Assembly (NCBI RefSeq): GCF_012849055.1
Contig: NZ_CP051677.1
Span: 1,750,501-1,814,500 of the forward strand
Direction: 5' to 3'
From: Spirosoma rhododendri
GTDB lineage: Bacteria; Bacteroidota; Bacteroidia; Cytophagales; Spirosomataceae
DNA: 64,000 bases
The notes below the pieces were generated by a model. That model saw only the letters and a list, made by a program, of their open reading frames with translations, searched no databases and was not told the origin of the DNA. Each line of letters starts with the position of its first letter. The first letter of the stretch is position 1. A program made the position numbers and the translations under genes. Shown here in pieces: positions 1-64,000 of this stretch.

Positions 1-679
1 CGGGAGCAAGGAAAGGGGTCGTCTCGGTGAATTTTGAATTGACTTCCGGCCCCAAATCCATCGGCTTGCTCCACGACCCATCTTTCTGCCGGAAGCTGAC
101 GTAGATGTCGTCTTCCTTGCTGTTTTTCTTTTCGCTGAACGCCATCAGCAACACCTTACCGTCGGCCGACATAAAGCCGCAGTCAAACTGCCCTTTGCTC
201 AGATTGACGTAGTTGGGTACATCAATTTTCTGCGGTGCCGACCAGCCGCTAGCGGTTTTCTTAGCCAGCGAAAAGCCCCGCGTTTCATAATTGCCGTTGG
301 CGTACTGCCCCTTTACGAGCATCGTATTCCCGTCGGGGGTAATGCTATAGGCACAGTTGTATTCGTCCTTGTTAAGCGGAAAACCCAGTCGGCGGGCAGG
401 TCCCCATTTATTGGTGGCTGGGTCGAGTTCGGCGTACCAGATGTCTTGACTGCCTTTGGTACCATGGGTGTTGTTGGGGTGGCTGATCCGGGCGAAGTAC
501 AGCGTTTTGCCATCCGGCGAAATCATCGGATTGACCTCATTGTATTCGGAATTGACCTGATTGCCCAAGTTCTCGGCCCGTGACGCCGACGCTGCCGCCG
601 AGTCTGGTTTCGACTGAGCAGCAGCCGTGAACGAAGCGAATGTAAGCAGGCCAATGGCAAGGACGCCGGGGGCATTCAT
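1..679 (-). CDS. Exported PD40 beta-propeller protein (partial, C-terminus outside window)
   Basis: The reading frame is open from an ATG at 677-679 to the window edge, so about 226 N-terminal residues are visible and the stop is missing. Residues 1-22 form a signal peptide ending in AAAQ. The mature part has repeated PD40/WD40-like blades of the type NPMISPDGKTLYFAR and YSITPDGNTMLVKG, which in this phylum occur in periplasmic or outer-membrane proteins, often before an OmpA-like domain. Whether an OmpA domain follows cannot be seen. The substrate or partner is unknown. It is read away from the HicAB pair, with about 90 bases between them. Confidence 0.8.
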   Translation of the reverse strand, partial: MNAPGVLAIGLLTFASFTAAAQSKPDSAAASASRAENLGNQVNSEYNEVNPMISPDGKTLYFARISHPNNTHGTKGSQDIWYAELDPATNKWGPARRLGFPLNKDEYNCAYSITPDGNTMLVKGQYANGNYETRGFSLAKKTASGWSAPQKIDVPNYVNLSKGQFDCGFMSADGKVLLMAFSEKKNSKEDDIYVSFRQKDGSWSKPMDLGPEVNSKFTETTPFLAP

Positions 680-766
680 GGATGGTAGGCGAAGGAATGG
701 TATGCGTTAAAAAGAACGAACAGCAACAATGGGTTTGTATACTGCCTGTTGTCAGCCGCAACAAAA

Positions 767-979
767 TCAATACTGGTCCAGTGTGGATGTATCGATTCCA
801 GCATCACTGAGGATACCAAGAAATGTGCCCTTTTTCATGTCTTTGCCGTGAACGGGCACAGGTACCGTAATACGGCTGTCTGAATTATAGTAGATATGAT
901 GGCTACCCTTACCCATACGCTTGAGGTAAAACCCGTTTGCTTCCAGAATTTTTATAAGCCGTTTTGGGGAAAGATTCAT
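767..979 (-). CDS. hicA: HicA-family toxin (YcfA-like mRNA interferase)
   Basis: A 70-residue basic protein with the HicA fold signature: an N-terminal stretch LIKILEANGFYLKRMGKGSH, the active-site-type GKGSHHIYY with its histidines near residues 27-28, and the C-terminal HGKDMKKGTFLGILSDAGI. HicA toxins cleave mRNA independently of the ribosome. Its ATG overlaps the hicB stop (ATGA, 976-979), so the pair is translationally coupled with the antitoxin first, the reverse of the E. coli hicA-hicB order. Some chromosomal members of this family are silent or domesticated, so toxicity is inferred. Confidence 0.85.
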   Translation of the reverse strand: MNLSPKRLIKILEANGFYLKRMGKGSHHIYYNSDSRITVPVPVHGKDMKKGTFLGILSDAGIDTSTLDQY

Positions 980-1215
980 GCCAATTCGGTCGTCAGGCTC
1001 AGGGAGTATTCCAGCGTCCGGCTATCATCCGGTGGAATAGGTTGTCCTTCTTCGGCCAGTACCTCTAAGCAGCCCTCTATGGCATCTTTAGCCATTGCTA
1101 TGGCTTCTTCGACCGTTTCTCCATACGTAATACAGCCTCGAATCGCAGGCACTTTTACTGTGTAGCCGCCTTCAGGTTCCGGCGTCAGAATCAACCGATA
1201 TTGTAATGTCTTCAT
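976..1215 (-). CDS. hicB: HicB-family antitoxin
   Basis: A 79-residue protein with the HicB partial RNase H-like fold: YRLILTPEPEGGYTVKVPAI at the N-terminus, then GCITYGETVEEAIAMAKDAIEG, the usual HicB core. It lacks the C-terminal helix-turn-helix or ribbon-helix-helix domain of the longer HicB proteins, so it probably neutralises HicA by binding without being a strong operon repressor. It lies 4 bases into hicA. The gene upstream on the same strand, the 69-residue unknown at 1272, ends 56 bases before it. Confidence 0.85.
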   Translation of the reverse strand: MKTLQYRLILTPEPEGGYTVKVPAIRGCITYGETVEEAIAMAKDAIEGCLEVLAEEGQPIPPDDSRTLEYSLSLTTELA

Positions 1216-1271
1216 AGAAAGAGCCTTCTCTTTAATAAAACCTGCTACAAATTCTGAAACACGGCGACTAG

Positions 1272-1481
1272 TTAATGGATAAAGTCAAGCATTTGATCCC
1301 ACTCTTCTACGGAGAAGGTGAGAGCCGGAAGCGATTTGGGTTGGTCACTTCCGATTTGCTTCATGAATGCGTCGATTCCACCCGCTGCATTGATGTCAGC
1401 GGAATAATAAATTTTTACCTGTTCGGCAACGGGTACGGAACCAGGCGTAAATCGGGGACTTGCTATCTCGTTCGTGTTCAT
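1272..1481 (-). CDS. Small hypothetical protein downstream of pcrA
   Basis: A 69-residue reading frame starting 37 bases after the pcrA stop on the same strand, so it may be cotranscribed with it. It has no signal peptide, membrane segment or motif that I recognise; the C-terminus is acidic and aromatic (SVEEWDQMLDFIH). A competing frame on the opposite strand (1275-1547) has no better claim. I favour this one for its spacing and strand, but it is not firmly established as a gene. Confidence 0.5.
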   Translation of the reverse strand: MNTNEIASPRFTPGSVPVAEQVKIYYSADINAAGGIDAFMKQIGSDQPKSLPALTFSVEEWDQMLDFIH

Positions 1482-1518
1482 ACAATCAGCGCAATCCGTA
1501 AATCAAAAAAATCAAAGT

Positions 1519-3810
1519 TCAGACCACCCGCAGCTTGGCGAAGCTAAGCAGCAGCACTTTCTCACCTGCTTTTTCAAACTGAATCGTAGCCTTGCGTTCG
1601 GTGCCATTTACGTCGACGGTCTTGACCGTGCCAAACCCAAACTTGGCGTGCTCGACCCGCTGACCGGCGGCAAGTTCAGCCGTGCTGGTTGGGGCGAAGT
1701 CGGCGGACGGCGTGTGGGTAACGGTGGGCTGGGGAGCCTGCCGCTGCGCCGTTTTCTGCGCCAGCGACCGCACAAACGCCATCGATCCTGTCGACGTGCT
1801 TTCGCTGCGGTCCCGCTCCGGGCGGTCGAAGTCCATCCGGCTTGGTGCCGACCGCTGCTTCGACAGCTTCAGGTATTTCTGGTCGACTTCCATAAGGAAC
1901 CGGCTGGGCTCGCACATTTTCAGCCGACCGAAGTGGTAGCGCGTTTCGGCGTATGATACCGTTAGTCGCTTCTCGGCGCGGGTGATGGCAACGTAAAACA
2001 GCCGCCGTTCTTCTTCCAGATCGTTACGGCTTTCGAGCATCATCTGACTTGGGAAAAGATCTTCCTCAAGCCCGACGATATGCACGTTTTTGAACTCCAG
2101 CCCCTTAGCCGCGTGGATGGTCATCAGCGTCACCTTGTCGTTGTCGCCGTCTTCCTCTTTCTCGTCGGCCGTGGTCAGTAGCGATACCGATTGCAGGAAC
2201 GCGCTCAGGCTCTTGTCGTCATTGTCTGGGCTGTCAACAAACTCCTTGATAGCGTTCAGCAACTCCTGTACGTTTTCGTACCGGGCCAAGCCTTCGACGG
2301 TTTTGTCGTCGTATAATTCTTTGAGCAGCCCCGACGCTTTAGCAATGTGCGAAGCCACTTCGTAGGCGTCTTTCTGATCGATCAGGAGCATAAAACTCTT
2401 AATCAGATCGGCGAAGCCTTCAATTGCAATTGCTGACCGGCCCGTAATAAACTTGCCGATGTCGGATACGATGCCCCAGATGGAATCCTGATTCTCGGCT
2501 GCGATCACGCTCAGCTTAGCAATCGTCGTGTCGCCGATGCCGCGCTTGGGCAGGTTGATGATTCGCTTGAATGCTTCCTCGTCCTGCTGATTGACCGTGA
2601 AGCGCAGGTACGCGATCAGGTCTTTGATTTCTTTGCGCTGATAGAACGACAGACCGCCGATGATACGGTACTTGATGCTCATCTTGCGCAGGGCTTCCTC
2701 GAACGCCCGCGACTGGGCGTTGGTGCGGTACAGAATCGCGAAGTCGTTGTTGACCAGCGACTCGTTCATCTTCGTCTCGAAAATCGAACTGGCCACCAGT
2801 CGCCCTTCTTCGTTGTCCGACGACGCTTTGATAACCTCGATCAGTGGCCCTGCTTCGTTGGCGGTGAACACCCGCTTTTCGAGCTGATTCTTGTTGCGGG
2901 CGATGATCGAGTTGGCCGCCTGCACGATGGTATCGGTGGAACGGTAGTTCTGCTCCAGCTTCACGATCTTAACGTTCTCCTTTCCGTAGTCGCGCTGGAA
3001 GTTCAGGATATTCTCGATGTTGGCCCCCCGGAACGCGTAGATACTCTGCGCGTCGTCGCCGACGATACAGATGTTCTGGTGAACGGCCGCCAGCTTGCGC
3101 GTGATCAGATACTGCGACACGTTGGTATCCTGAAACTCATCGACCATCACGTGCTGGAACTTGTGCTGGTACTTGTTCAGAATGTCCAGGTGATCGCGGA
3201 ACAGCACGTTGGTGTTGAACAGCAGATCGTCGAAGTCCATCGCGTTGGCTGCAAAACACCGGGTTGCATATTGCTTGTAGATTCGGCCAATGTGCGGCAT
3301 CCGGGCCGATTCATCGTCGGCCTGAATTACGGCGTTATTGATGTAATCATCGGGGCCGATGAGCCGGTTCTTCGCACCCGAAATCCGCCCGAACACGTTG
3401 TTAGCGCGGTACACTTTGTCGTCCAGCGCCATCTCTTTGATGATGCTGCGGAGCAGTGATTTCGAGTCGTCGGTGTCGTAGATAGAGAAGTTGCTGGTGT
3501 AGCCAATCGCTTTGGCTTCGATCCGCAGAATCTTGGCAAACACCGAGTGGAACGTACCCATCCATATGTTGCGGGCTTCGGTGCCGACTACTTTTTCGAT
3601 CCGGTGCCGCATCTCGCCGGCAGCTTTGTTGGTAAACGTCAGCGAGAGGATACGGAAGGGGTCAACGCCGTTTTCGATCAGGTGAGCGATGCGGTAAGTC
3701 AGTACGCGCGTCTTCCCTGAACCGGCACCGGCTATAATCATAAGCGGTCCACCGCCGTGCATGACGGCCTCCCGCTGGGGGTCATTCAATCCAGAAATAT
3801 AATCAACCAT
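1519..3810 (-). CDS. pcrA: UvrD/PcrA-type SF1A DNA helicase
   Basis: A 763-residue ATP-dependent 3'-5' DNA helicase for repair and replication restart. Visible motifs: Q motif LNDPQREAV (8-16), Walker A AGAGSGKT (27-34), motif Ia FTNKAAGEM (about 59-67), motif II DEFQD (224-228), motif III GDDAQSIYAFRGA, motif IV EQNYRST, motif V TIHAAKGLEF and motif VI RRLFYVAITRA. After a low-complexity linker the last 50 or so residues carry GQRVEHAKFGFGTVK, matching the C-terminal Tudor-like domain that links PcrA to RNA polymerase in Firmicutes. That points to a role in transcription-coupled repair. UvrD or Rep are alternative names; the tail favours PcrA. Confidence 0.95.
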   Translation of the reverse strand: MVDYISGLNDPQREAVMHGGGPLMIIAGAGSGKTRVLTYRIAHLIENGVDPFRILSLTFTNKAAGEMRHRIEKVVGTEARNIWMGTFHSVFAKILRIEAKAIGYTSNFSIYDTDDSKSLLRSIIKEMALDDKVYRANNVFGRISGAKNRLIGPDDYINNAVIQADDESARMPHIGRIYKQYATRCFAANAMDFDDLLFNTNVLFRDHLDILNKYQHKFQHVMVDEFQDTNVSQYLITRKLAAVHQNICIVGDDAQSIYAFRGANIENILNFQRDYGKENVKIVKLEQNYRSTDTIVQAANSIIARNKNQLEKRVFTANEAGPLIEVIKASSDNEEGRLVASSIFETKMNESLVNNDFAILYRTNAQSRAFEEALRKMSIKYRIIGGLSFYQRKEIKDLIAYLRFTVNQQDEEAFKRIINLPKRGIGDTTIAKLSVIAAENQDSIWGIVSDIGKFITGRSAIAIEGFADLIKSFMLLIDQKDAYEVASHIAKASGLLKELYDDKTVEGLARYENVQELLNAIKEFVDSPDNDDKSLSAFLQSVSLLTTADEKEEDGDNDKVTLMTIHAAKGLEFKNVHIVGLEEDLFPSQMMLESRNDLEEERRLFYVAITRAEKRLTVSYAETRYHFGRLKMCEPSRFLMEVDQKYLKLSKQRSAPSRMDFDRPERDRSESTSTGSMAFVRSLAQKTAQRQAPQPTVTHTPSADFAPTSTAELAAGQRVEHAKFGFGTVKTVDVNGTERKATIQFEKAGEKVLLLSFAKLRVV

Positions 3811-3881
3811 TCGAGTCGCTTCTATCCTCTTATAACAAGTAAAACTAAGGAAAAATTTGCTCGGGGTCGATTGAAAATGGG

Positions 3882-3889
3882 TATCTTTG
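3882..3889 (+). promoter_or_regulatory. Bacteroidota-type -7 box (TATCTTTG)
   Basis: TATCTTTG matches the TAnnTTTG -7 consensus of Bacteroidota primary sigma factors and lies 25 bases before the ATG at 3915. A TTTG at 3856-3859 is a possible -33 element, with slightly long spacing. Confidence 0.45.
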
Positions 3890-3914
3890 GAGAGGAGCCA
3901 ACGTCAGAAAAGCC

Positions 3915-4481
3915 ATGATTGAACTAGCCACACCAGCCCCCGTATTGCCGACAAATCTGCGGACTGTCGATGAGTTTGAGCAGTGGCAGCAGCAGTATGC
4001 CCACGAAGGCAGCTACGAGTTTGTCCGGGGGCGTATTGTTGAAAAGAAAGAAATGAAGCAAGCCGAGTATTTAATTCTGAAATTCCTGACCCGATTGTTT
4101 GTGACGACGATGGCCTATGCGCAGGGGGATGAGTTGACGCCAGAAATGGATTCGTACGTCGACGATATCCGTAAGCGTCGCCCTGATCTGGCTTATTTCA
4201 CACTCGCGCAAATTCTAGAAACGGGGGAGGGAATTCGGCAGCGTACTCAGTTTGCCATCGAAATCCTGTCGGAATCGGAGTCGTTTCAGGATGTGACAGA
4301 AAAAGTGCAGGACTACTTCGACGCCGGGGCGGTACTGGTCTGGTACATACTCCCCGTCAGTCGGAAAATCGTGGTGTACACGTCCGCCGATGAATCGAAA
4401 TCATACAAGGGAGATACAGTTGTTTCGGCGGCACCACTGCTGCCCGATTTTCAGTTTATTGTCTCGGATTTGTTTGCGTAA
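3915..4481 (+). CDS. Uma2-family PD-(D/E)XK endonuclease-like protein
   Basis: A 188-residue protein of the Uma2/DUF820 family. The PD-(D/E)XK pattern shows as RRPDLAYF (around 93-100), FAIEILSESES (around 115-125) and EKVQDYFDAGAVLVWYI, followed by a strand KIVVYTS. These proteins are abundant in Cytophagales and Cyanobacteria; nuclease activity is predicted from the fold and the cellular role is unknown. A TATCTTTG box lies 25 bases upstream. The gene converges with a second, more divergent Uma2-like gene, with 4 bases between the stops. Confidence 0.85.
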   Translation: MIELATPAPVLPTNLRTVDEFEQWQQQYAHEGSYEFVRGRIVEKKEMKQAEYLILKFLTRLFVTTMAYAQGDELTPEMDSYVDDIRKRRPDLAYFTLAQILETGEGIRQRTQFAIEILSESESFQDVTEKVQDYFDAGAVLVWYILPVSRKIVVYTSADESKSYKGDTVVSAAPLLPDFQFIVSDLFA

Positions 4482-4485
4482 GTTC

Positions 4486-4926
4486 CTACACCATTTCTCC
4501 CATATCGACACCCATCAATTCGGAGTACGATGATGCGGTAGCCGTCCCGCCGTCGCCTTTGCGGTAGCGAAGCCATGCGCGGGTTTTATAGTTGTAGACG
4601 AAGCCTTCCAGAATACCGTAATCATCGTCTTCGATTAGGCGGATGATCTTGCGGAGGTCGTTACGCTGTCCGTTTGTCTGACACACTTCGATAACAATTT
4701 TGGTATCCTCCGCGACAGGGTCATACATCAACACGTCAGGCACGGCATGGCCCGGTCCTTCGTTGATCGGTGTCTCCGGGAGCGGTTCAAGCTGAATTTT
4801 ACCTTCTTTGTAGTACAGAAATCCCAATCCAAAGGTGAGTTTGCTGATGGCCCGCTGATGATCGAGCGGAGAATTAGTGCCGTCGTCGTGGACTTCGAAC
4901 GAGGATCGGTAGGGTGATTCGTACAT
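4486..4926 (-). CDS. Divergent Uma2-like / PD-(D/E)XK protein
   Basis: A 146-residue protein. The middle reads HAVPDVLMYDPVAEDTKIVIEVCQT, where PDV...D and the later IVIEV fit motifs II and III of the PD-(D/E)XK fold used by Uma2 proteins. The N-terminal DHQRAISKLTFGLGFLYYKEGK resembles the helix-strand start of that family. The C-terminus (GFVYNYKTRAWLRYRKGDGG) fits the last Uma2 strands. It is shorter than the neighbour at 3915 and the two are not close copies. Family assignment is by motif reading only, and activity is unproven. Confidence 0.65.
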   Translation of the reverse strand: MYESPYRSSFEVHDDGTNSPLDHQRAISKLTFGLGFLYYKEGKIQLEPLPETPINEGPGHAVPDVLMYDPVAEDTKIVIEVCQTNGQRNDLRKIIRLIEDDDYGILEGFVYNYKTRAWLRYRKGDGGTATASSYSELMGVDMGEMV

Positions 4927-5146
4927 GGTTCTGGTGCGTTTTTACCAAGATACACACTTTTTTTGCTGGATGATGCAACGTTTCAGCACGCCCGCTGTCT
5001 TTGCTCTGAAACACGTTTAACCTACCTTCCCGCTGAACCTGCCCGAGTCAAGACCATACCCGGACCGCCATGCTGAGCTGGTCAAACGCTGCCAAGCGGG
5101 CGAGCGACAGGCGCAGTATGACCTTTACAAACAGTACGCCAAGGCC

Positions 5147-5602
5147 ATGTACAACGTCTGTCTGCGCATCGTCAATCATGATGCCGAGGCCGAAGATGTG
5201 TTGCAGGAAGCCTTTATCGACGCGTTTTCGCACATTCAGTCGTTTCGGGGGCAGAGTACATTCGGGGCCTGGCTCAAGCAGATTGTGGTCAACCGGGCGG
5301 TCAACCACCTGCGTAGTCGGCGGCTGCAACTGGTCGATTTAGACTCGCAGCGGGTGGGCGACGACGAGGGGCGTGACTGGGCCGACACCGAACCTTACGA
5401 CGAAAGTGGCGTTCAATTCGAAGTCGATCGGGTGCGGCAGGCGATGCAACAGTTGCCGGAAGGGTATCGCGTTGTGCTGTCGCTGTATCTGTTCGAGGGT
5501 TACGACCACGAAGAGATCGGTGCGGTGCTGAATATTAGTGAAACAACCTCCCGGACGCAGTACCTGCGCGGGAAGAAACGATTGCTGGCCTTGCTGGCGT
5601 AA
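5147..5602 (+). CDS. ECF RNA polymerase sigma factor (true start probably upstream)
   Basis: From the first in-frame ATG, 151 residues. Region 2 is seen in AMYNVCLRIVNHDAEAEDVL and WLKQIVVNRAVNHLR; region 4 in LPEGYRVVLSLYLFEGYDHEEIG plus SETTSRTQYLRGKKRL. Translating upstream in the same frame gives HAELVKRCQAGERQAQYDLY, which is clearly region 2.1, yet no ATG, GTG or TTG lies between the ATG and an in-frame TAA at 5018-5020. The protein must start at a CTG (5033, 5039 or 5078), or the region holds an indel. The anti-sigma-like gene follows after 12 bases, so the two form an ECF regulatory unit. Confidence 0.85.
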   Translation: MYNVCLRIVNHDAEAEDVLQEAFIDAFSHIQSFRGQSTFGAWLKQIVVNRAVNHLRSRRLQLVDLDSQRVGDDEGRDWADTEPYDESGVQFEVDRVRQAMQQLPEGYRVVLSLYLFEGYDHEEIGAVLNISETTSRTQYLRGKKRLLALLA

Positions 5603-5614
5603 ACAACAAAACAG

Positions 5615-6256
5615 ATGAAGAAAGATAACTTAGAACGCTTCGTGCGCGACAACCGCGAAGCCTTTGACGACCGGGAGCCACCCGCCGATCTGTGGCAGCG
5701 TATCAACACCGGGCTTGGTGGATCAACTGACGCAGGCCTGCCGACCGATTCGACGCCGACGGCACCGACTGAACCCGAACAGGCTGGTATGAGCCCAGCC
5801 ATGCCTTTCACGCAGATTCACCGGAACACCCGCACGCTGGGGCAGTGGTTTACAAACTGGCAGGCGGCAGCGGCTGTCGTGGTGCTGTTGCTGGCGGGTA
5901 GCGCGTACTTCCTGAATCATCGGTATGGTGTCGCGAGTCATCCCGAAGTGGCCGTGGCCGCCGGGCCGACCTACGCCAAGGAGGTAGCGCAATACACTCG
6001 ATTGATCGATACAAAGCGGATGGAACTGCGACAGATGACGGAAAGTAATCCGGCTCTGTACGAAGAGTTTGCAACCGACTTAAACCGTCTCGAACGGTCC
6101 TACAAATCGTTGAAAGCCGATTTGCCCAAGAATCCAAACCAGGAACTATTGATTCAGGCTATGATTCAAAATCTACAGATTCAGATTAACCTGTTGAATG
6201 AGCAACTGCGCGTCATTCAGCGTATCAACCAGCAAACCCATGAAAATCCTGTATAG
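5615..6256 (+). CDS. Putative anti-sigma factor, single-pass membrane protein
   Basis: 213 residues. The N-terminal cytoplasmic part (FVRDNREAFDDREPPADLWQ) resembles the anti-sigma N-terminus common beside ECF sigma genes in Cytophagales. A Pro/Thr-rich linker follows, then one transmembrane helix at about 83-100 (VVVLLLAGSAYFL) and a periplasmic, coiled-coil-prone segment rich in Gln, Leu and Asn. It starts 12 bases after the sigma gene and overlaps the next gene by 17 bases. Binding to the sigma factor is inferred from position and topology; no zinc-binding HxxxCxxC motif is present. Confidence 0.75.
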   Translation: MKKDNLERFVRDNREAFDDREPPADLWQRINTGLGGSTDAGLPTDSTPTAPTEPEQAGMSPAMPFTQIHRNTRTLGQWFTNWQAAAAVVVLLLAGSAYFLNHRYGVASHPEVAVAAGPTYAKEVAQYTRLIDTKRMELRQMTESNPALYEEFATDLNRLERSYKSLKADLPKNPNQELLIQAMIQNLQIQINLLNEQLRVIQRINQQTHENPV

Positions 6257-7289
6257 CGTACTGCTCGTGGCGTTGCCACTGCTGGCACGGGCCGAGGACC
6301 CGTGGGCCGACATGGTTGAGCGTAAAAAAACAATCATCAAATCGTACGACGTATCAGCCAACGACGTGCTGACGGTTGATAATCAGTTCGGACAGGTGTC
6401 GGTTGGATTGTGGGATAAACCGGAAATCCGTGTTGAGATCGCCGTGATGGCCGGGGCCAGTACAGAGGCCAAAGCGCAGTCGTATCTGGATGCGGTGGAG
6501 ATTGAAGACAAACGGGCCGGTAACCAGATTGCGGTGAAAACCCACTTTGGCCAGAGTTCAATCTCGAACTGGAATTTCAACGGTTGGCGCAAAAACGGTG
6601 ATCGTAACTACGTTAAGATCAATTATACCGTTACGATGCCCCGCCGGAATGCGCTGAGTATTCGCAACAAGTTCGGCAACACGAGTATCCCGACGTTTCA
6701 TGCACCGCTGACGGTACACAGCCGCTACGGCAATTTCTCCGCCGACGACCTGACCAACAACGATACTGATTTAGACATCGCCTACGGGAAAGCCGACATC
6801 CGCACCGTCGATCAGGCAAAGCTGGAAGTGGCCTACGCTGACCTGGAGCTTAGCAAAGCCAACATTCTTACTCTCGTCAATAAGTTTGGCAAAACGCGCA
6901 TCGGTGACGTAGGGAAGTTAAACGCCGACATCGACTATTCGGGTGCGCAGATCGGTACCTTACGCGAATCGGGTAAGATCAGGCTGAGTTTCTCCGGTGG
7001 GTTTCGGATTGAGCAATTGCCAAAAACGGCCGATAACGTCAATATTGAATCGTCGTATTCATCGGTGGCGCTGCCCATTGCCAATAGCGGTGACTGTGAT
7101 TTTAACGTGACAGTCAGCTACGGCAATTTTAACTACACCTCAAGCCCGGCGATGCACTTCTCGCTACAGCCTGATGACAGCAACAATCGTGGGCCTAAAC
7201 TGACGAAGCAGTATGTCGGCAAGGTCGGGGCCGGAACGGGTACGAAGGTGAAAGTTGTGTCACGCTTCGGCAATGTCAGCTTCAAGTAA
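6240..7289 (+). CDS. Exported DUF4097-like adhesin-type beta-helix protein
   Basis: 349 residues from the ATG at 6240. I prefer this to the ATG at 6198 because it begins a signal peptide (MKILYSVLLVALPLLARA). The rest is a run of short beta repeats with recurring NxFGxxxI and YGxxxI patterns (VDNQFGQVSVG, IRNKFGNTSI, VNKFGKTRIG, VSRFGNVSF), typical of DUF4097/DUF2807 putative auto-transporter-adhesin domains found next to anti-sigma genes. It overlaps the anti-sigma gene by 17 bases, so all three genes form one operon. It may be the regulon's envelope output or its sensor partner; that is inference. Confidence 0.8.
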   Translation: MKILYSVLLVALPLLARAEDPWADMVERKKTIIKSYDVSANDVLTVDNQFGQVSVGLWDKPEIRVEIAVMAGASTEAKAQSYLDAVEIEDKRAGNQIAVKTHFGQSSISNWNFNGWRKNGDRNYVKINYTVTMPRRNALSIRNKFGNTSIPTFHAPLTVHSRYGNFSADDLTNNDTDLDIAYGKADIRTVDQAKLEVAYADLELSKANILTLVNKFGKTRIGDVGKLNADIDYSGAQIGTLRESGKIRLSFSGGFRIEQLPKTADNVNIESSYSSVALPIANSGDCDFNVTVSYGNFNYTSSPAMHFSLQPDDSNNRGPKLTKQYVGKVGAGTGTKVKVVSRFGNVSFK

Positions 7290-7776
7290 GCTGCCGGATG
7301 ACGGCTGCATGCTGCGGAAACTCGGCAAGTAATGCCTCCTGGTCGGCGAGTTCAAAATCGGCGAAGTCGAAGCCGGGCGCGACGGTACAGCCGACCAGCG
7401 AGAACGCCGTACCAACTGCCGGTTTCGACCCAAACCAGCATCCCGCCGGTACCACAGCCTGAAACACCTCACCCGCCGACAGATCGCGCCCGAGCCGGAT
7501 GATGTACAGTTCGCCAGCGGGGTCGATCACAAATACGTCGAGTGGGCCACCGTCGTAAAAGTGCCACACCTCGTCGGACTGAATCCGGTGCAGGGCCGAT
7601 ATGTGGTGGCTTTCGAGCAGAAAATAAATGGCGGTGCTCATCGCCCGCGACCCGCCAAACCGTTCCGGTAGCGCATCACCCGCGACCATCTCCGCCGACC
7701 GGTATGTTTCGGCAAAATAGCCCCCTTCCGGATGGCTCTGCATCTGCAACGTCTGTACGTATTCCTGCGCGTTCAT
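7282..7776 (-). CDS. Cupin_5 (DUF985) family protein
   Basis: 164 residues. It opens with LQMQSHPEGGYFAETYRS and contains STAIYFLLES..HISALHRIQSDEVWHFYDG, CWFG and VAPGFDFADFELA, the full DUF985 cupin signature. The family forms a small beta-barrel; its substrate is not established. The 3' end overlaps the convergent adhesin-like gene by 8 bases. Upstream, an A-type hairpin element separates it from tpiA on the same strand, so transcripts from tpiA may read through into it. Confidence 0.85.
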   Translation of the reverse strand: MNAQEYVQTLQMQSHPEGGYFAETYRSAEMVAGDALPERFGGSRAMSTAIYFLLESHHISALHRIQSDEVWHFYDGGPLDVFVIDPAGELYIIRLGRDLSAGEVFQAVVPAGCWFGSKPAVGTAFSLVGCTVAPGFDFADFELADQEALLAEFPQHAAVIRQLT

Positions 7777-7784
7777 AGAAGGTC

Positions 7785-7863
7785 AAAGAGCGAAAGAATG
7801 AAAGAGTGAAAGAGCGACGGTTTCGGACAATCGCTCTTTCACTCTTTCATTCTTTCGCTCTTT
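7785..7863. repeat. Intergenic inverted repeat, family A (8-bp word AAAGAGYG)
   Basis: Two perfect 33-base arms (7785-7817 and 7831-7863) with a 13-base loop. Each arm is four 8-bp words of consensus AAAGAGYG. The element fills the gap between tpiA and the cupin gene, and one arm ends 2 bases from the tpiA stop. No strong T-tract follows on the minus strand, so it is not a standard terminator for tpiA. Confidence 0.95.
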
Positions 7864-7865
7864 TT

Positions 7866-8627
7866 TTAAGCCGCTTTTACAACAGTCGTAAAGTCGCGGG
7901 ATTTGAGCGACGCACCACCGATCAGGCCACCGTCGACGTCGGGTTGCGAGAAAAGCTCGGCGGCATTGGCTGCGTTGGCACTGCCGCCGTACAGAATCGT
8001 TGTATCCTGGGCTACTTCGTCGCCGTATTTACTGGCAATGTGCTGGCGGAGTTCAAAGTGCATATCCTGCGCCTGCCCCGACGAAGCCGTCAAGCCCGTA
8101 CCAATTGCCCAGATGGGTTCGTACGCAATCACAACCTTGCCAAACTCTTCCGCCGACAGGTGGAACAGGCTGTCGGTCAGTTGGCCTTTCACGTAGCCGA
8201 CGTAATCGCCGTTTTCGCGCAGCTCCCGCGATTCACCGCAGCAGAAAATCGGCGTCAGGCCGTTCTCCAGCACGACGTTTACTTTATCGGCCAGCGTCGC
8301 GTTAGTTTCGCCGAAGTATTGCCGCCGTTCGCTATGGCCCAGTATCACGTATTCAGCGCCGACCGACGACAGCATGTGCGCCGAGGCTTCACCGGTGTAA
8401 GCACCTTCTTTTTTCTCGTGGCAGTTCTGCGCGCCAAGCTTGATTCGGCCTTCGGTAGGGATGTACTGCCGGGCGGTGGTTAGGTAGATCGACGGCGGAC
8501 ACAGCACAACGGTAACATCGCTGGTTACTTCGTCCTGCACCATATGGATCACCTCCGACAAAAGAGCCTTTGCCTCGTCGAGGGTCTTGTTCATCTTCCA
8601 GTTACCGGCAACAATTTTCTTACGCAT
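7866..8627 (-). CDS. tpiA: Triosephosphate isomerase
   Basis: 253 residues, normal length. The enzyme interconverts dihydroxyacetone phosphate and glyceraldehyde 3-phosphate in glycolysis. Catalytic features are present: GNWKMNK with Lys11, VILGHSERR with the electrophilic His, AYEPIWAIGTG with the catalytic base Glu, and the phosphate-binding ILYGGSANAAN. It stands alone, with about 236 bases of noncoding DNA upstream and a family-A hairpin directly after the stop. Confidence 0.97.
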   Translation of the reverse strand: MRKKIVAGNWKMNKTLDEAKALLSEVIHMVQDEVTSDVTVVLCPPSIYLTTARQYIPTEGRIKLGAQNCHEKKEGAYTGEASAHMLSSVGAEYVILGHSERRQYFGETNATLADKVNVVLENGLTPIFCCGESRELRENGDYVGYVKGQLTDSLFHLSAEEFGKVVIAYEPIWAIGTGLTASSGQAQDMHFELRQHIASKYGDEVAQDTTILYGGSANAANAAELFSQPDVDGGLIGGASLKSRDFTTVVKAA

Positions 8628-8863
8628 ACTCAGGGGTTAATTTATTCATCAACAAGTACATACAGGGCCTGTAGCCTAAAGCAAACGGGCAATTTCTGGC
8701 CAAATTAGGGCTTTTCAGCCAAACCGGCCCGGTAGCGCTGGTCATAATTTGCCACGCCACGGCTATACCCAAGTATTTCTACGGAAAAATTAGAAAACAA
8801 CGCTTTTGTAGTTGTGTTTTTCGGATAAAAAATAAGTACATTCGAATACGAAACAACATTTAC

Positions 8864-10123
8864 ATGAAAACGCTGGGACTTGTCATCGGACTGCTTTGCT
8901 GCGGACTGGCCACACGTGCAAGTGACCCTCGCATGCCTGACCGCGACCGCTACGGCTTCTTCTTAAGCCAGAACCGTAAATGGACGCGGATACCATTTCA
9001 GTTACACTCCAATCTGATTATCGTTCCGGTACAGATTAACGGCTCTGACACGCTCAACTTCATTCTCGATACGGGCGTTGGACACACCATCATTACCGAC
9101 CCGGCTGCGCTGACGAGCCACGCAATGAACAAAACCCGGCGGATTAAACTAAGCGGGGCGGGGGAGGGCGCAAACCTGATGGCTAGTATCGCCATCGACA
9201 ACACGCTCAGCATGGGTGCGCTTCGGGCCAATCACCACAACATTGTGATACTCGACGAAGACATTCTGAAATTGTCTGAGTACGTCGGCACGCCCATACA
9301 CGGCATTTTTGGCTACGAAGTGTTCGAAAATTTCGTCGTTAACATCGACTTTCAACGGCGGGAGATCACGCTGATGAAGCCCGACAAATACCGCTATCGG
9401 AAGAGTCAGGGCGATCAGTTGCCGATTATTATTCAGGACACAAAAGTGTACAGCGATGCGCTGACTGTTTTCGATGGTGAGAAATCAACTCCGCTGCGGG
9501 TGGTGCTGGATACCGGCGCTGGACACGCGCTGTTGCTCAATCATGGGCAGGATGCGTCGATGTTGCCGTTGCCGGAGAAGGTGATCCGGGCGCAGCTGGG
9601 GCGGGGTCTGAATGGGGTTATCAACGGCAGCCTGGGACGCATCGGCAAAGTGCGGTTCGGGCGTTACGAACTGGCAAATATCCTGGCGTCGTTTCCCGAC
9701 AGTGTCGCCTACCGGGCCAAACTAATCGACATGCCGCAGCGGCAGGGCAATGTGGGCTGCGAGTTGCTGCGCCGGTTCAACGTCACGTTCAACTACCGGG
9801 GGCAATACATGGTCATGAAGCCGGTTCGGAAGATGATGCGTGAGCAGTTTGAGCACGACATGAGTGGGCTCGAATTACGCGCCAAAGGCGATCAGTTTCG
9901 CAGTTATTACGTCGGTCATGTTGCCGAAGGATCGCCTGCCGAAAAAGCCGGTCTGCACGAAGGCGACGAAGTGTTATTTATCAACAAAAGCTCGGCGAAA
10001 GAGCTGACGATAAGCGATATATACAAACTACTACAGGGCGGGGAAGGACGGGAGATGTCGTTGCTGGTTCGGCGTAGCGGTCAGGTTTTTGTTGCCGCCT
10101 TCGCCCTGAAGCGAATGATCTGA
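8864..10123 (+). CDS. Exported retropepsin-like aspartyl protease with PDZ domain
   Basis: 419 residues. A signal peptide (about 1-19, MKTLGLVIGLLCCGLATRAS) is followed by two aspartyl-protease half-domains, each with a catalytic triad: FILDTGVGH (Asp69) and VVLDTGAGH (Asp216). This is a single-chain, tandem form of the retroviral-type fold. A C-terminal PDZ domain (about 335-415) contains GSPAEKAGLHEGDEVLFIN. Such proteins occur widely in Bacteroidota as periplasmic or surface proteases of unknown substrate. The gene is monocistronic, ending at a family-B repeat that separates it from the convergent histidine kinase. Confidence 0.9.
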   Translation: MKTLGLVIGLLCCGLATRASDPRMPDRDRYGFFLSQNRKWTRIPFQLHSNLIIVPVQINGSDTLNFILDTGVGHTIITDPAALTSHAMNKTRRIKLSGAGEGANLMASIAIDNTLSMGALRANHHNIVILDEDILKLSEYVGTPIHGIFGYEVFENFVVNIDFQRREITLMKPDKYRYRKSQGDQLPIIIQDTKVYSDALTVFDGEKSTPLRVVLDTGAGHALLLNHGQDASMLPLPEKVIRAQLGRGLNGVINGSLGRIGKVRFGRYELANILASFPDSVAYRAKLIDMPQRQGNVGCELLRRFNVTFNYRGQYMVMKPVRKMMREQFEHDMSGLELRAKGDQFRSYYVGHVAEGSPAEKAGLHEGDEVLFINKSSAKELTISDIYKLLQGGEGREMSLLVRRSGQVFVAAFALKRMI

Positions 10124-10129
10124 TTGATA

Positions 10130-10205
10130 GTTTGAGGTTAAAAGTTTAATGTTTAAGGTTGTGTCGCCGTAAGAACTTTAAACCTTGAACCACAAACCTT
10201 AAACC
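10130..10205. repeat. Intergenic inverted repeat, family B (7-bp word GTTTAAK)
   Basis: The left arm (10130-10160) is a degenerate tandem array of 7-bp words of consensus GTTTAAG. The right arm (about 10174-10205) is the inverted counterpart, with about three quarters of positions pairing. It lies between two convergent genes and ends 1 base before the histidine kinase stop. Confidence 0.8.
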
Positions 10206-10206
10206 A

Positions 10207-11241
10207 TTAGTCCATCTTATCCAGCTTGAAGCGGAAGGTGGTGCCTTTATCGACTTTGCTCATCACCGTGATTTTGGCTTTGTGGGCGCTCAGGATGTGC
10301 TTCACAATGGCAAGGCCCAGCCCCGTACCGCCCCGGTCTTTGGAACGGCTCTTCTCAACCCGATAAAAGCGCTCGAAAATCCGGCTCAGGTGTTCGGGCG
10401 GAATACCGGGACCATCGTCACGCACCGACATAATAATGTGCTTTTTGTCTTCTTCCAGACTGACCAGCACCCGCCCATTCTCGTTGCCGTATTTCACCGC
10501 ATTTTCGATCAGGTTGGTCATCACCTGTCGAATTCGCTGATCGTCAGCTTTTACCCAAATGGGGCCGGGGAGCGATGTGCGCAGTCGCAACTGTGTGTGT
10601 TTTGCTTCGGCAATCTCCTCCAGCTGTTCGAAGATTTCCTGCGTTATCGACCGTATATCGACCCGCTCGAAATTCATCTTGATTTCGCCCGTTTCCAGTT
10701 GCGAAAGTGCCAGCAGATCCTTCACCAGCGCATCGAGTCCGTCGAGGCTTTTCGCGGCTTTCGACAAAAATTTATCGCGAACCCGTTCGTCGTCGACTGC
10801 CCCGTCGATTAGCGTGTGGATAAAGCCTTGTGCGGCAAAAATGGGCGTTTTCAGTTCGTGCGACACGTCGGCCAGAAATTCGCGTCTGAACTGCTCAAGC
10901 CGTTTCAGTTCGTCGATCTCTTTCTGCTTTTTGGTGACGTAGACAAAGAACTCAGCGTTCAGCTTCTTGAACGGATTATCGTCGCGGATAACGGCTTTTC
11001 GCGATAAGCTGAAGTCCCGAATTTTCAGTTGTCGGATGGTTTTGTACATCTTATCGACCTCGCGATACACGAGCAGTTCGATAGCGTACAGCACCAGAAA
11101 AAAAGAAATGGCGAAGCTGGAAAGCCCCACCACAAACAGCATACTATTGGTTACGTCGTCGACAAATGTCAGAAAGATGACCGGCACGACCGAAATCATG
11201 CAGGCCAGCAAAAAAGCAATAACGCGGGGACTGAGAGACAT
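10207..11241 (-). CDS. PhoR-like sensor histidine kinase
   Basis: 344 residues. Two transmembrane helices (about 8-27 and 35-58) are joined by a very short loop, so there is hardly any periplasmic sensor domain. HisKA carries EFLADVSHELKTP with the phospho-acceptor His128. HATPase_c shows the N box NLIENAVKYGN, G1 VRDDGPGIP, F box FERFYRVEKSRS and G2 GGTGLGLAIVKHIL. No PAS domain is visible. It follows the response regulator gene on the same strand, with a family-A hairpin filling the gap. Signal unknown; phosphate or envelope sensing would be a guess. Confidence 0.93.
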   Translation of the reverse strand: MSLSPRVIAFLLACMISVVPVIFLTFVDDVTNSMLFVVGLSSFAISFFLVLYAIELLVYREVDKMYKTIRQLKIRDFSLSRKAVIRDDNPFKKLNAEFFVYVTKKQKEIDELKRLEQFRREFLADVSHELKTPIFAAQGFIHTLIDGAVDDERVRDKFLSKAAKSLDGLDALVKDLLALSQLETGEIKMNFERVDIRSITQEIFEQLEEIAEAKHTQLRLRTSLPGPIWVKADDQRIRQVMTNLIENAVKYGNENGRVLVSLEEDKKHIIMSVRDDGPGIPPEHLSRIFERFYRVEKSRSKDRGGTGLGLAIVKHILSAHKAKITVMSKVDKGTTFRFKLDKMD

Positions 11242-11252
11242 AGCACGAAATT

Positions 11253-11328
11253 AAAGGTGAAAGAGCGAAAGAGTGAAAGAGCGATTATCCATGCGGTCGC
11301 TCTTTCACTCTTTCGCTCTTTCACCTTT
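11253..11328. repeat. Intergenic inverted repeat, family A
   Basis: Perfect 32-base arms (11253-11284 and 11297-11328), loop 12 bases, built from the same AAAGAGYG words as the copy at 7785 but in a different word order. It sits inside an apparent operon between the response regulator and its kinase. Confidence 0.95.
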
Positions 11329-11333
11329 TAAAC

Positions 11334-12041
11334 TTACTCGTTTTGGTCGGTGAACATGTAGCCGACGCCCTTTAGCGTGCGGATATGGGTGTCGCCGATT
11401 TTCTCGCGGAGTTTACGGATGTGAACGTCGACCGTGCGTTCGAGCACGTAGATGTCGGCCCCCCAGATTTTTTGTAGTAATTCTTCGCGGCTGAACACCT
11501 TGTTGGGGTGCTGCGCCAGGAAAAATAGCAGTTCAAACTCTTTCTTGGGGAGAATGATCGATTTATCGCCCTGACTGACCGAGTAGTTTTTCCGGTTGAT
11601 CGACAGGTCGGCAATTATGATCTGCTCACCCGGATCGGCCTTTTGCGCTTCCCGGCGGAACAGCGCGTTGATACGGCTCATCAGCGCCCGGGGCTTGATG
11701 GGCTTCGTGATATAATCGTCGGCCCCTACGTCGAAAGCAGCTACTTCAGAATACTCCTCCGAACGGGCTGTCAAGTACAGAATATAGGTTTGGCGTAGTT
11801 CCGGAATTTCGCGCAGCTGCCGTCCGGCTTCGATACCGTCCAGATGCGGCATCATAATGTCGAGCACGACAAGCTCAGGTAGATAGGTGCGGGCTACATC
11901 GAGCGCTTTGCGCCCGTCGGTAGCGGTGCGTACATCGTAACCTTCTTTAGTCAGATTGTACTCCAGCATCTCGACGATATCGGCATCGTCGTCAACGACC
12001 AGAATACGATGAAGTGGTTGGGCAGTTTTGCCAGCACTCAT
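11334..12041 (-). CDS. OmpR/PhoB-type response regulator
   Basis: 235 residues from the ATG at 12041 (MSAGKTAQ). A longer frame reaches back to 12122 but its extra residues do not resemble the family. Receiver domain: VVDDDAD acidic pocket, phosphorylation site Asp61 in VLDIMMP, the switch region around YLTARS and the conserved Lys in ITKPIKP. The C-terminal winged helix (LPKKEFELLFFLAQHPNKVF to RTLKGVGYMF) is of OmpR type. Its partner is the kinase at 10207. Both the spacing and the shared strand support a two-component pair. Confidence 0.93.
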   Translation of the reverse strand: MSAGKTAQPLHRILVVDDDADIVEMLEYNLTKEGYDVRTATDGRKALDVARTYLPELVVLDIMMPHLDGIEAGRQLREIPELRQTYILYLTARSEEYSEVAAFDVGADDYITKPIKPRALMSRINALFRREAQKADPGEQIIIADLSINRKNYSVSQGDKSIILPKKEFELLFFLAQHPNKVFSREELLQKIWGADIYVLERTVDVHIRKLREKIGDTHIRTLKGVGYMFTDQNE

Positions 12042-12338
12042 ACAGCACAGAGTTGGTGGGGACCGATGGTACTTAAGAATCGGTCGGTGCCCCGAAGTTA
12101 AATGGCTTATCAGCAAGGTCACGAATCAGTAACGTAACCTTAACAAAAACTTAACAGCTTACGACTCAGAATCTTTCCGTCAAGGTATTGATGCGCAGCC
12201 GCTTGCCAGCCTGCGTCCTGCGTGTTTCTACATAAGTAAGTCACTTGTAGCGACGGCTCAATTAAATTGGCCACAAAATCGTAACGATTTACGGGAGTGA
12301 ACAGTTTATGGGCATAGTATACGCTTACACTACCTGCC
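12042..12338. other. Divergent intergenic region between response regulator and AI-2E permease
   Basis: About 297 bases separating two divergent genes. It holds an A/T-rich stretch around 12120-12160 with direct repeats of CTTAACA type, a plausible regulatory site for the two-component operon. A 68-codon minus-strand frame here has no family features and I do not accept it as a gene. Confidence 0.4.
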
Positions 12339-13490
12339 ATGAACAACCGATCACAAAACGTTGATCTCCCGTATTACGCCAAACTGTGCAGCATCCTTAT
12401 CTCGATGGTTATCATCATCTACGGATTGCATGCACTCGAAGGCATCCTGATTCCGCTCGTTTTCGCTATCCTGTTTTCGGTGCTGTTGTTTCCGCTTGTG
12501 GAACGACTCGAAAAATGGGGCGTACCGCGTGTACTGTCGATTGTTCTGTGCCTGATTCTGGCCCTCGCCGTAGTGCTGGGCCTTGCTTATGTTGTCTCGA
12601 TTCAGATACGAGGTTTCGCCGAAGTCGTTCCGAAATTCGTTGAACGCAGTACCGTTTACATCGATAAGCTACGAACGTTTGCCGATGAGCGGTTCAACAT
12701 CGACCGCCGGCAGCAGGGCGCGGAAGTGCAGAAGTACCTGAACAAAGCGATGGCCGAGGGCGGTACCATTGTCACATCGACACTGTTGGCCACGACCAGT
12801 ACGCTCACCAACGTATTTCTGGTATTGCTGTTTGGCTTCTTTTTCCTGCTGTATCGTGACTTCTTCCGGTCGTTCTTCTACAAAGCATTTGAGGATACCC
12901 GTAAATCGAAGATCGACGCGGTGATGGAAGGTATTTATACGGTCGTGAAAGATTACCTGGCCGGGCTGGTGCTGGTTATCCTCATCATCGGCACCCTGAT
13001 GACGGTCGGCCTGTTCATTCTCGGGATCGATTACGCCGTGTTTTTCGGCTTCTTCGGTGCCTGTCTGGTACTCATTCCTTACTTCGGTATTTCGCTGGGG
13101 TCGCTGCTGCCGGCGGCCTACGCCCTGGTTACAGACGATAATCCGCTGAAAGCCGTAGCCGTAATCGGGCTGTTTCTGTTTGTGCAGATGCTGGAGGGTA
13201 ACTTCATAACCCCCTACATTGTCGGCTCGAAAGTTAGTATCAACCCATTGGCCGCCATCATCGTACTGTTGCTCTGGGAAAATGTGTGGGGGCTACCCGG
13301 CCTGATTTTGGCACTGCCAATGACCGCAATTATCAAGGTGATTTTCGACGCTGTCGATGAACTCAAGCCGTATGGGTTCCTGATTGGTGAAGCCGAAAAA
13401 CCGCGTCCACCTATCAAAAATCTGCAACAATTGGCCGATCAGCTACCAAAACGAGCCAAAAAAATCGGTGAGGTGCAGGAGAAGGGATAA
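12339..13490 (+). CDS. AI-2E family transporter (PF01594 permease)
   Basis: 383 residues with about eight transmembrane helices in the family arrangement: helices in 15-90, a soluble central part (about 95-150), then hydrophobic stretches including LTNVFLVLLFGFFFLLYRDF, YLAGLVLVILIIGTLMTVGL and the C-terminal block LVLIPYFGISLGSLLPA with EGNFITPYIVGSKVSINPL. Members include TqsA and YdgG-like exporters and sodium/proton antiporter-like proteins; the substrate cannot be told from sequence. The gene is monocistronic, ending at a family-C inverted repeat shared with the convergent LON-domain gene. Confidence 0.9.
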   Translation: MNNRSQNVDLPYYAKLCSILISMVIIIYGLHALEGILIPLVFAILFSVLLFPLVERLEKWGVPRVLSIVLCLILALAVVLGLAYVVSIQIRGFAEVVPKFVERSTVYIDKLRTFADERFNIDRRQQGAEVQKYLNKAMAEGGTIVTSTLLATTSTLTNVFLVLLFGFFFLLYRDFFRSFFYKAFEDTRKSKIDAVMEGIYTVVKDYLAGLVLVILIIGTLMTVGLFILGIDYAVFFGFFGACLVLIPYFGISLGSLLPAAYALVTDDNPLKAVAVIGLFLFVQMLEGNFITPYIVGSKVSINPLAAIIVLLLWENVWGLPGLILALPMTAIIKVIFDAVDELKPYGFLIGEAEKPRPPIKNLQQLADQLPKRAKKIGEVQEKG

Positions 13491-13495
13491 AAAGG

Positions 13496-13597
13496 AGTTT
13501 TATAGTTGTAAAGTTATAGGGTTGTAAGGTTGCTGGCGCGTCATGGCTGACGCCGGATAGCAACTTTACAACCCTATAACTTTACAACTATAAAACT
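13496..13597. repeat. Intergenic inverted repeat, family C (8-bp word TARRGTTR)
   Basis: Arms of 39 bases (13496-13534 and 13559-13597) pair with a single G-T wobble. Each arm is four consecutive 8-bp words of consensus TARRGTTR. The 24-base loop itself carries a GGCG/CGCC mini-stem. It lies between convergent genes, and the right arm runs into the stop codon of the LON-domain gene. Confidence 0.95.
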
Positions 13598-14225
13598 AAA
13601 AATTAAGTGGATCAAGGTTTTTGAAGTGGCCATTCATACGAATGCGCTGTTTGGTGCGCTCCATGTCCGATACGACGGGTAACACCTTATTGAGGTGCTG
13701 GATCAGGAACAGTTGTCGCTCCGCTTCCGAGTCAAGCTGTAACACGTCGTATTCCTGATCGATGGACAAGCCAACCTTGTGCGCTACTTTGTAGGATAAA
13801 TTCTCATCGCTGGCGTCAAAGTCTACCTCGATCTGTAGCAGGTCGTACAGGTGGTCGAGCCGCTCGGTAAGTGCTTTGGTATGGGCGCTGTAGCCGTCGC
13901 CCGGTGTTACCAGCTCAACATCGCCACCCGCGTACAGCTTGCCCGCCACCGGATTCTCGAAATTGACCAGTTTAAATACGCCAACGCCCTTCGATTTGAT
14001 ATCCATTCGCCCATCGGGGTAGCGCTTATGCAGCGTCGTCACGTGCATCTCCGTACCATAGCCGGGGAGCTTGTTATTGATGAAACAAGGGATACCAAAG
14101 GTGCGCTCCTCGTCGATACATTCATTGACAAGTTGCTGATAGCGCGGCTCAAAAATGTGCAGATTCAGATCTTCGCCGGGGTAAACAACCAGGTTTAGCG
14201 GGAAGAGGGCCAACGTTTTCTCCAT
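13596..14225 (-). CDS. LON substrate-binding domain protein
   Basis: 209 residues covering only the N-terminal LON domain (PUA-like fold): ALFPLNLVVYPGEDLNLHIFEPRY is the domain's opening motif, followed by FGIPCF and a helical C-terminal half. There is no AAA+ ATPase or protease domain, so it is not Lon itself. Stand-alone LON domains are widespread in Bacteroidota and are thought to bind proteins; the role is not known. The stop overlaps the end of a family-C hairpin. Confidence 0.88.
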   Translation of the reverse strand: MEKTLALFPLNLVVYPGEDLNLHIFEPRYQQLVNECIDEERTFGIPCFINNKLPGYGTEMHVTTLHKRYPDGRMDIKSKGVGVFKLVNFENPVAGKLYAGGDVELVTPGDGYSAHTKALTERLDHLYDLLQIEVDFDASDENLSYKVAHKVGLSIDQEYDVLQLDSEAERQLFLIQHLNKVLPVVSDMERTKQRIRMNGHFKNLDPLNF

Positions 14226-14247
14226 AACGACGAAAAGGTACGGTTTT

Positions 14248-15033
14248 TCAGCTGAAAACTGCGTCTGAAGTCAGAAAACGCACATTGCGCTGTCGGGCTT
14301 CGGCATAAATTGGGTCAGCAAGGTAACCGAGATCAGTTACGTCGGATGTGCAGTCGGTTACGACAACCAGCTTTGGTACCAGTTCGGGCGCAAAATCAAG
14401 CAGTTGTTTCAGGCTGTTCGCGACGCAGTGCGATTTGGCTTCACCCATCAAATACACGGCATCGAAGCGGTTCAGATCGGCGATCAGTGCCGTATTCAAC
14501 TGCGTTTCGGGAACGTCTGGGTCGGGCACCTGCGCCCGGAAAATGCCAAAGTGTTCGGTCAGCGGGTACAGTCCCTTTTGCACGGCCACGTAGTCGCGGT
14601 CGCGTAGGCGCGTCCACTCGCGCAGGGATGCCAGCAGTGTATCGTGCAGCGCTGCCCCGCGCGATCCTAGCAGGCAGTGTTCCGGCCAGATCAGGTGCTG
14701 AAACTGACCCTCGGCCTCCAGTGCGTGAACGTAGTGCCGGGCTTTTTCGGCCTCGAAACGGGGAATCCAGCGGCCACTGTCGACATCCGCCCCGCTGATC
14801 GCCGTGAATGAAGCCGGGTAATTTCCCGACGCGTCGTGCCAGAACAGCGGATGTGCGATATCCAGCACGTGGTGCGTGTCCAGCGTAACGACGATATGAT
14901 CGATTTTTTCCGGATACCGTTGAATCAGCCCCGCCATTCGGTCGACATCCTGCTCGGCTCCCGGCACGAAGAGCGTCCCATCAGGATGACAGAAATCGAA
15001 CTGCGTATCAATAATCAGGAAGGCGTTGGTCAT
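14248..15033 (-). CDS. Nicotinamidase-like cysteine hydrolase (isochorismatase fold)
   Basis: 261 residues from the ATG at 15033; the frame runs further upstream, but MTNAFLIIDTQFDFCHPDG is the normal family start. Features: catalytic Asp9 in IIDTQFDF, a metal-site-like WPEHC, Lys in AVQKGLYP and the nucleophile Cys in MGEAKSHCVANS. The WPxHC pattern favours a nicotinamidase-type amidohydrolase acting on nicotinamide or a related amide in NAD recycling. Other cysteine hydrolases of the fold remain possible. It follows the aminoglycoside-phosphotransferase-like gene on the same strand after 64 bases. Confidence 0.8.
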   Translation of the reverse strand: MTNAFLIIDTQFDFCHPDGTLFVPGAEQDVDRMAGLIQRYPEKIDHIVVTLDTHHVLDIAHPLFWHDASGNYPASFTAISGADVDSGRWIPRFEAEKARHYVHALEAEGQFQHLIWPEHCLLGSRGAALHDTLLASLREWTRLRDRDYVAVQKGLYPLTEHFGIFRAQVPDPDVPETQLNTALIADLNRFDAVYLMGEAKSHCVANSLKQLLDFAPELVPKLVVVTDCTSDVTDLGYLADPIYAEARQRNVRFLTSDAVFS

Positions 15034-15097
15034 AGAATACTTGTTTTTCGTAGAGACGCGAAGGCTGGAACGATCGCGTTGAGACGAAAAAATGGTT

Positions 15098-16162
15098 TTA
15101 CAATTTCCCAGTTTCAACGCTGTGTAACCCTTCCTGGCTAAGCGCTTGAACGCCCGTCAGCAGACCGGCAAAACGGGGGTCGGTGGTCAGGCCACGGCGG
15201 TAGCGACTGTAAATCTGCTGCATTACAACTGCATTCTTGAATAAGCCAAAAACATAGTAATAGAGCAGATTCGATACGTCGCGGCCGCTGCGTTCGCCAT
15301 AGCGGTCGGCAAATTCCCGGCGAGTCAGATTGCCGGGCAGGTGCGTCAAGTTGAATGATTTACGAAAGTCATTGTCTTTCGCTTCCGACCAGTACGAGAG
15401 AGCCGTACCAACGTCCATTAGCGGGTCGCCGACGGTGCACATTTCCCAATCGAGCACCGCCCGAACGTCGGGCAGGAAATCAGGATTGAGGATGACGTTG
15501 TCGTACTTAAAATCGTTGTGCAGCAGCGTCGGCGCGGGCGATACCGGCAGCGAATCGATCAAATACCGAAATAGGTTGTCAAGAGCTGGAATATCATCTG
15601 TCTTTGCCGCTTCATAGCGTTTGTACCACCCCTCGACCTGCCGTTGTACGTATCCCTCGGGCTTGCCCAGTTGCTGAATTCCCGTCTGGTCAATGTCAAT
15701 CGCGTGGAGGTCTACCAGCGTATCGACCAGCGACTGCGACAGCCGCTGCATGACTTCGGGGAGCAGGTTGAGTTTCGGGGCCGTATGCGCGCGCAGGATG
15801 ACGCCCGGTACACGTGTCATCACATAAAACGCATAACCCAGTACCGATTCATCGTCGCAGTAAGCAACCGGCGTCGGAATCTGTTTGTAGCCAGCCTGTT
15901 GCAATAGCATCAGTACGCGAAACTCCCGCCCCACATCATGCCCGCCTTTGATCGCTTTGGCCCCCGCCGGTGGACGACGCAACACGTAGGCTCGGCCGTC
16001 ATTGGTGGTCAGTGCATACGTTAGATTGGAGTACCCGCCCGGAAACTGCTCGATCGTGGTGATCTGCCCGGCGTCGGGAACGTGCTCATCGAGGTATGCC
16101 TGTAAAACAGCCTGATCCAGCTGTTCGCCGGGGCGAATGGTAGTCGGTGAATCGGGTGTCAT
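15098..16162 (-). CDS. Phosphotransferase of the ACAD10/APH type
   Basis: 354 residues of the aminoglycoside phosphotransferase-like kinase family. Visible: FPGGYSNLTYAL as the nucleotide-binding loop, YVLRRPPAG with the ATP Lys region, the catalytic loop HNDFKYDNVILNP and the metal site LDWEMCTVGDPLMDVG. This subfamily lies beside acyl-CoA dehydrogenases in many genomes and matches the N-terminal kinase domain of human ACAD10, which phosphorylates 4-hydroxyacyl-CoA. Here its ATG overlaps the stop of the acyl-CoA dehydrogenase gene by 4 bases (16159-16162), supporting a joint role in hydroxy-acid or fatty-acid breakdown. Confidence 0.9.
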   Translation of the reverse strand: MTPDSPTTIRPGEQLDQAVLQAYLDEHVPDAGQITTIEQFPGGYSNLTYALTTNDGRAYVLRRPPAGAKAIKGGHDVGREFRVLMLLQQAGYKQIPTPVAYCDDESVLGYAFYVMTRVPGVILRAHTAPKLNLLPEVMQRLSQSLVDTLVDLHAIDIDQTGIQQLGKPEGYVQRQVEGWYKRYEAAKTDDIPALDNLFRYLIDSLPVSPAPTLLHNDFKYDNVILNPDFLPDVRAVLDWEMCTVGDPLMDVGTALSYWSEAKDNDFRKSFNLTHLPGNLTRREFADRYGERSGRDVSNLLYYYVFGLFKNAVVMQQIYSRYRRGLTTDPRFAGLLTGVQALSQEGLHSVETGKL

Positions 16163-17400
16163 GCGTCGGAGCGGGTGGTAGCAGGCTTTGGCTTGCGCGT
16201 GTCAAGACCGTACCCTTTCAGAATACTGCGGGCCAATGCCGTTTTGTGTACTTCGTCGGCACCGTCGTAGATACGGGCACCTCGCTCGTGCCGATAGTAC
16301 CACGGCAGCACAATATCGTCGGTAATGCCCATTGCCCCGTACGTCTGAATCGCCCGGTCAATCACCGTCAGCATTACGTCGGCTACGAAGAACTTGATTT
16401 CCGAAATCTGATCGCGCACGGCCGCTGCGCCCTGCTGATCAATGTTGTGGGCCGTGCGAAGTACCATTAGGCGGGCCGCGTCGATGCGCGCGCGGCTTTC
16501 AGCAATCCAGCCCTGTACAAACTGTTTTTCGCCCAGCATAACGCCGTCTTCCATCTCGCGGGTGGCGGCCCGGCGGCACATCAAATCCAGACAGCGCTCG
16601 CTAATACCGATCCAGCGCATGCAGTGGTGAATACGACCCGGCCCCAACCGTTCCTGCGCCAACGCGAAGCCCATACCCTCGGCCCCGATCAGGTTGCCCA
16701 CGGGTACCCGCACATTGGTATAGCGCACTTCGGCATGACTCCCCCAGTGGTCGGAAGGTTCGCCCATGATGCTGATGTTGCGTACCCGTTCAAAGCCCGG
16801 CGTATCGGTTGGTACCAGAATCATGCTCGCCCGGCGGTGCGGAGCATCGTCGGGGCTGGTCACGGCCATGACGATGGCGAAAGCAGATCCGTCGGCCGAC
16901 GACGTAAACCATTTGTGGCCGTTGATAACCCAATCGTCACCGTCTCGTTCGGCTACCGTACCTAGTCGCGTCGGGTTCGACCCAGCAAACTCCGGTTCCG
17001 TCATCGAGAAGCAGGAGCGAATCTGCCCTTCCTTCAAAGGTTCCAGATATTGATTCCGCAGAACGTCGGGCGCGTGCCGGTGCATCAGTTCCATATTACC
17101 GATGTCGGGAGCCTGACAATTGAAGGTGTAGTGCCCAAACGGACTCCACGCCAGTACTTCACTGACCTGCCCGAACTCACAAAGAGACAGACCCAGCCCG
17201 CCTTCGTCGATGCTGTGCTGCAATCCCCACAGCCCTGCCTTCCGGACCAGTTCGCGTTTTTGGTCGAGCACCCGGGCAACCGTTGAGAAGTTGCCAGTCA
17301 GGTAATCCGTTGTTTCAAGCGGCACCAGTTCATTCAGCACAAACTCACGGATGCGAGGCACGAGGGCTTCGGTCTGTCGGGTAGCGAAAAGGGGTTCCAT
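16159..17400 (-). CDS. Acyl-CoA dehydrogenase (ACAD10/11-like)
   Basis: 413 residues, FAD-dependent. Recognisable blocks: CFSMTEPEFAGSNPTRLGT (acyl-CoA and flavin contact), GDDWVINGHKWFTSSADG (flavin-binding strand), the LAQERLGPGRIHHCMRWIGI helix and the C-terminal QTYGAMGITDDIVLPWYYRHERGARIYDGADEVHKTALAR. In most family members a Glu in the last region is the catalytic base; here the equivalent is within DGADEVH. It leads an operon with the ACAD10-type kinase gene, overlapping by 4 bases. The exact chain length handled is unknown. Confidence 0.93.
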   Translation of the reverse strand: MEPLFATRQTEALVPRIREFVLNELVPLETTDYLTGNFSTVARVLDQKRELVRKAGLWGLQHSIDEGGLGLSLCEFGQVSEVLAWSPFGHYTFNCQAPDIGNMELMHRHAPDVLRNQYLEPLKEGQIRSCFSMTEPEFAGSNPTRLGTVAERDGDDWVINGHKWFTSSADGSAFAIVMAVTSPDDAPHRRASMILVPTDTPGFERVRNISIMGEPSDHWGSHAEVRYTNVRVPVGNLIGAEGMGFALAQERLGPGRIHHCMRWIGISERCLDLMCRRAATREMEDGVMLGEKQFVQGWIAESRARIDAARLMVLRTAHNIDQQGAAAVRDQISEIKFFVADVMLTVIDRAIQTYGAMGITDDIVLPWYYRHERGARIYDGADEVHKTALARSILKGYGLDTRKPKPATTRSDA

Positions 17401-17484
17401 CAGGTACGGTTAGGGGTAAGAAGTACAACGTCATGTATGGGTCAGAGAGCCCATAACTTGTGCGATTACCGGCGATAGCGTGGC

Positions 17485-17691
17485 TTAGCTGTCTTTGCGG
17501 TGGGGAATCACCGTCCAATCTTTAGCCCCCGGCAATTCGGCAGCTACGATGTCGGCAGCTACCGTTTCCAGATTTTCTTCGTTGGTCGTGAAGAACAGGC
17601 TGCGGGGTTCATCAGTGCCGGTTGTGCGCACTTCGTAGTATTCGTTGTGATGCTCAATTGCGTGTCTTTCGACGAGTTGATAATCAGCCAT
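17485..17691 (-). CDS. Small hypothetical protein
   Basis: 68 residues, acidic, soluble, without signal peptide or known motif. The sequence reads like a compact beta-alpha protein: YQLVERHAIEHHNEYYEVRT, then RSLFFTTNEENLETVAADIV. It ends 84 bases before the acyl-CoA dehydrogenase start on the same strand and may be cotranscribed with it. I do not recognise the family. Confidence 0.6.
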   Translation of the reverse strand: MADYQLVERHAIEHHNEYYEVRTTGTDEPRSLFFTTNEENLETVAADIVAAELPGAKDWTVIPHRKDS

Positions 17692-17932
17692 AATTGACAG
17701 GTAGTAAGTAAAGATAGAACTATTTGTGGAATTGCTGCGACTCAGTTGAGACTGTAGCGAACCGCACGAATAGATAGCTAACTAATTCTACCCCCTACCT
17801 GTTAGCGACCAACCGTACGCAGGGATGCAATAGGGCCGTAACAACGCCGGTTTATGCACAGGTTATTCGGGCGTAGCAATAGATTCAATTCGCTTTTTTT
17901 AGTTTGCACTTTACTGATTGACAAACAATTCG

Positions 17933-17940
17933 TACCTTTG
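17933..17940 (+). promoter_or_regulatory. -7 box TACCTTTG for the rpmF-fab operon
   Basis: TACCTTTG fits the Bacteroidota TAnnTTTG -7 consensus and is followed by GCGG, as at 37771 and 50894. It lies 29 bases before the GTG start at 17970. TTG and TTTG stretches at 17903-17921 could serve as the -33 element. Confidence 0.55.
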
Positions 17941-17969
17941 CGGTCTTAAATTTTTGAGCGTTACCGAGA

Positions 17970-18524
17970 GTGAATCCGCTACGAGCATACGATATTAACA
18001 TTGCCGGGCTAGACAATAAGCGCCACGAATACGACTTCGAGTCGGGTGATGCGTTTTTTGCGGCACTCGATCAATCGTTGATTGAGAAGGGAAACGTGCG
18101 TACTCATCTGGTGCTGGATAAGTCGGAAACGATGATTCGGCTGGAGTTTCACATTTCGGGCGTTGTTGAGCAAACCTGCGACCGGAGTCTGGATTTATAC
18201 GACGAGCCGATCGAAACGCAGCAGATGATGCTGCTCAAGTTCGGCGACCACAACGAAGAACTGAGCGATGAAATCGAACTGATTGAGCGGAACACGTCGA
18301 CCATCAACGTAGCCCGTTACATCTTCGAATTCATCGGGCTTGCCCTGCCGATGAAGCGGTTGCATCCCCGCTTCCGCGACGAGGACGACGAACAGGATGA
18401 CGAGGTAAACGGCAAACTCGTGTATCAGTCCGGCACACCCAGTGATGACGACGACGATACCGACACGCCAAACGAAGCAATTGACCCGCGTTGGGAAGCC
18501 CTGCGCAAATTGAATAACAATTAG
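17970..18524 (+). CDS. DUF177 (YceD-like) protein
   Basis: 184 residues starting at GTG (17970). YceD/DUF177 proteins are encoded just before rpmF in most bacteria and in E. coli and plants act in 23S rRNA accumulation. The core pattern is present: LVLDKSETMIRLEFHISGVVEQTCDRSLD, where one Cys remains of the usual CxRCL motif. The C-terminal third is very acidic (runs of D and E). It is the first gene of the rpmF-plsX-fabH-efp-accB-accC series, and the operon promoter box is directly upstream. Confidence 0.88.
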   Translation: MNPLRAYDINIAGLDNKRHEYDFESGDAFFAALDQSLIEKGNVRTHLVLDKSETMIRLEFHISGVVEQTCDRSLDLYDEPIETQQMMLLKFGDHNEELSDEIELIERNTSTINVARYIFEFIGLALPMKRLHPRFRDEDDEQDDEVNGKLVYQSGTPSDDDDDTDTPNEAIDPRWEALRKLNNN

Positions 18525-18589
18525 TAGCTGGCTCGCTGCACAAACAGCAAGCCGTTTGAGAACGAAAAACCGAACAGATAAACTGAGCC

Positions 18590-18784
18590 ATGGCACACCC
18601 CAAACGCCGACACTCGAGCACCCGGCGCGACAAGCGCAGAACGCACTACAAGGCTACGGCCGTTACCCTCTCGACTGATGCCCAGACGGGTGAAGTGCAC
18701 GAGCGTCACCACGCCCACGTGTTTGAAGGAAACCTGTATTACAAAGGACAAATGGTTGTTGAGAATTACGCAAAAACTGCTTAA
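18590..18784 (+). CDS. rpmF: Ribosomal protein L32
   Basis: 64 residues, basic. [20 protein letters not shown] is the conserved L32 start (MAVPKRRxSxxRRxxRRxH). The usual zinc-binding CxxC...CxxC motif is missing, as is common in the zinc-independent L32 of Bacteroidota. It lies 65 bases after the DUF177 gene and is followed by a hairpin with a T-tract that could uncouple it from plsX. Confidence 0.95.
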
Positions 18785-18801
18785 TTGTCAGCTCCTTACA
18801 G

Positions 18802-18850
18802 AAAGTATTTCGTTGACGTTCCTGCCGGGATGAACGCGAAATACTTTTTT
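18802..18850 (+). terminator. Intrinsic terminator or attenuator after rpmF
   Basis: Outer stem of 11 pairs (18802-18812 with 18837-18847), an inner CGTTC/GAACG stem, and T residues through 18850. It lies between rpmF and plsX and may reduce rather than stop transcription into the lipid genes. Confidence 0.75.
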
Positions 18851-18930
18851 ATTGCCCATCACCTGCCTATTTTTACGCGGTTTAGTGAAAACGCTGGCCG
18901 TAGCTGGCAGAATACTTACTAGTAGAGTCG

Positions 18931-19872
18931 ATGAAAATAGCAGTGGACGCCATGGGCGGTGATTTCGCCCCTGAAGCCATCGTTGAGGGGGTTGTAATGG
19001 CCGCTTCCGAGTTACCATCAAACGTCAGCATCGTTCTGATTGGCAGGCAGTCCGTTGTTGAGCCATTGCTTCTGAAACAGGGGGGCAACCATGCCGGACA
19101 GATCGAACTGGTCGATGCCAGCGAGGTGATCGACATGGGTGAACATCCGACCAAGGCACTGTCGCAGAAGCCCAATTCCAGCATTGGAGTTGGGTTTAAA
19201 CTTTTGAAGGAAAAAGCCGTCGATGCCTTCTGTAGCGCCGGTAACACCGGGGCTATGCACGTCGGTGCGCTGTTCAGTATCAAATCGATTGAGGGCGTAC
19301 TGCGGCCTTGTATCGCAGGCTTTGTGCCGCAGATAACCGGCGGGCACGCTGTGATGCTCGACATAGGAGCCAACGCCGATTGCAAGCCCGAAATGCTGGC
19401 CCAGTTTGGCGAAATTGGTTCGCTCTACGCCCAATACACGTTCGGTATCGATCGCCCGCGCGTGGCCCTGATGAACATTGGTTCGGAAGAACAGAAAGGG
19501 TCACTGATTGCGCAGGCGGCTCACCAGTTGCTGAAAGACAATAACCGGATCAATTTCATTGGTAACATGGAAGGTAACGAGTTTTTCGCTGGTAAGGCGG
19601 ACGTTATCGTGGCCGATGGTTTCACCGGTAACGCGCTTTTCAAGCTGGGCGAATCGTTTTATACGATGGCCAGCAAGCGGAATATCAGCGACGAATTTCT
19701 CGACAAGACAAACTACGAATCAGTAGGCGGTAGCCCTATTCTGGGGGTAAACGGCAACGTAATTATCGCCCACGGTGTTTCCTCCCCACTAGCCATTAAA
19801 AACATGGTTGGGCTGGCGATCCGGCAGGTAGAAGCAAACGCATACGTCAAAATCGCACAGGCCATGAGCTAG
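18931..19872 (+). CDS. plsX: Phosphate acyltransferase PlsX
   Basis: 313 residues, normal length. PlsX converts acyl-ACP plus phosphate to acyl-phosphate for phospholipid synthesis. Opening motif [20 protein letters not shown], then [12 protein letters not shown], the [16 protein letters not shown] block, and [10 protein letters not shown] are all family hallmarks. It comes after rpmF and before fabH, the classic order. The ATG at 18931 follows about 146 noncoding bases that contain the rpmF terminator, so plsX may have its own promoter. Confidence 0.96.
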
Positions 19873-19936
19873 TAGTTTGATCGCGTACACTCTTGTATGC
19901 GTTTGACTGCATCACCTACCCTCCCAAAACTGAATT

Positions 19937-20920
19937 ATGAGTAAAGCGGCCATTACAGGAATTCACGGTTACGTACCCGATTACGTGCTGACCAATGCTG
20001 AACTGGAGCGGATGGTCGATACCAACGACGAGTGGATTACGTCCAGAACGGGCATTCGTGAGCGGCACATTCTGAAAGGTGAAGGTATGGGCTCTTCGCA
20101 CATGGGAGCCAAAGCCGTACAGGGTCTCCTGGAGAAAACAAACACCCGGCCCGAAGACGTCGATCTGCTTATCTGTGCCACCACCACACCCGACTACGTA
20201 TTTCCCTGCACGGCGAACCTGATCTGCGATATGGTCGGCATTCGTAATGTCGGTAGTTTCGACATTCAGGCTGCCTGTTCGGGGTTTGTTTATGCCCTGA
20301 CAATCGGTTCGCAATTCATTGAAACGGGTAAGTACAAGAAGGTTATCGTCGTCGGAGCCGATAAGATGTCGTCTATCGTCGATTACACCGATCGGACGAC
20401 CTGCATATTATTTGGCGACGGGGCCGGGGCCGTAATGCTCGAATCTAACGACGAAGGTCTTGGTATCATTGACTCGATTATCAAGTCAGACGGGGTAGGA
20501 CAGAACCATTTGTTTCAAAAGGCGGGCGGGAGTCGCTACCCACCGACGCATGAGACCGTGGAAAAGCGCTGGCACTACGTCTATCAGGATGGTCCTTCGG
20601 TCTACCGGTTTGCGGTCAAGAACATGGCCGACGTGTCTGCTGAGATTATGGAGCGGAACAACCTGACCGGTGCCGATGTCGCCTGGTTAGTCCCGCATCA
20701 GGCCAATAAACGCATCATCGATGCTACGGCGCAACGTATGGGTATTGAGCCGGACCGGGTAATGATGACGATTCATAAGTACGGTAACACCACGGCGGCA
20801 ACGATTCCGCTGTGCCTGGCCGAGTACGAATCGCAGCTTAAGAAAGGAGATAACCTGGTGTTGGCTGCTTTTGGTGGTGGCTTCACCTGGGGTGCCGCTT
20901 ATGTTAAGTGGGCGTATTGA
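19937..20920 (+). CDS. fabH: Beta-ketoacyl-ACP synthase III
   Basis: 327 residues. FabH starts fatty-acid synthesis by condensing acyl-CoA with malonyl-ACP. The catalytic triad is visible: Cys114 in [12 protein letters not shown], His in [13 protein letters not shown] and Asn in [23 protein letters not shown] near residue 33 is the CoA-binding region. It follows plsX after 64 bases. Two family-D inverted repeats fill the 241 bases between fabH and efp. Confidence 0.96.
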
Positions 20921-20923
20921 TCC

Positions 20924-21010
20924 TGAACTGTGATTCGTTTGATTGCTTTGATGGACTTTGATTCAATAGAAATCAGCGAAATCAAAGTAATCAGCGTCAA
21001 TCACAGTTCA
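20924..21010. repeat. Intergenic inverted repeat, family D (about 9-bp word TGATTNNNN)
   Basis: The ends pair perfectly for 12 bases (TGAACTGTGATT at the left, its complement at the right). The interior of both arms is a degenerate array of TGATTNNNN words every 9-10 bases, so pairing is imperfect. It starts 4 bases after the fabH stop. Confidence 0.85.
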
Positions 21011-21018
21011 AGATTATC

Positions 21019-21122
21019 TGAACTATGATTTTTATGATTTACTGATTGCACAGATTTTTCTTTTGAATCATAGTCCATCAGCGTAATCAACATTAATCAC
21101 ACGGGGCCGCCCGGCGGTTCAG
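21019..21122. repeat. Intergenic inverted repeat, family D, second copy with GC-rich cassette
   Basis: It begins CTGAACTATGATT and its right arm ends ...GTTCAG. The right arm contains a GC-rich segment (ACACGGGGCCGCCCGGCGG, about 21100-21118) that the left arm lacks. The same segment sits in both arms of the copy at 38435-38557. This makes the copy look mosaic. Confidence 0.8.
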
Positions 21123-21161
21123 GAAAGAATATAATTTCAGATAAATCATAGTACAACAATA

Positions 21162-21725
21162 ATGGCAACGACCGCAGACATCCGCAACGGACTGGTCCTC
21201 AACTTCAACAACGACCTCTTTCAGATCACTGAATTTCAGCACGTAAAGCCCGGTAAAGGCGCGGCTTTCGTACGGACCAAACTGAAGAGCCTGACAACGG
21301 GACGGGTTATCGATAACACCTTCAACGCAGGCGTGTCGATCACTCCGGTACGGGTTGAACGGCGCAAATTCCAGTTCCTCTACAAAGACGAATCGGGTTA
21401 CAACTTCATGGATCAGGAAACGTTCGATCAGATCAATCTGGACGAGAAAATCGTTGATGGTGCCGACCTGATGAAAGAAGGCCAGGAAGTCGAGATGCTG
21501 ATCAACGCTGAAACTGAAACGCCCCTGTCGTGCGAGCTGCCGCCATTCGTTGAACTGGAAGTGACGTACGCCGAACCGGGTATCAAAGGCGATACGGCCA
21601 ACAGCCCCAAGAAGCGGGTTGAGGTTGAGTCGGGTGCGAAAATCATGGTACCGCTCTTTATCGAGTCAGGCCAGAAAATTCGGGTTGACACCCGCACGCG
21701 GGATTATGTTGAACGGGTTAAGTAA
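21162..21725 (+). CDS. efp: Translation elongation factor P
   Basis: 187 residues. EF-P relieves ribosome stalling at polyproline. Domain I carries the loop VKPGKGAAFVRTK, with Lys32 at the position that is modified in E. coli (Lys34). OB domains II and III follow, with CELPPFVELEVTYAEPGIKGD and the C-terminal signature SGQKIRVDTRTRDYVERV. The modification chemistry cannot be judged here, because no epmA or epmB is in the window. It is followed after 78 bases by accB. Confidence 0.97.
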   Translation: MATTADIRNGLVLNFNNDLFQITEFQHVKPGKGAAFVRTKLKSLTTGRVIDNTFNAGVSITPVRVERRKFQFLYKDESGYNFMDQETFDQINLDEKIVDGADLMKEGQEVEMLINAETETPLSCELPPFVELEVTYAEPGIKGDTANSPKKRVEVESGAKIMVPLFIESGQKIRVDTRTRDYVERVK

Positions 21726-21803
21726 GCCGTTTTTCAGCACATACACACACTGTCCAACTGCCGCCTGTTAACGTTTGACGATTCACTTTCCTGACAAAAA
21801 CGC

Positions 21804-22301
21804 ATGAGTACACAGGATATTCAACAACTTATCGACTTCATCTCTCAGTCGGGTCTCGACGAGGTAAACATTGAAACGAGCGATCTGAAGATCAACGTCA
21901 AACGCTATGGTGCGGGTGCTCCTGCTGCCCCAGCGGCTCCGGCCCCGACGATGGCTTCGCTCCCAACCGCTCCGGCACCTGTCGCTGCTCCGGCTGCCGC
22001 CCCCACGGCCGTTGCTCAGCCAGCCGCGCCTGTCGCTGCTGCACCGGCTGCCAATGCCGACTACATCACGATCAAGTCGCCGATGATCGGTACATTCTAC
22101 CGGTCGTCAAGCCCCGACACGCCGATGTTCGTTGAAGTCGGTGATACGATCAGCGAGGGTAAAGTGGTGTGTATCGTTGAGGCCATGAAGTTGTTCAACG
22201 AAATCGAATCAGAGGTGTCGGGCCGTATTGTGAAGATACTGGTTGAGAATGCCACGCCGGTCGAATACGATCAGCCCCTGTTCCTGGTTGAACCGATCTA
22301 A
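21804..22301 (+). CDS. accB: Acetyl-CoA carboxylase biotin carboxyl carrier protein
   Basis: 165 residues. An N-terminal helix region is followed by a long Ala/Pro linker (about 37-83) and the biotinyl domain, with the biotin attachment Lys129 in [12 protein letters not shown]. The thumb region ([20 protein letters not shown]) seen in bacterial AccB is present. It works with AccC and the carboxyltransferase to make malonyl-CoA. A family-A hairpin lies between it and accC. Confidence 0.97.
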
Positions 22302-22304
22302 AAT

Positions 22305-22390
22305 AAAGAGCGAAAGAGTGAAAGAGTGAAAGAGTGGTTCCATGCAGGATACTCTTTCGCTCTTTCATTCTTTCGCTCTTTCACTCTTTA
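22305..22390. repeat. Intergenic inverted repeat, family A, inside the acc operon
   Basis: The left arm has four AAAGAGYG-type words (22305-22334) and the right arm five (22351-22390). The best register pairs 31 positions, with mismatches that are G-T wobbles. It fills the gap between accB and accC and ends 7 bases before the accC ATG. Confidence 0.9.
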
Positions 22391-22397
22391 AACTGCC

Positions 22398-23744
22398 ATG
22401 TTCAAGAAAATTCTGATCGCCAACCGGGGTGAGATCGCACTGCGGATCATCCGTACCTGTCGGGAGATGGGTATCAAAACGGTAGCTGTATATTCGACCG
22501 CCGACCGCGATAGTCTGCACGTACGTTTCGCCGATGAGGCCGTATGTATCGGGCCTCCGGTCAGCAAACAATCGTACCTGAGCATTCCGAGCATCATTTC
22601 GGCGGCTGAAGTGACGGGCGCGGATGCTATTCACCCCGGCTACGGCTTTCTGTCGGAAAATGCCGAATTCTCCCAAATCTGCGCCGACTACGGCATCAAG
22701 TTCATCGGTGCAACGGCCGAGCAGATCAACGGCATGGGCGACAAGGCAACAGCCAAGGCGACCATGAAGATGGCTGGTGTACCGGTCATTCCCGGTTCCG
22801 ATGGCCTGCTGGAGTCGATTGAGCAGGGTAAGGAGCTGTCGGCTGAAATGGGCTATCCGGTCATCGTCAAGGCAACGGCTGGTGGTGGTGGTCGCGGGAT
22901 GCGGATCATCCGCTCAGAAGCCGATTTCGAGAAAGCGTGGAACGATGCCCGGACCGAAGCCGGTGCCGCCTTTGGCAACGATGGTCTGTACCTAGAGAAG
23001 TTCGTTGAAGAACCCCGCCACATCGAGATTCAGATCGTTGGTGACCAGTACGGTAAAGTGTGCCACCTGTCGGAGCGCGACTGCTCAATTCAGCGTCGGC
23101 ACCAAAAACTGGTCGAGGAAACGCCATCGCCGATCATTACGCCCGAACTGCGCGAGCAGATGGGTGCTGCGGCTATCAAAGGTGCGCAGGCTATCGGCTA
23201 CGAAGGTGCCGGTACGGTCGAGTTTCTGGTCGACAAACACGGGAAGTTCTATTTCATGGAAATGAACACCCGGATTCAGGTCGAGCACCCGATTACGGAA
23301 GAGGTAACGGACTTTGACCTGATTAAAGAGCAAATCAAAGTAGCGGCTGGCGCGGAGATTTCGGGCCGAAACTATACACCGAAGCTGTACGCTATGGAAT
23401 GCCGTATCAACGCCGAAGACCCCGGTAATGGCTTCCGTCCGTCGCCGGGTAAGATCACGGTGCTGCATATGCCCGGTGGTCATGGCGTGCGCGTCGACAG
23501 CCACGTGTACACCGGCTACACCATTCCACCGAACTACGACTCGATGATCGCCAAGCTGATCGTGTCGGGGCAGTCGCGGGAGGAAGTAGTGACGCGGATG
23601 AAGCGGGCCTTGCAGGAGTTCGTGATCGAAGGCATCAAAACCACGATTCCGTTCCACATCAAGCTCATGGACGATCCCGGTTTTCAGTCAGGACAGTTCA
23701 CAACCGCTTTCCTCGAGACGTTCGATTTCTCGACACTAAAGTGA
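22398..23744 (+). CDS. accC: Acetyl-CoA carboxylase biotin carboxylase subunit
   Basis: 448 residues. It carboxylates biotin on AccB using ATP and bicarbonate. Recognised: [35 protein letters not shown], the ATP-grasp glycine loop [12 protein letters not shown], the [14 protein letters not shown] strand, the catalytic [16 protein letters not shown] and the C-terminal RINAEDP. Length and order are normal. The stop codon is at once the start of a family-A hairpin (23744). Confidence 0.98.
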
Positions 23745-23821
23745 AAGAGTGAAAGACTGAAAGAGCGAAAGAGTGATCGTCTGCGTCAGCAACCATTCGC
23801 TCTTTCAGTCTTTCACTCTTT
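23744..23821. repeat. Intergenic inverted repeat, family A, at the accC stop
   Basis: Perfect 26-base arms (23744-23769 and 23796-23821), loop 26 bases. The first base of the left arm is the last base of the accC stop codon. One word carries ACTG in place of AGYG and the change is matched in the other arm, so pairing is kept despite the word change. Confidence 0.95.
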
Positions 23822-23830
23822 GAATGCGGT

Positions 23831-23877
23831 AAAAAAGGTGGGGTTTGGTGCTTTGGCATCCAAACCCCACCTTTTTT
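23831..23877. terminator. Perfect 18-bp hairpin ending at the symporter ATG
   Basis: Arms 23831-23848 and 23860-23877 pair fully, with A6 at the left end, T6 at the right end and an 11-base loop. It has the form of an intrinsic terminator for accC. The T-run is followed directly by the ATG at 23878, leaving no free leader. It may also hide the start site of the symporter gene. Confidence 0.85.
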
Positions 23878-25514
23878 ATGAATCACCTTGCCACGGCCGA
23901 TTACCTTGTCTTTCTGACTTACTTCGTTATCGTCGTCGGCTATGGCTATTGGGTGTATCAGCGTCGGCGCAAGGCGGAAACGAACACTACCGACTTCTTT
24001 CTGGCCGAAGGATCGCTGACGTGGTGGGCTATCGGCGCGTCGCTGATTGCGTCGAACATATCAGCGGAGCATTTTATCGGCATGGCCGGGTCGGGCTTCG
24101 CGATGGGACTAGCCATCTCGTCGTATGAGTGGATCGCAGCCGGTACGCTGGTTATAGTAGCCGCGTTTTTCATTCCGATCTACCTGCGAAACCACATCTA
24201 CACCATGCCACAGTTTCTGGCCCAGCGGTACAGCGACACGGTCAGCACGATTCTGGCCGTTTTCTGGCTAGTGGTCTACGTGGTGGTCAACCTTACATCG
24301 ATTCTATTTCTGGGGGCAATGGCCATCGAGTCGCTGGCCGGTATTTCGTTCACTACTTGCACCGTCGGGCTGGCCCTGTTTGCCATTTTTATCACGCTGG
24401 GCGGCATGAAGGTGATTGGCTACACCGACGTCATTCAGGTGATCGTGCTGGTCATCGGCGGGCTGGTAGTAACGTATCTGGCTCTCGAACTGGTCGCTGA
24501 TCGGAGTGGTACGGCGGGGGTGATGAACGGGCTGGCGCAGCTGCGCGACCGTGCCGATAGTCACTTCCACATGTACTTCGAGAAAGGACATCCGCACTAC
24601 CTCGAATTGCCGGGACTGTCGTTGGTGCTGGGGGAATGTGGATCAACAACCTGTACTATTGGGGCTGTAATCAATACATCGTGCAGCGGGCGTTAGGGGC
24701 TGATTTGAAAACGGCCCGGAGCGGTATTCTCTTTGCCGCCTTTCTGAAGTTAATGATTCCGATCATCGCTGTTATTCCCGGCATTGCCGCGTTTGTGCTG
24801 TATCAGGAAGGGTCGTTCCGGGCAGCTATGACCGATGTGTCGGGTGTTGTCAAGCCCGACCATGCGTACCCGGTGCTGATGAATCTGTTGCCGATCGGTA
24901 TGAAAGGGCTGGCCTTTGCCGCACTGACGGCCGCCGTAGTCGCGTCGCTGGCGGGGAAGGCCAACTCCATTTCGACCATTTTTACGCTCGACCTGTACCG
25001 GAAATATGTAGAGCCGCAGGCGTCGGAGCAAAAGCTGGTGCGCGTCGGGCGGTGGGCGGTCGTGCTGTCATTTGTGGTGGCAATTGCGCTGGCACCCCTG
25101 CTGCGTTCACTCGATCAGGTATACCAGTATATTCAGGAATATACCAACTTCATCACGCCCGGCATTTTCGCTATTTTCCTACTGGGCTTTTTCTGGAAAC
25201 GGGCGACCAACCGGGCCGCGCTGACGGTGGCTGTCCTGACGCTCCCCCTGTCGCTACTGCTAAAATTCTGGCCGGAAGTTACTGGCTTACTGGGTGACGC
25301 GGCCGACCCGATTCCGTTCCTCCATCGGACTATGTGGGTGTTCTGCATCGATATTGCCCTGATGGTCGTTGTCACGCTGACCGACCCGGCAAGTCACCGA
25401 CCGCATGGTACGGTTACTGTTGAACGGTCATTGTTCCGCGTAACGCCCTCCTTCGTGGTCGGCTCGGTCGGTATTTTTGGGGCGCTGGCAGTGCTGTACA
25501 CCCTGTTCTGGTAG
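23878..25514 (+). pseudogene. SGLT-like sodium:solute symporter, frameshifted
   Basis: Two frames (23878 to about 24634, then 24636-25514) join into one protein of about 545 residues if one base is added to the G5 run at 24630-24634. That restores LGGMWINNLYYWGCNQYIVQR, a signature of the SGLT branch of the SSS family. N-terminal DYLVFLTYFVIVVGYGYWVY, FFLAEGSLTWWAIGASLIASNISAEHFIG and GYTDVIQVIVLVIGGLV are core SSS helices. Sugars or inositol are likely substrates, since the inositol oxygenase gene follows. Whether the break is real or a base-calling error cannot be decided from this sequence. Confidence 0.85.
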
Positions 25515-25605
25515 ACAGTCAGAACAGGATCGTGGTGTTGCGCGTTTTGGTGTAACTCGCTGATATTGAAAAATTTCATACATTTACCTGTTAACTATTC
25601 CTGCA

Positions 25606-26463
25606 ATGATGATCGATCAGAATGCTCCTCTTGCCAGCCTTGAGCTATGGGAAGACGACGTAATTAGCCGCTATCCCGAACCGGATCACAAGGCGAAAGA
25701 AGATTACCGGAACTACGACACGCCCGAGCGCGATACCGTGCGGGAATTCTACCGGCTCAACCACACGTATCAGACCTACGATTTCGTGCAGGAGAAGAAA
25801 GCAAACTTCCTGGCGTTCGATAAGAAAGAGCTGCCAGTCTGGAGCGCGATGGAGTTTCTGAACACACTCGTCGATGATTCGGACCCTGATACCGACCTCG
25901 ATCAGTTGCAACACCTGCTGCAAACTGCCGAAGCTATCCGCGCCGACGGCCACCCCGACTGGTTTGTCTTGACGGGCTTCCTGCATGACATGGGAAAAGT
26001 GCTATGTCTGTTCGGTGAGCCGCAGTGGGCCGTCGTGGGCGACACATTCCCGGTGGGCTGTAAGCATTCCGACAAGATCGTTTACCCCGAATTTTTCGCG
26101 GCAAACCCCGATTCGTACGACGAGCGGTACAACACGAAGTACGGCGTCTACAAACCAAACTGCGGGTTGAAAAACGTCGATATGTCGTGGGGGCACGATG
26201 AGTACCTGTACCACATCACGAAGGATTACCTGCCGGAGCCTGCGCTGTACATGATCCGGTACCACTCGTTCTATTCGCAGCACCGCGAGCATGCCTATAA
26301 CCACCTGCTCGACGATCACGATCACGAGATGTTCAAGTGGGTGAACAAGTTCAACCCGTACGACCTGTACTCGAAGAGTCCGAAGCCGCCAGTTGTCAGC
26401 GAATTGAAGCCCTACTACGAAGACCTGATCGCTAAATACCTGCCCGCGACGATCCGGTTGTAA
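25606..26463 (+). CDS. Inositol oxygenase (MIOX)
   Basis: 285 residues, the same length as mammalian MIOX. The enzyme cleaves myo-inositol with O2 to D-glucuronate using a di-iron centre. All six iron ligands of the mammalian enzyme have counterparts: His103 ([11 protein letters not shown]), His127 and Asp128 (FLHDMGK), His197 (MSWGHDEY), His220 (MIRYHSFY) and Asp253 (NPYDLYSK). Two Na+:solute symporter genes flank it, suggesting a transport and oxidation unit for inositol. MIOX is mainly eukaryotic and occurs in scattered Bacteroidota, so transfer in the distant past is plausible. Base composition does not differ visibly from its neighbours. Confidence 0.95.
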
Positions 26464-26471
26464 GTTTATTT

Positions 26472-26534
26472 TCAACACAGAGGCACAGAGAGCACAGAGT
26501 TTATTTCTTTGTGGTCTCTGTGCCTCTGTGTTGA
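26472..26534. repeat. Intergenic inverted repeat, family E (8-bp word CACAGAGR)
   Basis: Perfect 20-base arms (26472-26491 and 26515-26534), extendable by 8 more pairs with two mismatches. The arms are made of CACAGAGR words spaced 8-9 bases apart. It fills the gap between the inositol oxygenase gene and the second symporter gene. Confidence 0.9.
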
Positions 26535-26543
26535 TAAGAACCT

Positions 26544-27926
26544 ATGCTCGTTGCCTGCATCATCCTGTACTTACTCTCGAACGTAGCGGTGGGCGTGTGG
26601 GCGTCGCGTCGGGTTACGACCTCGCAGGATTTTGTACTGGCGGGTCGGCGGTTACCGCTGGTGCTGGCAGCGTCGGTTACGTTCGCGACCTGGTTCGGGT
26701 CCGAAACGATCATGGGTGCCCCCGCTATGTTTGTCGAGGGGGGCGTTCCGGCTATTATCGAAGAGCCGTTTGGCTCGGCACTATGCCTGTTTCTGGTGGG
26801 GGCTTTCTTCGCCCGGCCGCTTTATCGGCTTCGCATTACTACCTTCTGTGATTATTTCCGCATCCGCTTTGGTCGCCCGGCCGAACTGCTGTCGGCCATT
26901 CTGATTATCCCGTCGTACTTTAGCTGGATAGCCGCCCAACTGGTTGCCATTGGCATCGTACTCAACGTCGTGACTGGTTTTCCACGCGAGTACTGTGTGC
27001 TGGGCAGCGCGGCCGTCGTGATGGCCTACACGTTGCTGGGTGGCATGTGGTCGATCTCGATTACCGATTTCTTTCATAACCTCATTATTATCGTTGCGCT
27101 GGCGGTGCTGGCTTTTGGCCTTTGGCAGGACACGGGCGGCTGGTCGGTGATGCAAAAGCAGGTGTCGCCCGACTTTTTCCGCTTCCTGCCCCACAACACC
27201 GTCCGCGACTGGGTCGCTTATCTGGCGGCCTGGTTTACGATTGGGCTGGGGTCGATACCGCAGCAGGATATTTTTCAGCGGGTAATGGCGGCTAAAACGG
27301 AAGACACCTCTGTTCGGGCGTCGTATCTGGCGTCGGGGCTCTATCTGACGGTGGCGATGCTGCCGCTGTTCATCGCCCTTGCTGCCCGCACGCTTCACCC
27401 CGACTTACCGGCCGATAATCAGCTCATCATTCCGAACATGGTGATGCGACACGGAAGCCTACCGCTACAGATTCTGTTTTTTGGAGCCGTCACCTCGGCG
27501 ATTTTGAGCGTGTCGAGTGGGGCGATACTGGCACCCGCAACCGTGTTCGGGGAAAACATTGTCCGGTATTTTCGCCCAAACTTAAGCGACGCTGATTTGC
27601 TGAAAACGATTCGCTGGGCTATCGTCGTCATCACGGTAATCTGCGTCTGGATGAGCACCACCCGCGATACTAACATCTTCGATCTGGTAGGCGAATCGTC
27701 GGCATTCAGTCTGGTGTCATTGTTCGTACCGCTAACGGCAGGTATCTACTGGAAGCGGGCAACGCTGGCGGGTTGCCTGTGGTCGATGGGGCTGGGGCTG
27801 ATTGCCTGGCTACTCTGTTTGTGGCTCGAAACCGACTATTCGCCGATGATGTGGGGGCTGCTGGTTAGTACCGTCGCCATGGTTATCGGAAGCTTGGCAA
27901 GCCGGAAATCGGTTGCACTATCGTAG
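26544..27926 (+). CDS. Sodium:solute symporter (SSS family)
   Basis: 460 residues, intact, with about 12-13 transmembrane helices. SSS hallmarks: SRRVTTSQDFVLAGRRLPLV after the first helix, VTFATWFGSETIMGAP, GGMWSISITDFFHNLIIIVA, and GLGSIPQQDIFQRVMAAK. It is closer to the proline/pantothenate/solute branch than to the SGLT-like gene at 23878, so the two probably carry different substrates. It starts 80 bases after the inositol oxygenase stop. A role in inositol or glucuronate uptake is inferred from position only. Confidence 0.9.
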   Translation: MLVACIILYLLSNVAVGVWASRRVTTSQDFVLAGRRLPLVLAASVTFATWFGSETIMGAPAMFVEGGVPAIIEEPFGSALCLFLVGAFFARPLYRLRITTFCDYFRIRFGRPAELLSAILIIPSYFSWIAAQLVAIGIVLNVVTGFPREYCVLGSAAVVMAYTLLGGMWSISITDFFHNLIIIVALAVLAFGLWQDTGGWSVMQKQVSPDFFRFLPHNTVRDWVAYLAAWFTIGLGSIPQQDIFQRVMAAKTEDTSVRASYLASGLYLTVAMLPLFIALAARTLHPDLPADNQLIIPNMVMRHGSLPLQILFFGAVTSAILSVSSGAILAPATVFGENIVRYFRPNLSDADLLKTIRWAIVVITVICVWMSTTRDTNIFDLVGESSAFSLVSLFVPLTAGIYWKRATLAGCLWSMGLGLIAWLLCLWLETDYSPMMWGLLVSTVAMVIGSLASRKSVALS

Positions 27927-28108
27927 TGTATGTGATTGTATTAATATTTGGTCATTTGGTTGATATGCCAAATAAAGTTTGTACTTTATTGATCGGGAGC
28001 ATTATGTTATGCCTAAAGAATTGTACTTTCACGTAGTAACGCTGGCTTACAGTGTATTACGGGAAATAAGTAAATTCAATCTATAAATACGCCAAAATTT
28101 AGCCAATC

Positions 28109-29281
28109 ATGTCTTCACAACTGACTCGTAGAGACTGGCTTCGTGCCAGCGGTTTGCTAACGGCAGGAGTAGGGTTGAGTTGCTTTTCAGTCGCGAAAAC
28201 CAATTCCTTGCCCGCTCCTCTTGCTCCGGAATTCGTCAATGAGTTTGCCTTTACGGATGATCCATTTTCGAAGATGAACAAGTTGAAGGCGCGTCTATTG
28301 GCGAACGAAAACCCGCTGGGGATTTCGCCCGCTGCCAAAGAAGCGCTCTGCAAAGCTGCTGAGTCAGGCAACCGCTACGCCTGGACGGAGTTTGGGCAGT
28401 TGAAGAAGCTGATTGCCGATGATGAACTGGTGACGCCCGAAACCATTATGCTGTCGCCCGGCTCGTCGGATATTCTGATGGCCTCGGCTGATTATTTTGC
28501 CAAAAACGGCGGTACGATCCTGACGAGCGCTATGACCTACGACGACCTGCTCGACCGGTCGGCGAAGTTCGGTGCCAAGATCGTATCGGTACCAATGACG
28601 AAAGACTACAAGTTCGATCTGGCAACGATCAAGTCGAAGATTACGCCCGACGTTAAGCTGGTCTATCTGGTCAATCCCAACAACCCGACTGGTACCGTGG
28701 TGCCAACGGCCGAACTGGAATCGTTTATCCGCGAAGTCGCGCCCAAAGTGCCGGTTTTCCTCGACGAAGCATACATCGACTTCTACGAACCTGCCGCCCG
28801 CCCCAAACTAGGTAAGCTGGTCGCCGAAGGGCAGAACGTGATTCTGGCCCGGACGTTCTCGAAGATTCACGGTTTCGCTGGGTTACGCCTGGGTTATGCC
28901 ATCGCTAAGCCTGAGCTATTGAAAGCCATCAAGCCATATACCAACGGCGAGTTTGCGGTGAGTATCACCACGTTGATGGCCGGTATCGCCAGCTATCAGG
29001 ATAAAGATTGGCAGAACCATTGCCGCGCCGAAAACGCCAAAGCCCGCGACTACACCAGCAAAGCACTGGCTGATATGGGTTACGAGGTGATTCCGTCGTC
29101 GGCCAACTTTATCCTGTTCCCGATTCGAATGAAGACCAAAACGTTCAGCAACGCCATGTTTGCCAATGGTATCGGTATTCAAACTCGCGACTTCGACGGA
29201 CAACCCTACTGCCGCGTTAGCATCGGCACGATGGACGAAATGACGGCGTTTATCGACAGTTTCAAAAAAGTTGTGGGGTAA
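28109..29281 (+). CDS. Tat-exported HisC-like PLP aminotransferase
   Basis: 390 residues. The N-terminus LTRRDWLRASGLLTAGVGL is a twin-arginine signal with a hydrophobic stretch, so the enzyme is probably folded with its cofactor and exported. The remainder is a fold-type I aminotransferase of the histidinol-phosphate type: NENPLGISPAAKEAL, LSPGSSDILMASADYF, VNPNNPTGTVVP, FLDEAYIDFYEP, the PLP Lys near residue 252 in TFSKIHGFAGLRLGYA, and C-terminal QTRDFDGQPYCRVSIGT. With no his genes nearby and an export signal, histidine synthesis is unlikely. It precedes a Tat-exported amine oxidase, hinting at a joint extracytoplasmic amino-acid reaction. Confidence 0.88.
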   Translation: MSSQLTRRDWLRASGLLTAGVGLSCFSVAKTNSLPAPLAPEFVNEFAFTDDPFSKMNKLKARLLANENPLGISPAAKEALCKAAESGNRYAWTEFGQLKKLIADDELVTPETIMLSPGSSDILMASADYFAKNGGTILTSAMTYDDLLDRSAKFGAKIVSVPMTKDYKFDLATIKSKITPDVKLVYLVNPNNPTGTVVPTAELESFIREVAPKVPVFLDEAYIDFYEPAARPKLGKLVAEGQNVILARTFSKIHGFAGLRLGYAIAKPELLKAIKPYTNGEFAVSITTLMAGIASYQDKDWQNHCRAENAKARDYTSKALADMGYEVIPSSANFILFPIRMKTKTFSNAMFANGIGIQTRDFDGQPYCRVSIGTMDEMTAFIDSFKKVVG

Positions 29282-29345
29282 ATCAGCTGGGTGCGGTCCT
29301 GCGAAGGCCACCGTACCCGGTTGATGTAATCACCTTCCTCTCTCT

Positions 29346-30917
29346 ATGACCCGACGCGATTTTATCAATTCTACGAGTGCCAGTTATGCGAGTTTACTAG
29401 CCTGGGGTTTGTTGCAGTCGGCCCCGGCTGATGCTATCGATTTGCCCGCCAATGGTAAGCGTACCGACGGCAAAGGGCGCAAAGTTGTGATACTGGGGGC
29501 TGGCTTAGCGGGTATGGCAACGGCGTATCAGCTCGGCAAACTCGGCTACGACTGCACCATACTGGAAGCCCGTTCCCGCTCCGGTGGCCGCGTCTGGACG
29601 GTGCGGGGCGGTACGAAAGAAACAGAAATGGGGGGCACACCGCAAGCCTGCTCGTTTGAAAACGGCCTGTATTTCAACGGGGGAGCCGCCCGGATTCCGC
29701 ACCACCATCAGCTTACGTTGCAATACTGCCGGGAGCTTGGGGTGCCACTGGAAATTTTCAACGGCAACAACGAAGCGGCTTATCTCTTCAACGACGGCGG
29801 AACGGGCCCGATGGCCAACCGGCGGGTGCGGATCAAAGAGTACCACAACGACATGCGCGGCTACACGGCCGAATTACTCGCCAAGTCGCTCGATCAGCAC
29901 GCGCTCGATCAGGAATTGACGAAGGAAGATGTCGAGAAACTAATCGACTTTCTAAAAAACGAGGGCGATCTGAACACGGCGCACCTCTACAAAGGCACTA
30001 ACCGGCGCGGCTACAAAACCAAAGGCGAACCCGGTGCTGGCCCCGCCCCCGGCGACATGACCGACCCGTTCGACCTAACCGATTTGCTGCGTTCGGGCTT
30101 CATGCAACCCGTCTTTTACAACGTCGGCGATTATATCTACGAACAACAAACGACCCTGATGCAGCCGGTCGGTGGAATGGATGCCATTCCACGGGCGCTG
30201 GAAAAGCAACTGTCAGGAAAAATCATGTTCAACGCGCCCGTCACGGAGTTGCGCAAGACAGATAACGGTGTGCGGGTTGTGTACCAGAAAGACGGTAAAC
30301 CGCAGGAGGTCACGGGTGAGTTCTGCGTCTGTACGCTGCCGTTGCCCATGCTCAAAAATCTGGAGTCGGACCTGTCGGGAACGGTGAAGCGGGCCGCTGA
30401 CTTTGTGCCGTACATCAAGACCGGCAAGATCGGTCTGCAATTCAAACGCCGGTTCTGGGAGGAAGACGACTGGATTTACGGCGGTATCTCGCGGACCAAC
30501 ATGGACATCAACCAGATCTGGTACCCCTCATTCGGCTTTCAGGGAAAGAAGGGCGTGCTGATCGGCTATTACAACTTCTACGGCCGCGCTGAAGCTGTCG
30601 GGGCTATGCCGGTCGCCGAACGCGAGAAGATGGCACTGGAGCAGGGTGGCAAAATCCATCCCCAGTACCCGGCCGAATTTGATAATTCGTTCTCATTGGC
30701 CTGGCACCGTGTACCGTATAGCGGGGGCGGCTGGGCAACCTACGACGATGCGACCCGCCGGAAATACTACCAGGCGCTCACCGAACCCGACGGAAATATC
30801 TACTTTGCCGGTGAGCACACCACGTACCTGACCGCCTGGATGGCCGGGGCGCTGACATCGGCTCACCGGGCAGTCGAAGCTATTCATTCGCGCGTTGGCG
30901 CATACACCCGAAAATAA
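29346..30917 (+). CDS. Tat-exported flavin amine oxidase
   Basis: 523 residues. MTRRDFINSTSASYASLLAW is a twin-arginine signal. The FAD site shows as VVILGAGLAGMATAYQLGKL with the following acidic ILEARSRSGGRVWTV, and the C-terminal flavin motif as NIYFAGEHTTYLTAWMAGALTSAHRA. This is the monoamine oxidase / L-amino-acid oxidase family, which makes a keto acid or aldehyde, ammonia and H2O2. Substrate unknown. It starts 64 bases after the aminotransferase gene and is followed after 31 bases by the Hint protein gene, so the three may form an operon. Confidence 0.9.
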   Translation: MTRRDFINSTSASYASLLAWGLLQSAPADAIDLPANGKRTDGKGRKVVILGAGLAGMATAYQLGKLGYDCTILEARSRSGGRVWTVRGGTKETEMGGTPQACSFENGLYFNGGAARIPHHHQLTLQYCRELGVPLEIFNGNNEAAYLFNDGGTGPMANRRVRIKEYHNDMRGYTAELLAKSLDQHALDQELTKEDVEKLIDFLKNEGDLNTAHLYKGTNRRGYKTKGEPGAGPAPGDMTDPFDLTDLLRSGFMQPVFYNVGDYIYEQQTTLMQPVGGMDAIPRALEKQLSGKIMFNAPVTELRKTDNGVRVVYQKDGKPQEVTGEFCVCTLPLPMLKNLESDLSGTVKRAADFVPYIKTGKIGLQFKRRFWEEDDWIYGGISRTNMDINQIWYPSFGFQGKKGVLIGYYNFYGRAEAVGAMPVAEREKMALEQGGKIHPQYPAEFDNSFSLAWHRVPYSGGGWATYDDATRRKYYQALTEPDGNIYFAGEHTTYLTAWMAGALTSAHRAVEAIHSRVGAYTRK

Positions 30918-30948
30918 CGGTCATCTTACATACAGCATCACTAACCTT

Positions 30949-31944
30949 ATGAAATACAACGTTCTCGCTATCCTTCTTTTTCTTGGTTGCGCTATCACGA
31001 CGCAGTTTTTCAGTCAGCGCGTTCAGGCGCAAACCACCGCATCGGCTGGTATGACGGCTGACCAGGCCAAAGCGGTCAAGGCTATCAAAATTGCCAATCT
31101 GGATAAAGACACCTATTTCAAATCAGGCGGGTATATTCTCGATCGCTACGAAGAGCGCCCGGCTTACGTGTTTACCTACAGTGACGGGATTACGCGCAAA
31201 ATCTACCTCTACAAGATTTTTGCTGCTTCCGACACGAAAGAGCTGGGCCTGCTGGCGATCTACCAGAATGGCAAAACCAACGAAACGAAGTCGTTCGTTA
31301 TCCCCGGCGAATCGGCCGACCGCAAAGCGTGGGATCTGTACATCGACGATCTGAAATACGTGGGCGAAAAAGAGCCGGGCCTGATGTCGACGCTGACGTT
31401 CGTGCTGTCGCGCGAGATGGCGTCGCTGCTGAGTGGTGGCGGTGCCAAGAGCGAAGACGGCGGCAAGAAGAAGGAAGAGTACAATTTCTGCTTCGCGGCC
31501 AACGCGCCTGTGTTGCTGCCCAACGGCTCGGCCAAATCAATCGACGCCGTACAGGTAGGCGAACCGATCATGGCGTATGACGCAAAAACGAATGCACAGA
31601 TCGTAACCCGCGTAACCCGCGTCGACAAACACGACGGGCAATTTGCGCTGACGGGCGTATGGCTGTCGCCCCTGAGCGAACTGTCGGCCGATAACACGAT
31701 CACACCAACGGCCCCTGTGCTGCTCGAAGCCACTGTCAATCACCCTGTCCTGACCGCGTCGGGCCGGAAACCAATGGGCGACCTGACCGCTGCTGACGTC
31801 CTATACCGACTGGAGAATGGCAAAGCGATTCCGTACCGCGTCGTCAAAACCGAAAAAACGACCCGCACCGTATCGACTGTCTATAATTTAGCTACTGAAG
31901 CTGGTGCCTACGTTGTCGGTGAAACGGTGGTATTGGATAAGTGA
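30949..31944 (+). CDS. Exported protein with C-terminal Hint (Hedgehog/intein) domain
   Basis: 331 residues from the ATG at 30949, chosen over the upstream ATG because it begins a signal peptide (about 1-28, ending RVQAQ). Residues 30-170 form a domain I do not recognise, then a charged Gly/Lys linker. The Hint domain starts at Cys181 in NFCFAANAPVLL and continues with SIDAVQVGEPIMAYD, ATVNHPVLT with the block B His265, and VYNLATEAGAYVVGETVVL. The closing His-Asn of inteins is absent and nothing follows the domain, as in Hedgehog-type proteins, so cleavage could release or modify the N-terminal part. It follows the Tat amine oxidase gene closely. Confidence 0.85.
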   Translation: MKYNVLAILLFLGCAITTQFFSQRVQAQTTASAGMTADQAKAVKAIKIANLDKDTYFKSGGYILDRYEERPAYVFTYSDGITRKIYLYKIFAASDTKELGLLAIYQNGKTNETKSFVIPGESADRKAWDLYIDDLKYVGEKEPGLMSTLTFVLSREMASLLSGGGAKSEDGGKKKEEYNFCFAANAPVLLPNGSAKSIDAVQVGEPIMAYDAKTNAQIVTRVTRVDKHDGQFALTGVWLSPLSELSADNTITPTAPVLLEATVNHPVLTASGRKPMGDLTAADVLYRLENGKAIPYRVVKTEKTTRTVSTVYNLATEAGAYVVGETVVLDK

Positions 31945-32031
31945 GTTTAAGGTTCAACGTCTAATGTTTAAGGTTGTCTCTCCACTACGAGTGGCCTTCA
32001 ACTTTAAACCTTGAACAACAAACATTAAACC
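31945..32031. repeat. Intergenic inverted repeat, family B
   Basis: The left arm (31945-31976) and right arm (31995-32031) are arrays of GTTTAAG-type 7-bp words in opposite orientation, partly paired. It starts at the base after the stop of the Hint gene. Confidence 0.85.
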
Positions 32032-32037
32032 CCAAAA

Positions 32038-32080
32038 CAAAGAACGACCGGGCTTTACCGCCCGGTCGTTCTTTGTTTTG
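32038..32080. terminator. Intrinsic terminator, perfect 16-bp stem
   Basis: Arms 32038-32053 and 32060-32075 pair fully around a 6-base loop (TTTACC). CTTTGTTTTG follows. It terminates the Hint gene operon just after the family-B repeat. Confidence 0.85.
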
Positions 32081-32111
32081 ACCAATTTCATACCTGTTTA
32101 GCGCAAATTAA

Positions 32112-32142
32112 TTTTAGCTTTCGAGGTTTGCCTGTACTTTTG
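32112..32142 (+). promoter_or_regulatory. Bacteroidota promoter, TTTT-N19-TACTTTTG
   Basis: TTTT at 32112-32115, 19 bases of spacing and TACTTTTG at 32135-32142 fit the -33/-7 layout of Bacteroidota promoters. The thiolase ATG is 47 bases downstream. Confidence 0.55.
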
Positions 32143-32189
32143 TCGAATTGAAAAACCGTATGCTTGCATACTGATTTTTGTAATTCAGC

Positions 32190-33395
32190 ATGGCAGACGC
32201 ATTCATTTATGACGCCGTTCGTACCCCGCGCGGCCGGGGAAAAAGCGATGGTTCGCTCCACGACGTTCAGCCGGTTCAACTGCTGACTCATGTCCTGCGC
32301 CACCTGCGCGACCGCAACCAACTCGATACCGCGCTGGTCGATGATGTGATTATGGGTTGTGTAACGCCCATTGGCGAACAGGGGGGCGACATTGCCCGGA
32401 CGGCCGCACTGGAAGCGGGGTATGCCGAAACGGTGGCCGGGGTGCAACTCAATCGCTTCTGTTCGTCGGGGCTGGAAGCGATCAACATGGCCGGGGCCTA
32501 CGTCATGTCGGGGCAGGTCGATGCGATTGTTGCGGGTGGGGTAGAGGCTATGTCGCGGGTGCCGATGGGTGCCGACGGTGGGGCCTTGTTCACCAACCCC
32601 GAAATCGTGGCCCGGCACAACATCGTGCCGCAGGGCATCTCCGCCGACCTGATTGCCACCAAGCATGGCTACAGCCGGAACGACGTCGACAGCTACGCGG
32701 CTGAGTCGTACCGCCGGGCTGTTGAGGCACAGGCCGCCGACCGGTTTAGTCGGACGCTTGTGCCCTACCGTGACGACCTGGGCATCACGCTGCTCGACCG
32801 TGACGAGGGGGTACGGCCCGGTACGACGGTGGAAAGCCTGAGCAAGCTAAAACCGGCATTCGAAGCGATGGGTCAGATGGGACTCGACGCACTGGCACTA
32901 CTCAAATACCCTGATCAGTCGCGCATCAACCACGTTCACCACGCAGGAAACTCATCGCAGATTGTCGACGGCGCGGCTGGCGTACTCATCGGGAGCCGGG
33001 CGTTTGGCGAAAAAACCGGCCTGAAACCCCGCGCCCGTATCAAAGCCTTCGCTATCGTTGGTTCCGAACCGACAATCATGCTGACCGGCCCGGTTCCGGC
33101 GACGCGCAAGGCGCTGAAACGAGCTGGTATGGACGTCGGCGACATTGACCTGTTTGAGGTCAACGAAGCATTTGCGGCCATACCAATGGTGTTTATGGAC
33201 GAGCTGGGCGTTGACCATAGCCTTATCAACATCAACGGCGGGTCGATTGCGCTGGGGCATCCGCTGGGGGCTACCGGTGCCATCATCTCAGCCACGCTCA
33301 TCGACGAACTCGAACGCACCGACAAGCAGTTTGGCCTATCCACGCTTTGCATCGGCGGGGGAATGGGCATCGCTACCATTTTTGAACGGGTATAA
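32190..33395 (+). CDS. fadA: Acetyl-CoA C-acyltransferase (thiolase)
   Basis: 401 residues. It cleaves 3-ketoacyl-CoA in the last step of beta-oxidation. The acyl-accepting nucleophile is Cys91 in [29 protein letters not shown] holds the catalytic His and [14 protein letters not shown] the second Cys. The FadB/J-like gene starts 2 bases after its stop, forming the classic beta-oxidation pair. A clear promoter lies upstream. Confidence 0.95.
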
Positions 33396-33397
33396 TC

Positions 33398-35565
33398 ATG
33401 ATACACTACACAGTTGATAAGGGCGTGGCAACCATCGCCTGGGAAATGACGTCGTCGCCGATGAACGTTCTCAACGACGAGTCAATTCCGCAGTTCGAAG
33501 CCGCCCTGAAGCAAGCCTACGCCGATGATGCCGTGACCGGTATCATCGTCACGTCCAACAAGCCGGAGTTTATAGCTGGGGCTGACCTGAAGATGATTCT
33601 GCGCAACAGCGACAAAGACCCGACCGAGATGCTGGCCGTGTCGACGGAGTTGAACCGAATTTTTCGCAGTATCGAAACGTCGGGTAAGCCGACCGTCGCG
33701 GCTATCAACGGCACTGCGCTGGGTGGTGGCTACGAAGTTTGCCTGGCCTGTCATCACCGCATTGCCCTCAACAACGGAACGTCCGCCCGGCCAAAGACCC
33801 TGATCGGGCTGGTCGAGGTCACGATTGGCCTGTTGCCGGGCGGGGGTGGTACGCAGCGTCTCCCGCGTATGCTGGGTACGCAGGCGGCTCTGCCGCTTAT
33901 GCTGGAAGGGCGGAAAGTCGGCGTGGCCGAAGCCTTACAGATCGGTATGGTCGATGCCGTTGCCGACAGCCCGGACGCGATGATGGAGATGGCCCGTGCC
34001 TGGATAGCCGCTAACCCAAACCCGCTGAAACCGTGGGATCAGATTGACAAAAAGACCGGTAAAATCGTCGCAAAGGACAATTTTAAGGTGCCGGGGGCAA
34101 CGTGCAGACGCCCGTTGGGGTGCAGACGTTCAGCGCGGGTACGGCGATGCTGATGGACAAAACCAAAGGCAACTACCCGGCACCGCTCGAAATTATGGCC
34201 TGCGTCTACGAAGGCTTGCAGGTCAATATCGACCGCGCTTTGATGATCGAAGCGCGGCACTTTGTCAAAGTCGCTACCTCGAAAGTTGCCCGTAGCCTGA
34301 TTCAGACGATGTTTCTGGGGATGAACGAAGCCAATAAAGGCGCGAGTCGGCCGAAGGATCAGCCGAAGACGGACGTCAAGAAACTGGGTGTGCTGGGTGC
34401 GGGTATGATGGGTGCCGGTATCGCTTACGTGTCAGCGCAGGCGGGAATCGAGGTCGTGTTGAAAGACGTATCGGCGGAAGCGGCCGAACGCGGAAAAGAC
34501 TACGCCCGGAACCTGTTGCAAAAAGGCGTAGAGCGCGGTAAAGTCGACGCAGCAATGGCGGAAGCAACGCTCAATCGCATCAGCACCACAACCAACGCGG
34601 CTGACTTGCAGGGCTGCGACCTGATTATTGAAGCTGTCTTCGAAAACCGCGAACTGAAAGCGCAGGTGACGCAGGAAGCTGAACCCATGCTGGCCCAAAC
34701 GGGCGTGTTCGCGTCCAATACGTCGACACTGCCGATCAGCGGGTTGGCGAATGCATCAGCAAAGCCGGAGAACTTTATCGGCATTCACTTCTTCTCGCCC
34801 GTCGACAAGATGATGCTGGTCGAAATCATCGTCGGGAAGCAAACGTCGGATTATGCATTGGCTGTGGCGATGGATTATGTGCGAAAGATTCGCAAAACGC
34901 CCATTGTCGTAAACGATTCGCGTGGGTTTTACACGTCGCGTTGCTTCGGTACGTACTCGGCGGAAGGCATGGAACTGCTGCGCGATGGCGTCAACCCTGT
35001 GCTGATCGAAAATGCGGGAAAAGACGCCGGTATGCCCGTCGGGCCGCTGGCAGTAACGGATGAAGTGTCCATCGAACTGGTTTACAAAATCGCTAGTCAG
35101 GGCGTAGCGGACGGTGCCATCGGCGACGATGATACGAGTTATCAGGTAGCAAAACAGTTTGTCGAACAGGGGCGGGCGGGAAAGAAAGCCAAAGCTGGTT
35201 TCTACGACTATCCCGAAAGCGGCCCAAAGCAGCTTTGGTCTGGCTTGAACGATCTGTTCCCGTTGGCTGAGCAACAACCATCGGTCGACGAAGTAAAAAC
35301 GCGGCTGCTGTACCGACAGGCCATCGAAGCGGTTCGCTGCTTCGAGGAAGGCGTTGTCCGTACCAAACTCGACGCTGATCTGGGGTCGATTCTGGGCTGG
35401 GGCTTCCCGGCTTACACCGGCGGTGCGCTGTCATTCATCGACTTCGTAGGCGTCGAAACGTTCGTTCAAACCTGCGACCGACTGGCCGATCAATACGGCG
35501 ACCGGTTCCGCCCAACTGAAGCCCTGCGCAAACGAGCCGTTGAACCGGTGGCTATCGCAGAATAA
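33398..35565 (+). pseudogene. fadJ: FadB/FadJ-type multifunctional beta-oxidation protein, frameshifted
   Basis: The first frame (33398 to about 34097) encodes the enoyl-CoA hydratase domain: FIAGADLKMIL, INGTALGGGYEVCLACH and GLLPGGGGTQRLPRML. The second (from about 34098 to 35565) encodes the 3-hydroxyacyl-CoA dehydrogenase domain: KKLGVLGAGMMGAGIAYV, HFFSPVDKMMLVEI and the C-terminal half up to GWGFPAYTGGALSFID. One extra G in the run at 34093-34097 gives VPGGNVQTPVGVQTFSAG and a protein of about 722 residues, the usual size for FadB/FadJ. As written, neither piece has the full set of activities. It is coupled to the thiolase gene. Confidence 0.9.
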
Positions 35566-35598
35566 ATGATGATCGTCGCGGGTGATGCCCGGGATGAC

Positions 35599-35640
35599 AA
35601 AGCAAAAGAGGACAGCCAACCGGCTGTCCTCTTTTGCTTT
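35599..35640. terminator. Bidirectional terminator, perfect 19-bp stem
   Basis: Arms 35599-35617 and 35622-35640 pair fully around AACC. A-rich and T-rich ends suit termination in both directions, between the convergent fadJ and FKBP genes. Confidence 0.9.
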
Positions 35641-35671
35641 TATAGACGTCAAACGTTGGAGATACAATGTA

Positions 35672-36604
35672 TTACTGACCTGGCTGCTGTTGCTGCGGCA
35701 TCTGCGGAGGTGCCATCTGACCTGGCTTACCTTTCTGAACGTCGAGCAGATCGATGTCGAAAATCAGTACCGAATTAGCTGGAATCGTTGGGTTGCCGCG
35801 TGGTCCGTATGCCAGTCCCGACGGGATAATCAGCGTAGCTTTCTCGCCTTTGTGCATCTTCATGATACCTTCTTCCCAACCGGGAATCACCATGCCAACG
35901 CCCACTTTGAGCTGGAATGGCTTGCCGCCCGCCTGTGGGTTAGTCAGGTTGCTGTCGAACACCTTGCCGTTCATCAGCTTGCCCGTGTAGTTGACCGAAA
36001 TATCGTCGCCGGCCATCGGAGCCGCGCCAGTGCCGGGCTGTGTCGTTACTACATACACGCCATTGGCCGTCTTTTGTGCTTTGCCGGTCAGGTTGTTCTT
36101 CGCCAGATAGTCGCTGATAACTTTCGCATCGACACCTTTCTGCTTATCGAAATCGGCCGCCTGTGCTTTCTTGTATTCGTCTTCCGATTGCACGTTCAGG
36201 ATCTTGACCGCAATACCGATGTCACTACCCTTGGTAACACCCGGAGGCATTGGCTGCATGTTCCGCGTGAACAGCGAGTCAGCGCTAACGTAAAATGTGG
36301 CACTGTCGCCTTTACCCAGCATGGTCAGGCCTTCTTCAAAGCTGCCTTTGAACGGAGGAACCTGAAGCAGCATCTGAAACGGCGCACCTTCTTTGTGCGT
36401 GTCGCGCAGCACGGAATCTTTGCTGTTCATCAGCGTCAGGTGCAGCGTCAGTACGTCGCCAACTTTGCCTTTCCGGCTCTTTTCGTCCGCCTGTTCGTGA
36501 ATCTGGTATTTCAAGCCACTCTGAGTGACTTCAACGCGGTTTTTGCCACATGACGCCATCACGGCGACGAGTAATGCGGCTTTCCCGAAGTGTTTAAATG
36601 ACAT
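35672..36604 (-). CDS. Lipoprotein with two FKBP-type peptidyl-prolyl isomerase domains
   Basis: 310 residues. The N-terminus has a lipoprotein signal with a lipobox-like MASC, Cys19 being the likely lipidated residue. The first FKBP-like domain (about 25-138) has GDVLTLHLTLMNSKDSVLRDT but diverges in the active-site aromatic residues. The second (about 185-290) is canonical: DISVNYTGKLMNGKVFDSN, VIPGWEEGIMKMHKGEKATLIIPSGLAYG and ILIFDIDLLDV-like. A Gln/Pro tail ends the protein. It probably assists folding of exported proteins at the membrane. Confidence 0.92.
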   Translation of the reverse strand: MSFKHFGKAALLVAVMASCGKNRVEVTQSGLKYQIHEQADEKSRKGKVGDVLTLHLTLMNSKDSVLRDTHKEGAPFQMLLQVPPFKGSFEEGLTMLGKGDSATFYVSADSLFTRNMQPMPPGVTKGSDIGIAVKILNVQSEDEYKKAQAADFDKQKGVDAKVISDYLAKNNLTGKAQKTANGVYVVTTQPGTGAAPMAGDDISVNYTGKLMNGKVFDSNLTNPQAGGKPFQLKVGVGMVIPGWEEGIMKMHKGEKATLIIPSGLAYGPRGNPTIPANSVLIFDIDLLDVQKGKPGQMAPPQMPQQQQPGQ

Positions 36605-36657
36605 AACTGGTTTACTGGTTTTACAAAAAGAACGGTTTATAAATAGCCCTGCACTTG

Positions 36658-37674
36658 TCAGACGGTAGCCAGTAGCTGCGACTGATACTGGGGCAGGATA
36701 GCCAGTATCCGCTGTTCGGTTTCAGCGAGTGTTAATTTGGAACGACCACCGGCAGCGTTCCGGTGTCCGCCCCCGTTAAAATGTGCGTTCGCCAGATCGC
36801 GAACCGAAAAATCACCCACCGACCGGAATGAGATTCGGATTTCTTCACCCCGATCAATCAGGATAGCGGCCGCAACTACTCCCTCGACTGCCAGTGCGTA
36901 GTTGACCATGCCTTCCGTATCGCCCGTTTTCGAGCGGTACGCCTTCAGTTCATCTTCTGTCAGCGTGATATAGGCAAAGCGGAACTCTGGCAACACGTTA
37001 AGCTTCTCGTTCAACACATGCCCAAGCAGCCGAAACTTATCAATAGATACGTTATCAAAAATTCGCCGGTGAATCGTGCTGACGTCAATACCAATATCGA
37101 TCAGCGCGCCCGCGATACGGTGTACATTCCCGGTTGTATTAGAATGGCGGAACGAGCCAGTATCCGTCATCAGACCGGCGTAGATGCACTCGGCGATCGC
37201 AACGTCGATCAGGATCTGATCGCCCAGATCGCTGATTAACTGAAAGATCAGTTCAGCCGTAGCAGCTGCCGCTGGGTTCCAGAGCGCCAGATCTGCAAAG
37301 GATTCCGGTTCCAGATGGTGGTCGATGAGCACTTTCGTTGCCCGCGCCTGCCGCACCATTGGAGCTAGCTCTTTAATACGGTCGAGAGCAGAAAAGTCGA
37401 GACAGAAAATGACAGTTGCTTCGCTCATCAGCTGCGAAACAGCGACTCGTTGCTTTTCGTCGAAGGCGACTACAGTGTCGTTTCCTGCCATCCAGTGCAG
37501 ATTTTGCGGGTAATCGGTGGGTGTGACGACGGTTACCCGATGGCCTTTTTTTCGTAGGTACCCGGCTAGTGCCAACGACGAGCCCATAGCGTCGGCATCG
37601 GGATTCTGGTGGGTAGTAATCAGCACGGTTTGCGGTTCGATGATCAACCGGCCAATTGCGTCAATGTCCTGCAT
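36658..37674 (-). CDS. DHH-family phosphoesterase (NrnA/pAp phosphatase-like)
   Basis: 338 residues. Motifs of the DHH superfamily: TTHQNPDADAMGSSLAL (metal ligands), FCLDFSALDRI, the DHH triplet in VLIDHHLEPESFADL, and the DHHA1 motif NGGGHRNAAGG near the C-terminus. Relatives degrade nanoRNA oligonucleotides, 3'-phosphoadenosine 5'-phosphate or cyclic dinucleotide products; which applies here is open. It follows the FKBP lipoprotein gene's start by 53 bases on the same strand, so the two may be cotranscribed. Confidence 0.92.
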   Translation of the reverse strand: MQDIDAIGRLIIEPQTVLITTHQNPDADAMGSSLALAGYLRKKGHRVTVVTPTDYPQNLHWMAGNDTVVAFDEKQRVAVSQLMSEATVIFCLDFSALDRIKELAPMVRQARATKVLIDHHLEPESFADLALWNPAAAATAELIFQLISDLGDQILIDVAIAECIYAGLMTDTGSFRHSNTTGNVHRIAGALIDIGIDVSTIHRRIFDNVSIDKFRLLGHVLNEKLNVLPEFRFAYITLTEDELKAYRSKTGDTEGMVNYALAVEGVVAAAILIDRGEEIRISFRSVGDFSVRDLANAHFNGGGHRNAAGGRSKLTLAETEQRILAILPQYQSQLLATV

Positions 37675-37770
37675 AAAAGAAGGGCTGGCGCCCTAATCGA
37701 AAGTCAAAAGTACGAATATTTTGGATACCAGTGGGTTTGGGCGACCGGCTGCTTTCTTGCGGAATCTCTC

Positions 37771-37778
37771 TACCTTTG
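37771..37778 (+). promoter_or_regulatory. -7 box TACCTTTG for ndk
   Basis: TACCTTTG followed by GCGC lies 34 bases before the ndk ATG. It is the same box as at 17933 and 50894. No convincing -33 element at standard spacing was seen. Confidence 0.5.
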
Positions 37779-37812
37779 CGCCCAAATTAAATTTGGATAA
37801 TCAAACCTAGTA

Positions 37813-38232
37813 ATGGCAACGAATCGCACGTTCACCATGATCAAGCCCGACGCTGTCGAGGGAGGTCATACCGGTGCAATTATACGCATGATCGAGGAAG
37901 CTGGCTTCCGCGTCGTCGCAATTAAGAAAACCCAGCTGACACCCGAACGGGCTGGCCAATTTTACGCCGTTCACCGCGAGCGGCCTTTCTACAACGATCT
38001 CCGTACGTATATGTCGTCGGGTGCTATTGTGCCAATGATTCTGGAGAAAGAGAATGCGGTTGCCGATTTCCGCAAGCTGATTGGGGCTACCAATCCTGCG
38101 CAGGCGGAAGAAGGTACGATTCGCAAACTATACGCAAAGTCGCTGGAAGCCAACGCTATTCACGGTTCGGACTCTGATGAGAACGCTGAGATCGAAAGCA
38201 ATTTCTTCTTCTCTGCCACCGAGCAATACTAA
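37813..38232 (+). CDS. ndk: Nucleoside-diphosphate kinase
   Basis: 139 residues, normal length. It balances NTP pools by transferring phosphate from ATP through a phosphohistidine. [13 protein letters not shown] is the conserved start, [14 protein letters not shown] lines the nucleotide site, and the catalytic His117 lies in [15 protein letters not shown]. The gene is monocistronic with a TACCTTTG box upstream and is followed by three tandem family-D repeats. Confidence 0.97.
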
Positions 38233-38245
38233 CCATTGATTGTCC

Positions 38246-38332
38246 TGAACTGTGATTTTTGTGATTACGCTGATGGGCTATGATTTCTTTTCTGAATCTG
38301 GCCAATCAATTAATCAGGTGAATCACGGTTCA
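38246..38332. repeat. Family-D inverted repeat, copy 1 of 3
   Basis: Starts TGAACTGTGATT and ends with its near-complement. The arms contain TGATTNNNN words about every 9 bases. It begins 14 bases after the ndk stop. Confidence 0.85.
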
Positions 38333-38337
38333 TATTG

Positions 38338-38430
38338 TCTAAACTGTGATTCACCTGATTACGCTGATGGACTGTGATTTCTTGTTCATGAATCAGTGAA
38401 ATCAATTAATCAGGTGAATTAAAGTTCAGA
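38338..38430. repeat. Family-D inverted repeat, copy 2 of 3
   Basis: Same design as copy 1, with clear 9-base steps (TGATTCACC, TGATTACGC, TGATGGACTG). The outer bases pair less well than in copy 1. Confidence 0.85.
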
Positions 38431-38434
38431 CAGT

Positions 38435-38557
38435 CTTGAACCGCCGGGCGGCCCCGTGTGATTCATCTGATTGCTCTGATAGACTATGATTACTTTTTTT
38501 GAATCAGCGAAATCAAAGCAATCAAACGAATCACACGGGGCCGCCCGGCGGTTCAAG
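38435..38557. repeat. Family-D inverted repeat, copy 3 of 3, with GC-rich cassette in both arms
   Basis: The outer 29 bases of each arm pair perfectly (38436-38464 with 38528-38556) and contain the GC-rich cassette CCGCCGGGCGGCCCCGTG. The inner parts are the usual TGATTNNNN words. With copies 1 and 2 it fills the 334 bases between the convergent ndk and nth genes; no gene is seen there. Confidence 0.92.
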
Positions 38558-38566
38558 ACACACAGT

Positions 38567-39202
38567 TCAAGACTGAGGGTATTTACAGAAGTCCAGCAGC
38601 GGGCAAATGCTGCATTTGGGCGACCGGGCCAGACAGATGTACCGGCCGTGCAGAATCAGCCAGTGGTGCGCCTTGGGAACGTGTACCTTTGGAATATACG
38701 CCATCAGTGACTTCTCAACGGCCAGGGGCGTCGTGGCTGTGAGTGGGGCCAGACCCAGTCGGTGCGATACCCGAAAAACGTGCGTATCGACGGCCATTGT
38801 CGGCTCGTTATAAACCACCGACAGAATTACGTGCGCCGTCTTACGACCCACTCCCGGCAGACTCTGCAAGTCGGCTAGTGTCGTCGGAATTTCTCCTCCA
38901 AATCGTTCCATGATAGCTTTCGCCATCCCGACCAGGTGTTTCGCCTTGTTGTTGGGATACGATACGCTGCGGATGTACGAGAACACCTCATCAACCGACG
39001 CAGCCGCCAGCGATTCAGGCTCTGCAAAGCGGGCAAACAGCGCTGGTGTAATCTGATTGATTCGCTTGTCGGTACACTGCGCTGATAAAATGACAGCCGT
39101 CAGCAACTCAAACGGATTAGAAAAATTCAGTTCGGTTTGGGGCTCGGGATAGTGTTCGGTGAAATATTCGATAAACCGGCGAAACCGCTCTTTTTTAAGC
39201 AT
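38567..39202 (-). CDS. nth: Endonuclease III
   Basis: 211 residues from the ATG at 39202; the frame is open further upstream, but MLKKERFRRFIEYFTEHYP is the normal start. It removes oxidised pyrimidines and nicks the strand. The helix-hairpin-helix LQSLPGVGRKTAHVIL carries the catalytic Lys, and VDTHVFRVSHRLG the catalytic Asp. The [4Fe-4S] cluster ligands are in the C-x6-C-x2-C-x5-C pattern CLARSPKCSICPLLDFC. No obvious operon partner. Confidence 0.96.
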   Translation of the reverse strand: MLKKERFRRFIEYFTEHYPEPQTELNFSNPFELLTAVILSAQCTDKRINQITPALFARFAEPESLAAASVDEVFSYIRSVSYPNNKAKHLVGMAKAIMERFGGEIPTTLADLQSLPGVGRKTAHVILSVVYNEPTMAVDTHVFRVSHRLGLAPLTATTPLAVEKSLMAYIPKVHVPKAHHWLILHGRYICLARSPKCSICPLLDFCKYPQS

Positions 39203-39262
39203 AACAATAAGCACCCGGACGTTGCCACCCGGGTGAGTAAAAGCCAAAAATCCACCAGACCA

Positions 39263-39514
39263 CTACGCGTTACGTAGTTGCGCCGGTGGATTTAACGGAT
39301 GATTTCGAGAATAGGCAAGAATATTGTCGACCGCGCTGGGGCGAGGCTGCCGTTCGATCTTGTTCATCATCGACCGCAATTCAAGCGCATCGAGGAAGAA
39401 CGTTGTCAGTTCCGGCTCCGACATTAGGGCTTCTTCTATGAGCAGGCTTTCCTCGGGCGAGGTCTCCTCATAGACATACCGGATCACATCATCTTGGGTA
39501 AATGTTTTTATCAT
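39263..39514 (-). CDS. Small acidic protein coupled to ECF sigma factor
   Basis: 83 residues, soluble. The N-terminal half (DDVIRYVYEETSPEESLLIEEALM) resembles the short helical anti-sigma-like domain of cytoplasmic zf-HC2-type regulators, but it has no Cys/His zinc site and no membrane segment. It starts 26 bases inside the end of the sigma gene, so the two are translationally coupled. A role in tuning that sigma factor is plausible but not shown. Confidence 0.75.
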   Translation of the reverse strand: MIKTFTQDDVIRYVYEETSPEESLLIEEALMSEPELTTFFLDALELRSMMNKIERQPRPSAVDNILAYSRNHPLNPPAQLRNA

Positions 39515-40088
39515 AACTCGGCGAACGTTTGCTTAATTGTTTACGCAAATTGATCAACGCGTAACGCATACGTCCCAATGCCGTGTTAATGCTGACTCCG
39601 GTTGCATCGGCGATCTCCTGGAAACTCATTTCCTCGTAGTGCCGCATAATTAGAACCTGCCGCTGCTGCTCTGGCAATCGCTGAATCAGCTCGCGCAGAT
39701 GCTCGTGTGTCTCCTGCCGTATCTGCATCGACTCAACCGAGTCTTCTGCAAACTCAAGCGTATTGAACACGCTGCTCCCGTCTTCAAACACTACACTGGG
39801 GTAGCGTTTATCTTTGCGGAAATAGTCAATAGCCAAGTTGTGGGCGATCCGAATAATCCAGGGGAGAAACTTGCCTTCTTCGTTGTATTTACCCGACTTG
39901 ATGGTGTCTACGGCCTTGATGAACGTATCCTGCATTAAGTCTTCAGCTACGTACTGATCTTTGACAATCAGATAAATAGTTGTGTAAATCTTCGATTTGT
40001 GCCGTTGCACAAGCTTAGCGAAGGCCTTTTCGTTACCACGGATATACAGGGAAATCAACTCACTGTCGTTTACCTGGGCTTTTTCCAT
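39489..40088 (-). CDS. ECF RNA polymerase sigma factor
   Basis: 199 residues. Region 2 shows as ELISLYIRGNEKAFAKLVQRHKSKIY, VAEDLMQDTFIKAVDTI and FLPWIIRIAHNLAIDYFRKDKR. Region 4 is LPEQQRQVLIMRHYEEMSFQEIADATGVSINTALGRMRYAL. Unlike the sigma gene at 5147 it has a complete N-terminus. The downstream 83-residue gene overlaps it by 26 bases. A 374-base A/T-rich region lies upstream. Confidence 0.95.
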   Translation of the reverse strand: MEKAQVNDSELISLYIRGNEKAFAKLVQRHKSKIYTTIYLIVKDQYVAEDLMQDTFIKAVDTIKSGKYNEEGKFLPWIIRIAHNLAIDYFRKDKRYPSVVFEDGSSVFNTLEFAEDSVESMQIRQETHEHLRELIQRLPEQQRQVLIMRHYEEMSFQEIADATGVSINTALGRMRYALINLRKQLSKRSPSYDKNIYPR

Positions 40089-40462
40089 TTTCAGTAAGAC
40101 TATTAAGTAACGTAGAGCCGTGTTTCGATAGTGTGCGTCGGGTTTATGTTTTTGAAATTACTGACAGGCAGGAATCAAAATAAAGTGATTATTTTCTCAT
40201 TTCCAAATGGATAAATCAAATAATCTGCCAAAAGTAGGGAAATGGCTATTTAAATCGGAAAAAATTCATTTCGCCAAATAAGCCCCGTTTCAATGTCGAA
40301 TTAAGGCTTATTCGGTGATTATATTGACTATAGCCAAGAAATATTTGTATAGACACTAGCAGGAATGCAATAGTTTAACAGGGAGTAGAATTTTTATTAT
40401 ACCAAGAATGTAACTGATTGGATACATTTCGGGTAGCAAGAGAAATTTAATCCGATTTTATA
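40089..40462. other. A/T-rich noncoding region upstream of the ECF sigma gene
   Basis: 374 bases, clearly richer in A and T than the genes around it, with no reading frame that I accept. It must contain the minus-strand promoter of the sigma gene. No long hairpin of the A-E families is present. It may hold several promoters or an upstream control region. Confidence 0.5.
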
Positions 40463-41041
40463 CTAGGCCAGATTCAAGCGCTTTTCGATGAGCAGAATAA
40501 ACAGGTGAATCACTTTTATGTGAATTTCCTGAATGCGGTCGGCATAGCCAAAGTGCGGCACCCGGATCTCGACATCGGCCTGACCTGCCAGCTTGCCGCC
40601 GTCTTTACCAGTCAACAGAACTATCTGCATACCCCGCTGCCGGGCGGCTTCTACGGCCCGGATTATGTTAGCAGAATTGCCGCTCGTGCTGAGGCCCAGT
40701 AACACGTCGCCTTCGTTGCCCAGCCCCTCGATAAAGCGCGAGAAGACGTGATCGTAACCGAAATCGTTACTGACGCAGGAAAGGTGACTGACATCGGAGA
40801 TGGCAATAGCGGCCAGGGCCCGGCGATTGTCGCGGTAGCGGCCCGACAGCTCTTCAGCGAAGTGCATCGCGTCGCAGTGGGAGCCGCCGTTGCCGCAGGA
40901 GATGATTTTATGACCGCTGCCGATGGCGTTGGCCATAAGCTGAGCTGCCCGATCGATAGCGGTCAGATTGGCTGGGTCGGCTAAGAAAGCGTCCAGTACG
41001 GTCTGCGCTTCGGTCAGTTCGCTACGAATAAGATCAAGCAT
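40463..41041 (-). CDS. gmhA: Sedoheptulose-7-phosphate isomerase
   Basis: 192 residues from the ATG at 41041 ([16 protein letters not shown]); an ATG 24 bases upstream is also possible. It makes D-glycero-D-manno-heptose 7-phosphate for lipopolysaccharide. Agreement with E. coli GmhA is visible at [53 protein letters not shown] and [19 protein letters not shown], covering the zinc-site and SIS-domain residues. Its upstream neighbour on the same strand encodes an outer-membrane barrel, which fits surface-polysaccharide work. Confidence 0.95.
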
Positions 41042-41124
41042 TGTTGGATTCTGAAATGTGGGCACAAAGTTGCCGGATTACCGTTCGTGGCACAACGGCG
41101 GACTTTTATGCGTTTGTAAAATGG

Positions 41125-42908
41125 CTAGAACATCAGGCTGCGATACGGCACGTTCCAGCGCAGGGCGATGCTGGCGGTACGGTCAGTGTAGCTGTTGGGG
41201 CGGTACTGGCTATCCTGAAAACGATACAGCAGCCGACCTTCCAGAAAGACGTTGTGTTTGATCATATACGACGCCCGCAGGTCGGCATAGGTAGCGATGG
41301 TTTTACGGCCCTGTCCAATGAAGTTATCATATTTTCGAAAGGCAGTCTCGTAGTCAAGCAAGATGTTACCGCCGTAGTTTCGACTTGGTGGATCAGTGCC
41401 ATACATCATCACGCTGAACGTACCAGTGCCTGACAGGCGCTTGTTCTGATAGCGTACGATGCCAATCCCCTCTGCAAAGTTTGCCCCCAGCGGATGGGCC
41501 ATTGGCTGGCTGTAGTGTACGTAATTGGCCTGACTGGCTGCAACGCCCTGGTCAGGTATTGCTTTGTGCGAATAGGTGTACGGGCGTGCCAGATTCATCT
41601 CAACCTGTAGGTCCAGATTGGGTACGTTCAGCACATCAATGTACTTACCGCCAAGTTGAAAGGCGAACTTATTTGTGTAGCTACCATTACCTGCAATGAT
41701 GTCCTTCAATATGAACTCATCCAGCATGAACTGCGTGTAGAACAGGAAATGCGTTGCCAGGTTGGCCTTGAAATCAAGCCCGATCATAGCGTTGTCAGTG
41801 CTACCCCGATATGACTCGACAAAGCGGTAAAAGATTACAGGATTCAGGTAATTAAGCTCTAAACGGTCGCGACTGAACACCTCCGCTTCAAACACGCCCA
41901 GATTGAACTTGGGCGATATATTGATGCTCAAGTGGTGCATTGCCGCATATTTACTCGGGTTCAATACGTTACCGCTTGGAAGGTCCTGGGTGTTTTGAAG
42001 TTCAGTAAACAGGTTAGTGTACTGAATATTTTTACCGAGCCTTGTAGTTAGCTTCAGGAATAAGTAAGGAGGGGCGTTGTCGGAGAGTAGTAACGACCGG
42101 AAACCGTTACCAATGAAGTTACGGTCGTGCCCAAACTGTAGGTTGATGATTTTGGCAATGTTGAAAGTGAAATAGCCTCTGGCTGTTAGAAAATCAGTGC
42201 CACGTGTGCCGAAGCTTTTCGTAAAGCTTTCTCCTGGTGCGTATCCCCCTTGTCCACTTCGTTGGTATAGTCGCGACTGATCGTTGATGTAATACGGGTA
42301 GATAGCCTGGTTATCAGCAAAGTAGGAGTAGAACCCGATCTTTTTAGCGATGCTGCCACGGATCTCCAGTCCCCGGGTGTTGATGAATGTTTGTTGTGTG
42401 AGCGTAGCTGCATTGTCGGGCAACCCGGCAACGTTATCGACACCAATACCGAAATTGACTACCGGGCTGACGTGCAGATCGAAATCGGGTGATTGCAGGT
42501 TATAGAAATCAGCTTTTTTCTTGTAAAACACGCCGAACAGCGGTCGCCGACTGTCGCCGGGGGCGGGGGAGCTTGTAGCCGACGAGTGGCCACTGCCCGG
42601 CGAGCTGAGTCGCTAATTGGGTCTTTCACCCATTCCCAGCTATCGTCGCGCAGGTAGTTGAGGTTGAAATAGTCGGTATCCGAGAAGTCGGCAGCGGGGT
42701 GGGCCAGCAGGCTATCGGTTAGCTGCACCACGCTCTGCCGGTTGTATGGCTTCGTGGTCGAGTGGAAACCTTCCGCCCAGTGCCCCTGCCGGATTTCGTA
42801 CCGATCGATAAGGTGGTAGTAATCAGCGTTGAGCGGTACGAAGGGGCTTTGCGCGAAGGTCGGCAGTGAAAGAAGAACGAGCCCAAACAGGTAGAGAGAT
42901 GTACGCAT
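41125..42908 (-). pseudogene. Outer-membrane beta-barrel protein (Wzi/RemB-like), frameshifted
   Basis: Two minus-strand frames join into about 594 residues if one C is added to the C-run at 42559-42563 or 42565-42569 (G-runs on the plus strand). The joined sequence then reads through PPPPGDSRRPLFGVFYKKKADF. The N-terminus has a signal peptide (MRTSLYLFGLVLLSLPTFAQ) and a helical start, and the rest is strand-rich with alternating aromatic residues typical of a barrel, as in the capsule-assembly Wzi family and the gliding protein RemB. The match to these families is by general pattern, so the function is tentative. It lies just upstream of gmhA. Confidence 0.65.
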
Positions 42909-43045
42909 AAACAGTCGTTAACCTTGTAAACCAATTGGAGTTGTCAATGGGTTGAAAAGGGTACTGTGGAAGGTGTCAAATTAAATGATTGGTTTGGATA
43001 TACGCCAACTGGGGGCTAATTTACACCGAATCAGATACGCCTACT

Positions 43046-43692
43046 ATGTTTGTTTTTGCACAGCAACCCTCGCTGGCTAATCAATTCGTTGCTGAACTCC
43101 GCGACGTTACGCTTCAAAAAGATCGGCTACGGTTTCGGCGGAATCTGGAGCGGCTGGGTGAACTGATGGCTTACGAAATATCAAAAGAGATGCCACACCA
43201 TACCGTCGACGTAAAAACGCCCCTTGGTACGGCGTCGACGGAGCTGTTGCGGCAACAGCCGGTGCTGGCAACGATTCTGCGAGCGGGTTTGCCATTTCAT
43301 CAGGGCTTCGCTAATTACTTCGACGGTGCAGAAAATGCTTTTGCCGGTGCATATCGGGGTATAGTGCTGGCGATGAAGAGAATTTCGAGATCGCAATGGA
43401 TTACATCGTGGCGCCCGACCTGAGCGGTAAGACACTGATTCTGTGCGATCCGATGCTGGCGACTGGTAGATCGCTGGAGAAGGTATACCACGCGCTGCTA
43501 CGCTACGGTATACCGGCCCAAACGCACATTGCCGCTGTATTGGCCAGCTCTGAAGGTGTCCGGCATGTACAACGACAACTACCTCAGTGCCGCCTGTGGC
43601 TGGGTGCGATCGACGACCACCTCAACGACCACTTCTACATCGTTCCCGGCCTCGGCGACGCCGGCGATCTGGCGTTTGGTCAAAAAGTTTAA
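43046..43692 (+). pseudogene. upp: Uracil phosphoribosyltransferase, frameshifted
   Basis: The first part (MFVFAQQPSLANQFVAELRD to the region before 43359) has the UPRT N-terminal half with LRDVTLQKDRLRFRRNLERLGELMAYE and ATILRAGLPFHQGF. The second frame carries the rest, with the PRPP motif LILCDPMLATGRSLEKV and the uracil-binding YIVPGLGDAGDLAFG. Adding one G to the G4 run at 43356-43359 restores YRGYSAGDEENFEIAMDYIV and a 215-residue protein of normal length. UPRT salvages uracil to UMP. It ends in a family-B repeat. Confidence 0.88.
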
Positions 43693-43748
43693 CGTTTAAT
43701 GTTTAAGGTTCAAGGTTCCTCCGGTGCGTAAAACCTTGAACATTAAAC
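43687..43748. repeat. Intergenic inverted repeat, family B
   Basis: The left arm (43687-43717) has four GTTTAAN words and overlaps the upp stop codon; the right arm (43730-43748) ends at the stop codon of the convergent LolA-like gene. Confidence 0.85.
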
Positions 43749-44381
43749 TCACCGCAGGTCCACTACTTCTACGCCGGGATATTTCGACTTGTCGAAGGTG
43801 AAGAGGGCGTCGGGGGCGGGGACGTTGGGCGTAAACTTCGTGATCGTATACGTCGTGCGTTTGCCGCTTTTGTCTGTAATCGTCCAGTTCTGAATCAGTT
43901 TGTCGGCTTTGTTGACCGACAGACGTACGGCAGAAATCGTGTTCTTGGCCGTCGTGGGCTTTAGTTCGATTACATCGAGTGTACGGCCGCCCTGCTTCTG
44001 TTCGCTCACGTAGCGGTACGTATACCCCTTCTGGTAGACGTTGTAAATCTGGGCCGGATTCAGTTCGCCGGCCGAACCACTCTCATAGTCCTGCACGTTT
44101 ATTTCTTTCGCTTCTTTCGAATAGGAATACATCGTCTTGCCGTCAGTGAATACATCCTGCCCGTCCAGTTTCAGCCTGAATTTGTTGCCACTGACCGTAA
44201 TGTCGCCTTTCGCGCTGGCCCCGCTGCTGGCATAGGTGAACGCAGCCTGATATGATTTCAGCGCTTTATACTTCTGGCTCATGGCGTCGAGAATGGCCTG
44301 CGCCTTTGGGTCTTTCTGAGCAGACGCCGGGTTGTTGAGCAATATTATTAGGCTGAAAAAGCTAATGATTGATCGGATCAT
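43749..44381 (-). CDS. LolA-like outer-membrane lipoprotein carrier
   Basis: 210 residues from the ATG at 44381; the longer frame to 44453 adds an unrelated leader. A signal peptide (MIRSIISFFSLIILLNNPASA) is followed by a LolA fold: AILDAMSQKYKALKSYQAAFTY, DITVSGNKFRLKLDGQDVFTDGKTMYSYS, and C-terminal strands up to PGVEVVDL. It would carry lipoproteins or related hydrophobic groups through the periplasm. The next gene upstream on the same strand is ftsK, 118 bases away. Confidence 0.88.
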   Translation of the reverse strand: MIRSIISFFSLIILLNNPASAQKDPKAQAILDAMSQKYKALKSYQAAFTYASSGASAKGDITVSGNKFRLKLDGQDVFTDGKTMYSYSKEAKEINVQDYESGSAGELNPAQIYNVYQKGYTYRYVSEQKQGGRTLDVIELKPTTAKNTISAVRLSVNKADKLIQNWTITDKSGKRTTYTITKFTPNVPAPDALFTFDKSKYPGVEVVDLR

Positions 44382-44499
44382 GGTTGAGTTGATTGAAAAA
44401 CGGGGTAAAACAAAAATTCCAGCCCCGTCAGGAAGCTGGAATCCTGTACTCATGTGTTAGACGTAAAAAGCCGTTCACTGTTTAATTGATGTACGCTTA

Positions 44500-47103
44500 C
44501 TACTCACCTTTCAGGCGCTTGAGCATTTCCTCGAGCGCTTGCAGATCCAGAACCAGTACGTCGCGGGCTTTGCTGCCCTCAAACGGCCCAACGATTCGGG
44601 CGGCTTCCAGTTGATCGATCAGGCGTCCGGCGCGGTTGTAACCCAGCTTGAGCTTGCGCTGAATCAGCGATGTACTACCCTGCTGGTGAATGACAATCAG
44701 TCGGGCGGCTTCGTCGAACATCGGGTCGCGGTTGTCGAGGTCGACATCTTTCTCTTCGCCTTGTCCACCGTCGTCACCAACGAACTCCGGCAACGCGTAG
44801 GCATCGTCATAGCCACGCTGATTGCCCACAAATTCGCAAAGGCCTTCGATCTCGTCGGTGTCTACGAATGGGCATTGCAGGCGGATAATGTCGGAGTTTG
44901 ACGATAACAGCATGTCGCCCATGCCCACCAGCTGTTCGGCCCCGCCCGTATCGAGAATGGTGCGGGAGTCGATCTTGGAGGTTACTTTGAACGACAGCCG
45001 CGCCGGGAAGTTGGCTTTGATCAGACCCGTAATAACGTTGACCGACGGCCGCTGCGTAGCCACGACGAGGTGAATACCGATAGCGCGCGCCAGCTGAGCC
45101 AACCGGGCAATAGGCTGCTCGACTTCTTTACCCGCCGTCATCATCAGGTCGGCCAGCTCGTCGATAATCAACACAATGTACGGCAGGTAGCGGTGCCCTT
45201 TTTCGGGGTTCAGCTTCCGGCGCGTAAACTTGACGTTGTATTCTTTCAGATTGCGGCAGCCCGCTTCTTTCAGCAGGTTGTACCGGTTGTCCATCTCGAT
45301 ACAAAGCGAGTTTAGCGTGTTGACGACCTTCTTCGTGTCGGTGATGATCGGCTCGTCGGAGTCGGGCAGTTTGGCCAGGAAGTGTCGCTCCAGCTTATTG
45401 AACAGGGTTAGTTCTACCTTTTTCGGATCGACCAGTACCAGTTTTAGCTGCGAGGGGTGCTTTTTGTAGATAAGCGATGTCAGCAACACGTTCAACCCCA
45501 CCGACTTACCCTGCCCCGTTGCTCCGGCCATGAGCAGGTGAGGCATCTTGGCAAGGTCAGCCACGTAGATTTCGTTGGAGATCGTCTTGCCCAGCACAAC
45601 CGGCAACTCGAACTTACTGCTACTGAAAATGTCGCTGGTAATGACCGAGCGCATCGATACCATCTCCCGGTTTTTGTTGGGCACCTCAATACCGATCGTA
45701 CCCATGCCTGGCATTGGCGCAATGATCCGAATGCCCAGCGCGGCCAGATTCAGCGCGATATCGTCTTCCAGGCTCTTGATTTTGGAGATACGAACTCCTT
45801 CGGCCGGCACAATTTCGTACAGCGTGACGGTTGGTCCGATGGATGCCTGAATCGAATCGATGCGAATGCCGAAGTTGCGCAGCGTGTTCTCAATCCGTTC
45901 TTTGTTCGCCGTCAACTCATCCGCCGATACCTGCGCCCGCGGGTTGTTCTGGTACTCGGTCAGCAGCTCGTTGGTTGGGTACTGATACTGGGGTAAATCC
46001 AGCGTTGAATCGTACAGGCCATGCTGCGCAACGAGGTCGTCTTCCTCAAACGGGTCGGGCTCGTACGTCGGTGCCGGAGTGGCGCTCAACTCCGTCGGTT
46101 CGGTGGGCGTAACGGGTTCGACATGGCTTTTCACCGTCAGCGGAACCCCCGTCGTCGGCAGGCTCTCCGTGGTCTGAACCGGCTGAACAACTACCGGGTC
46201 AGAAGCGGGAGCGGGAGTTGCCACCGGCTCATCGTCGTCGTCCTCTTCGTCGATAAATGGTTCTGGCTGTGCGTAGAAAGGTTTGGTAGCAGCCACGGGT
46301 TGGTCGGTTGTTTCGGTGCCCGTATCGCTATCCGCGTCGGTATCGCTCGCTGCGCTGGATCGACGGGAGAAAAAATCGGTTGAAAAGCTGGGTAATTGAA
46401 TCGTTCGGATGTCGATGAAGTACACCAGAAACAGAAACAAGCCGAACCCGATAAACGCCAGACTTCCCCAGCCAAACAGACTGTACAGTGCCGAGTTGAA
46501 TTCGTAGCCAATGCCCCCGCTCCAGACGCTGGCTGTTTCGGCAGAGTTCGTCACCAGTACAAAATAACCGATAACCAGACTGCTCCATAGCGCGGTGAAT
46601 AGCAAACCGATTGTGGCCCGGCGCAGGGGAAACGGTTCGGCACCGGTAGCCAGCTTTAGCCCCGCCAGCAGCAGCACAATTGGCAGCGCCAGTGCCCCAA
46701 CGCCAAACCAGCGAAACACAAACACGTGGGCTATATACGCACCCATCAGACCGGCCCAGTTACGGGTCTCAGCACCCGATTCGGCCAGTGGTTCCGACAG
46801 GGCCGACCCAACGACGCTTTGGTCGGCGGGGCCAGTAGTCAGATACGAGACAAAGGCGATAAGCAGGCCCACGGCTACCAGCATCAGCAGAACACCCGTC
46901 AGCAAAATTGACCGTGGATCGTTGAGCCGCCGGCTGATCGACGCGCCGATATTGAACGCCGGCCGGGGGCTGGCGGGCCGGGTCGGACGCGACTGGCGGG
47001 CGGTACCGTTGGTGGGGGAAGGTCTTGGATTTACAGGTCGTGACGTTGTTGGCTGTGCCATAAGTTGAGATAAGGCTGTAGGCGGCAGTGGTAAATTTTC
47101 CAA
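44500..47103 (-). CDS. ftsK: DNA translocase FtsK
   Basis: 867 residues. Four transmembrane helices lie in the first 250 residues (TM1 about 66-88), followed by a long acidic Pro/Thr linker. The motor has the Walker A GATGQGKS near residue 527, Walker B VLIIDELADLMM, and the RecA-like ATQRPSVNVITGLIKANFPAR. The C-terminal gamma winged helix (LIQRKLKLGYNRAGRLIDQLE) would read KOPS-like sites. It coordinates chromosome segregation with division. The start used may be a few residues early, since a Met at 15 (MAQPTTS) is also possible. Confidence 0.96.
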   Translation of the reverse strand: MENLPLPPTALSQLMAQPTTSRPVNPRPSPTNGTARQSRPTRPASPRPAFNIGASISRRLNDPRSILLTGVLLMLVAVGLLIAFVSYLTTGPADQSVVGSALSEPLAESGAETRNWAGLMGAYIAHVFVFRWFGVGALALPIVLLLAGLKLATGAEPFPLRRATIGLLFTALWSSLVIGYFVLVTNSAETASVWSGGIGYEFNSALYSLFGWGSLAFIGFGLFLFLVYFIDIRTIQLPSFSTDFFSRRSSAASDTDADSDTGTETTDQPVAATKPFYAQPEPFIDEEDDDDEPVATPAPASDPVVVQPVQTTESLPTTGVPLTVKSHVEPVTPTEPTELSATPAPTYEPDPFEEDDLVAQHGLYDSTLDLPQYQYPTNELLTEYQNNPRAQVSADELTANKERIENTLRNFGIRIDSIQASIGPTVTLYEIVPAEGVRISKIKSLEDDIALNLAALGIRIIAPMPGMGTIGIEVPNKNREMVSMRSVITSDIFSSSKFELPVVLGKTISNEIYVADLAKMPHLLMAGATGQGKSVGLNVLLTSLIYKKHPSQLKLVLVDPKKVELTLFNKLERHFLAKLPDSDEPIITDTKKVVNTLNSLCIEMDNRYNLLKEAGCRNLKEYNVKFTRRKLNPEKGHRYLPYIVLIIDELADLMMTAGKEVEQPIARLAQLARAIGIHLVVATQRPSVNVITGLIKANFPARLSFKVTSKIDSRTILDTGGAEQLVGMGDMLLSSNSDIIRLQCPFVDTDEIEGLCEFVGNQRGYDDAYALPEFVGDDGGQGEEKDVDLDNRDPMFDEAARLIVIHQQGSTSLIQRKLKLGYNRAGRLIDQLEAARIVGPFEGSKARDVLVLDLQALEEMLKRLKGE

Positions 47104-47205
47104 AATTTACCAAAATCCGGTATGAAAACGTGGGAGCAACGAAAAGAAAGGCCGCCGATGCGATTGTTCGCTTATACGGTCAGGGAGAGGCCCACAAGGT
47201 TCGGC

Positions 47206-48276
47206 TTAGACTGTCGCTGTCAGGGCCGGAGATTTTCTGAGTAACCCCCGGTTGATGCGTTTGGCAACGGCGGGGCCTTCGTAGATAAACCCGGTATACA
47301 ACTGCACCAGGCTGGCCCCGGCTTCGAGTTTCTCACGGGCATCGTCGGCCGAGTTTATCCCGCCCACGCCAATAATCGGAAACGCACCGCCTGACTGCTG
47401 ATGCAGGTAGCGAATAACTTCCGTCGATCGATTCTTGACGGGTTTACCGCTGACTCCGCCCGGCCCCATCTGCTCGACGGCGGGCGCGGGAGTAGCCAGG
47501 TCGGCGCGGCTGATGGTTGTGTTTGTCGCAATGACGCCGGCAATGCCTGTTTCGGCTACAATCGTGATAATGTCGTCTAACTGCCCGTCGGTCAGGTCGG
47601 GGGCGATTTTGAGGAGAATTGGCTTGGCAACGGGCCGGGTTTTGTTTTCGGTTTGCAGGGCCGACAGCAACTGGGTCAGCGGACCGCGCTCCTGCAAATC
47701 ACGCAGCCCAGGCGTGTTGGGTGAGCTGACGTTAACCGCGAAATAATCGACGGCATCAAACAAATCACGGAAGCAGGCCAGGTAATCGGCAATAGCCCGG
47801 TCGTTAGCGGTGTCTTTGTTTTTGCCGATGTTACCACCGATGATTACCCGCCGATTACCTTTGTTTTGGGCGAAATGACGTAGTCGACCAGCCGCCGGAC
47901 CGGCTCCTTTGTTATTGAACCCCATGCGGTTGATAAGTCCCTGATCGGCTTTGAGCCGGAACAGGCGCGGGCGCGGGTTACCCGGTTGGGGGCGGGGGGT
48001 TACCGTACCGATCTCCATGAAGCCAAACCCCAGATCACTCAGTTCGCTGACCAGTTCGGCGTTTTTGTCGAAGCCAGCCGCCAGGCCCACCGGGTTCGGA
48101 AACGTCAGGCCAAACACCGTCCGGGCCAGTCGCGGATCATCGACCGTATAAACTCGTCGGCACAGTGCCGACATGCCCGGCACGGCCAGTACCAGCTTCA
48201 GGGTAGTCGTAGCAAAGTGGTGAATCGTTTCAGCGTCGAACCGAAACAGCAGCGGGAGAATAAGCCGTTTGTACAT
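47206..48276 (-). CDS. pyrD: Dihydroorotate dehydrogenase, quinone-dependent (class 2)
   Basis: 356 residues. It oxidises dihydroorotate to orotate with electrons going to quinone in the membrane. The class 2 N-terminal helix extension is present. [35 protein letters not shown], the catalytic Ser in [32 protein letters not shown] and [27 protein letters not shown] are standard blocks. The gene contains an intact G6 run near 47993, which bears on the frameshift question elsewhere in the window. Confidence 0.97.
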
Positions 48277-48303
48277 ACCCGCAAAAGTACGTCGCCAGTC
48301 GAC

Positions 48304-49191
48304 TTACCCGAACAGGTCCGACGAAAGATAGCGGTCGCCCCGGTCGCAGATGATGCAGACGATCAGCGCATCGGTAACGCCTTCGGCCGCAAGTTCATTG
48401 GCTAACTGTAGCGCTGCCCAGGTAGAACCACCACTGCTCATCCCGGCGAAAACGCCCTCTACGCTGGCCAGCTGACGCGTTGTAGCTACTGCCTGCTCCT
48501 CTGATACCTCGATAACCCGGTCGACACGGGTTGGCTCGAAAATTTTAGGCAGGTATTCGACCGGCCATTTGCGAATACCCGGAATCGATGAGCCGTCGGT
48601 AGGTTGGCAACCCACAATCTGCACATCTGGGTTCTGCTCTTTCAGATAGCGCGACGTCCCCATGATTGTACCCGTCGTACCCATCGACGAAACGAAGTGC
48701 GTAACCGTCCCGTTGGTGTCGCGCCAGATTTCAGGGCCCGTCGTACGGTAGTGCGCCATGTAATTGTCGGGGTTGGCAAACTGATTCAGCAGCAGATACC
48801 CGCCCTTCGCTACCTGCGCTTCGGCGTAATCGCGGGCTGCTTCGATCGTCTCAGTCAGGATAACGGTCGCGCCGAAGGCTTCCATCGTCAGCACCCGTTC
48901 ACGGGTTGAGTTGGCGGGCATAACCAGCTCAATGGGTACGTCGTATAACCGGGCAATCATGGCCAGTGCAATACCTGTGTTGCCGCTCGTCGCTTCTACC
49001 AGTTTAATACCGGGTTTTATTTCGCCCCGGTCCAGCGCCCCCTGAATCATGCTGGCAGCCGCCCGATCTTTGACGCTGCCACCGGGATTGTTGCCTTCCA
49101 GCTTGGCCAAAATTCGGATGGATGGATGAGGATTGAGTCGAGACAATTCAACCATCGGCGTGTTGCCGACGAGTTCAAGCAGGGTAGCCAT
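48304..49191 (-). CDS. cysM: Cysteine synthase B
   Basis: 295 residues. It forms cysteine from O-acetylserine and sulfide or thiosulfate. The PLP Lys lies in NNPGGSVKDRAAASMI, the substrate loop in EATSGNTGIALAM, and the PLP phosphate-binding GMSSGGSTWAAL. MVELSRLNPHPSIRILAKLEG and the C-terminal CIICDRGDRYLSSDLF favour the CysM type over CysK. It is 27 bases from the pyrD start on the same strand. Confidence 0.94.
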   Translation of the reverse strand: MATLLELVGNTPMVELSRLNPHPSIRILAKLEGNNPGGSVKDRAAASMIQGALDRGEIKPGIKLVEATSGNTGIALAMIARLYDVPIELVMPANSTRERVLTMEAFGATVILTETIEAARDYAEAQVAKGGYLLLNQFANPDNYMAHYRTTGPEIWRDTNGTVTHFVSSMGTTGTIMGTSRYLKEQNPDVQIVGCQPTDGSSIPGIRKWPVEYLPKIFEPTRVDRVIEVSEEQAVATTRQLASVEGVFAGMSSGGSTWAALQLANELAAEGVTDALIVCIICDRGDRYLSSDLFG

Positions 49192-49444
49192 GCGAAAAAA
49201 TAAGTATTCAGGAATCTGTCAAAGAAAGGAAGAACAACCCGATTAAGTTCGGAACAGACCCCGTAGACCCCGGCAGAACAGCCTGGTATCTACCTATTCA
49301 TACAGACGTATGCATTTTTACGTCCTTTGCGTGTATTTCTATTGTACGGTACGGAAGATTTGCCTAAACTTGTTCACGCTGATACCCGGCGGTGGTTAAT
49401 ACCACTACGGCTCAGCGACTAATCCACATCATACTGATTGTTTT

Positions 49445-49915
49445 ATGAAGAAGGCCAAAAGCCCCGAACTGCGCCCGCTGAGCGGTGCCAGTGTTGAGCA
49501 GATCGCTCAACAGTTTGCCATTCCCGACCTCACACTGCCGTTCTGGCGGTTTCGTCGGAAAATGCCCGCCCACCGCATCGTGCGGCTTGAAGGGGAAGGC
49601 AATTACACCTTGTTTCATTTTGCCGACGGTAGCCAGTTGATGGTGTCGCTGACGCTGAAAAAAATGCAGAGCCGTTTACCGGCTAACGTGTTTGTCCGGC
49701 TACACAAGAAAAACATCATCAACCTGATGTACCTCAACGACATTCATCCCGATCGCTTCAGCACCGGCAAGTCGCAGCTGAGCGTCAGTTTGATAAACGG
49801 TGATCGGGTAGAGGTATCGCGACGCAAAGCCAGCGAGTTCATTCAGCAGGTGCGCGGTTTCCGGCAGGAGTTGCTAACGATGAACTCAGCAGCAGGCACT
49901 GTTCCTATGGCTTAG
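49445..49915 (+). CDS. Stand-alone LytTR DNA-binding protein
   Basis: 156 residues consisting mainly of one LytTR domain: HRIVRLEGEGNYTLFHFADGSQLMVSLTLKKMQSRLP, VFVRLHKKNIINLMYLN and the basic C-terminal GDRVEVSRRKASEF. There is no receiver domain and no membrane segment. LytTR proteins bind DNA through a beta-type fold and usually answer to a sensor kinase; here the signal input is unknown. The gene is monocistronic with a terminator hairpin after it. Confidence 0.9.
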   Translation: MKKAKSPELRPLSGASVEQIAQQFAIPDLTLPFWRFRRKMPAHRIVRLEGEGNYTLFHFADGSQLMVSLTLKKMQSRLPANVFVRLHKKNIINLMYLNDIHPDRFSTGKSQLSVSLINGDRVEVSRRKASEFIQQVRGFRQELLTMNSAAGTVPMA

Positions 49916-49935
49916 TCAATCGGATAGTTTGGTAA

Positions 49936-49968
49936 AAAAGAGGAGATAGCCCGGCTGTCTCCTCTTTC
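49936..49968. terminator. Intrinsic terminator after the LytTR gene
   Basis: AAAGAGGAGA at 49937-49946 pairs with TCTCCTCTTT at 49958-49967, with further pairing inside and one T-G mismatch. A and T runs flank it. Confidence 0.8.
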
Positions 49969-50010
49969 TATTTACGGCGGATATAGCCTGTCTGAAATAG
50001 AAAGGTTTTT

Positions 50011-50018
50011 TACCTTTG
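50011..50018 (+). promoter_or_regulatory. -7 box TACCTTTG for the exonuclease gene
   Basis: TACCTTTG at 50011-50018, 31 bases before the ATG at 50050. The T-rich stretch at 50005-50010 precedes it. Confidence 0.5.
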
Positions 50019-50049
50019 TGTACTAACCGGCTAACTAACCGGCGTAGTT

Positions 50050-50862
50050 ATGACGCATCAACTTGTACTTCGTAAGCCACTGGCTTTCTTTGATCTCGAA
50101 ACAACGGGCATCAACACCGCAAAAGATCGGATTATCGACATCTGTATCGTGAAGGCTATGCCCGGCGGGGAGGTCATTACGAAATCGCAGCGCATCAACC
50201 CCGGTATGCCTATCCCGATCGAGTCGAGCCTGATTCATGGGCTATACGACCCCGATGTAGCTGACTGCCCCCCTTTTAAAGCCGTTGCCAAAGGGCTGGC
50301 GCAGTTTATGGAAGGTTGTGATCTGGCCGGGTTCAACAGCAATCGGTTCGATGTGCCGCTGCTCGTCGAGGAGTTTCTGCGGGCCGACGTTAGCTTCGAC
50401 GTACGCAACCGGCGGCTGATCGATGCGCAGCGCATTTTCCATCTGATGGAGCCGCGCAACCTGTCGGCAGCCTACAAATTTTACTGCAACAAAGAACTTA
50501 TCGGGGCACACGGAGCCGAAGCCGACACGCTGGCGACGCTCGAAGTGCTCGACGCGCAGGTGCAGCGGTACGTGGGGATGGTGGCGAAAGCCGACAGCGG
50601 GGCCGACCTGATTTTCAACAACGACGTTGATATGCTGCACCAGCTGACGGCCAACAAAAACGTGGATCTGGCCGGGCGTATCGTGCTGAACGACAAGGGC
50701 GAAGAGGTTGTCAACTTCGGGAAGAACAAGGGCGTGCCGGTGCTGGAGGTGTTCAAGAAAGAGCCGTCGTTCTTCGACTGGGTGCAGAAAGGTGATTTTC
50801 CGCTCGATACCAAGCGCCGACTGACCGAAATCAGGCTGCGAACACTCAGTCAGGGCAAGTAG
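50050..50862 (+). CDS. DnaQ-like 3'-5' exonuclease
   Basis: 270 residues. DEDDh exonuclease motifs: ExoI AFFDLETTGINTAKDRIIDI, ExoII LAGFNSNRFDVPLLVEEFL, and ExoIII HGAEADTLATLEVLD. This fits the epsilon/DnaQ fold. The C-terminal third (from about 185) has NKNVDLAGRIVLNDKGEEVVNFGKNKGVPVLEVF and is often found in Bacteroidota exonuclease homologues; I do not assign it a function. Role in proofreading or repair is inferred. The nuo genes follow after 65 bases with their own promoter box. Confidence 0.9.
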   Translation: MTHQLVLRKPLAFFDLETTGINTAKDRIIDICIVKAMPGGEVITKSQRINPGMPIPIESSLIHGLYDPDVADCPPFKAVAKGLAQFMEGCDLAGFNSNRFDVPLLVEEFLRADVSFDVRNRRLIDAQRIFHLMEPRNLSAAYKFYCNKELIGAHGAEADTLATLEVLDAQVQRYVGMVAKADSGADLIFNNDVDMLHQLTANKNVDLAGRIVLNDKGEEVVNFGKNKGVPVLEVFKKEPSFFDWVQKGDFPLDTKRRLTEIRLRTLSQGK

Positions 50863-50893
50863 CGGCCTTTTACCCGACTAATTGAATAATAAT

Positions 50894-50901
50894 TACCTTT
50901 G
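50894..50901 (+). promoter_or_regulatory. -7 box TACCTTTG for nuoKLMN
   Basis: TACCTTTG followed by GCGGC, 26 bases before the nuoK ATG. It would start a transcript of the last four nuo genes, separate from the rest of the complex I genes, which are not in the window. Confidence 0.5.
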
Positions 50902-50927
50902 CGGCACCTTCTATTAACCGGCAAACC

Positions 50928-51272
50928 ATGCAACCCTCGCAGGACGTTCTCATACCGGAAGTCATTCAGCAAATTCCCCTCACGTATTACCTCATTCTAA
51001 GCACGGTACTGTTTATCATCGGTGTGATCGGGGTGCTGACCCGGCGCAACGCCATCATCATCTTCATGTCGATTGAGTTGATGCTGAACGCGGTTAACCT
51101 GCTGCTGATTGCCTTTTCGTCGTACCGGTCTGATTCGGCTGGTCAGGTATTCGTCTTTTTTATCATGGCTGTAGCGGCTGCGGAAGTATCCGTCGGGCTG
51201 GCTATTATTGTGATGATTTACCGCAACACGCGCTCGATCGACGTCGGACTCCTTAACAAATTGAAGTGGTAG
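50928..51272 (+). CDS. nuoK: NADH-quinone oxidoreductase subunit K
   Basis: 114 residues with three transmembrane helices. The second helix carries [13 protein letters not shown] with the conserved membrane Glu and third-helix [14 protein letters not shown] the second one, both needed for proton movement. It leads the membrane-arm genes nuoK-L-M-N, each spaced by about 43-46 bases. No nuoJ precedes it, so the complex I genes are split at this point. Confidence 0.96.
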
Positions 51273-51314
51273 CAGCCGCCCGGCTGGTCATATTGCTTAT
51301 TCGCTCAGGCCCTT

Positions 51315-53225
51315 ATGCAGTTAGGATTACTCTGTGCTCTTATTCCCCTTCTCCCGCTAATCGGCTTCGTTATCAACGGGGTTGGCTTTCGGCGGGTACC
51401 GACCGCACTGGTCGGCGGTATCGCAACGGTGGCGGTGCTGGCTTCGTTTCTGATCGTCGTATCGCTGTTTACGGGTTTTGCGCCCGAAGCCGGTCCGCAG
51501 ATCGTTCACTTGTTTGACTGGATCAGCGTCGGTGACCTGCGCATCCCGTTTTCGTTTCAGATCGATCAGCTCAGTCTGCTGATGCTGCTCGTTGTAACGG
51601 GCGTCGGTACGCTGATTCACCTGTACAGTATCGGCTACATGCATCACGACGAAGGATTTGGCAAGTTCATGGCGTTCCTGAACCTGTTTATCTTCTTCAT
51701 GCTATTGCTGGTGATGGGGTCTAACTACGTCATCATGTTTATTGGCTGGGAAGGCGTGGGGCTGTGCTCGTACCTGCTCATCGGCTTCTGGAACAAGAAC
51801 GTCAGCTACAACAATGCCGCCCGGAAAGCTTTTGTGATGAACCGCATCGGTGACCTCGGCTTCCTGCTCGGTATTTTCACGATCATCAATACCTTCGGGA
51901 CGGTCGAGTACGTCGACGTGTTCAAGCAAGCCACGAGCCTGCCGATGGGCGATAGTACGGTGCTGGTTATTGCGCTGCTGCTGTTCGTCGGGGCGATGGG
52001 TAAGTCGGCGCAGGTGCCGCTGTATACGTGGCTCCCCGACGCGATGGCCGGTCCGACGCCGGTGTCGGCCCTGATTCACGCGGCTACGATGGTCACGGCG
52101 GGAATCTACATGGTCGTGCGGTCGAACGTACTGTATACGCTGGCACCGGCAGCCCTCGAATTGATCGGTGTTATCGCGATCATCACGGCCCTGCTGGCCG
52201 CTTCGATAGGTCTGTTGCAGAACGACATTAAGAAAGTGCTGGCTTACTCGACAGTGTCGCAGCTTGGCTATATGTTTTTGGGTCTGAGCGCGACGGCCTA
52301 TACCGCCGGCATGTTCCACGTTATCACCCACGCGTTCTTCAAAGCCCTACTGTTCCTCGGTGCCGGTAGCGTGATTCACGCCATGTCCGACGAACAGGAT
52401 ATTCGCAAAATGGGTGGCCTGCGCAAGTCGCTGCCGATTACGTTTATCACCTTCTCTATCGGTACGTGGGCCATTGCGGGTCTGCCGCCGTTCGCGGGTT
52501 TCTTCTCGAAAGATGAAATTCTGGCGCACGTCTTCGAGCACAGTAAAGTGCTCTGGGCACTGGGCGTGCTGGGCTCCGCGCTGACGTCGTTCTATATGTT
52601 CCGGCTGCTGTTCCTGACGTTCTTCGGTGAATTCCGGGGCACGGAGGAGCAGAAGCATCACCTGCACGAATCACCCGCGACGATGACGATTCCGCTGATC
52701 GTGCTGGCAATTTTGTCGGCTATCGGTGGTGCGCTGAACCTGCCGGGTGGTGGGTGGCTGGGTCACTTCCTAGAGCCGATCTTCGAAGGGTCGCGGCAGG
52801 TGAATCCCGAAGCCTTCGCTGAATCGGTGGGTGAGTCGAGCACGGAGTATGTGCTGATGGCGGTGTCGGCCGGGGTTGCCCTGCTGGCGCTGATCGTGGC
52901 CTACATCATGTACATCAGCCGAAAGGCCGTACCCGCGCCCAACGAAGCCGACCGGTCGCTGCCGGAGCAGGTTATCTACAACAAATACTACGTCGACGAA
53001 CTGTACGAAACGATCATCGTCCGGCCGATCCGGAGCATGGGCGATACGTTCTACAGCTTCGGTGAGTTCGCCGTCGATGGCGTCGTCAACGGGGTAGCCT
53101 GGGGCGTTAAGCAGGGTTCGGCGCAGCTACGCCGGTTGCAGAGCGGCTCGATTGGCTTCTATGTGTTTGCGATGGTGCTGAGTATCGTGCTCATTTTCGC
53201 GCTGCGGTTTTTCATTCGGTTCTAA
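51315..53225 (+). CDS. nuoL: NADH-quinone oxidoreductase subunit L
   Basis: 636 residues, antiporter-like. Blocks visible: FIGWEGVGLCSYLLIGFW, the broken-helix lysine region VGAMGKSAQVPLYTWLPDAMAGPTPVSALIHAATMV, LAYSTVSQLGYMFLGL and FSKDEILAHVF. A C-terminal amphipathic helix and final transmembrane segment (DTFYSFGEFAVDGVVNG to FALRFFIRF) match the long lateral helix of NuoL. Part of the proton-pumping membrane arm. Confidence 0.97.
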   Translation: MQLGLLCALIPLLPLIGFVINGVGFRRVPTALVGGIATVAVLASFLIVVSLFTGFAPEAGPQIVHLFDWISVGDLRIPFSFQIDQLSLLMLLVVTGVGTLIHLYSIGYMHHDEGFGKFMAFLNLFIFFMLLLVMGSNYVIMFIGWEGVGLCSYLLIGFWNKNVSYNNAARKAFVMNRIGDLGFLLGIFTIINTFGTVEYVDVFKQATSLPMGDSTVLVIALLLFVGAMGKSAQVPLYTWLPDAMAGPTPVSALIHAATMVTAGIYMVVRSNVLYTLAPAALELIGVIAIITALLAASIGLLQNDIKKVLAYSTVSQLGYMFLGLSATAYTAGMFHVITHAFFKALLFLGAGSVIHAMSDEQDIRKMGGLRKSLPITFITFSIGTWAIAGLPPFAGFFSKDEILAHVFEHSKVLWALGVLGSALTSFYMFRLLFLTFFGEFRGTEEQKHHLHESPATMTIPLIVLAILSAIGGALNLPGGGWLGHFLEPIFEGSRQVNPEAFAESVGESSTEYVLMAVSAGVALLALIVAYIMYISRKAVPAPNEADRSLPEQVIYNKYYVDELYETIIVRPIRSMGDTFYSFGEFAVDGVVNGVAWGVKQGSAQLRRLQSGSIGFYVFAMVLSIVLIFALRFFIRF

Positions 53226-53270
53226 CGAATTCGGCAGGGTTTTTCTGCTCGTCTGCTTTCATACGCATCT

Positions 53271-54749
53271 ATGCTCACGCTTGCTCTGATTCTTTTTCCC
53301 GCGCTCGCAGCCTGCCTGCTGCTGTTCACCAACGGTAGTATGTCCCGGCAGCTGGCGTTTGGCGCGGCACTGGTCGAAACCGCCCTCGTCGTCTTTATCT
53401 TCAACAAGTTTCTGCCCACCCCGGCCTCGCAGTTCGGCTTCGACTACCCCTGGATTCCGTCGCTCGGCATCCGGCTCAGCGCGGGTATCGACGGTATCAG
53501 CCTGCTGCTTACCCTGCTGACCGGTATTCTGGTACCGCTGATCGTACTGTCGACGTTTAACCGCAACTACGAGCGGCCGGGTACGTTCTACGCGCTGATG
53601 CTGTTCATGCAGTCGGCCCTGATGGGGGTATTCACCGCCCGCGACGGCTTCCTGTTTTACTTCTTTTTCGAAGCGGCCCTGATTCCGATTTACTTCCTCG
53701 CGGCTATGTGGGGTGGTGCCAACCGGATTCCGGTCACGTTCAAATTCTTTATCTACACCATTTTCGGCAGCCTGTTTATGCTGCTGACACTGGTGTATCT
53801 GTATTACCAAACTCCCGCAACGGCCACGTCGCTGCATTCGTCGGCAATTGTCGATTTCTACAAGTTGAACCTGTCGGCGTCGGCGCAGGGGTGGGTATTC
53901 TGGGGTCTGTTTATTGCCTTTGCGATTAAAATGCCGGTGTTCCCGTTCCACACCTGGCAACCTGATACCTACGTTGAATCGCCAACGCCCGCAACGATGC
54001 TGCTGGCGGGTATCATGCTGAAAATGGGTATCTACGGCCTGATCCGGTTGCTGCTGCCTGTTACCCCGCTGGGTATCGAAACTTGGGGGCAAACGGCCGT
54101 GATCCTGTCGGTGATCGGTATCGTATACGGATCGATTATCGCGATCCGGCAGCGCGACATGAAGCGGCTCATTGCCTACTCGTCGTTTTCGCACGTTGGG
54201 CTGATGGCGGCTGGTGTCTTTTCGCAGACCGAAACAGGTTTGCAGGGCGCACTGATTCAGATGCTGGCCCACGGTATCAACGTGGTCGGTCTGTTCTTCG
54301 TCGCCGACGTGATCTACTCGCGCACCGACACCCGCCAACTCGATCAACTCGGCGGCATCACCCGTACGACACCTAAGCTGACGGTCTACTTCATGATTAT
54401 GATGCTGGGTAGCGTGGCCCTGCCGCTGACCAACGGGTTCATCGGCGAATTCCTGCTGCTGCACGGCGTCTACACCTACAATCACTACATCGGTTTGGCG
54501 GCTGGCTTCACGATTATCTTCGGGGCGGTGTACCTGCTGCGGATGTTCCAGAAAGCGATGTTCGGCCCAACCAACGCCCGTACCGAATCATTCGCCGACC
54601 TGACGATGTCGGAAAGCTGGGTATTCGTACCGCTGGTGGTGCTGGTGTTCTGGATGGGTATTTACCCGACTACGTTCATGAAAATGACCGAACCGGCGGT
54701 TGCCAACCTGATGAAATTTGTTGGCAACACTGCCATTTCGATGAAATAA
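53271..54749 (+). CDS. nuoM: NADH-quinone oxidoreductase subunit M
   Basis: 492 residues, about 14 transmembrane helices. Conserved features: FFFEAALIPIYFLAAMWGG with the first-channel Glu, AIKMPVFPFHTWQPDTYVESPTPATMLLAGIMLKMGIYG with the channel Lys, and IAYSSFSHVGLMAAGVF. A long reading frame on the other strand (53259-54485) is a composition artefact. It is 45 bases after nuoL and 45 before nuoN. Confidence 0.97.
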   Translation: MLTLALILFPALAACLLLFTNGSMSRQLAFGAALVETALVVFIFNKFLPTPASQFGFDYPWIPSLGIRLSAGIDGISLLLTLLTGILVPLIVLSTFNRNYERPGTFYALMLFMQSALMGVFTARDGFLFYFFFEAALIPIYFLAAMWGGANRIPVTFKFFIYTIFGSLFMLLTLVYLYYQTPATATSLHSSAIVDFYKLNLSASAQGWVFWGLFIAFAIKMPVFPFHTWQPDTYVESPTPATMLLAGIMLKMGIYGLIRLLLPVTPLGIETWGQTAVILSVIGIVYGSIIAIRQRDMKRLIAYSSFSHVGLMAAGVFSQTETGLQGALIQMLAHGINVVGLFFVADVIYSRTDTRQLDQLGGITRTTPKLTVYFMIMMLGSVALPLTNGFIGEFLLLHGVYTYNHYIGLAAGFTIIFGAVYLLRMFQKAMFGPTNARTESFADLTMSESWVFVPLVVLVFWMGIYPTTFMKMTEPAVANLMKFVGNTAISMK

Positions 54750-54794
54750 AGTTGACCCGACGGGTAGCCTGCTGCCCGTCAAAACCATACATCA

Positions 54795-56201
54795 ATGCTT
54801 CCCATTGTACTTTTATCGGTTTCGGCAGTCGCTCTTCTGTTTCTCGGCTTTATGAAGTCGCGGTCGGTGTTGTTGCCAGCGACGCTCCTATTTCTGGCGG
54901 TGGCACTGGTCGTTAATTTCCTCGACTGGAACAAGACGTACCTGTATTTCAACGGGATGCTCCGCACCGATAACCTGGCGATGATTTTCACGGCTATCAC
55001 GCTGGTATCGTCGTTTCTGGTGGTGGCCCTGTCGGGGTCGTTTGCGGAGGAGGAAGCCGCACAACCCGCCGAATACTACGCCATTATCCTGTTTTCGCTC
55101 GTCGGGGCCGTAATGATGATTGGGTACGAAAACCTGATTATGCTGTTTGTCGGGGTCGAAATCCTGTCGGTTGCCATGTACGTGCTAACGGGTAGCGATA
55201 AGCGGAACCTGCGTTCTAACGAGGCCGCCCTGAAGTACTTCCTGATGGGTGCTTTTGCCACAGGGATCATGCTGTTTGGAATGGCTTTGCTCTACGGTGC
55301 AACGGGCTCATTCACACTGGCCGGGATTGCCAGCTATGCTTCCCACGCACAGCAGGGCCTGTCGCTGATCTTTTACGTTGGCCTGCTGATGTTGCTGATC
55401 GGGCTGCTCTTCAAAGTATCGGCCGCTCCGTTCCACTTCTGGACGCCTGACGTGTACGACGGTGCCCCCACGATCTTCACCGCCTATATGTCGACGGTGG
55501 TAAAAACAGCTGGTTTCGCAGCTCTGCTGCATCTGCTGGCCGTATCGTTTACGGGTGTTTACACGTTCTGGAGCATTATTCTGGCGGTCATCACCGCGAT
55601 TACGCTGATTGCGGGCAACGTGACGGCGGTTTATCAGGACAGTTTCAAGCGGATGATGGCCTACTCGAGCATTTCGCACGCGGGCTATCTGCTGATCGGG
55701 CTGGCGGCACTGAGCGTTCAGTCGCGGCAGGCCATTGTTTTTTACTCACTGGCGTATTCGGTCGCGACGATTTCGGCTTTCGGGGTGCTGCTGCTGGTAG
55801 CCCGGCAGCGTAGTATGCAAACCCTAAGCAGCAACCCGACGAGTGGGGAGAGCTTCGACGCGTTCAACGGGCTGGCTAAGCAAAACCCACTCCTTGGGCT
55901 GGCAATGGCCACGTCGATGCTGTCGCTGGCGGGTATTCCGCTGACGGCGGGCTTCTGGGGTAAGTTCTACATGTTTTCAACGGCGGTGGCGCAGGGGCAA
56001 ATCTGGCTGCTGGTCGTGGCCGTGCTGATGTCGGCGGTGGGTATCTACTACTACTTCCGGGTGATTATCGCGATGTACTTCCGCGATGGGGCCACCGAGC
56101 CAATCCGGGTATCGCCGGTTTTCCAGTACGTGCTGGTCGCTGCGATTATCCTGACGATTGGCCTGGGTGTTGCGCCGGGCCTGTTGCAGGGGCTGTTCTA
56201 G
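54795..56201 (+). CDS. nuoN: NADH-quinone oxidoreductase subunit N
   Basis: 468 residues. Hallmarks: MLFVGVEILSVAMYVLTGSDKRNLRSNEAALKYFLMGAF, KVSAAPFHFWTPDVYDGAPTIFTAYMSTVVKTAGFA with the channel Lys, MMAYSSISHAGYLLIGL and ASLAGIPLTAGFWGKFYMF-like sequence. It closes the nuoK-L-M-N run. The next gene, GtrA-like, starts 136 bases later. Confidence 0.97.
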   Translation: MLPIVLLSVSAVALLFLGFMKSRSVLLPATLLFLAVALVVNFLDWNKTYLYFNGMLRTDNLAMIFTAITLVSSFLVVALSGSFAEEEAAQPAEYYAIILFSLVGAVMMIGYENLIMLFVGVEILSVAMYVLTGSDKRNLRSNEAALKYFLMGAFATGIMLFGMALLYGATGSFTLAGIASYASHAQQGLSLIFYVGLLMLLIGLLFKVSAAPFHFWTPDVYDGAPTIFTAYMSTVVKTAGFAALLHLLAVSFTGVYTFWSIILAVITAITLIAGNVTAVYQDSFKRMMAYSSISHAGYLLIGLAALSVQSRQAIVFYSLAYSVATISAFGVLLLVARQRSMQTLSSNPTSGESFDAFNGLAKQNPLLGLAMATSMLSLAGIPLTAGFWGKFYMFSTAVAQGQIWLLVVAVLMSAVGIYYYFRVIIAMYFRDGATEPIRVSPVFQYVLVAAIILTIGLGVAPGLLQGLF

Positions 56202-56337
56202 CCGCGATACCTGCATACCATAGCATCAGTTAGTGTAACTGTTGCACCATTTTTGCGGCCCAATACGTAGTATTGCAGGAAATTTCCATATAAAGCATAG
56301 AGCGGCTCTTCCTATCTGCTCGGCCAAGCCTGTGAAC

Positions 56338-56817
56338 GTGAGCGAAATCCAACCGCCGAAAGCTAGAGAGTATCGTGATTTTTTCACCTTCTTTCTCACG
56401 GCTCTGCTTGGCGCGTCAATCAACTTTATTAGTCAGTTACTGTATCGCGAATACCTGGGCGTATCGTTCGCCAACAGTGTATTGCTGGGCTACCTCACGG
56501 CCACCGTCCTGACGTTTATCCCGACAAAGAAATACGCGTTTGCCGCCGGTAAAACGGGAAATACCGGGCGCGAAGCCATCAAGTTTCTGGGTATCGCGCT
56601 GGTAGCCCTCGTCGTGCAGGTTTACGTGTCGAAATTCACATTGGAGTGGGTTGCCAATCCCATGTTTCCCGGTTTGCCGCAGTGGGCGCGCGAAAAAGGA
56701 TCACACGTGGTTGGCATGGGGATGAGTTTTCTGGCCAATTATTTTGGTCATAAGCTGCTTACCTTCCGCAGCACGGGCGTTTACGACAAAATCCGCTCCC
56801 GCAACCGGAACGATTAA
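56338..56817 (+). CDS. GtrA-like membrane protein
   Basis: 159 residues from the GTG at 56338 (VSEIQPPKAREYRDFF). An ATG at 56242 in the same frame gives a longer protein, but its extra 32 residues look non-native. Four transmembrane helices in GtrA order: FFTFFLTALLGASINFISQLLYR, YLTATVLTFIPTKKYAFA, IALVALVVQVYVSKF and GMGMSFLANYFGHKLLTF, where the final segment is the family's usual NYxxHKxxTF. GtrA-like proteins help move lipid-linked sugars across the membrane; the partner is not in the window. Confidence 0.82.
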   Translation: MSEIQPPKAREYRDFFTFFLTALLGASINFISQLLYREYLGVSFANSVLLGYLTATVLTFIPTKKYAFAAGKTGNTGREAIKFLGIALVALVVQVYVSKFTLEWVANPMFPGLPQWAREKGSHVVGMGMSFLANYFGHKLLTFRSTGVYDKIRSRNRND

Positions 56818-56854
56818 CTCCGTTTCGTACAAAAACGAATTAGACTTTTCGATG

Positions 56855-56890
56855 AGCCAGTGCATTTTTTGTGCGCTGGCTTCTGTTTTT
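56855..56890 (+). terminator. Intrinsic terminator after the GtrA-like gene
   Basis: AGCCAGTGCA (56855-56864) pairs with TGCGCTGGCT (56872-56881) with one G-T, then TCTGTTTTT. Confidence 0.75.
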
Positions 56891-56891
56891 A

Positions 56892-56920
56892 TTGTATTTT
56901 CTTAGAACGAATTATATTTG
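56892..56920 (+). promoter_or_regulatory. Bacteroidota promoter, TTG-N18-TATATTTG
   Basis: TTG at 56892-56894 and TATATTTG at 56913-56920 with 18 bases between them, 27 bases before the lipoprotein ATG. This is the best full match to the -33/-7 layout in the window. Confidence 0.6.
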
Positions 56921-56947
56921 TGGCTTAAACAATTACCTACCATAACA

Positions 56948-57166
56948 ATGAAAAAAGTTTTCGCTCTCCTGTTCATCGGTAGCACGCTGACGTTCGCTGC
57001 CTGCCAAAGCAAGCCCAAGACTGAAGAGGCTGCTACCACCACGACTGATTCGGCAATGACAACGATGTCGACCGACACCACGACGATGGCCGGTGATTCT
57101 GCTACGTCGACGACGATGGTTACGACCACTGAGTCGACTTCGGCCGTTGCTGACAGCGCGAAGTAA
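56948..57166 (+). CDS. Small Thr/Ser-rich lipoprotein
   Basis: 72 residues from the ATG at 56948. The signal MKKVFALLFIGSTLTFAAC ends in a lipobox with Cys19. The mature part is low in complexity, mostly Thr, Ser, Ala, Met and Asp (TTTTDSAMTTM, TSTTMVTTTEST), with no aromatic residues. Such proteins may act as spacers or glycosylation targets; the O-glycosylation motif of Bacteroidota (D-S/T-A/I/L/M/T/V) occurs more than once, for example DSA and DTT. It has its own promoter and a terminator. Confidence 0.85.
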   Translation: MKKVFALLFIGSTLTFAACQSKPKTEEAATTTTDSAMTTMSTDTTTMAGDSATSTTMVTTTESTSAVADSAK

Positions 57167-57187
57167 ACAGAGCACTCAGAATGTTTG

Positions 57188-57217
57188 TGAAAAGCCCTAT
57201 TTTTATAGGGCTTTTCA
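57188..57217. terminator. Intrinsic terminator, 13-bp stem
   Basis: Perfect arms 57188-57200 and 57205-57217 with a TTTT loop, directly after the lipoprotein gene and 12 bases before the SprT-like start. Confidence 0.88.
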
Positions 57218-57229
57218 CGTTTATATACC

Positions 57230-57838
57230 TTGATTAATTCGTTCGATACGCTTGTGCCAGCTCCGGCCGCGGCTTATTGTCAGCAGCTTCATCAGACGTA
57301 CAGCTTTGCGTTTCAGCTGGCGCGTTCCCGTCGGTCGCGGCTGGGCGATTTTCGCGTATGGACTGATGGCCGGACGCAGATTACGGTCAATGCTGATCTG
57401 AATCCATGGCGTTTCCTGATCACGTACGTGCACGAAGTAGCCCATGCACACGTCAACAAGCATAATCGTCGGCCAACGGCTCCCCACGGCCCGGCCTGGC
57501 AGCTGGCATTTCAGCAACTAATGCAACCGCTGCTGACAGATGCTGTTTTCTTCCATGTCGTGCTGGAGCCGCTACGACAATACCTACAGAAACCGGCAGC
57601 TACAACCTACGGTAATGCGACACTAACGCTGGCTTTGCGACAGCTTGACACAGCATCAGACCGATCGGCCGCTGCTGCCAGTATGACGTTGGCTGATATG
57701 GCCGAGGGGACGGTGTTTACACTTAATAAAAAGAAGTACGTTCGGGGTACGTTGCGCCGGACACGTGTCGTTTGTAAAGAGCTGGCGTCCGGGAAGTCGT
57801 ACACAGTGGTCGCGCATGCGTGGGTGGAACTGGCTTAA
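57230..57838 (+). CDS. SprT-like zinc metallopeptidase-fold protein
   Basis: 202 residues, starting at TTG (57230), right after the terminator hairpin. The zinc site is H68EVAH72 in YVHEVAHAHV with a further HGPAWQLAFQQLM downstream, the SprT pattern. The C-terminal zinc-ribbon region of SprT is altered: MAEGTVFTLNKKKYVRGTLRRTRVVCKELASGKSYTV. The gene precedes porU and overlaps it by 23 bases, an arrangement I recall from related genomes, but a role in type IX secretion is not established. Confidence 0.88.
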   Translation: MINSFDTLVPAPAAAYCQQLHQTYSFAFQLARSRRSRLGDFRVWTDGRTQITVNADLNPWRFLITYVHEVAHAHVNKHNRRPTAPHGPAWQLAFQQLMQPLLTDAVFFHVVLEPLRQYLQKPAATTYGNATLTLALRQLDTASDRSAAAASMTLADMAEGTVFTLNKKKYVRGTLRRTRVVCKELASGKSYTVVAHAWVELA

Positions 57839-60800
57839 TCTTGGATGGACCGTTGTAGGTCTGCTGATAATCGGCAGGCTAAACAGCTACGCGCAGGCCA
57901 GCGGGCCGGCCGAATCAGTGCTCAGGCAGGGAAGCTGGCTAAAGATTGGCGTTACGCAGTCAGGAATATATCGTCTTGACCAGTCTACGCTGGCACGACT
58001 TAACCCGGCCTTCGCGCAGGCTGACCCCCGGCTACTGCGCCTGTATGGCAACGGGGGGGCAATGTTGCCGCAGTCGAACGCAACGCCCCGCGCGGCCGAT
58101 CTCACCGAAAACGCCATTCAGGTAACGGGCGAAAGCGACGGTCGTTTTGATACCGATGATGCGTTGCTTTTTTTTGGACAAAGTACCCACGCAATTCGCT
58201 ATGATTCGACGGCCCGGCGGTTCATCCACCAAACCAATGTCTATTCAGATACGACGTTTTATTTTCTGACGATTGGTACGGCTGCTGGCTTACGCGTTAG
58301 CGAAAAACCGGCCGGAAATGTGAGTGCTGCGCCGACCGTCGCTACGTTTACTGACTACCAGTTTCACGAACTCGACAGGGAGAAGCTTCCGTCAATAGCG
58401 CCCGATCCTTCGCTGCACTCCGGGCGCGAGTGGCTGGGCGAATTCATGACCCTCGACACGGCAAAAACAATCACGTTCGACCCGTCGGGGTTTGTGGCGA
58501 ATACGCCCGTCCGGCTGCGGCTGGGAGCGGTTGTGGGATCCACCTCACCGACTCAGTTTGCCCTAGCCGTAAATGGGCAACAGGCAGGCTTACTCGACAT
58601 GACCACCATATCGGGAGCCAAGTACGATTTTCGCGCGCAGAGCCGCAGCGACACATTTCGAGTTAGTACGGTCGGTGACAACAAGGTGCTTCAGGTTACG
58701 GCATCGTTCCTGAAGCGGGGAAATACACAGGCGCAGGCTTATCTGGATTATGTAGGTGTCGAGTGGAAACGTGCGCTGCTGATGCCCACTGCGCCGACCT
58801 GGGTACGTCGGCTGCCGGGTGGTTTGGTTGCAGTAAAACAGGCTGGCAGTACGTTGCGGGTGTGGAACGTAACGAACCCGCTCGTGCCGATGGGGCAGGG
58901 GTACGTGCTCAACGACGCGGCCGAAGCGCGCTGGCAAACAGGATCACTGAGCGATTACCTGCTTTTCACGGATGGTCAGTTACAGACGCCTGCGTCGATT
59001 CAGGCGATAGCTACGCAAAACCTGCGCGCGAAGGATACACCTGATCTGCTGATTGTGACGGCGGATGCCTGGAAAGACGAGGCCGAACGGCTAGCTGCGT
59101 TTCGACAGAGCCACGACAAACTGAACGTACTGGTTGTTACGGCCCAGCAGGTGTACAATGAATTTGGGTCGGGGCAGCCCGACCCCACTGCCATTCGTGA
59201 TGCCGCGCGTTATTTCTACCAGAAACAACCCGGTCGACTGCGGTATTTGCTGTTGATGGGCGATGCTACCTATGACTACCGAAATATCAGCCGTTTGCTG
59301 AGCCAGGCCGAACTGGCAAACACGATTCCCGTTTATGAGAGCCGCGAGTCGCTGCATCCCGTATTAAGCTATTCATCCGACGATTACTTCGGCTTCATGG
59401 GCGTCAACGAAGGAGAATGGCCCGAAACAGATCAGGGTAACTACCTGATTGATTTGGGAGTTGGTCGACTGCCCGTCAGGTCAGCTTACCAAGCGAAAAC
59501 CGTTGTTGATAAACTAATACGCTACAGCACCGATCAGACGCAGCGGGGCGACTGGCAGGCGAAAGTGCTGCTGATTGCAGATGATGGTGATTACAATCTG
59601 CACCAATCCGACGCGGACAGGCTGGCTACGCAGGTTGAAAGGCAGTCGCCAACGTACGAGCCGGAGCGGTTATTTCTCGACTCATATCCGCAGCAGGTAA
59701 CGGCACTGGGGCCAAAAGCACCGATCGTTGAGCAGTCGATCAATAAGGCTGTTCAGGATGGTCGACTCATTATCAATTACAATGGGCACGGCGGGGAAGA
59801 TGTGCTGGCCGAAGAGCAGATCGTAACGAGCGCAGACATTCAGAGCTGGACGAATCGCCGGTATCCTTTCTTCGTAACAGCCACTTGCCAGTTTGGCCGG
59901 TATGACGATCCCAGTCTGGTGTCGGGTGCCGAACAGGCTTTGCTGAGCGATAAAGGCGGGGCCATCGGTTTGCTGACGACTACCCGGCCCGTGTACGCCA
60001 ATAGCAATATGCTGGTCGACTCCGCTTTTTTCGGGGCCGTCTTTCGGCCGGTCGATGGCGTGATGCCCCGGTTGGGCGACATGATGAAGGCAACCAAAAA
60101 TCGCAGCCTGAGTAACGTAAATAACCGAAACTTTGCCCTGCTCGGCGATCCGTCGCTGCGACTGGCTTATCCACAGATGCAGGCTGTACTTACCCGCGTA
60201 AACAGCCACACCCTGACCAATAGTCAGAAAGACACGTTGCGGGCTTTGCAGTCGGTTGAGCTGGCGGGGGAAATCAGGAGTAAGGGGCAATTGCTGTCGT
60301 CGTTTACGGGTAACCTGCGACTGGTTTTGTACGATAAACCCACCACACTGACCACCCTCGGCACAGAAAGTGCTAAGATGAGTTATCGGGCGTTCACAAA
60401 TACGTTGTTCGTAGGACAGGTGCCCGTACGCAATGGGCAATTTACGGCCCGGTTCACCATGCCAAAAGACATTAATTACACCGTTGGGCGGGCCAAAGTT
60501 TACCTCTACGCAGTGCAGGCCGATAGCCTGCTCGACGCACTGGGAAGTTACGACAGCCTGCTGGTTGGCGGGGGAGCGTGACCGCTGCCGTTGATACGCA
60601 GCCGCCGGTTGTGCAGTTGAGCGTTGACGGGAGTGTGCCCGATGGCGAATCAGTACGCGTGGCGGGTCCGGCTGTAACACTCCGCATCCAGCTAAGCGAC
60701 GACACCGGCATCAACATCGCCAGAGCGGGCCTGGGCCACGAACTAACGGCACAGCTGGTCGGTCAGACGCCAATTATTCTGAACGATTACTACGTGGCTA

Positions 60801-61258
60801 CCAGTACCGATGGGCGGCAGGGGACGGCTACGTACACGTTTACAAACCTGCTGCCGGGGCAGTATATCGTTCGGGTGAAAGCGTGGGATATAAGCAATAA
60901 TCCAACGGAGCGCGCGTTGGCTTTAATAGTTTCTGAAAAGCCCGGTCTGACCATTCAGACGGTGCAGGCAGTGCCTAACCCAATCAGTACGCAGTCGACG
61001 CTGATGGCCACGCATAACCGGCCCGGTGAGTCGCTCGACTGGACGCTGAACATATACGATATAACTGGTCGGCTGATCAGCCAACAACTGAACCAATGCA
61101 GCTACTGCGCGGGGTCGGTTGAACTGGGAAGCTGGAACGGGCAAAGTACCACCGGACAGGCTATGCCGAATGGCACCTACCTGTATCAGGTGCAACTGCG
61201 CTCCGAAGCCGACGGGTCGACAACCCAAACCAGCGGACGGCTGGTGTTGCTGCGCTAA
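57816..61258 (+). pseudogene. porU: Type IX secretion sortase PorU, frameshifted near residue 920
   Basis: Two frames join into about 1147 residues, close to P. gingivalis PorU (1158), if one G is added to the G5 run at 60570-60574. The joint then reads LLVGGGSVTAAVDTQPPVVQL. The signal peptide starts at the ATG 57816. The C25 (gingipain-type) peptidase domain has the dyad His658 in NGHGGEDVL and Cys691 in FFVTATCQFGRYDDP. The second frame supplies an Ig-like region and the CTD (IYDITGRLI, NGTYLYQVQL). PorU removes the CTD of cargo and attaches it to A-LPS on the surface. PorV follows after 108 bases. Confidence 0.92.
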
Positions 61259-61299
61259 CCAACGTGAATAGACTGTTTTTTCTAACCAACGAATCCTAG

Positions 61300-61307
61300 T
61301 ACTTTTG
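61300..61307 (+). promoter_or_regulatory. -7 box TACTTTTG for porV
   Basis: TACTTTTG at 61300-61307 with a T-rich stretch at 61276-61281 about 20 bases upstream, 59 bases before the porV ATG. Confidence 0.5.
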
Positions 61308-61366
61308 GCCGTTCAGGGCTGTTTTCCTCATCACCGTCAGTCGCTGTTGCCACCAACACACTCTGT

Positions 61367-62545
61367 ATGAAGCGCAAATTTTTTCGTATTCTACTTGGCA
61401 TTTGCAGTCCCATTTTCGTTGTCGCTACCGCTCAGGCGCAGCAGAAAGTAAACCTTGCCGGGCAGGCTCTTAACGTTCCCACCGCTGCCGTCCCGTTCCT
61501 GAATTTTACGCCCGATGCCCGGTCTGGTGCGCTGGGCGAAGCCGGAGTAGCCCTGGGCGATGCCGATGCGAGCGCTATCTTCTGGAATCCATCGAAGCTG
61601 GTATTTGCCAAGCAAAAGGCGGGTGCTGTCGTTTCGTATACCCCCTGGCTGCGCGAACTGATTGGCGACATGTACTACACCAACCTGGCTGCGTACTCCA
61701 AACTCGGCAAGAACTCCGTGATCGGCGGGTCGCTCGTGTACTTTGATCTGGGTACCGTCAACTTCACAACTGCCAACGGTACGCAGGCTGGTACGTTTAA
61801 CTCACGCGAATACGCCCTGACGGCTTCGTATTCGCAACGGCTCTCGCAGAATTTTTCGCTGGGCGTAAACCTCAAATACCTGAATTCAAACCTGGCGGCC
61901 GGGGCTTCGGCCTACGGGCTGCAACCGGGTGCAACGGCTGCCGCCGACATCGGTGCATTCTACCGCAACGAAGTACGCGACAATTCAACCGGCAAAGGAC
62001 TGGGCTGGGCGTTCGGCGCTATGCTGTCTAACCTCGGTGGGCGGCTGAACTACGGCGGTTTGCAGCGGTACTACATTCCGACCAACCTGCGTCTGGGAAC
62101 GACCGTAACTTACTACGCCGATCAGTACAACAAATTCAACTTCCTGGTCGACTTCAACAAGCTGATGGTGCCGACGCCAAACGGGAGCGCCAACACCAAC
62201 AACTACTTCAGTTCGGTATTCGGCTCGTTTGCCGATGCGCCGGGCGGGTTCAGTGAAGAACTGAAAGAGATCACGATTTCGAGCGGTGTTGAATACTGGT
62301 ACAATGAGCAGTTTGCCGTACGGGCCGGTTATTTCAACGAATCAGCGCAGAAAGGCGGACGGAAATACGTAACGACTGGTATCGGTCTGCGGCTGGCGCA
62401 ACAGTTCGGCGTCGACTTCTCGTACTTGTTGCCCGTACAGCAGGGTAACCCGCTGGCCAACACGTTCCGGCTCTCGCTGATCGTGAACTTCCCTAGCCGT
62501 ACCGTTGGGAACAACGACGTCAGCGTCGACGAAAACGAAGAATAA
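61367..62545 (+). CDS. porV: Type IX secretion outer-membrane protein PorV
   Basis: 392 residues. A signal peptide (about 1-25, ending AQAQ) is followed by a 14-strand-type FadL-like barrel. Typical PorV blocks: VPFLNFTPDARSGALGEAGVALGDADASAIFWNPSKL, VSYTPWLRELIGDMYYTNLA, GVNLKYLNSNLAAG, and the C-terminal FRLSLIVNF. PorV shuttles CTD cargo from the translocon to PorU. The gene follows porU, so the two work together. A terminator lies after the stop. Confidence 0.95.
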   Translation: MKRKFFRILLGICSPIFVVATAQAQQKVNLAGQALNVPTAAVPFLNFTPDARSGALGEAGVALGDADASAIFWNPSKLVFAKQKAGAVVSYTPWLRELIGDMYYTNLAAYSKLGKNSVIGGSLVYFDLGTVNFTTANGTQAGTFNSREYALTASYSQRLSQNFSLGVNLKYLNSNLAAGASAYGLQPGATAAADIGAFYRNEVRDNSTGKGLGWAFGAMLSNLGGRLNYGGLQRYYIPTNLRLGTTVTYYADQYNKFNFLVDFNKLMVPTPNGSANTNNYFSSVFGSFADAPGGFSEELKEITISSGVEYWYNEQFAVRAGYFNESAQKGGRKYVTTGIGLRLAQQFGVDFSYLLPVQQGNPLANTFRLSLIVNFPSRTVGNNDVSVDENEE

Positions 62546-62564
62546 ACGATACGATTCAACAATA

Positions 62565-62611
62565 GATTGGGCAAAAGGGCCACCCGAAATTGGCGGTCCT
62601 TTTGCCCAATC
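62565..62611. terminator. Intrinsic terminator after porV
   Basis: 20-base arms (62565-62584 and 62592-62611) with 18 Watson-Crick pairs and two G-T wobbles around a 7-base loop. Confidence 0.85.
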
Positions 62612-62661
62612 GCCATATATAGCAAAACCGACACCCTGCCTGACACCGCCGGGTACTCTTC

Positions 62662-63948
62662 ATGAATATGCTGCTTGACAGAACCCAACCACCCGCGTTT
62701 CAATCGATTCAAAACGTTAGTCTGCCATTACTGAAGCCGTATACACTCGACAATGGAGTAAGGCTCAACCTGATCGATATTCCCAGCCAGCCCGTACTGC
62801 GGCTGGAGTGCATTTTTGATGCGGGCACCTGGCATGAGCAGGCCCCGACGTCGGGGTTTTTTGCCTTGAAAATGCTTAGCGAAGGCACACCCGGGCGCAC
62901 ATCGGCCCAGATCAGCGAATATTTCGATGGCTACGGTGCCTTCCTCGAACTCAACAGTGGTCCCGATCGCTCCAGCGTGGTGGTGTACTGCCTGACGAAG
63001 TTCCTGCCGAACGTGCTGCCACTGCTGAGCGAGATGATTACTGAGCCGATATTTCCGCAGAAGGAACTGGACGATCTGCGTAACATCACGATGCAGAACC
63101 TGCGCATCAACTACGAGAAGAATGCGTACATGGCTGGTGTATTGTTCCGGGCGAAAGTGTTCGGGGCGACTCACCCCTACGGCCGCAGTCAGAACCCCGA
63201 CGCTGTTGAGCAACTGACGCAGGCTGACGTTGTGGCTTTCTACGAGCGGGTTATCAAAAATCGCCCGTTTCAAATTCTGCTGGCTGGGCAGGCGTCGGAA
63301 GTAGAGGTCGACTACATCAACAAAACAATTGGTCAGTTACCGATCACGTACGATACGCTGGCCGATGTTGTCATTCCGCCCATTCCTGACGCGACGGCCC
63401 CGACGTTGTTAGAGAAAGAAGATAGTGTACAGTCGTCGATCCGTCTGGGCCGTCGGTTGTTTACGCGTTCACACCCCGATTTCTTCCGGATGCTGGTGAC
63501 CAACGAAGTGCTGGGCGGGTATTTCGGCTCGCGGTTGATGAAGAATATCCGCGAGGAAAAGGGCTTCACCTACGGAATTTCGTCGAACATGCCTTCCTTC
63601 CGGCGCGACGGCTATTTCCTCATTGGCACCGATGTAAAGCGCGAAAACACGCAGGAAACGCTGGATGAAATCCACAAGGAAATCCGGCAGCTACAAACCG
63701 AGCCGGTGGGAACTGATGAACTCGAAACGGTAAAGAATTACATGTCGGGGGAGTTTGTCGGGTCGCTGAATACGCCGTTTGAAATTGCTGATCGCTACAA
63801 GGTTATCCTGTTTGATGGGCTACCGGCCGATTTCCTGACGACCTACATTCAGCACATCCGGGCCGTCAGTCCAGACGATGTTATGGCAATGGCAAAGCGG
63901 TACCTCAATCCCGATCAGTTGCAGGAGGTCATTGTAGGAGGAAAGTAG
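62662..63948 (+). CDS. M16-family peptidase-like protein without HxxEH
   Basis: 428 residues with the M16 two-domain layout: N-terminal LDNGVRLNLIDIPSQPVLRLECIFDAGTWHE, then VSSVV-like strands, RAKVFGATHPYGRSQNPDAVEQLTQADVVAFYERVI, and C-terminal LGGYFGSRLMKNIREEKGFTYGIS. The inverse zinc motif HxxEH expected near residues 67-71 is replaced by FALKM in SGFFALKMLSEGT, so it cannot bind zinc in the usual way. Such subunits pair with an active M16 partner, often encoded next door; the neighbouring gene downstream is outside the window. No signal peptide is evident. Confidence 0.9.
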   Translation: MNMLLDRTQPPAFQSIQNVSLPLLKPYTLDNGVRLNLIDIPSQPVLRLECIFDAGTWHEQAPTSGFFALKMLSEGTPGRTSAQISEYFDGYGAFLELNSGPDRSSVVVYCLTKFLPNVLPLLSEMITEPIFPQKELDDLRNITMQNLRINYEKNAYMAGVLFRAKVFGATHPYGRSQNPDAVEQLTQADVVAFYERVIKNRPFQILLAGQASEVEVDYINKTIGQLPITYDTLADVVIPPIPDATAPTLLEKEDSVQSSIRLGRRLFTRSHPDFFRMLVTNEVLGGYFGSRLMKNIREEKGFTYGISSNMPSFRRDGYFLIGTDVKRENTQETLDEIHKEIRQLQTEPVGTDELETVKNYMSGEFVGSLNTPFEIADRYKVILFDGLPADFLTTYIQHIRAVSPDDVMAMAKRYLNPDQLQEVIVGGK

Positions 63949-64000
63949 ATTAAATCAATAGACTTTTTGGGTTGTCAAGTCCCCCTAAATCACTAAAGTT

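Follow-up and report, generated by a model that had tools for sequence, protein, structure and literature searches.

Hairpins whose arms are built from tandem copies of a short degenerate word are numerous in the intergenic DNA of the genome studied here (G000), and we consider it about an even chance (probability roughly 0.5) that these gene-end hairpins are kept for their form while being rewritten in their letters. In the nearest relative (G030), a hairpin was still present at all 20 of the syntenic sites that were read by eye, 6 being of another kind and 4 of another dialect, so the earlier proposal to check whether sites are kept in relatives had a positive outcome. This suggests that shape, and not sequence, is kept at these gaps.

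Tandem-word hairpins in the window and in the genome

An earlier note on the window (the whole stretch of DNA analysed, 64,000 nucleotides) described intergenic inverted repeats at twelve named places, and repeats of the described kind are present at all of them. Ten appear in the automated listing; the two absent from it (10130 and 31945, which have arm indels) were read by eye. As the note had stated, the arms often pair perfectly (33/33 at 7785-7863, 32/32 at 11253-11328 and 26/26 at 23744-23821, with 97% over 39 bp at 13496-13597) and are arrays of tandem words (TRF detects a period of 7 or 8 in A, B and C arms and of 9 in those of D and E). The words given there were AAAGAGYG (A, 8 bp), GTTTAAK (B, 7 bp), TARRGTTR (C, 8 bp), a 9-10 bp word (D) and CACAGAGR (E, 8-9 bp). 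Rfam gave no matches in the window at gathering thresholds. The sites are as follows.

7785..7863 (arms 7785-7817 and 7831-7863): family A hairpin in the cupin-tpiA gap, 33/33 paired; an H hairpin is found here in G030
10130..10206: family B hairpin (by eye), 7-bp word, arm indels, convergent gap; B-like in G030
11253..11328: family A hairpin, 32/32 paired, in the response regulator/histidine kinase gap; in G030 the hairpin is of type H and carries a nested insert
13496..13597: family C hairpin (loop GGCGCGTCATGGCTGACGCCGGAT); a non-tandem hairpin occupies the site in G030
20920..21014: family D palindrome, first unit, in the fabH-efp gap
21014..21155: second family D unit, inside which a GC-rich piece of palindrome was recognised by eye at about 21095-21115
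22305..22389: family A hairpin that takes up the space between accB (end 22301) and accC (start 22398)
23740..23821: family A hairpin that runs over the accC stop codon; in G030 the site also carries family A, and the loops resemble each other
23830..23878: terminator-like hairpin, not built of tandem words, adjoining the preceding one (for comparison)
26463..26543: family E (CACAGAG) hairpin in the MIOX-symporter gap; G030 has a CCCCTGAAGGGG hairpin and an E remnant
31943..32029: family B hairpin with arm indels (limits by eye), followed by the next feature
32033..32080: terminator-like hairpin, 21/21 paired, loop 6 (for comparison)
38242..38559: three clustered family D palindromes in the ndk-endonuclease III gap (first unit by eye); the last of them has GC-rich ends that are nested
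43687..43748: family B hairpin between convergent genes; B' words (GTTTACGG-like) in G030

Under a rule requiring arms of 14 nt or more, an intergenic position and a family word, a census of 1.264 Mb of the genome, spread over 61 stretches, revealed 125 tandem-word hairpins (97 with a score of 16 or more), while dinucleotide-shuffled versions of the same stretches gave 29 inverted repeats, one of them with a family word. Inverted repeats of any kind with a score of 16 or more numbered 226 in 1264 kb, compared with none in 599 kb of shuffled sequence (30 of the 61 stretches). A gapped scan of 1200 kb found 66 tandem-word hairpins and none after shuffling; with periods of 6-10 permitted, the best period was 8 in 44, 7 in 21 and 9 in one, i.e. 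65/66 contain head-to-tail arrays with a period of 7 or 8. The family A pattern had 61 forward and 63 reverse matches, a balance expected of paired arms, and its reversed pattern had 0+0. Low-complexity arms do inflate weak matches, and a family word did occur in one shuffled repeat, but 125 against 1 under one rule, 66 against 0 in the gapped scan and reversed-pattern word controls of 0 in G000 refute a chance origin and make an artefact of composition practically inconceivable.

Gene ends and stop codons were predicted by a purpose-written script. Of the 110 hairpins that adjoin a gene end, 91 overlap a predicted stop codon or are no more than 15 nt away from one (expected 7.6%). A small copy number or a lack of concentration at gene ends, named earlier as refuting outcomes, was not observed in the census. 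The claim that the hairpins start within a few bases of a stop codon is true of the majority in A, B, C, E, H and I, though not of D. Among 123 hairpins, 30 lie in convergent and 13 in divergent gaps (expected about 21 and 33). Hairpins of A, B, C and H fill a median of 0.79 of co-oriented gaps (62 gaps) and 0.98 of convergent gaps (21 gaps), with median loops of 21-49 nt. A TTTTT run at an outer end was found in 7/94 of them, compared with 21/83 terminator-like hairpins (a class delimited here by loops of at most 13 nt).

The tandem-word hairpins are not one uniform class. The core comprises A, C and H (GAATGAKT), probably with B as a further member, and is characterized by (i) a period of 7 or 8, (ii) a stop-adjacent position, (iii) gap filling, and (iv) a G-rich 5' arm and a C-rich 3' arm. 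The earlier note had missed families H and I; in the census, H (20) is as frequent as A (21). The words of A and H are neighbours (GAAAGARY and GARTGAKT), with mixed intermediates in some species, and the loop motif GCTGACGC, which contains CGTC at the apex, is enriched in the loops of H (12/20), C (12/14) and A (5/20), where about 1 was expected, so the statement that the families differ completely in sequence was too strong for the core. This motif also occurs more often than expected in the loops of non-tandem hairpins (X5 5/8, X2 5/21, unclassified 9/37), and is weak in B (4/36) and in the tpiA-cupin loops of relatives (1/18). Nor is the original grouping of five families as one class supported. 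Family D is a separate, dispersed, clade-specific palindrome, whose units end in TGAACTRTGATT and are mostly not stop-adjacent (2/9); it has 113 matches in this species, 74 in G030, 28 in G021 and at most 1 in any of the 33 remaining genomes. In family E the word stands in the 5' arm in 13/13 cases, with almost no G/C skew and no loop motif. The words of B are similarly restricted (71 in G000, 1 in G030, 6 in G021 and 0-1 in other congeners), and B' words number 85 in G000 and 328 in G030. The earlier interpretation as a whole is partly supported.

The same gaps in related genomes

The 20 sites compared by eye with G030 are 21 pairs minus 1572351, an ordinary terminator; outside the window they are pairs labelled tandem in at least one genome and are not exhaustive, and inside it all gap pairs under 700 nt were compared. 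The changes observed from G000 to G030 were A to H (3/4), C to other (2/5), E to other (1/1) and B to B' (4/6), and H (2/2) and D (2/2) were unchanged. According to automatic labels, the 18 tandem sites of G000 correspond in G030 to 7 of the same family, 3 other tandem, 3 other hairpins, 3 terminators and 2 empty gaps; these labels miss hairpins with indels (the 2 'empty' G030 gaps, and 3 'none' gaps of G000, hold imperfect hairpins by eye) and were wrong at two sites (1572351, and 1782444, which is B). Terminator-like hairpins likewise change sequence between the two genomes. Median identity is 0.61 in the tandem gaps (17 sites) and 0.73 in gaps that lack inverted repeats (89 sites), so the tandem gaps align less well.

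Within the genus, the accB-accC gap carries a hairpin with a score of 16 or more in 27/30 genomes. Mapped on the accC tree of these 30 genomes, the labels A, H and other need 11 changes (the least possible being 2), and well-supported branches alone force 6 changes for A and 6 for H. Shuffled labels needed a mean of 11.7 changes and were as low in 80/200 cases, so no phylogenetic signal was seen in the word label. The form is looser in the tpiA-cupin gap (score 16 or more in 19/30 genomes), where the remaining gaps hold weaker, terminator-like or REP-like hairpins, the G002 gap being 2 nt. Homologous tpiA-cupin loops were found in inverted orientation between closely related species, in G004 versus G020 and G027, G025 versus G026, and G016 versus G034.

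The best named matches of AccC were in Dyadobacter and other Cytophagales. In 80 named loci, all with accB adjoining accC, the gap is 45 nt or more in 54 and under 45 nt in 26, so the hairpin is dispensable in the latter. Of the 54 longer gaps, 24 are tandem-periodic (p of 0.03 or less), and 14 of these fold at z of -2 or lower; de novo tandem-word hairpins in these loci (1497 kb, centred on accC) fall in the accB-accC gap in 10/18 cases. In many other Bacteroidota this gap is filled by unrelated words with the same polarity. The G-rich arm comes first in 21:3 of the tandem gaps, versus 8:11 of those with p above 0.2 (10 intermediate gaps left out). Co-oriented gaps without a hairpin in the own genome also lean G-first, more weakly (39 versus 20 of 61).

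How the hairpins may be rewritten and kept

Traces of a common DNA process, as suggested earlier, are visible, namely arm mirroring, loop inversion and arms differing by whole words, and from them we infer the process itself. Arms agree better within a locus than between loci in A and H (observed agreement reached by 0/1000 permutations) and in C and B' (9/1000), whereas the mirroring is not significant in family B alone (64/1000). Both products of template switching, mirrored arms and inverted loops, were therefore found, except for this lack of significant mirroring in B. Loop homologies between loci occur in A (21/465 pairs), C (22/28) and H (5/120), with none in shuffles, and in the B families in 7/325 (B) and 0/91 (B'), with one in each when shuffled. 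Word order is partly common to different loci, and hairpins of A, B, C and H share words but differ in the order and length of their arms.

The class as a whole gave no sign of selection on one RNA strand: in the census, G.U versus A.C mismatches were 56:46, and the sense strand was more stable in 36 hairpins and the antisense in 43. Terminator-like hairpins gave 11:3 and 25:10, respectively (two-sided p 0.057 and 0.017). The phylum accB-accC tandem gaps gave 14:10, and the tpiA-cupin gaps 10:7 and 11:8; a sense-strand lean was seen within the genus at accB-accC (22:10 and 19:8, with a p of about 0.05), in genomes that are related. Since one site in one genus, of four sets tested, leans this way, RNA-strand selection is not claimed. 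The idea that C-poor 5' arms supply translation stops in many frames was dropped as a general rule, since A, C and H exceed letter-shuffled arms (0/100) and B does not (81/100).

We propose that a polymerase could switch templates within the hairpin, copying one arm from the other, so that the arms would stay mirrored and the loop would flip; each arm being an array of a 7-8 bp word, it can also slip by one word. Copying from other loci would exchange the content of a site and not its place, and word dialects would spread through the genome. The sites themselves may be kept because a stem-loop over the RNA that ribosomes leave bare, from a stop codon to the following gene, would be useful whatever its letters: it might keep Rho and 3' exonucleases off the gap and tune neighbouring cistrons, e.g. 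accB and accC. The polarity would agree with this, since an early C-rich arm would offer Rho a free stretch for loading, and one made second would pair at once. A broader form of this proposal is tentative and rather less likely than not: that a phylum-wide, form-defined class of stop-adjacent, gap-filling hairpins with 7-8 bp words and the G-rich arm first has its letters rewritten by template switching and inter-locus copying faster than species diverge, while selection holds a hairpin between gene pairs such as accB-accC to control the expression of both cistrons.

It is unlikely that the hairpins are mobile miniature elements of the REPIN/MITE type, inserted beside stop codons by a transposase in trans and replacing older hairpins by insertion into them. 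The bursts of B (71 in G000, 6 in G021, 0-1 in other congeners) and D (113/74/28) in few species, the homologous loops and shared word order of different loci, and a non-tandem X2 hairpin on both sides of a Y1-transposase-like frame in L134 would fit such elements; however, no empty site was read among the 20 syntenic ones, and outer-end GTAG or CGTC tags occur in 13/94 hairpins of A, B, C and H, compared with 17% in random DNA (9/12 in X5/X6). The single Y1_Tnp match of G000 (E 4e-8) is X2-flanked, and the ungapped census has no tandem-word hairpin in its 20-kb stretch. Y1_Tnp (PF01797) was not found in G003, despite 47 A and 30 H matches there, which rejects Y1/RAYT transposition as a requirement.

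We regard as rather improbable a purely mutational origin without use, in which palindromic slippage builds and repairs hairpins in unconstrained DNA, mainly intergenic gaps. The observed marks do fit a DNA process, the RNA-strand signal is not general, and the tandem gaps are the less alignable ones. Mutation by itself would nevertheless have to account for one site kept across the genus whose gap is a hot spot in other Bacteroidota, for a polarity that is the same across unrelated words, and for the excess of convergent and deficit of divergent gaps. Ordinary hairpins of RNA, acting as weak terminators or protecting mRNA 3' ends and evolving by one-by-one compensatory mutation with incidental word repetition, would fit the position right after stop codons, the gap filling, the sequence change of terminator-like hairpins in G030 and the sense-strand lean of accB-accC in the genus. 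They also predict sense-strand G.U intermediates, which the terminator-like hairpins show and the census does not, and leave the loop inversion, the inter-locus word sharing and the 7-8 bp period unexplained; we judge this reading improbable.

If form is indeed what is kept, conserved function can hide where alignments show little, and sequence-based searches miss such hairpins, since the gap keeps its hairpin while the sequence is replaced. The sites would then offer a naturally replicated system in which to ask whether hairpins in nucleic acids are maintained by template switching, and accB-accC would be a defined operon for the role of a fixed-polarity intercistronic hairpin. The similar polarity across unrelated words is an unexplained regularity.

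Comparison with known systems

Like intrinsic terminators, the hairpins follow stop codons and turn over in sequence; unlike them, they lack the combination of a short-loop stem and a T-run, having longer loops (medians 21-49 nt), fewer T-runs (7/94 versus 21/83) and no sense-strand bias in the census. Integron attC sites are structure-defined palindromes located just after stop codons, and the likeness to them is by analogy, the hairpins described here residing in conserved chromosomal gene pairs such as accB-accC. Cyanobacterial STRR sequences are heptamer direct repeats in intergenic DNA. TAACTGA repeats are 7-bp intergenic arrays that are patchy between species and occur also in five Bacteroidetes, with 169 direct sets and one indirect (PMC4679880), and GGGNATC repeats are located in the spaces separating aligned ORFs, often close to a stop codon (PMC4692102). 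All three resemble our arrays in being patchily distributed intergenic 7-bp words, but they are direct repeats, whereas the arrays found here are paired as hairpin arms.

Some stem-loops consist of a short word and its inverted copy, e.g. those of DNA uptake sequences, and have been proposed to act as terminators (PMC2267715). They share with our hairpins a short repeated word in both arms, but have one word per arm and one word genome-wide, in contrast to the multiple copies in each arm and the several different words of the genome studied here. For REP, BIME and REPIN elements, proposals include roles in termination and mRNA stability (PMC3733652, PMC3116915), and high-copy dispersed intergenic hairpins are common to both; those elements have consensus stems and an end tag, while in the present hairpins one and the same site carries arms of different tandem words in different species. 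Orthologous sites swap families instead of keeping a conserved family palindrome, GTAG/CGTC end tags are not enriched (13/94, compared with 17% in random DNA), and the occurrence of the tandem-word hairpins does not track RAYT/Y1 transposase genes. Quasipalindrome template switching results in arm homogenisation and loop inversion (PMC8604942, PMC8794818), features shared by our hairpins; it is presented there as scattered mutation events, whereas in our case its targets would be a class of hairpins with tandem-word arms, spread over the genome at gene ends. Among the matches listed in a search of open-licence literature, no description of hairpins with tandem-word arms was found.

Tandem-word hairpins in the genome of S. 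rhododendri

All twelve intergenic inverted repeats that the earlier note had named in the window are present; ten appeared in the inverted-repeat listing, and those at 10130 and 31945, the arms of which contain indels, were recognized by eye. No match to Rfam families was found in the window. The analysis was extended to a census of the genome (G000, 6.05 Mb) comprising the window (G000:C1:1750501-1814500) and 60 stretches of 20 kb (1.264 Mb), of which L150 and L170 lie just outside the window and the others are spread over the chromosome. Genes (1001, 81% coding), including their starts and ends, were called with our own codon-usage script. The census contained 226 inverted repeats with a score of at least 16 (216 intergenic, 5 mostly within genes). 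An ungapped search, which overlooks hairpins with indels, identified 125 tandem-word hairpins, i.e. intergenic inverted repeats whose arms (at least 14 nt) are arrays of a degenerate short word; 97 of these had a score of at least 16. Shuffled stretches yielded 29 inverted repeats, only 1 of them with a family word.

Tandem-word hairpins in the census. Assignment to families was by regular expression, with a gradual transition between A and H; stop-adjacent, no more than 15 nt away from a predicted stop or with an overlap of at most 30 nt
Family (word); copies; word in 5' arm; stop-adjacent
A (AAAGAGYG); 21; 21/21; 18/18
B (GTTTAAK); 39; 38/39; 31/37
C (TARRGTTR); 14; 14/14; 7/9
D (separate palindrome); 11; 6 vs 5; 2/9
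E (CACAGAGR); 13; 13/13; 10/13
H (GAATGAKT); 20; 19/20; 18/19
I (further family); 7; 7/7; 5/5

An inverted repeat reads alike on both strands, and therefore the choice of the arm carrying the word is a real property. In the pooled families A, B, C, H and I, G exceeded C in the 5' arm at 62 of 66 co-oriented sites (3 opposite, 1 tie), 22/22 convergent and 12/12 divergent sites, although copies within a family do not count as independent observations. The G/C skew of the arms is almost nil in families E and D. Co-oriented gaps without hairpins are also G-first, more weakly (39 vs 20 of 61).

Among the 123 hairpins with both neighbours known, 80 were placed between co-oriented, 30 between convergent and 13 between divergent genes (expected proportions for random placement: 0.565, 0.169 and 0.266, respectively). 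With divergent sites excluded, 91 of 110 were stop-adjacent (61 at 0–15 nt, 30 overlapping the stop), compared with 7.6% for random placement inside gaps, a model that permits no gene overlap. The claim that most hairpins start within a few bases of a stop codon thus holds for families A, B, C, E, H and I, but not for D, which is a distinct dispersed palindrome. The ungapped repeat of A, B, C and H spans a median fraction of 0.79 of the gap between co-oriented genes (62 gaps) and 0.98 between convergent genes (21 gaps), and 54 of the 232 co-oriented gaps of 60–160 nt contain a tandem-word hairpin. In L150 (G000:C1 about 1848952-1849700), family C hairpins were observed by eye between apparent tRNA genes, so the class may not be restricted to the ends of protein genes.

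Other features were also recorded. The non-tandem dispersed palindrome families GTCATCCCGA, CAGCATCCTGCTG, CCCCTGAAGGGG, GTAGCCTGGAC and GTAGAGACGC, some of which have similar loops, occupy the same intergenic space (L111–L170).
Window 21095-21115 and 38440-38555, as well as loops in L115, L143 and L144: GC-rich palindrome piece (CCGGGCCGCCGGGCGG-like) nested in several hairpin families, resembling insertion of one repeat into others
Window 23845-25514: sodium:solute symporter gene broken over two overlapping frames; the counterpart in G030, the nearest relative, is in one frame
Window 42989-43692: uracil phosphoribosyltransferase gene, which may be split; frame 43396-43692 matches the second half of the domain only

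Comparison of gaps between genomes

A 420-kb part of G000 was compared with a G030 contig of 393 kb. The two share 203 neighbouring pairs of orthologous genes, and 164 of the gaps reach 45 nt in at least one genome. Of the 21 gap pairs with a tandem label in G000 or G030, one proved to be an ordinary terminator; reading of the other 20 by eye revealed a hairpin in both genomes at 20/20, a more favourable result than that of the automatic labels alone. The family was unchanged at 10 of the 20 sites, six differed in kind in G030 (A to H at three, C to non-tandem at two, E to CCCCTGAAGGGG at one), and the B' dialect was present at four B sites. The pattern counts (B, 71 vs 1; B', 85 vs 328 in G000 and G030, respectively) are consistent with a dialect shift. 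Tandem gaps aligned less well (median identity 0.61, n=17) than those lacking inverted repeats (0.73, n=89) or containing terminators (0.69, n=14); for other inverted repeats the value was 0.54 (n=7).

The accB-accC gap was read in 30 of the 36 genomes of the genus, G000 included (G008, G012, G024 and G028, with orthologues, and G002 and G021, with no close orthologue, were left out). A hairpin with a score of at least 16 was present in 27/30 (the G000 score was entered by hand from the inverted-repeat data, the others automatically); in G007, G029 and G033 the score was 8–9, with words imperfect yet recognizable. The best arm period was 8 in the 26 of these 27 genomes with an automatic score. 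The word labels, set for all 30 genomes by a script rule, require 11 changes on the accC tree of these related, non-independent genomes, while shuffled labels require a mean of 11.7 (80/200 as low as observed). The word is A in G000 and H in its sister G030 (AccC identity, 99%). The tpiA-cupin gap is looser: 19/30 reached a score of 16, mostly with tandem words (one of E type), and the remaining gaps carry weaker, terminator-like (loop of at most 13 nt) or REP-like hairpins; the gap of G002 is 2 nt.

Beyond the genus, accB adjoins accC in 80/80 named loci (the best 80 of 576 around accC, almost all with titles of Bacteroidota). The gap measured 45 nt or more in 54 loci and less in 26; of the 54, 24 were tandem-periodic (p ≤0.03), 29 folded with z ≤-2, and 14 did both, with periods of 7 (10 gaps) or 8 (4 gaps). 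The words read by eye include AAATTAG in Pontibacter, TTTGAAAA in Rufibacter, TTTTAGAT in Flavobacterium and GATGTGCA in Mucilaginibacter. G-first polarity was found in 21/24 tandem gaps, as against 8/20 gaps with p >0.2 (11 opposite, 1 tie; 10 intermediate gaps excluded). A de novo gapped scan detected 18 tandem-word hairpins in the 80 loci and zero in shuffled loci; 10 of the 18 occupy the accB-accC gap, which is the one region common to all these accC-centred loci. In one locus, from a Bacteroidia MAG (L071:4348-9939), three tandem-word hairpins with unrelated words occur in 21 kb, which suggests another lineage rich in such elements.

Loops and possible traces of template switching

In loops of at least 8 nt, GCTGACGC (at most 1 mismatch) was present in 12/20 H, 12/14 C and 5/20 A hairpins (about 1 expected in each), in 4/36 B loops, not clearly over chance, and in none of D, E and I. 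It is not exclusive to tandem-word loops, since X5 (5/8), X2 (5/21) and unclassified loops (9/37) all exceed shuffles. Loop homology between different loci was seen in A, C and H.

Homologous tpiA-cupin loops are inverted between G004 and both G020 and G027, between G025 and G026, and between G016 and G034 (4 pairs inverted, 2 direct); at accB-accC 4 pairs are inverted and 8 direct, partly between distant species. Arms located by their word alone resemble each other more within a locus than between loci: the observed agreement was reached in 0/1000 permutations for A (a set including 30 loci fetched for matching A) and for H, in 9/1000 for both C and B', and in 64/1000 for B, in which it is not significant. 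Loop inversion and arm agreement are described as marks of polymerase template switching in passages of PMC8604942 and PMC8794818.

Putative role and relation to known elements

Terminator-like hairpins of G000 are sense-biased (G.U 11 vs A.C 3; sense more stable in 25, antisense in 10). No sense-strand bias was detected for the tandem-word hairpins of the census (56:46 and 36:43, respectively). Among the genomes of the genus, which are related and not independent, there is a lean towards the sense strand at accB-accC (22:10; 19:8) and hardly any at tpiA-cupin (10:7; 11:8); no lean was found in the phylum accB-accC set (14:10). An RNA function is nevertheless judged likely, given that the sites persist, the hairpins fill their gaps and unrelated words show similar polarity. 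Such a hairpin might cover the gap against Rho and 3' exonucleases, its C-rich arm being transcribed second.

No account of such hairpins was found among the listed matches in the open-licence literature. The tests speak against identity with REP/REPIN sequences: the arms lack conservation, GTAG/CGTC tags are not enriched at the outer ends (13/94), and a Y1 transposase seems not to be required, as A and H hairpins are numerous in G003, in which no Y1 transposase match was found. Separately, in L134:4400-5231 (G000:C1 about 971400-972231) a Y1-transposase-like match (4581-4823) is flanked on both sides by CAGCATCCTGCTG (X2) palindromes, as expected for a RAYT with its own REPIN family. STRR sequences resemble the tandem-word elements in period, but the latter differ in being hairpins.
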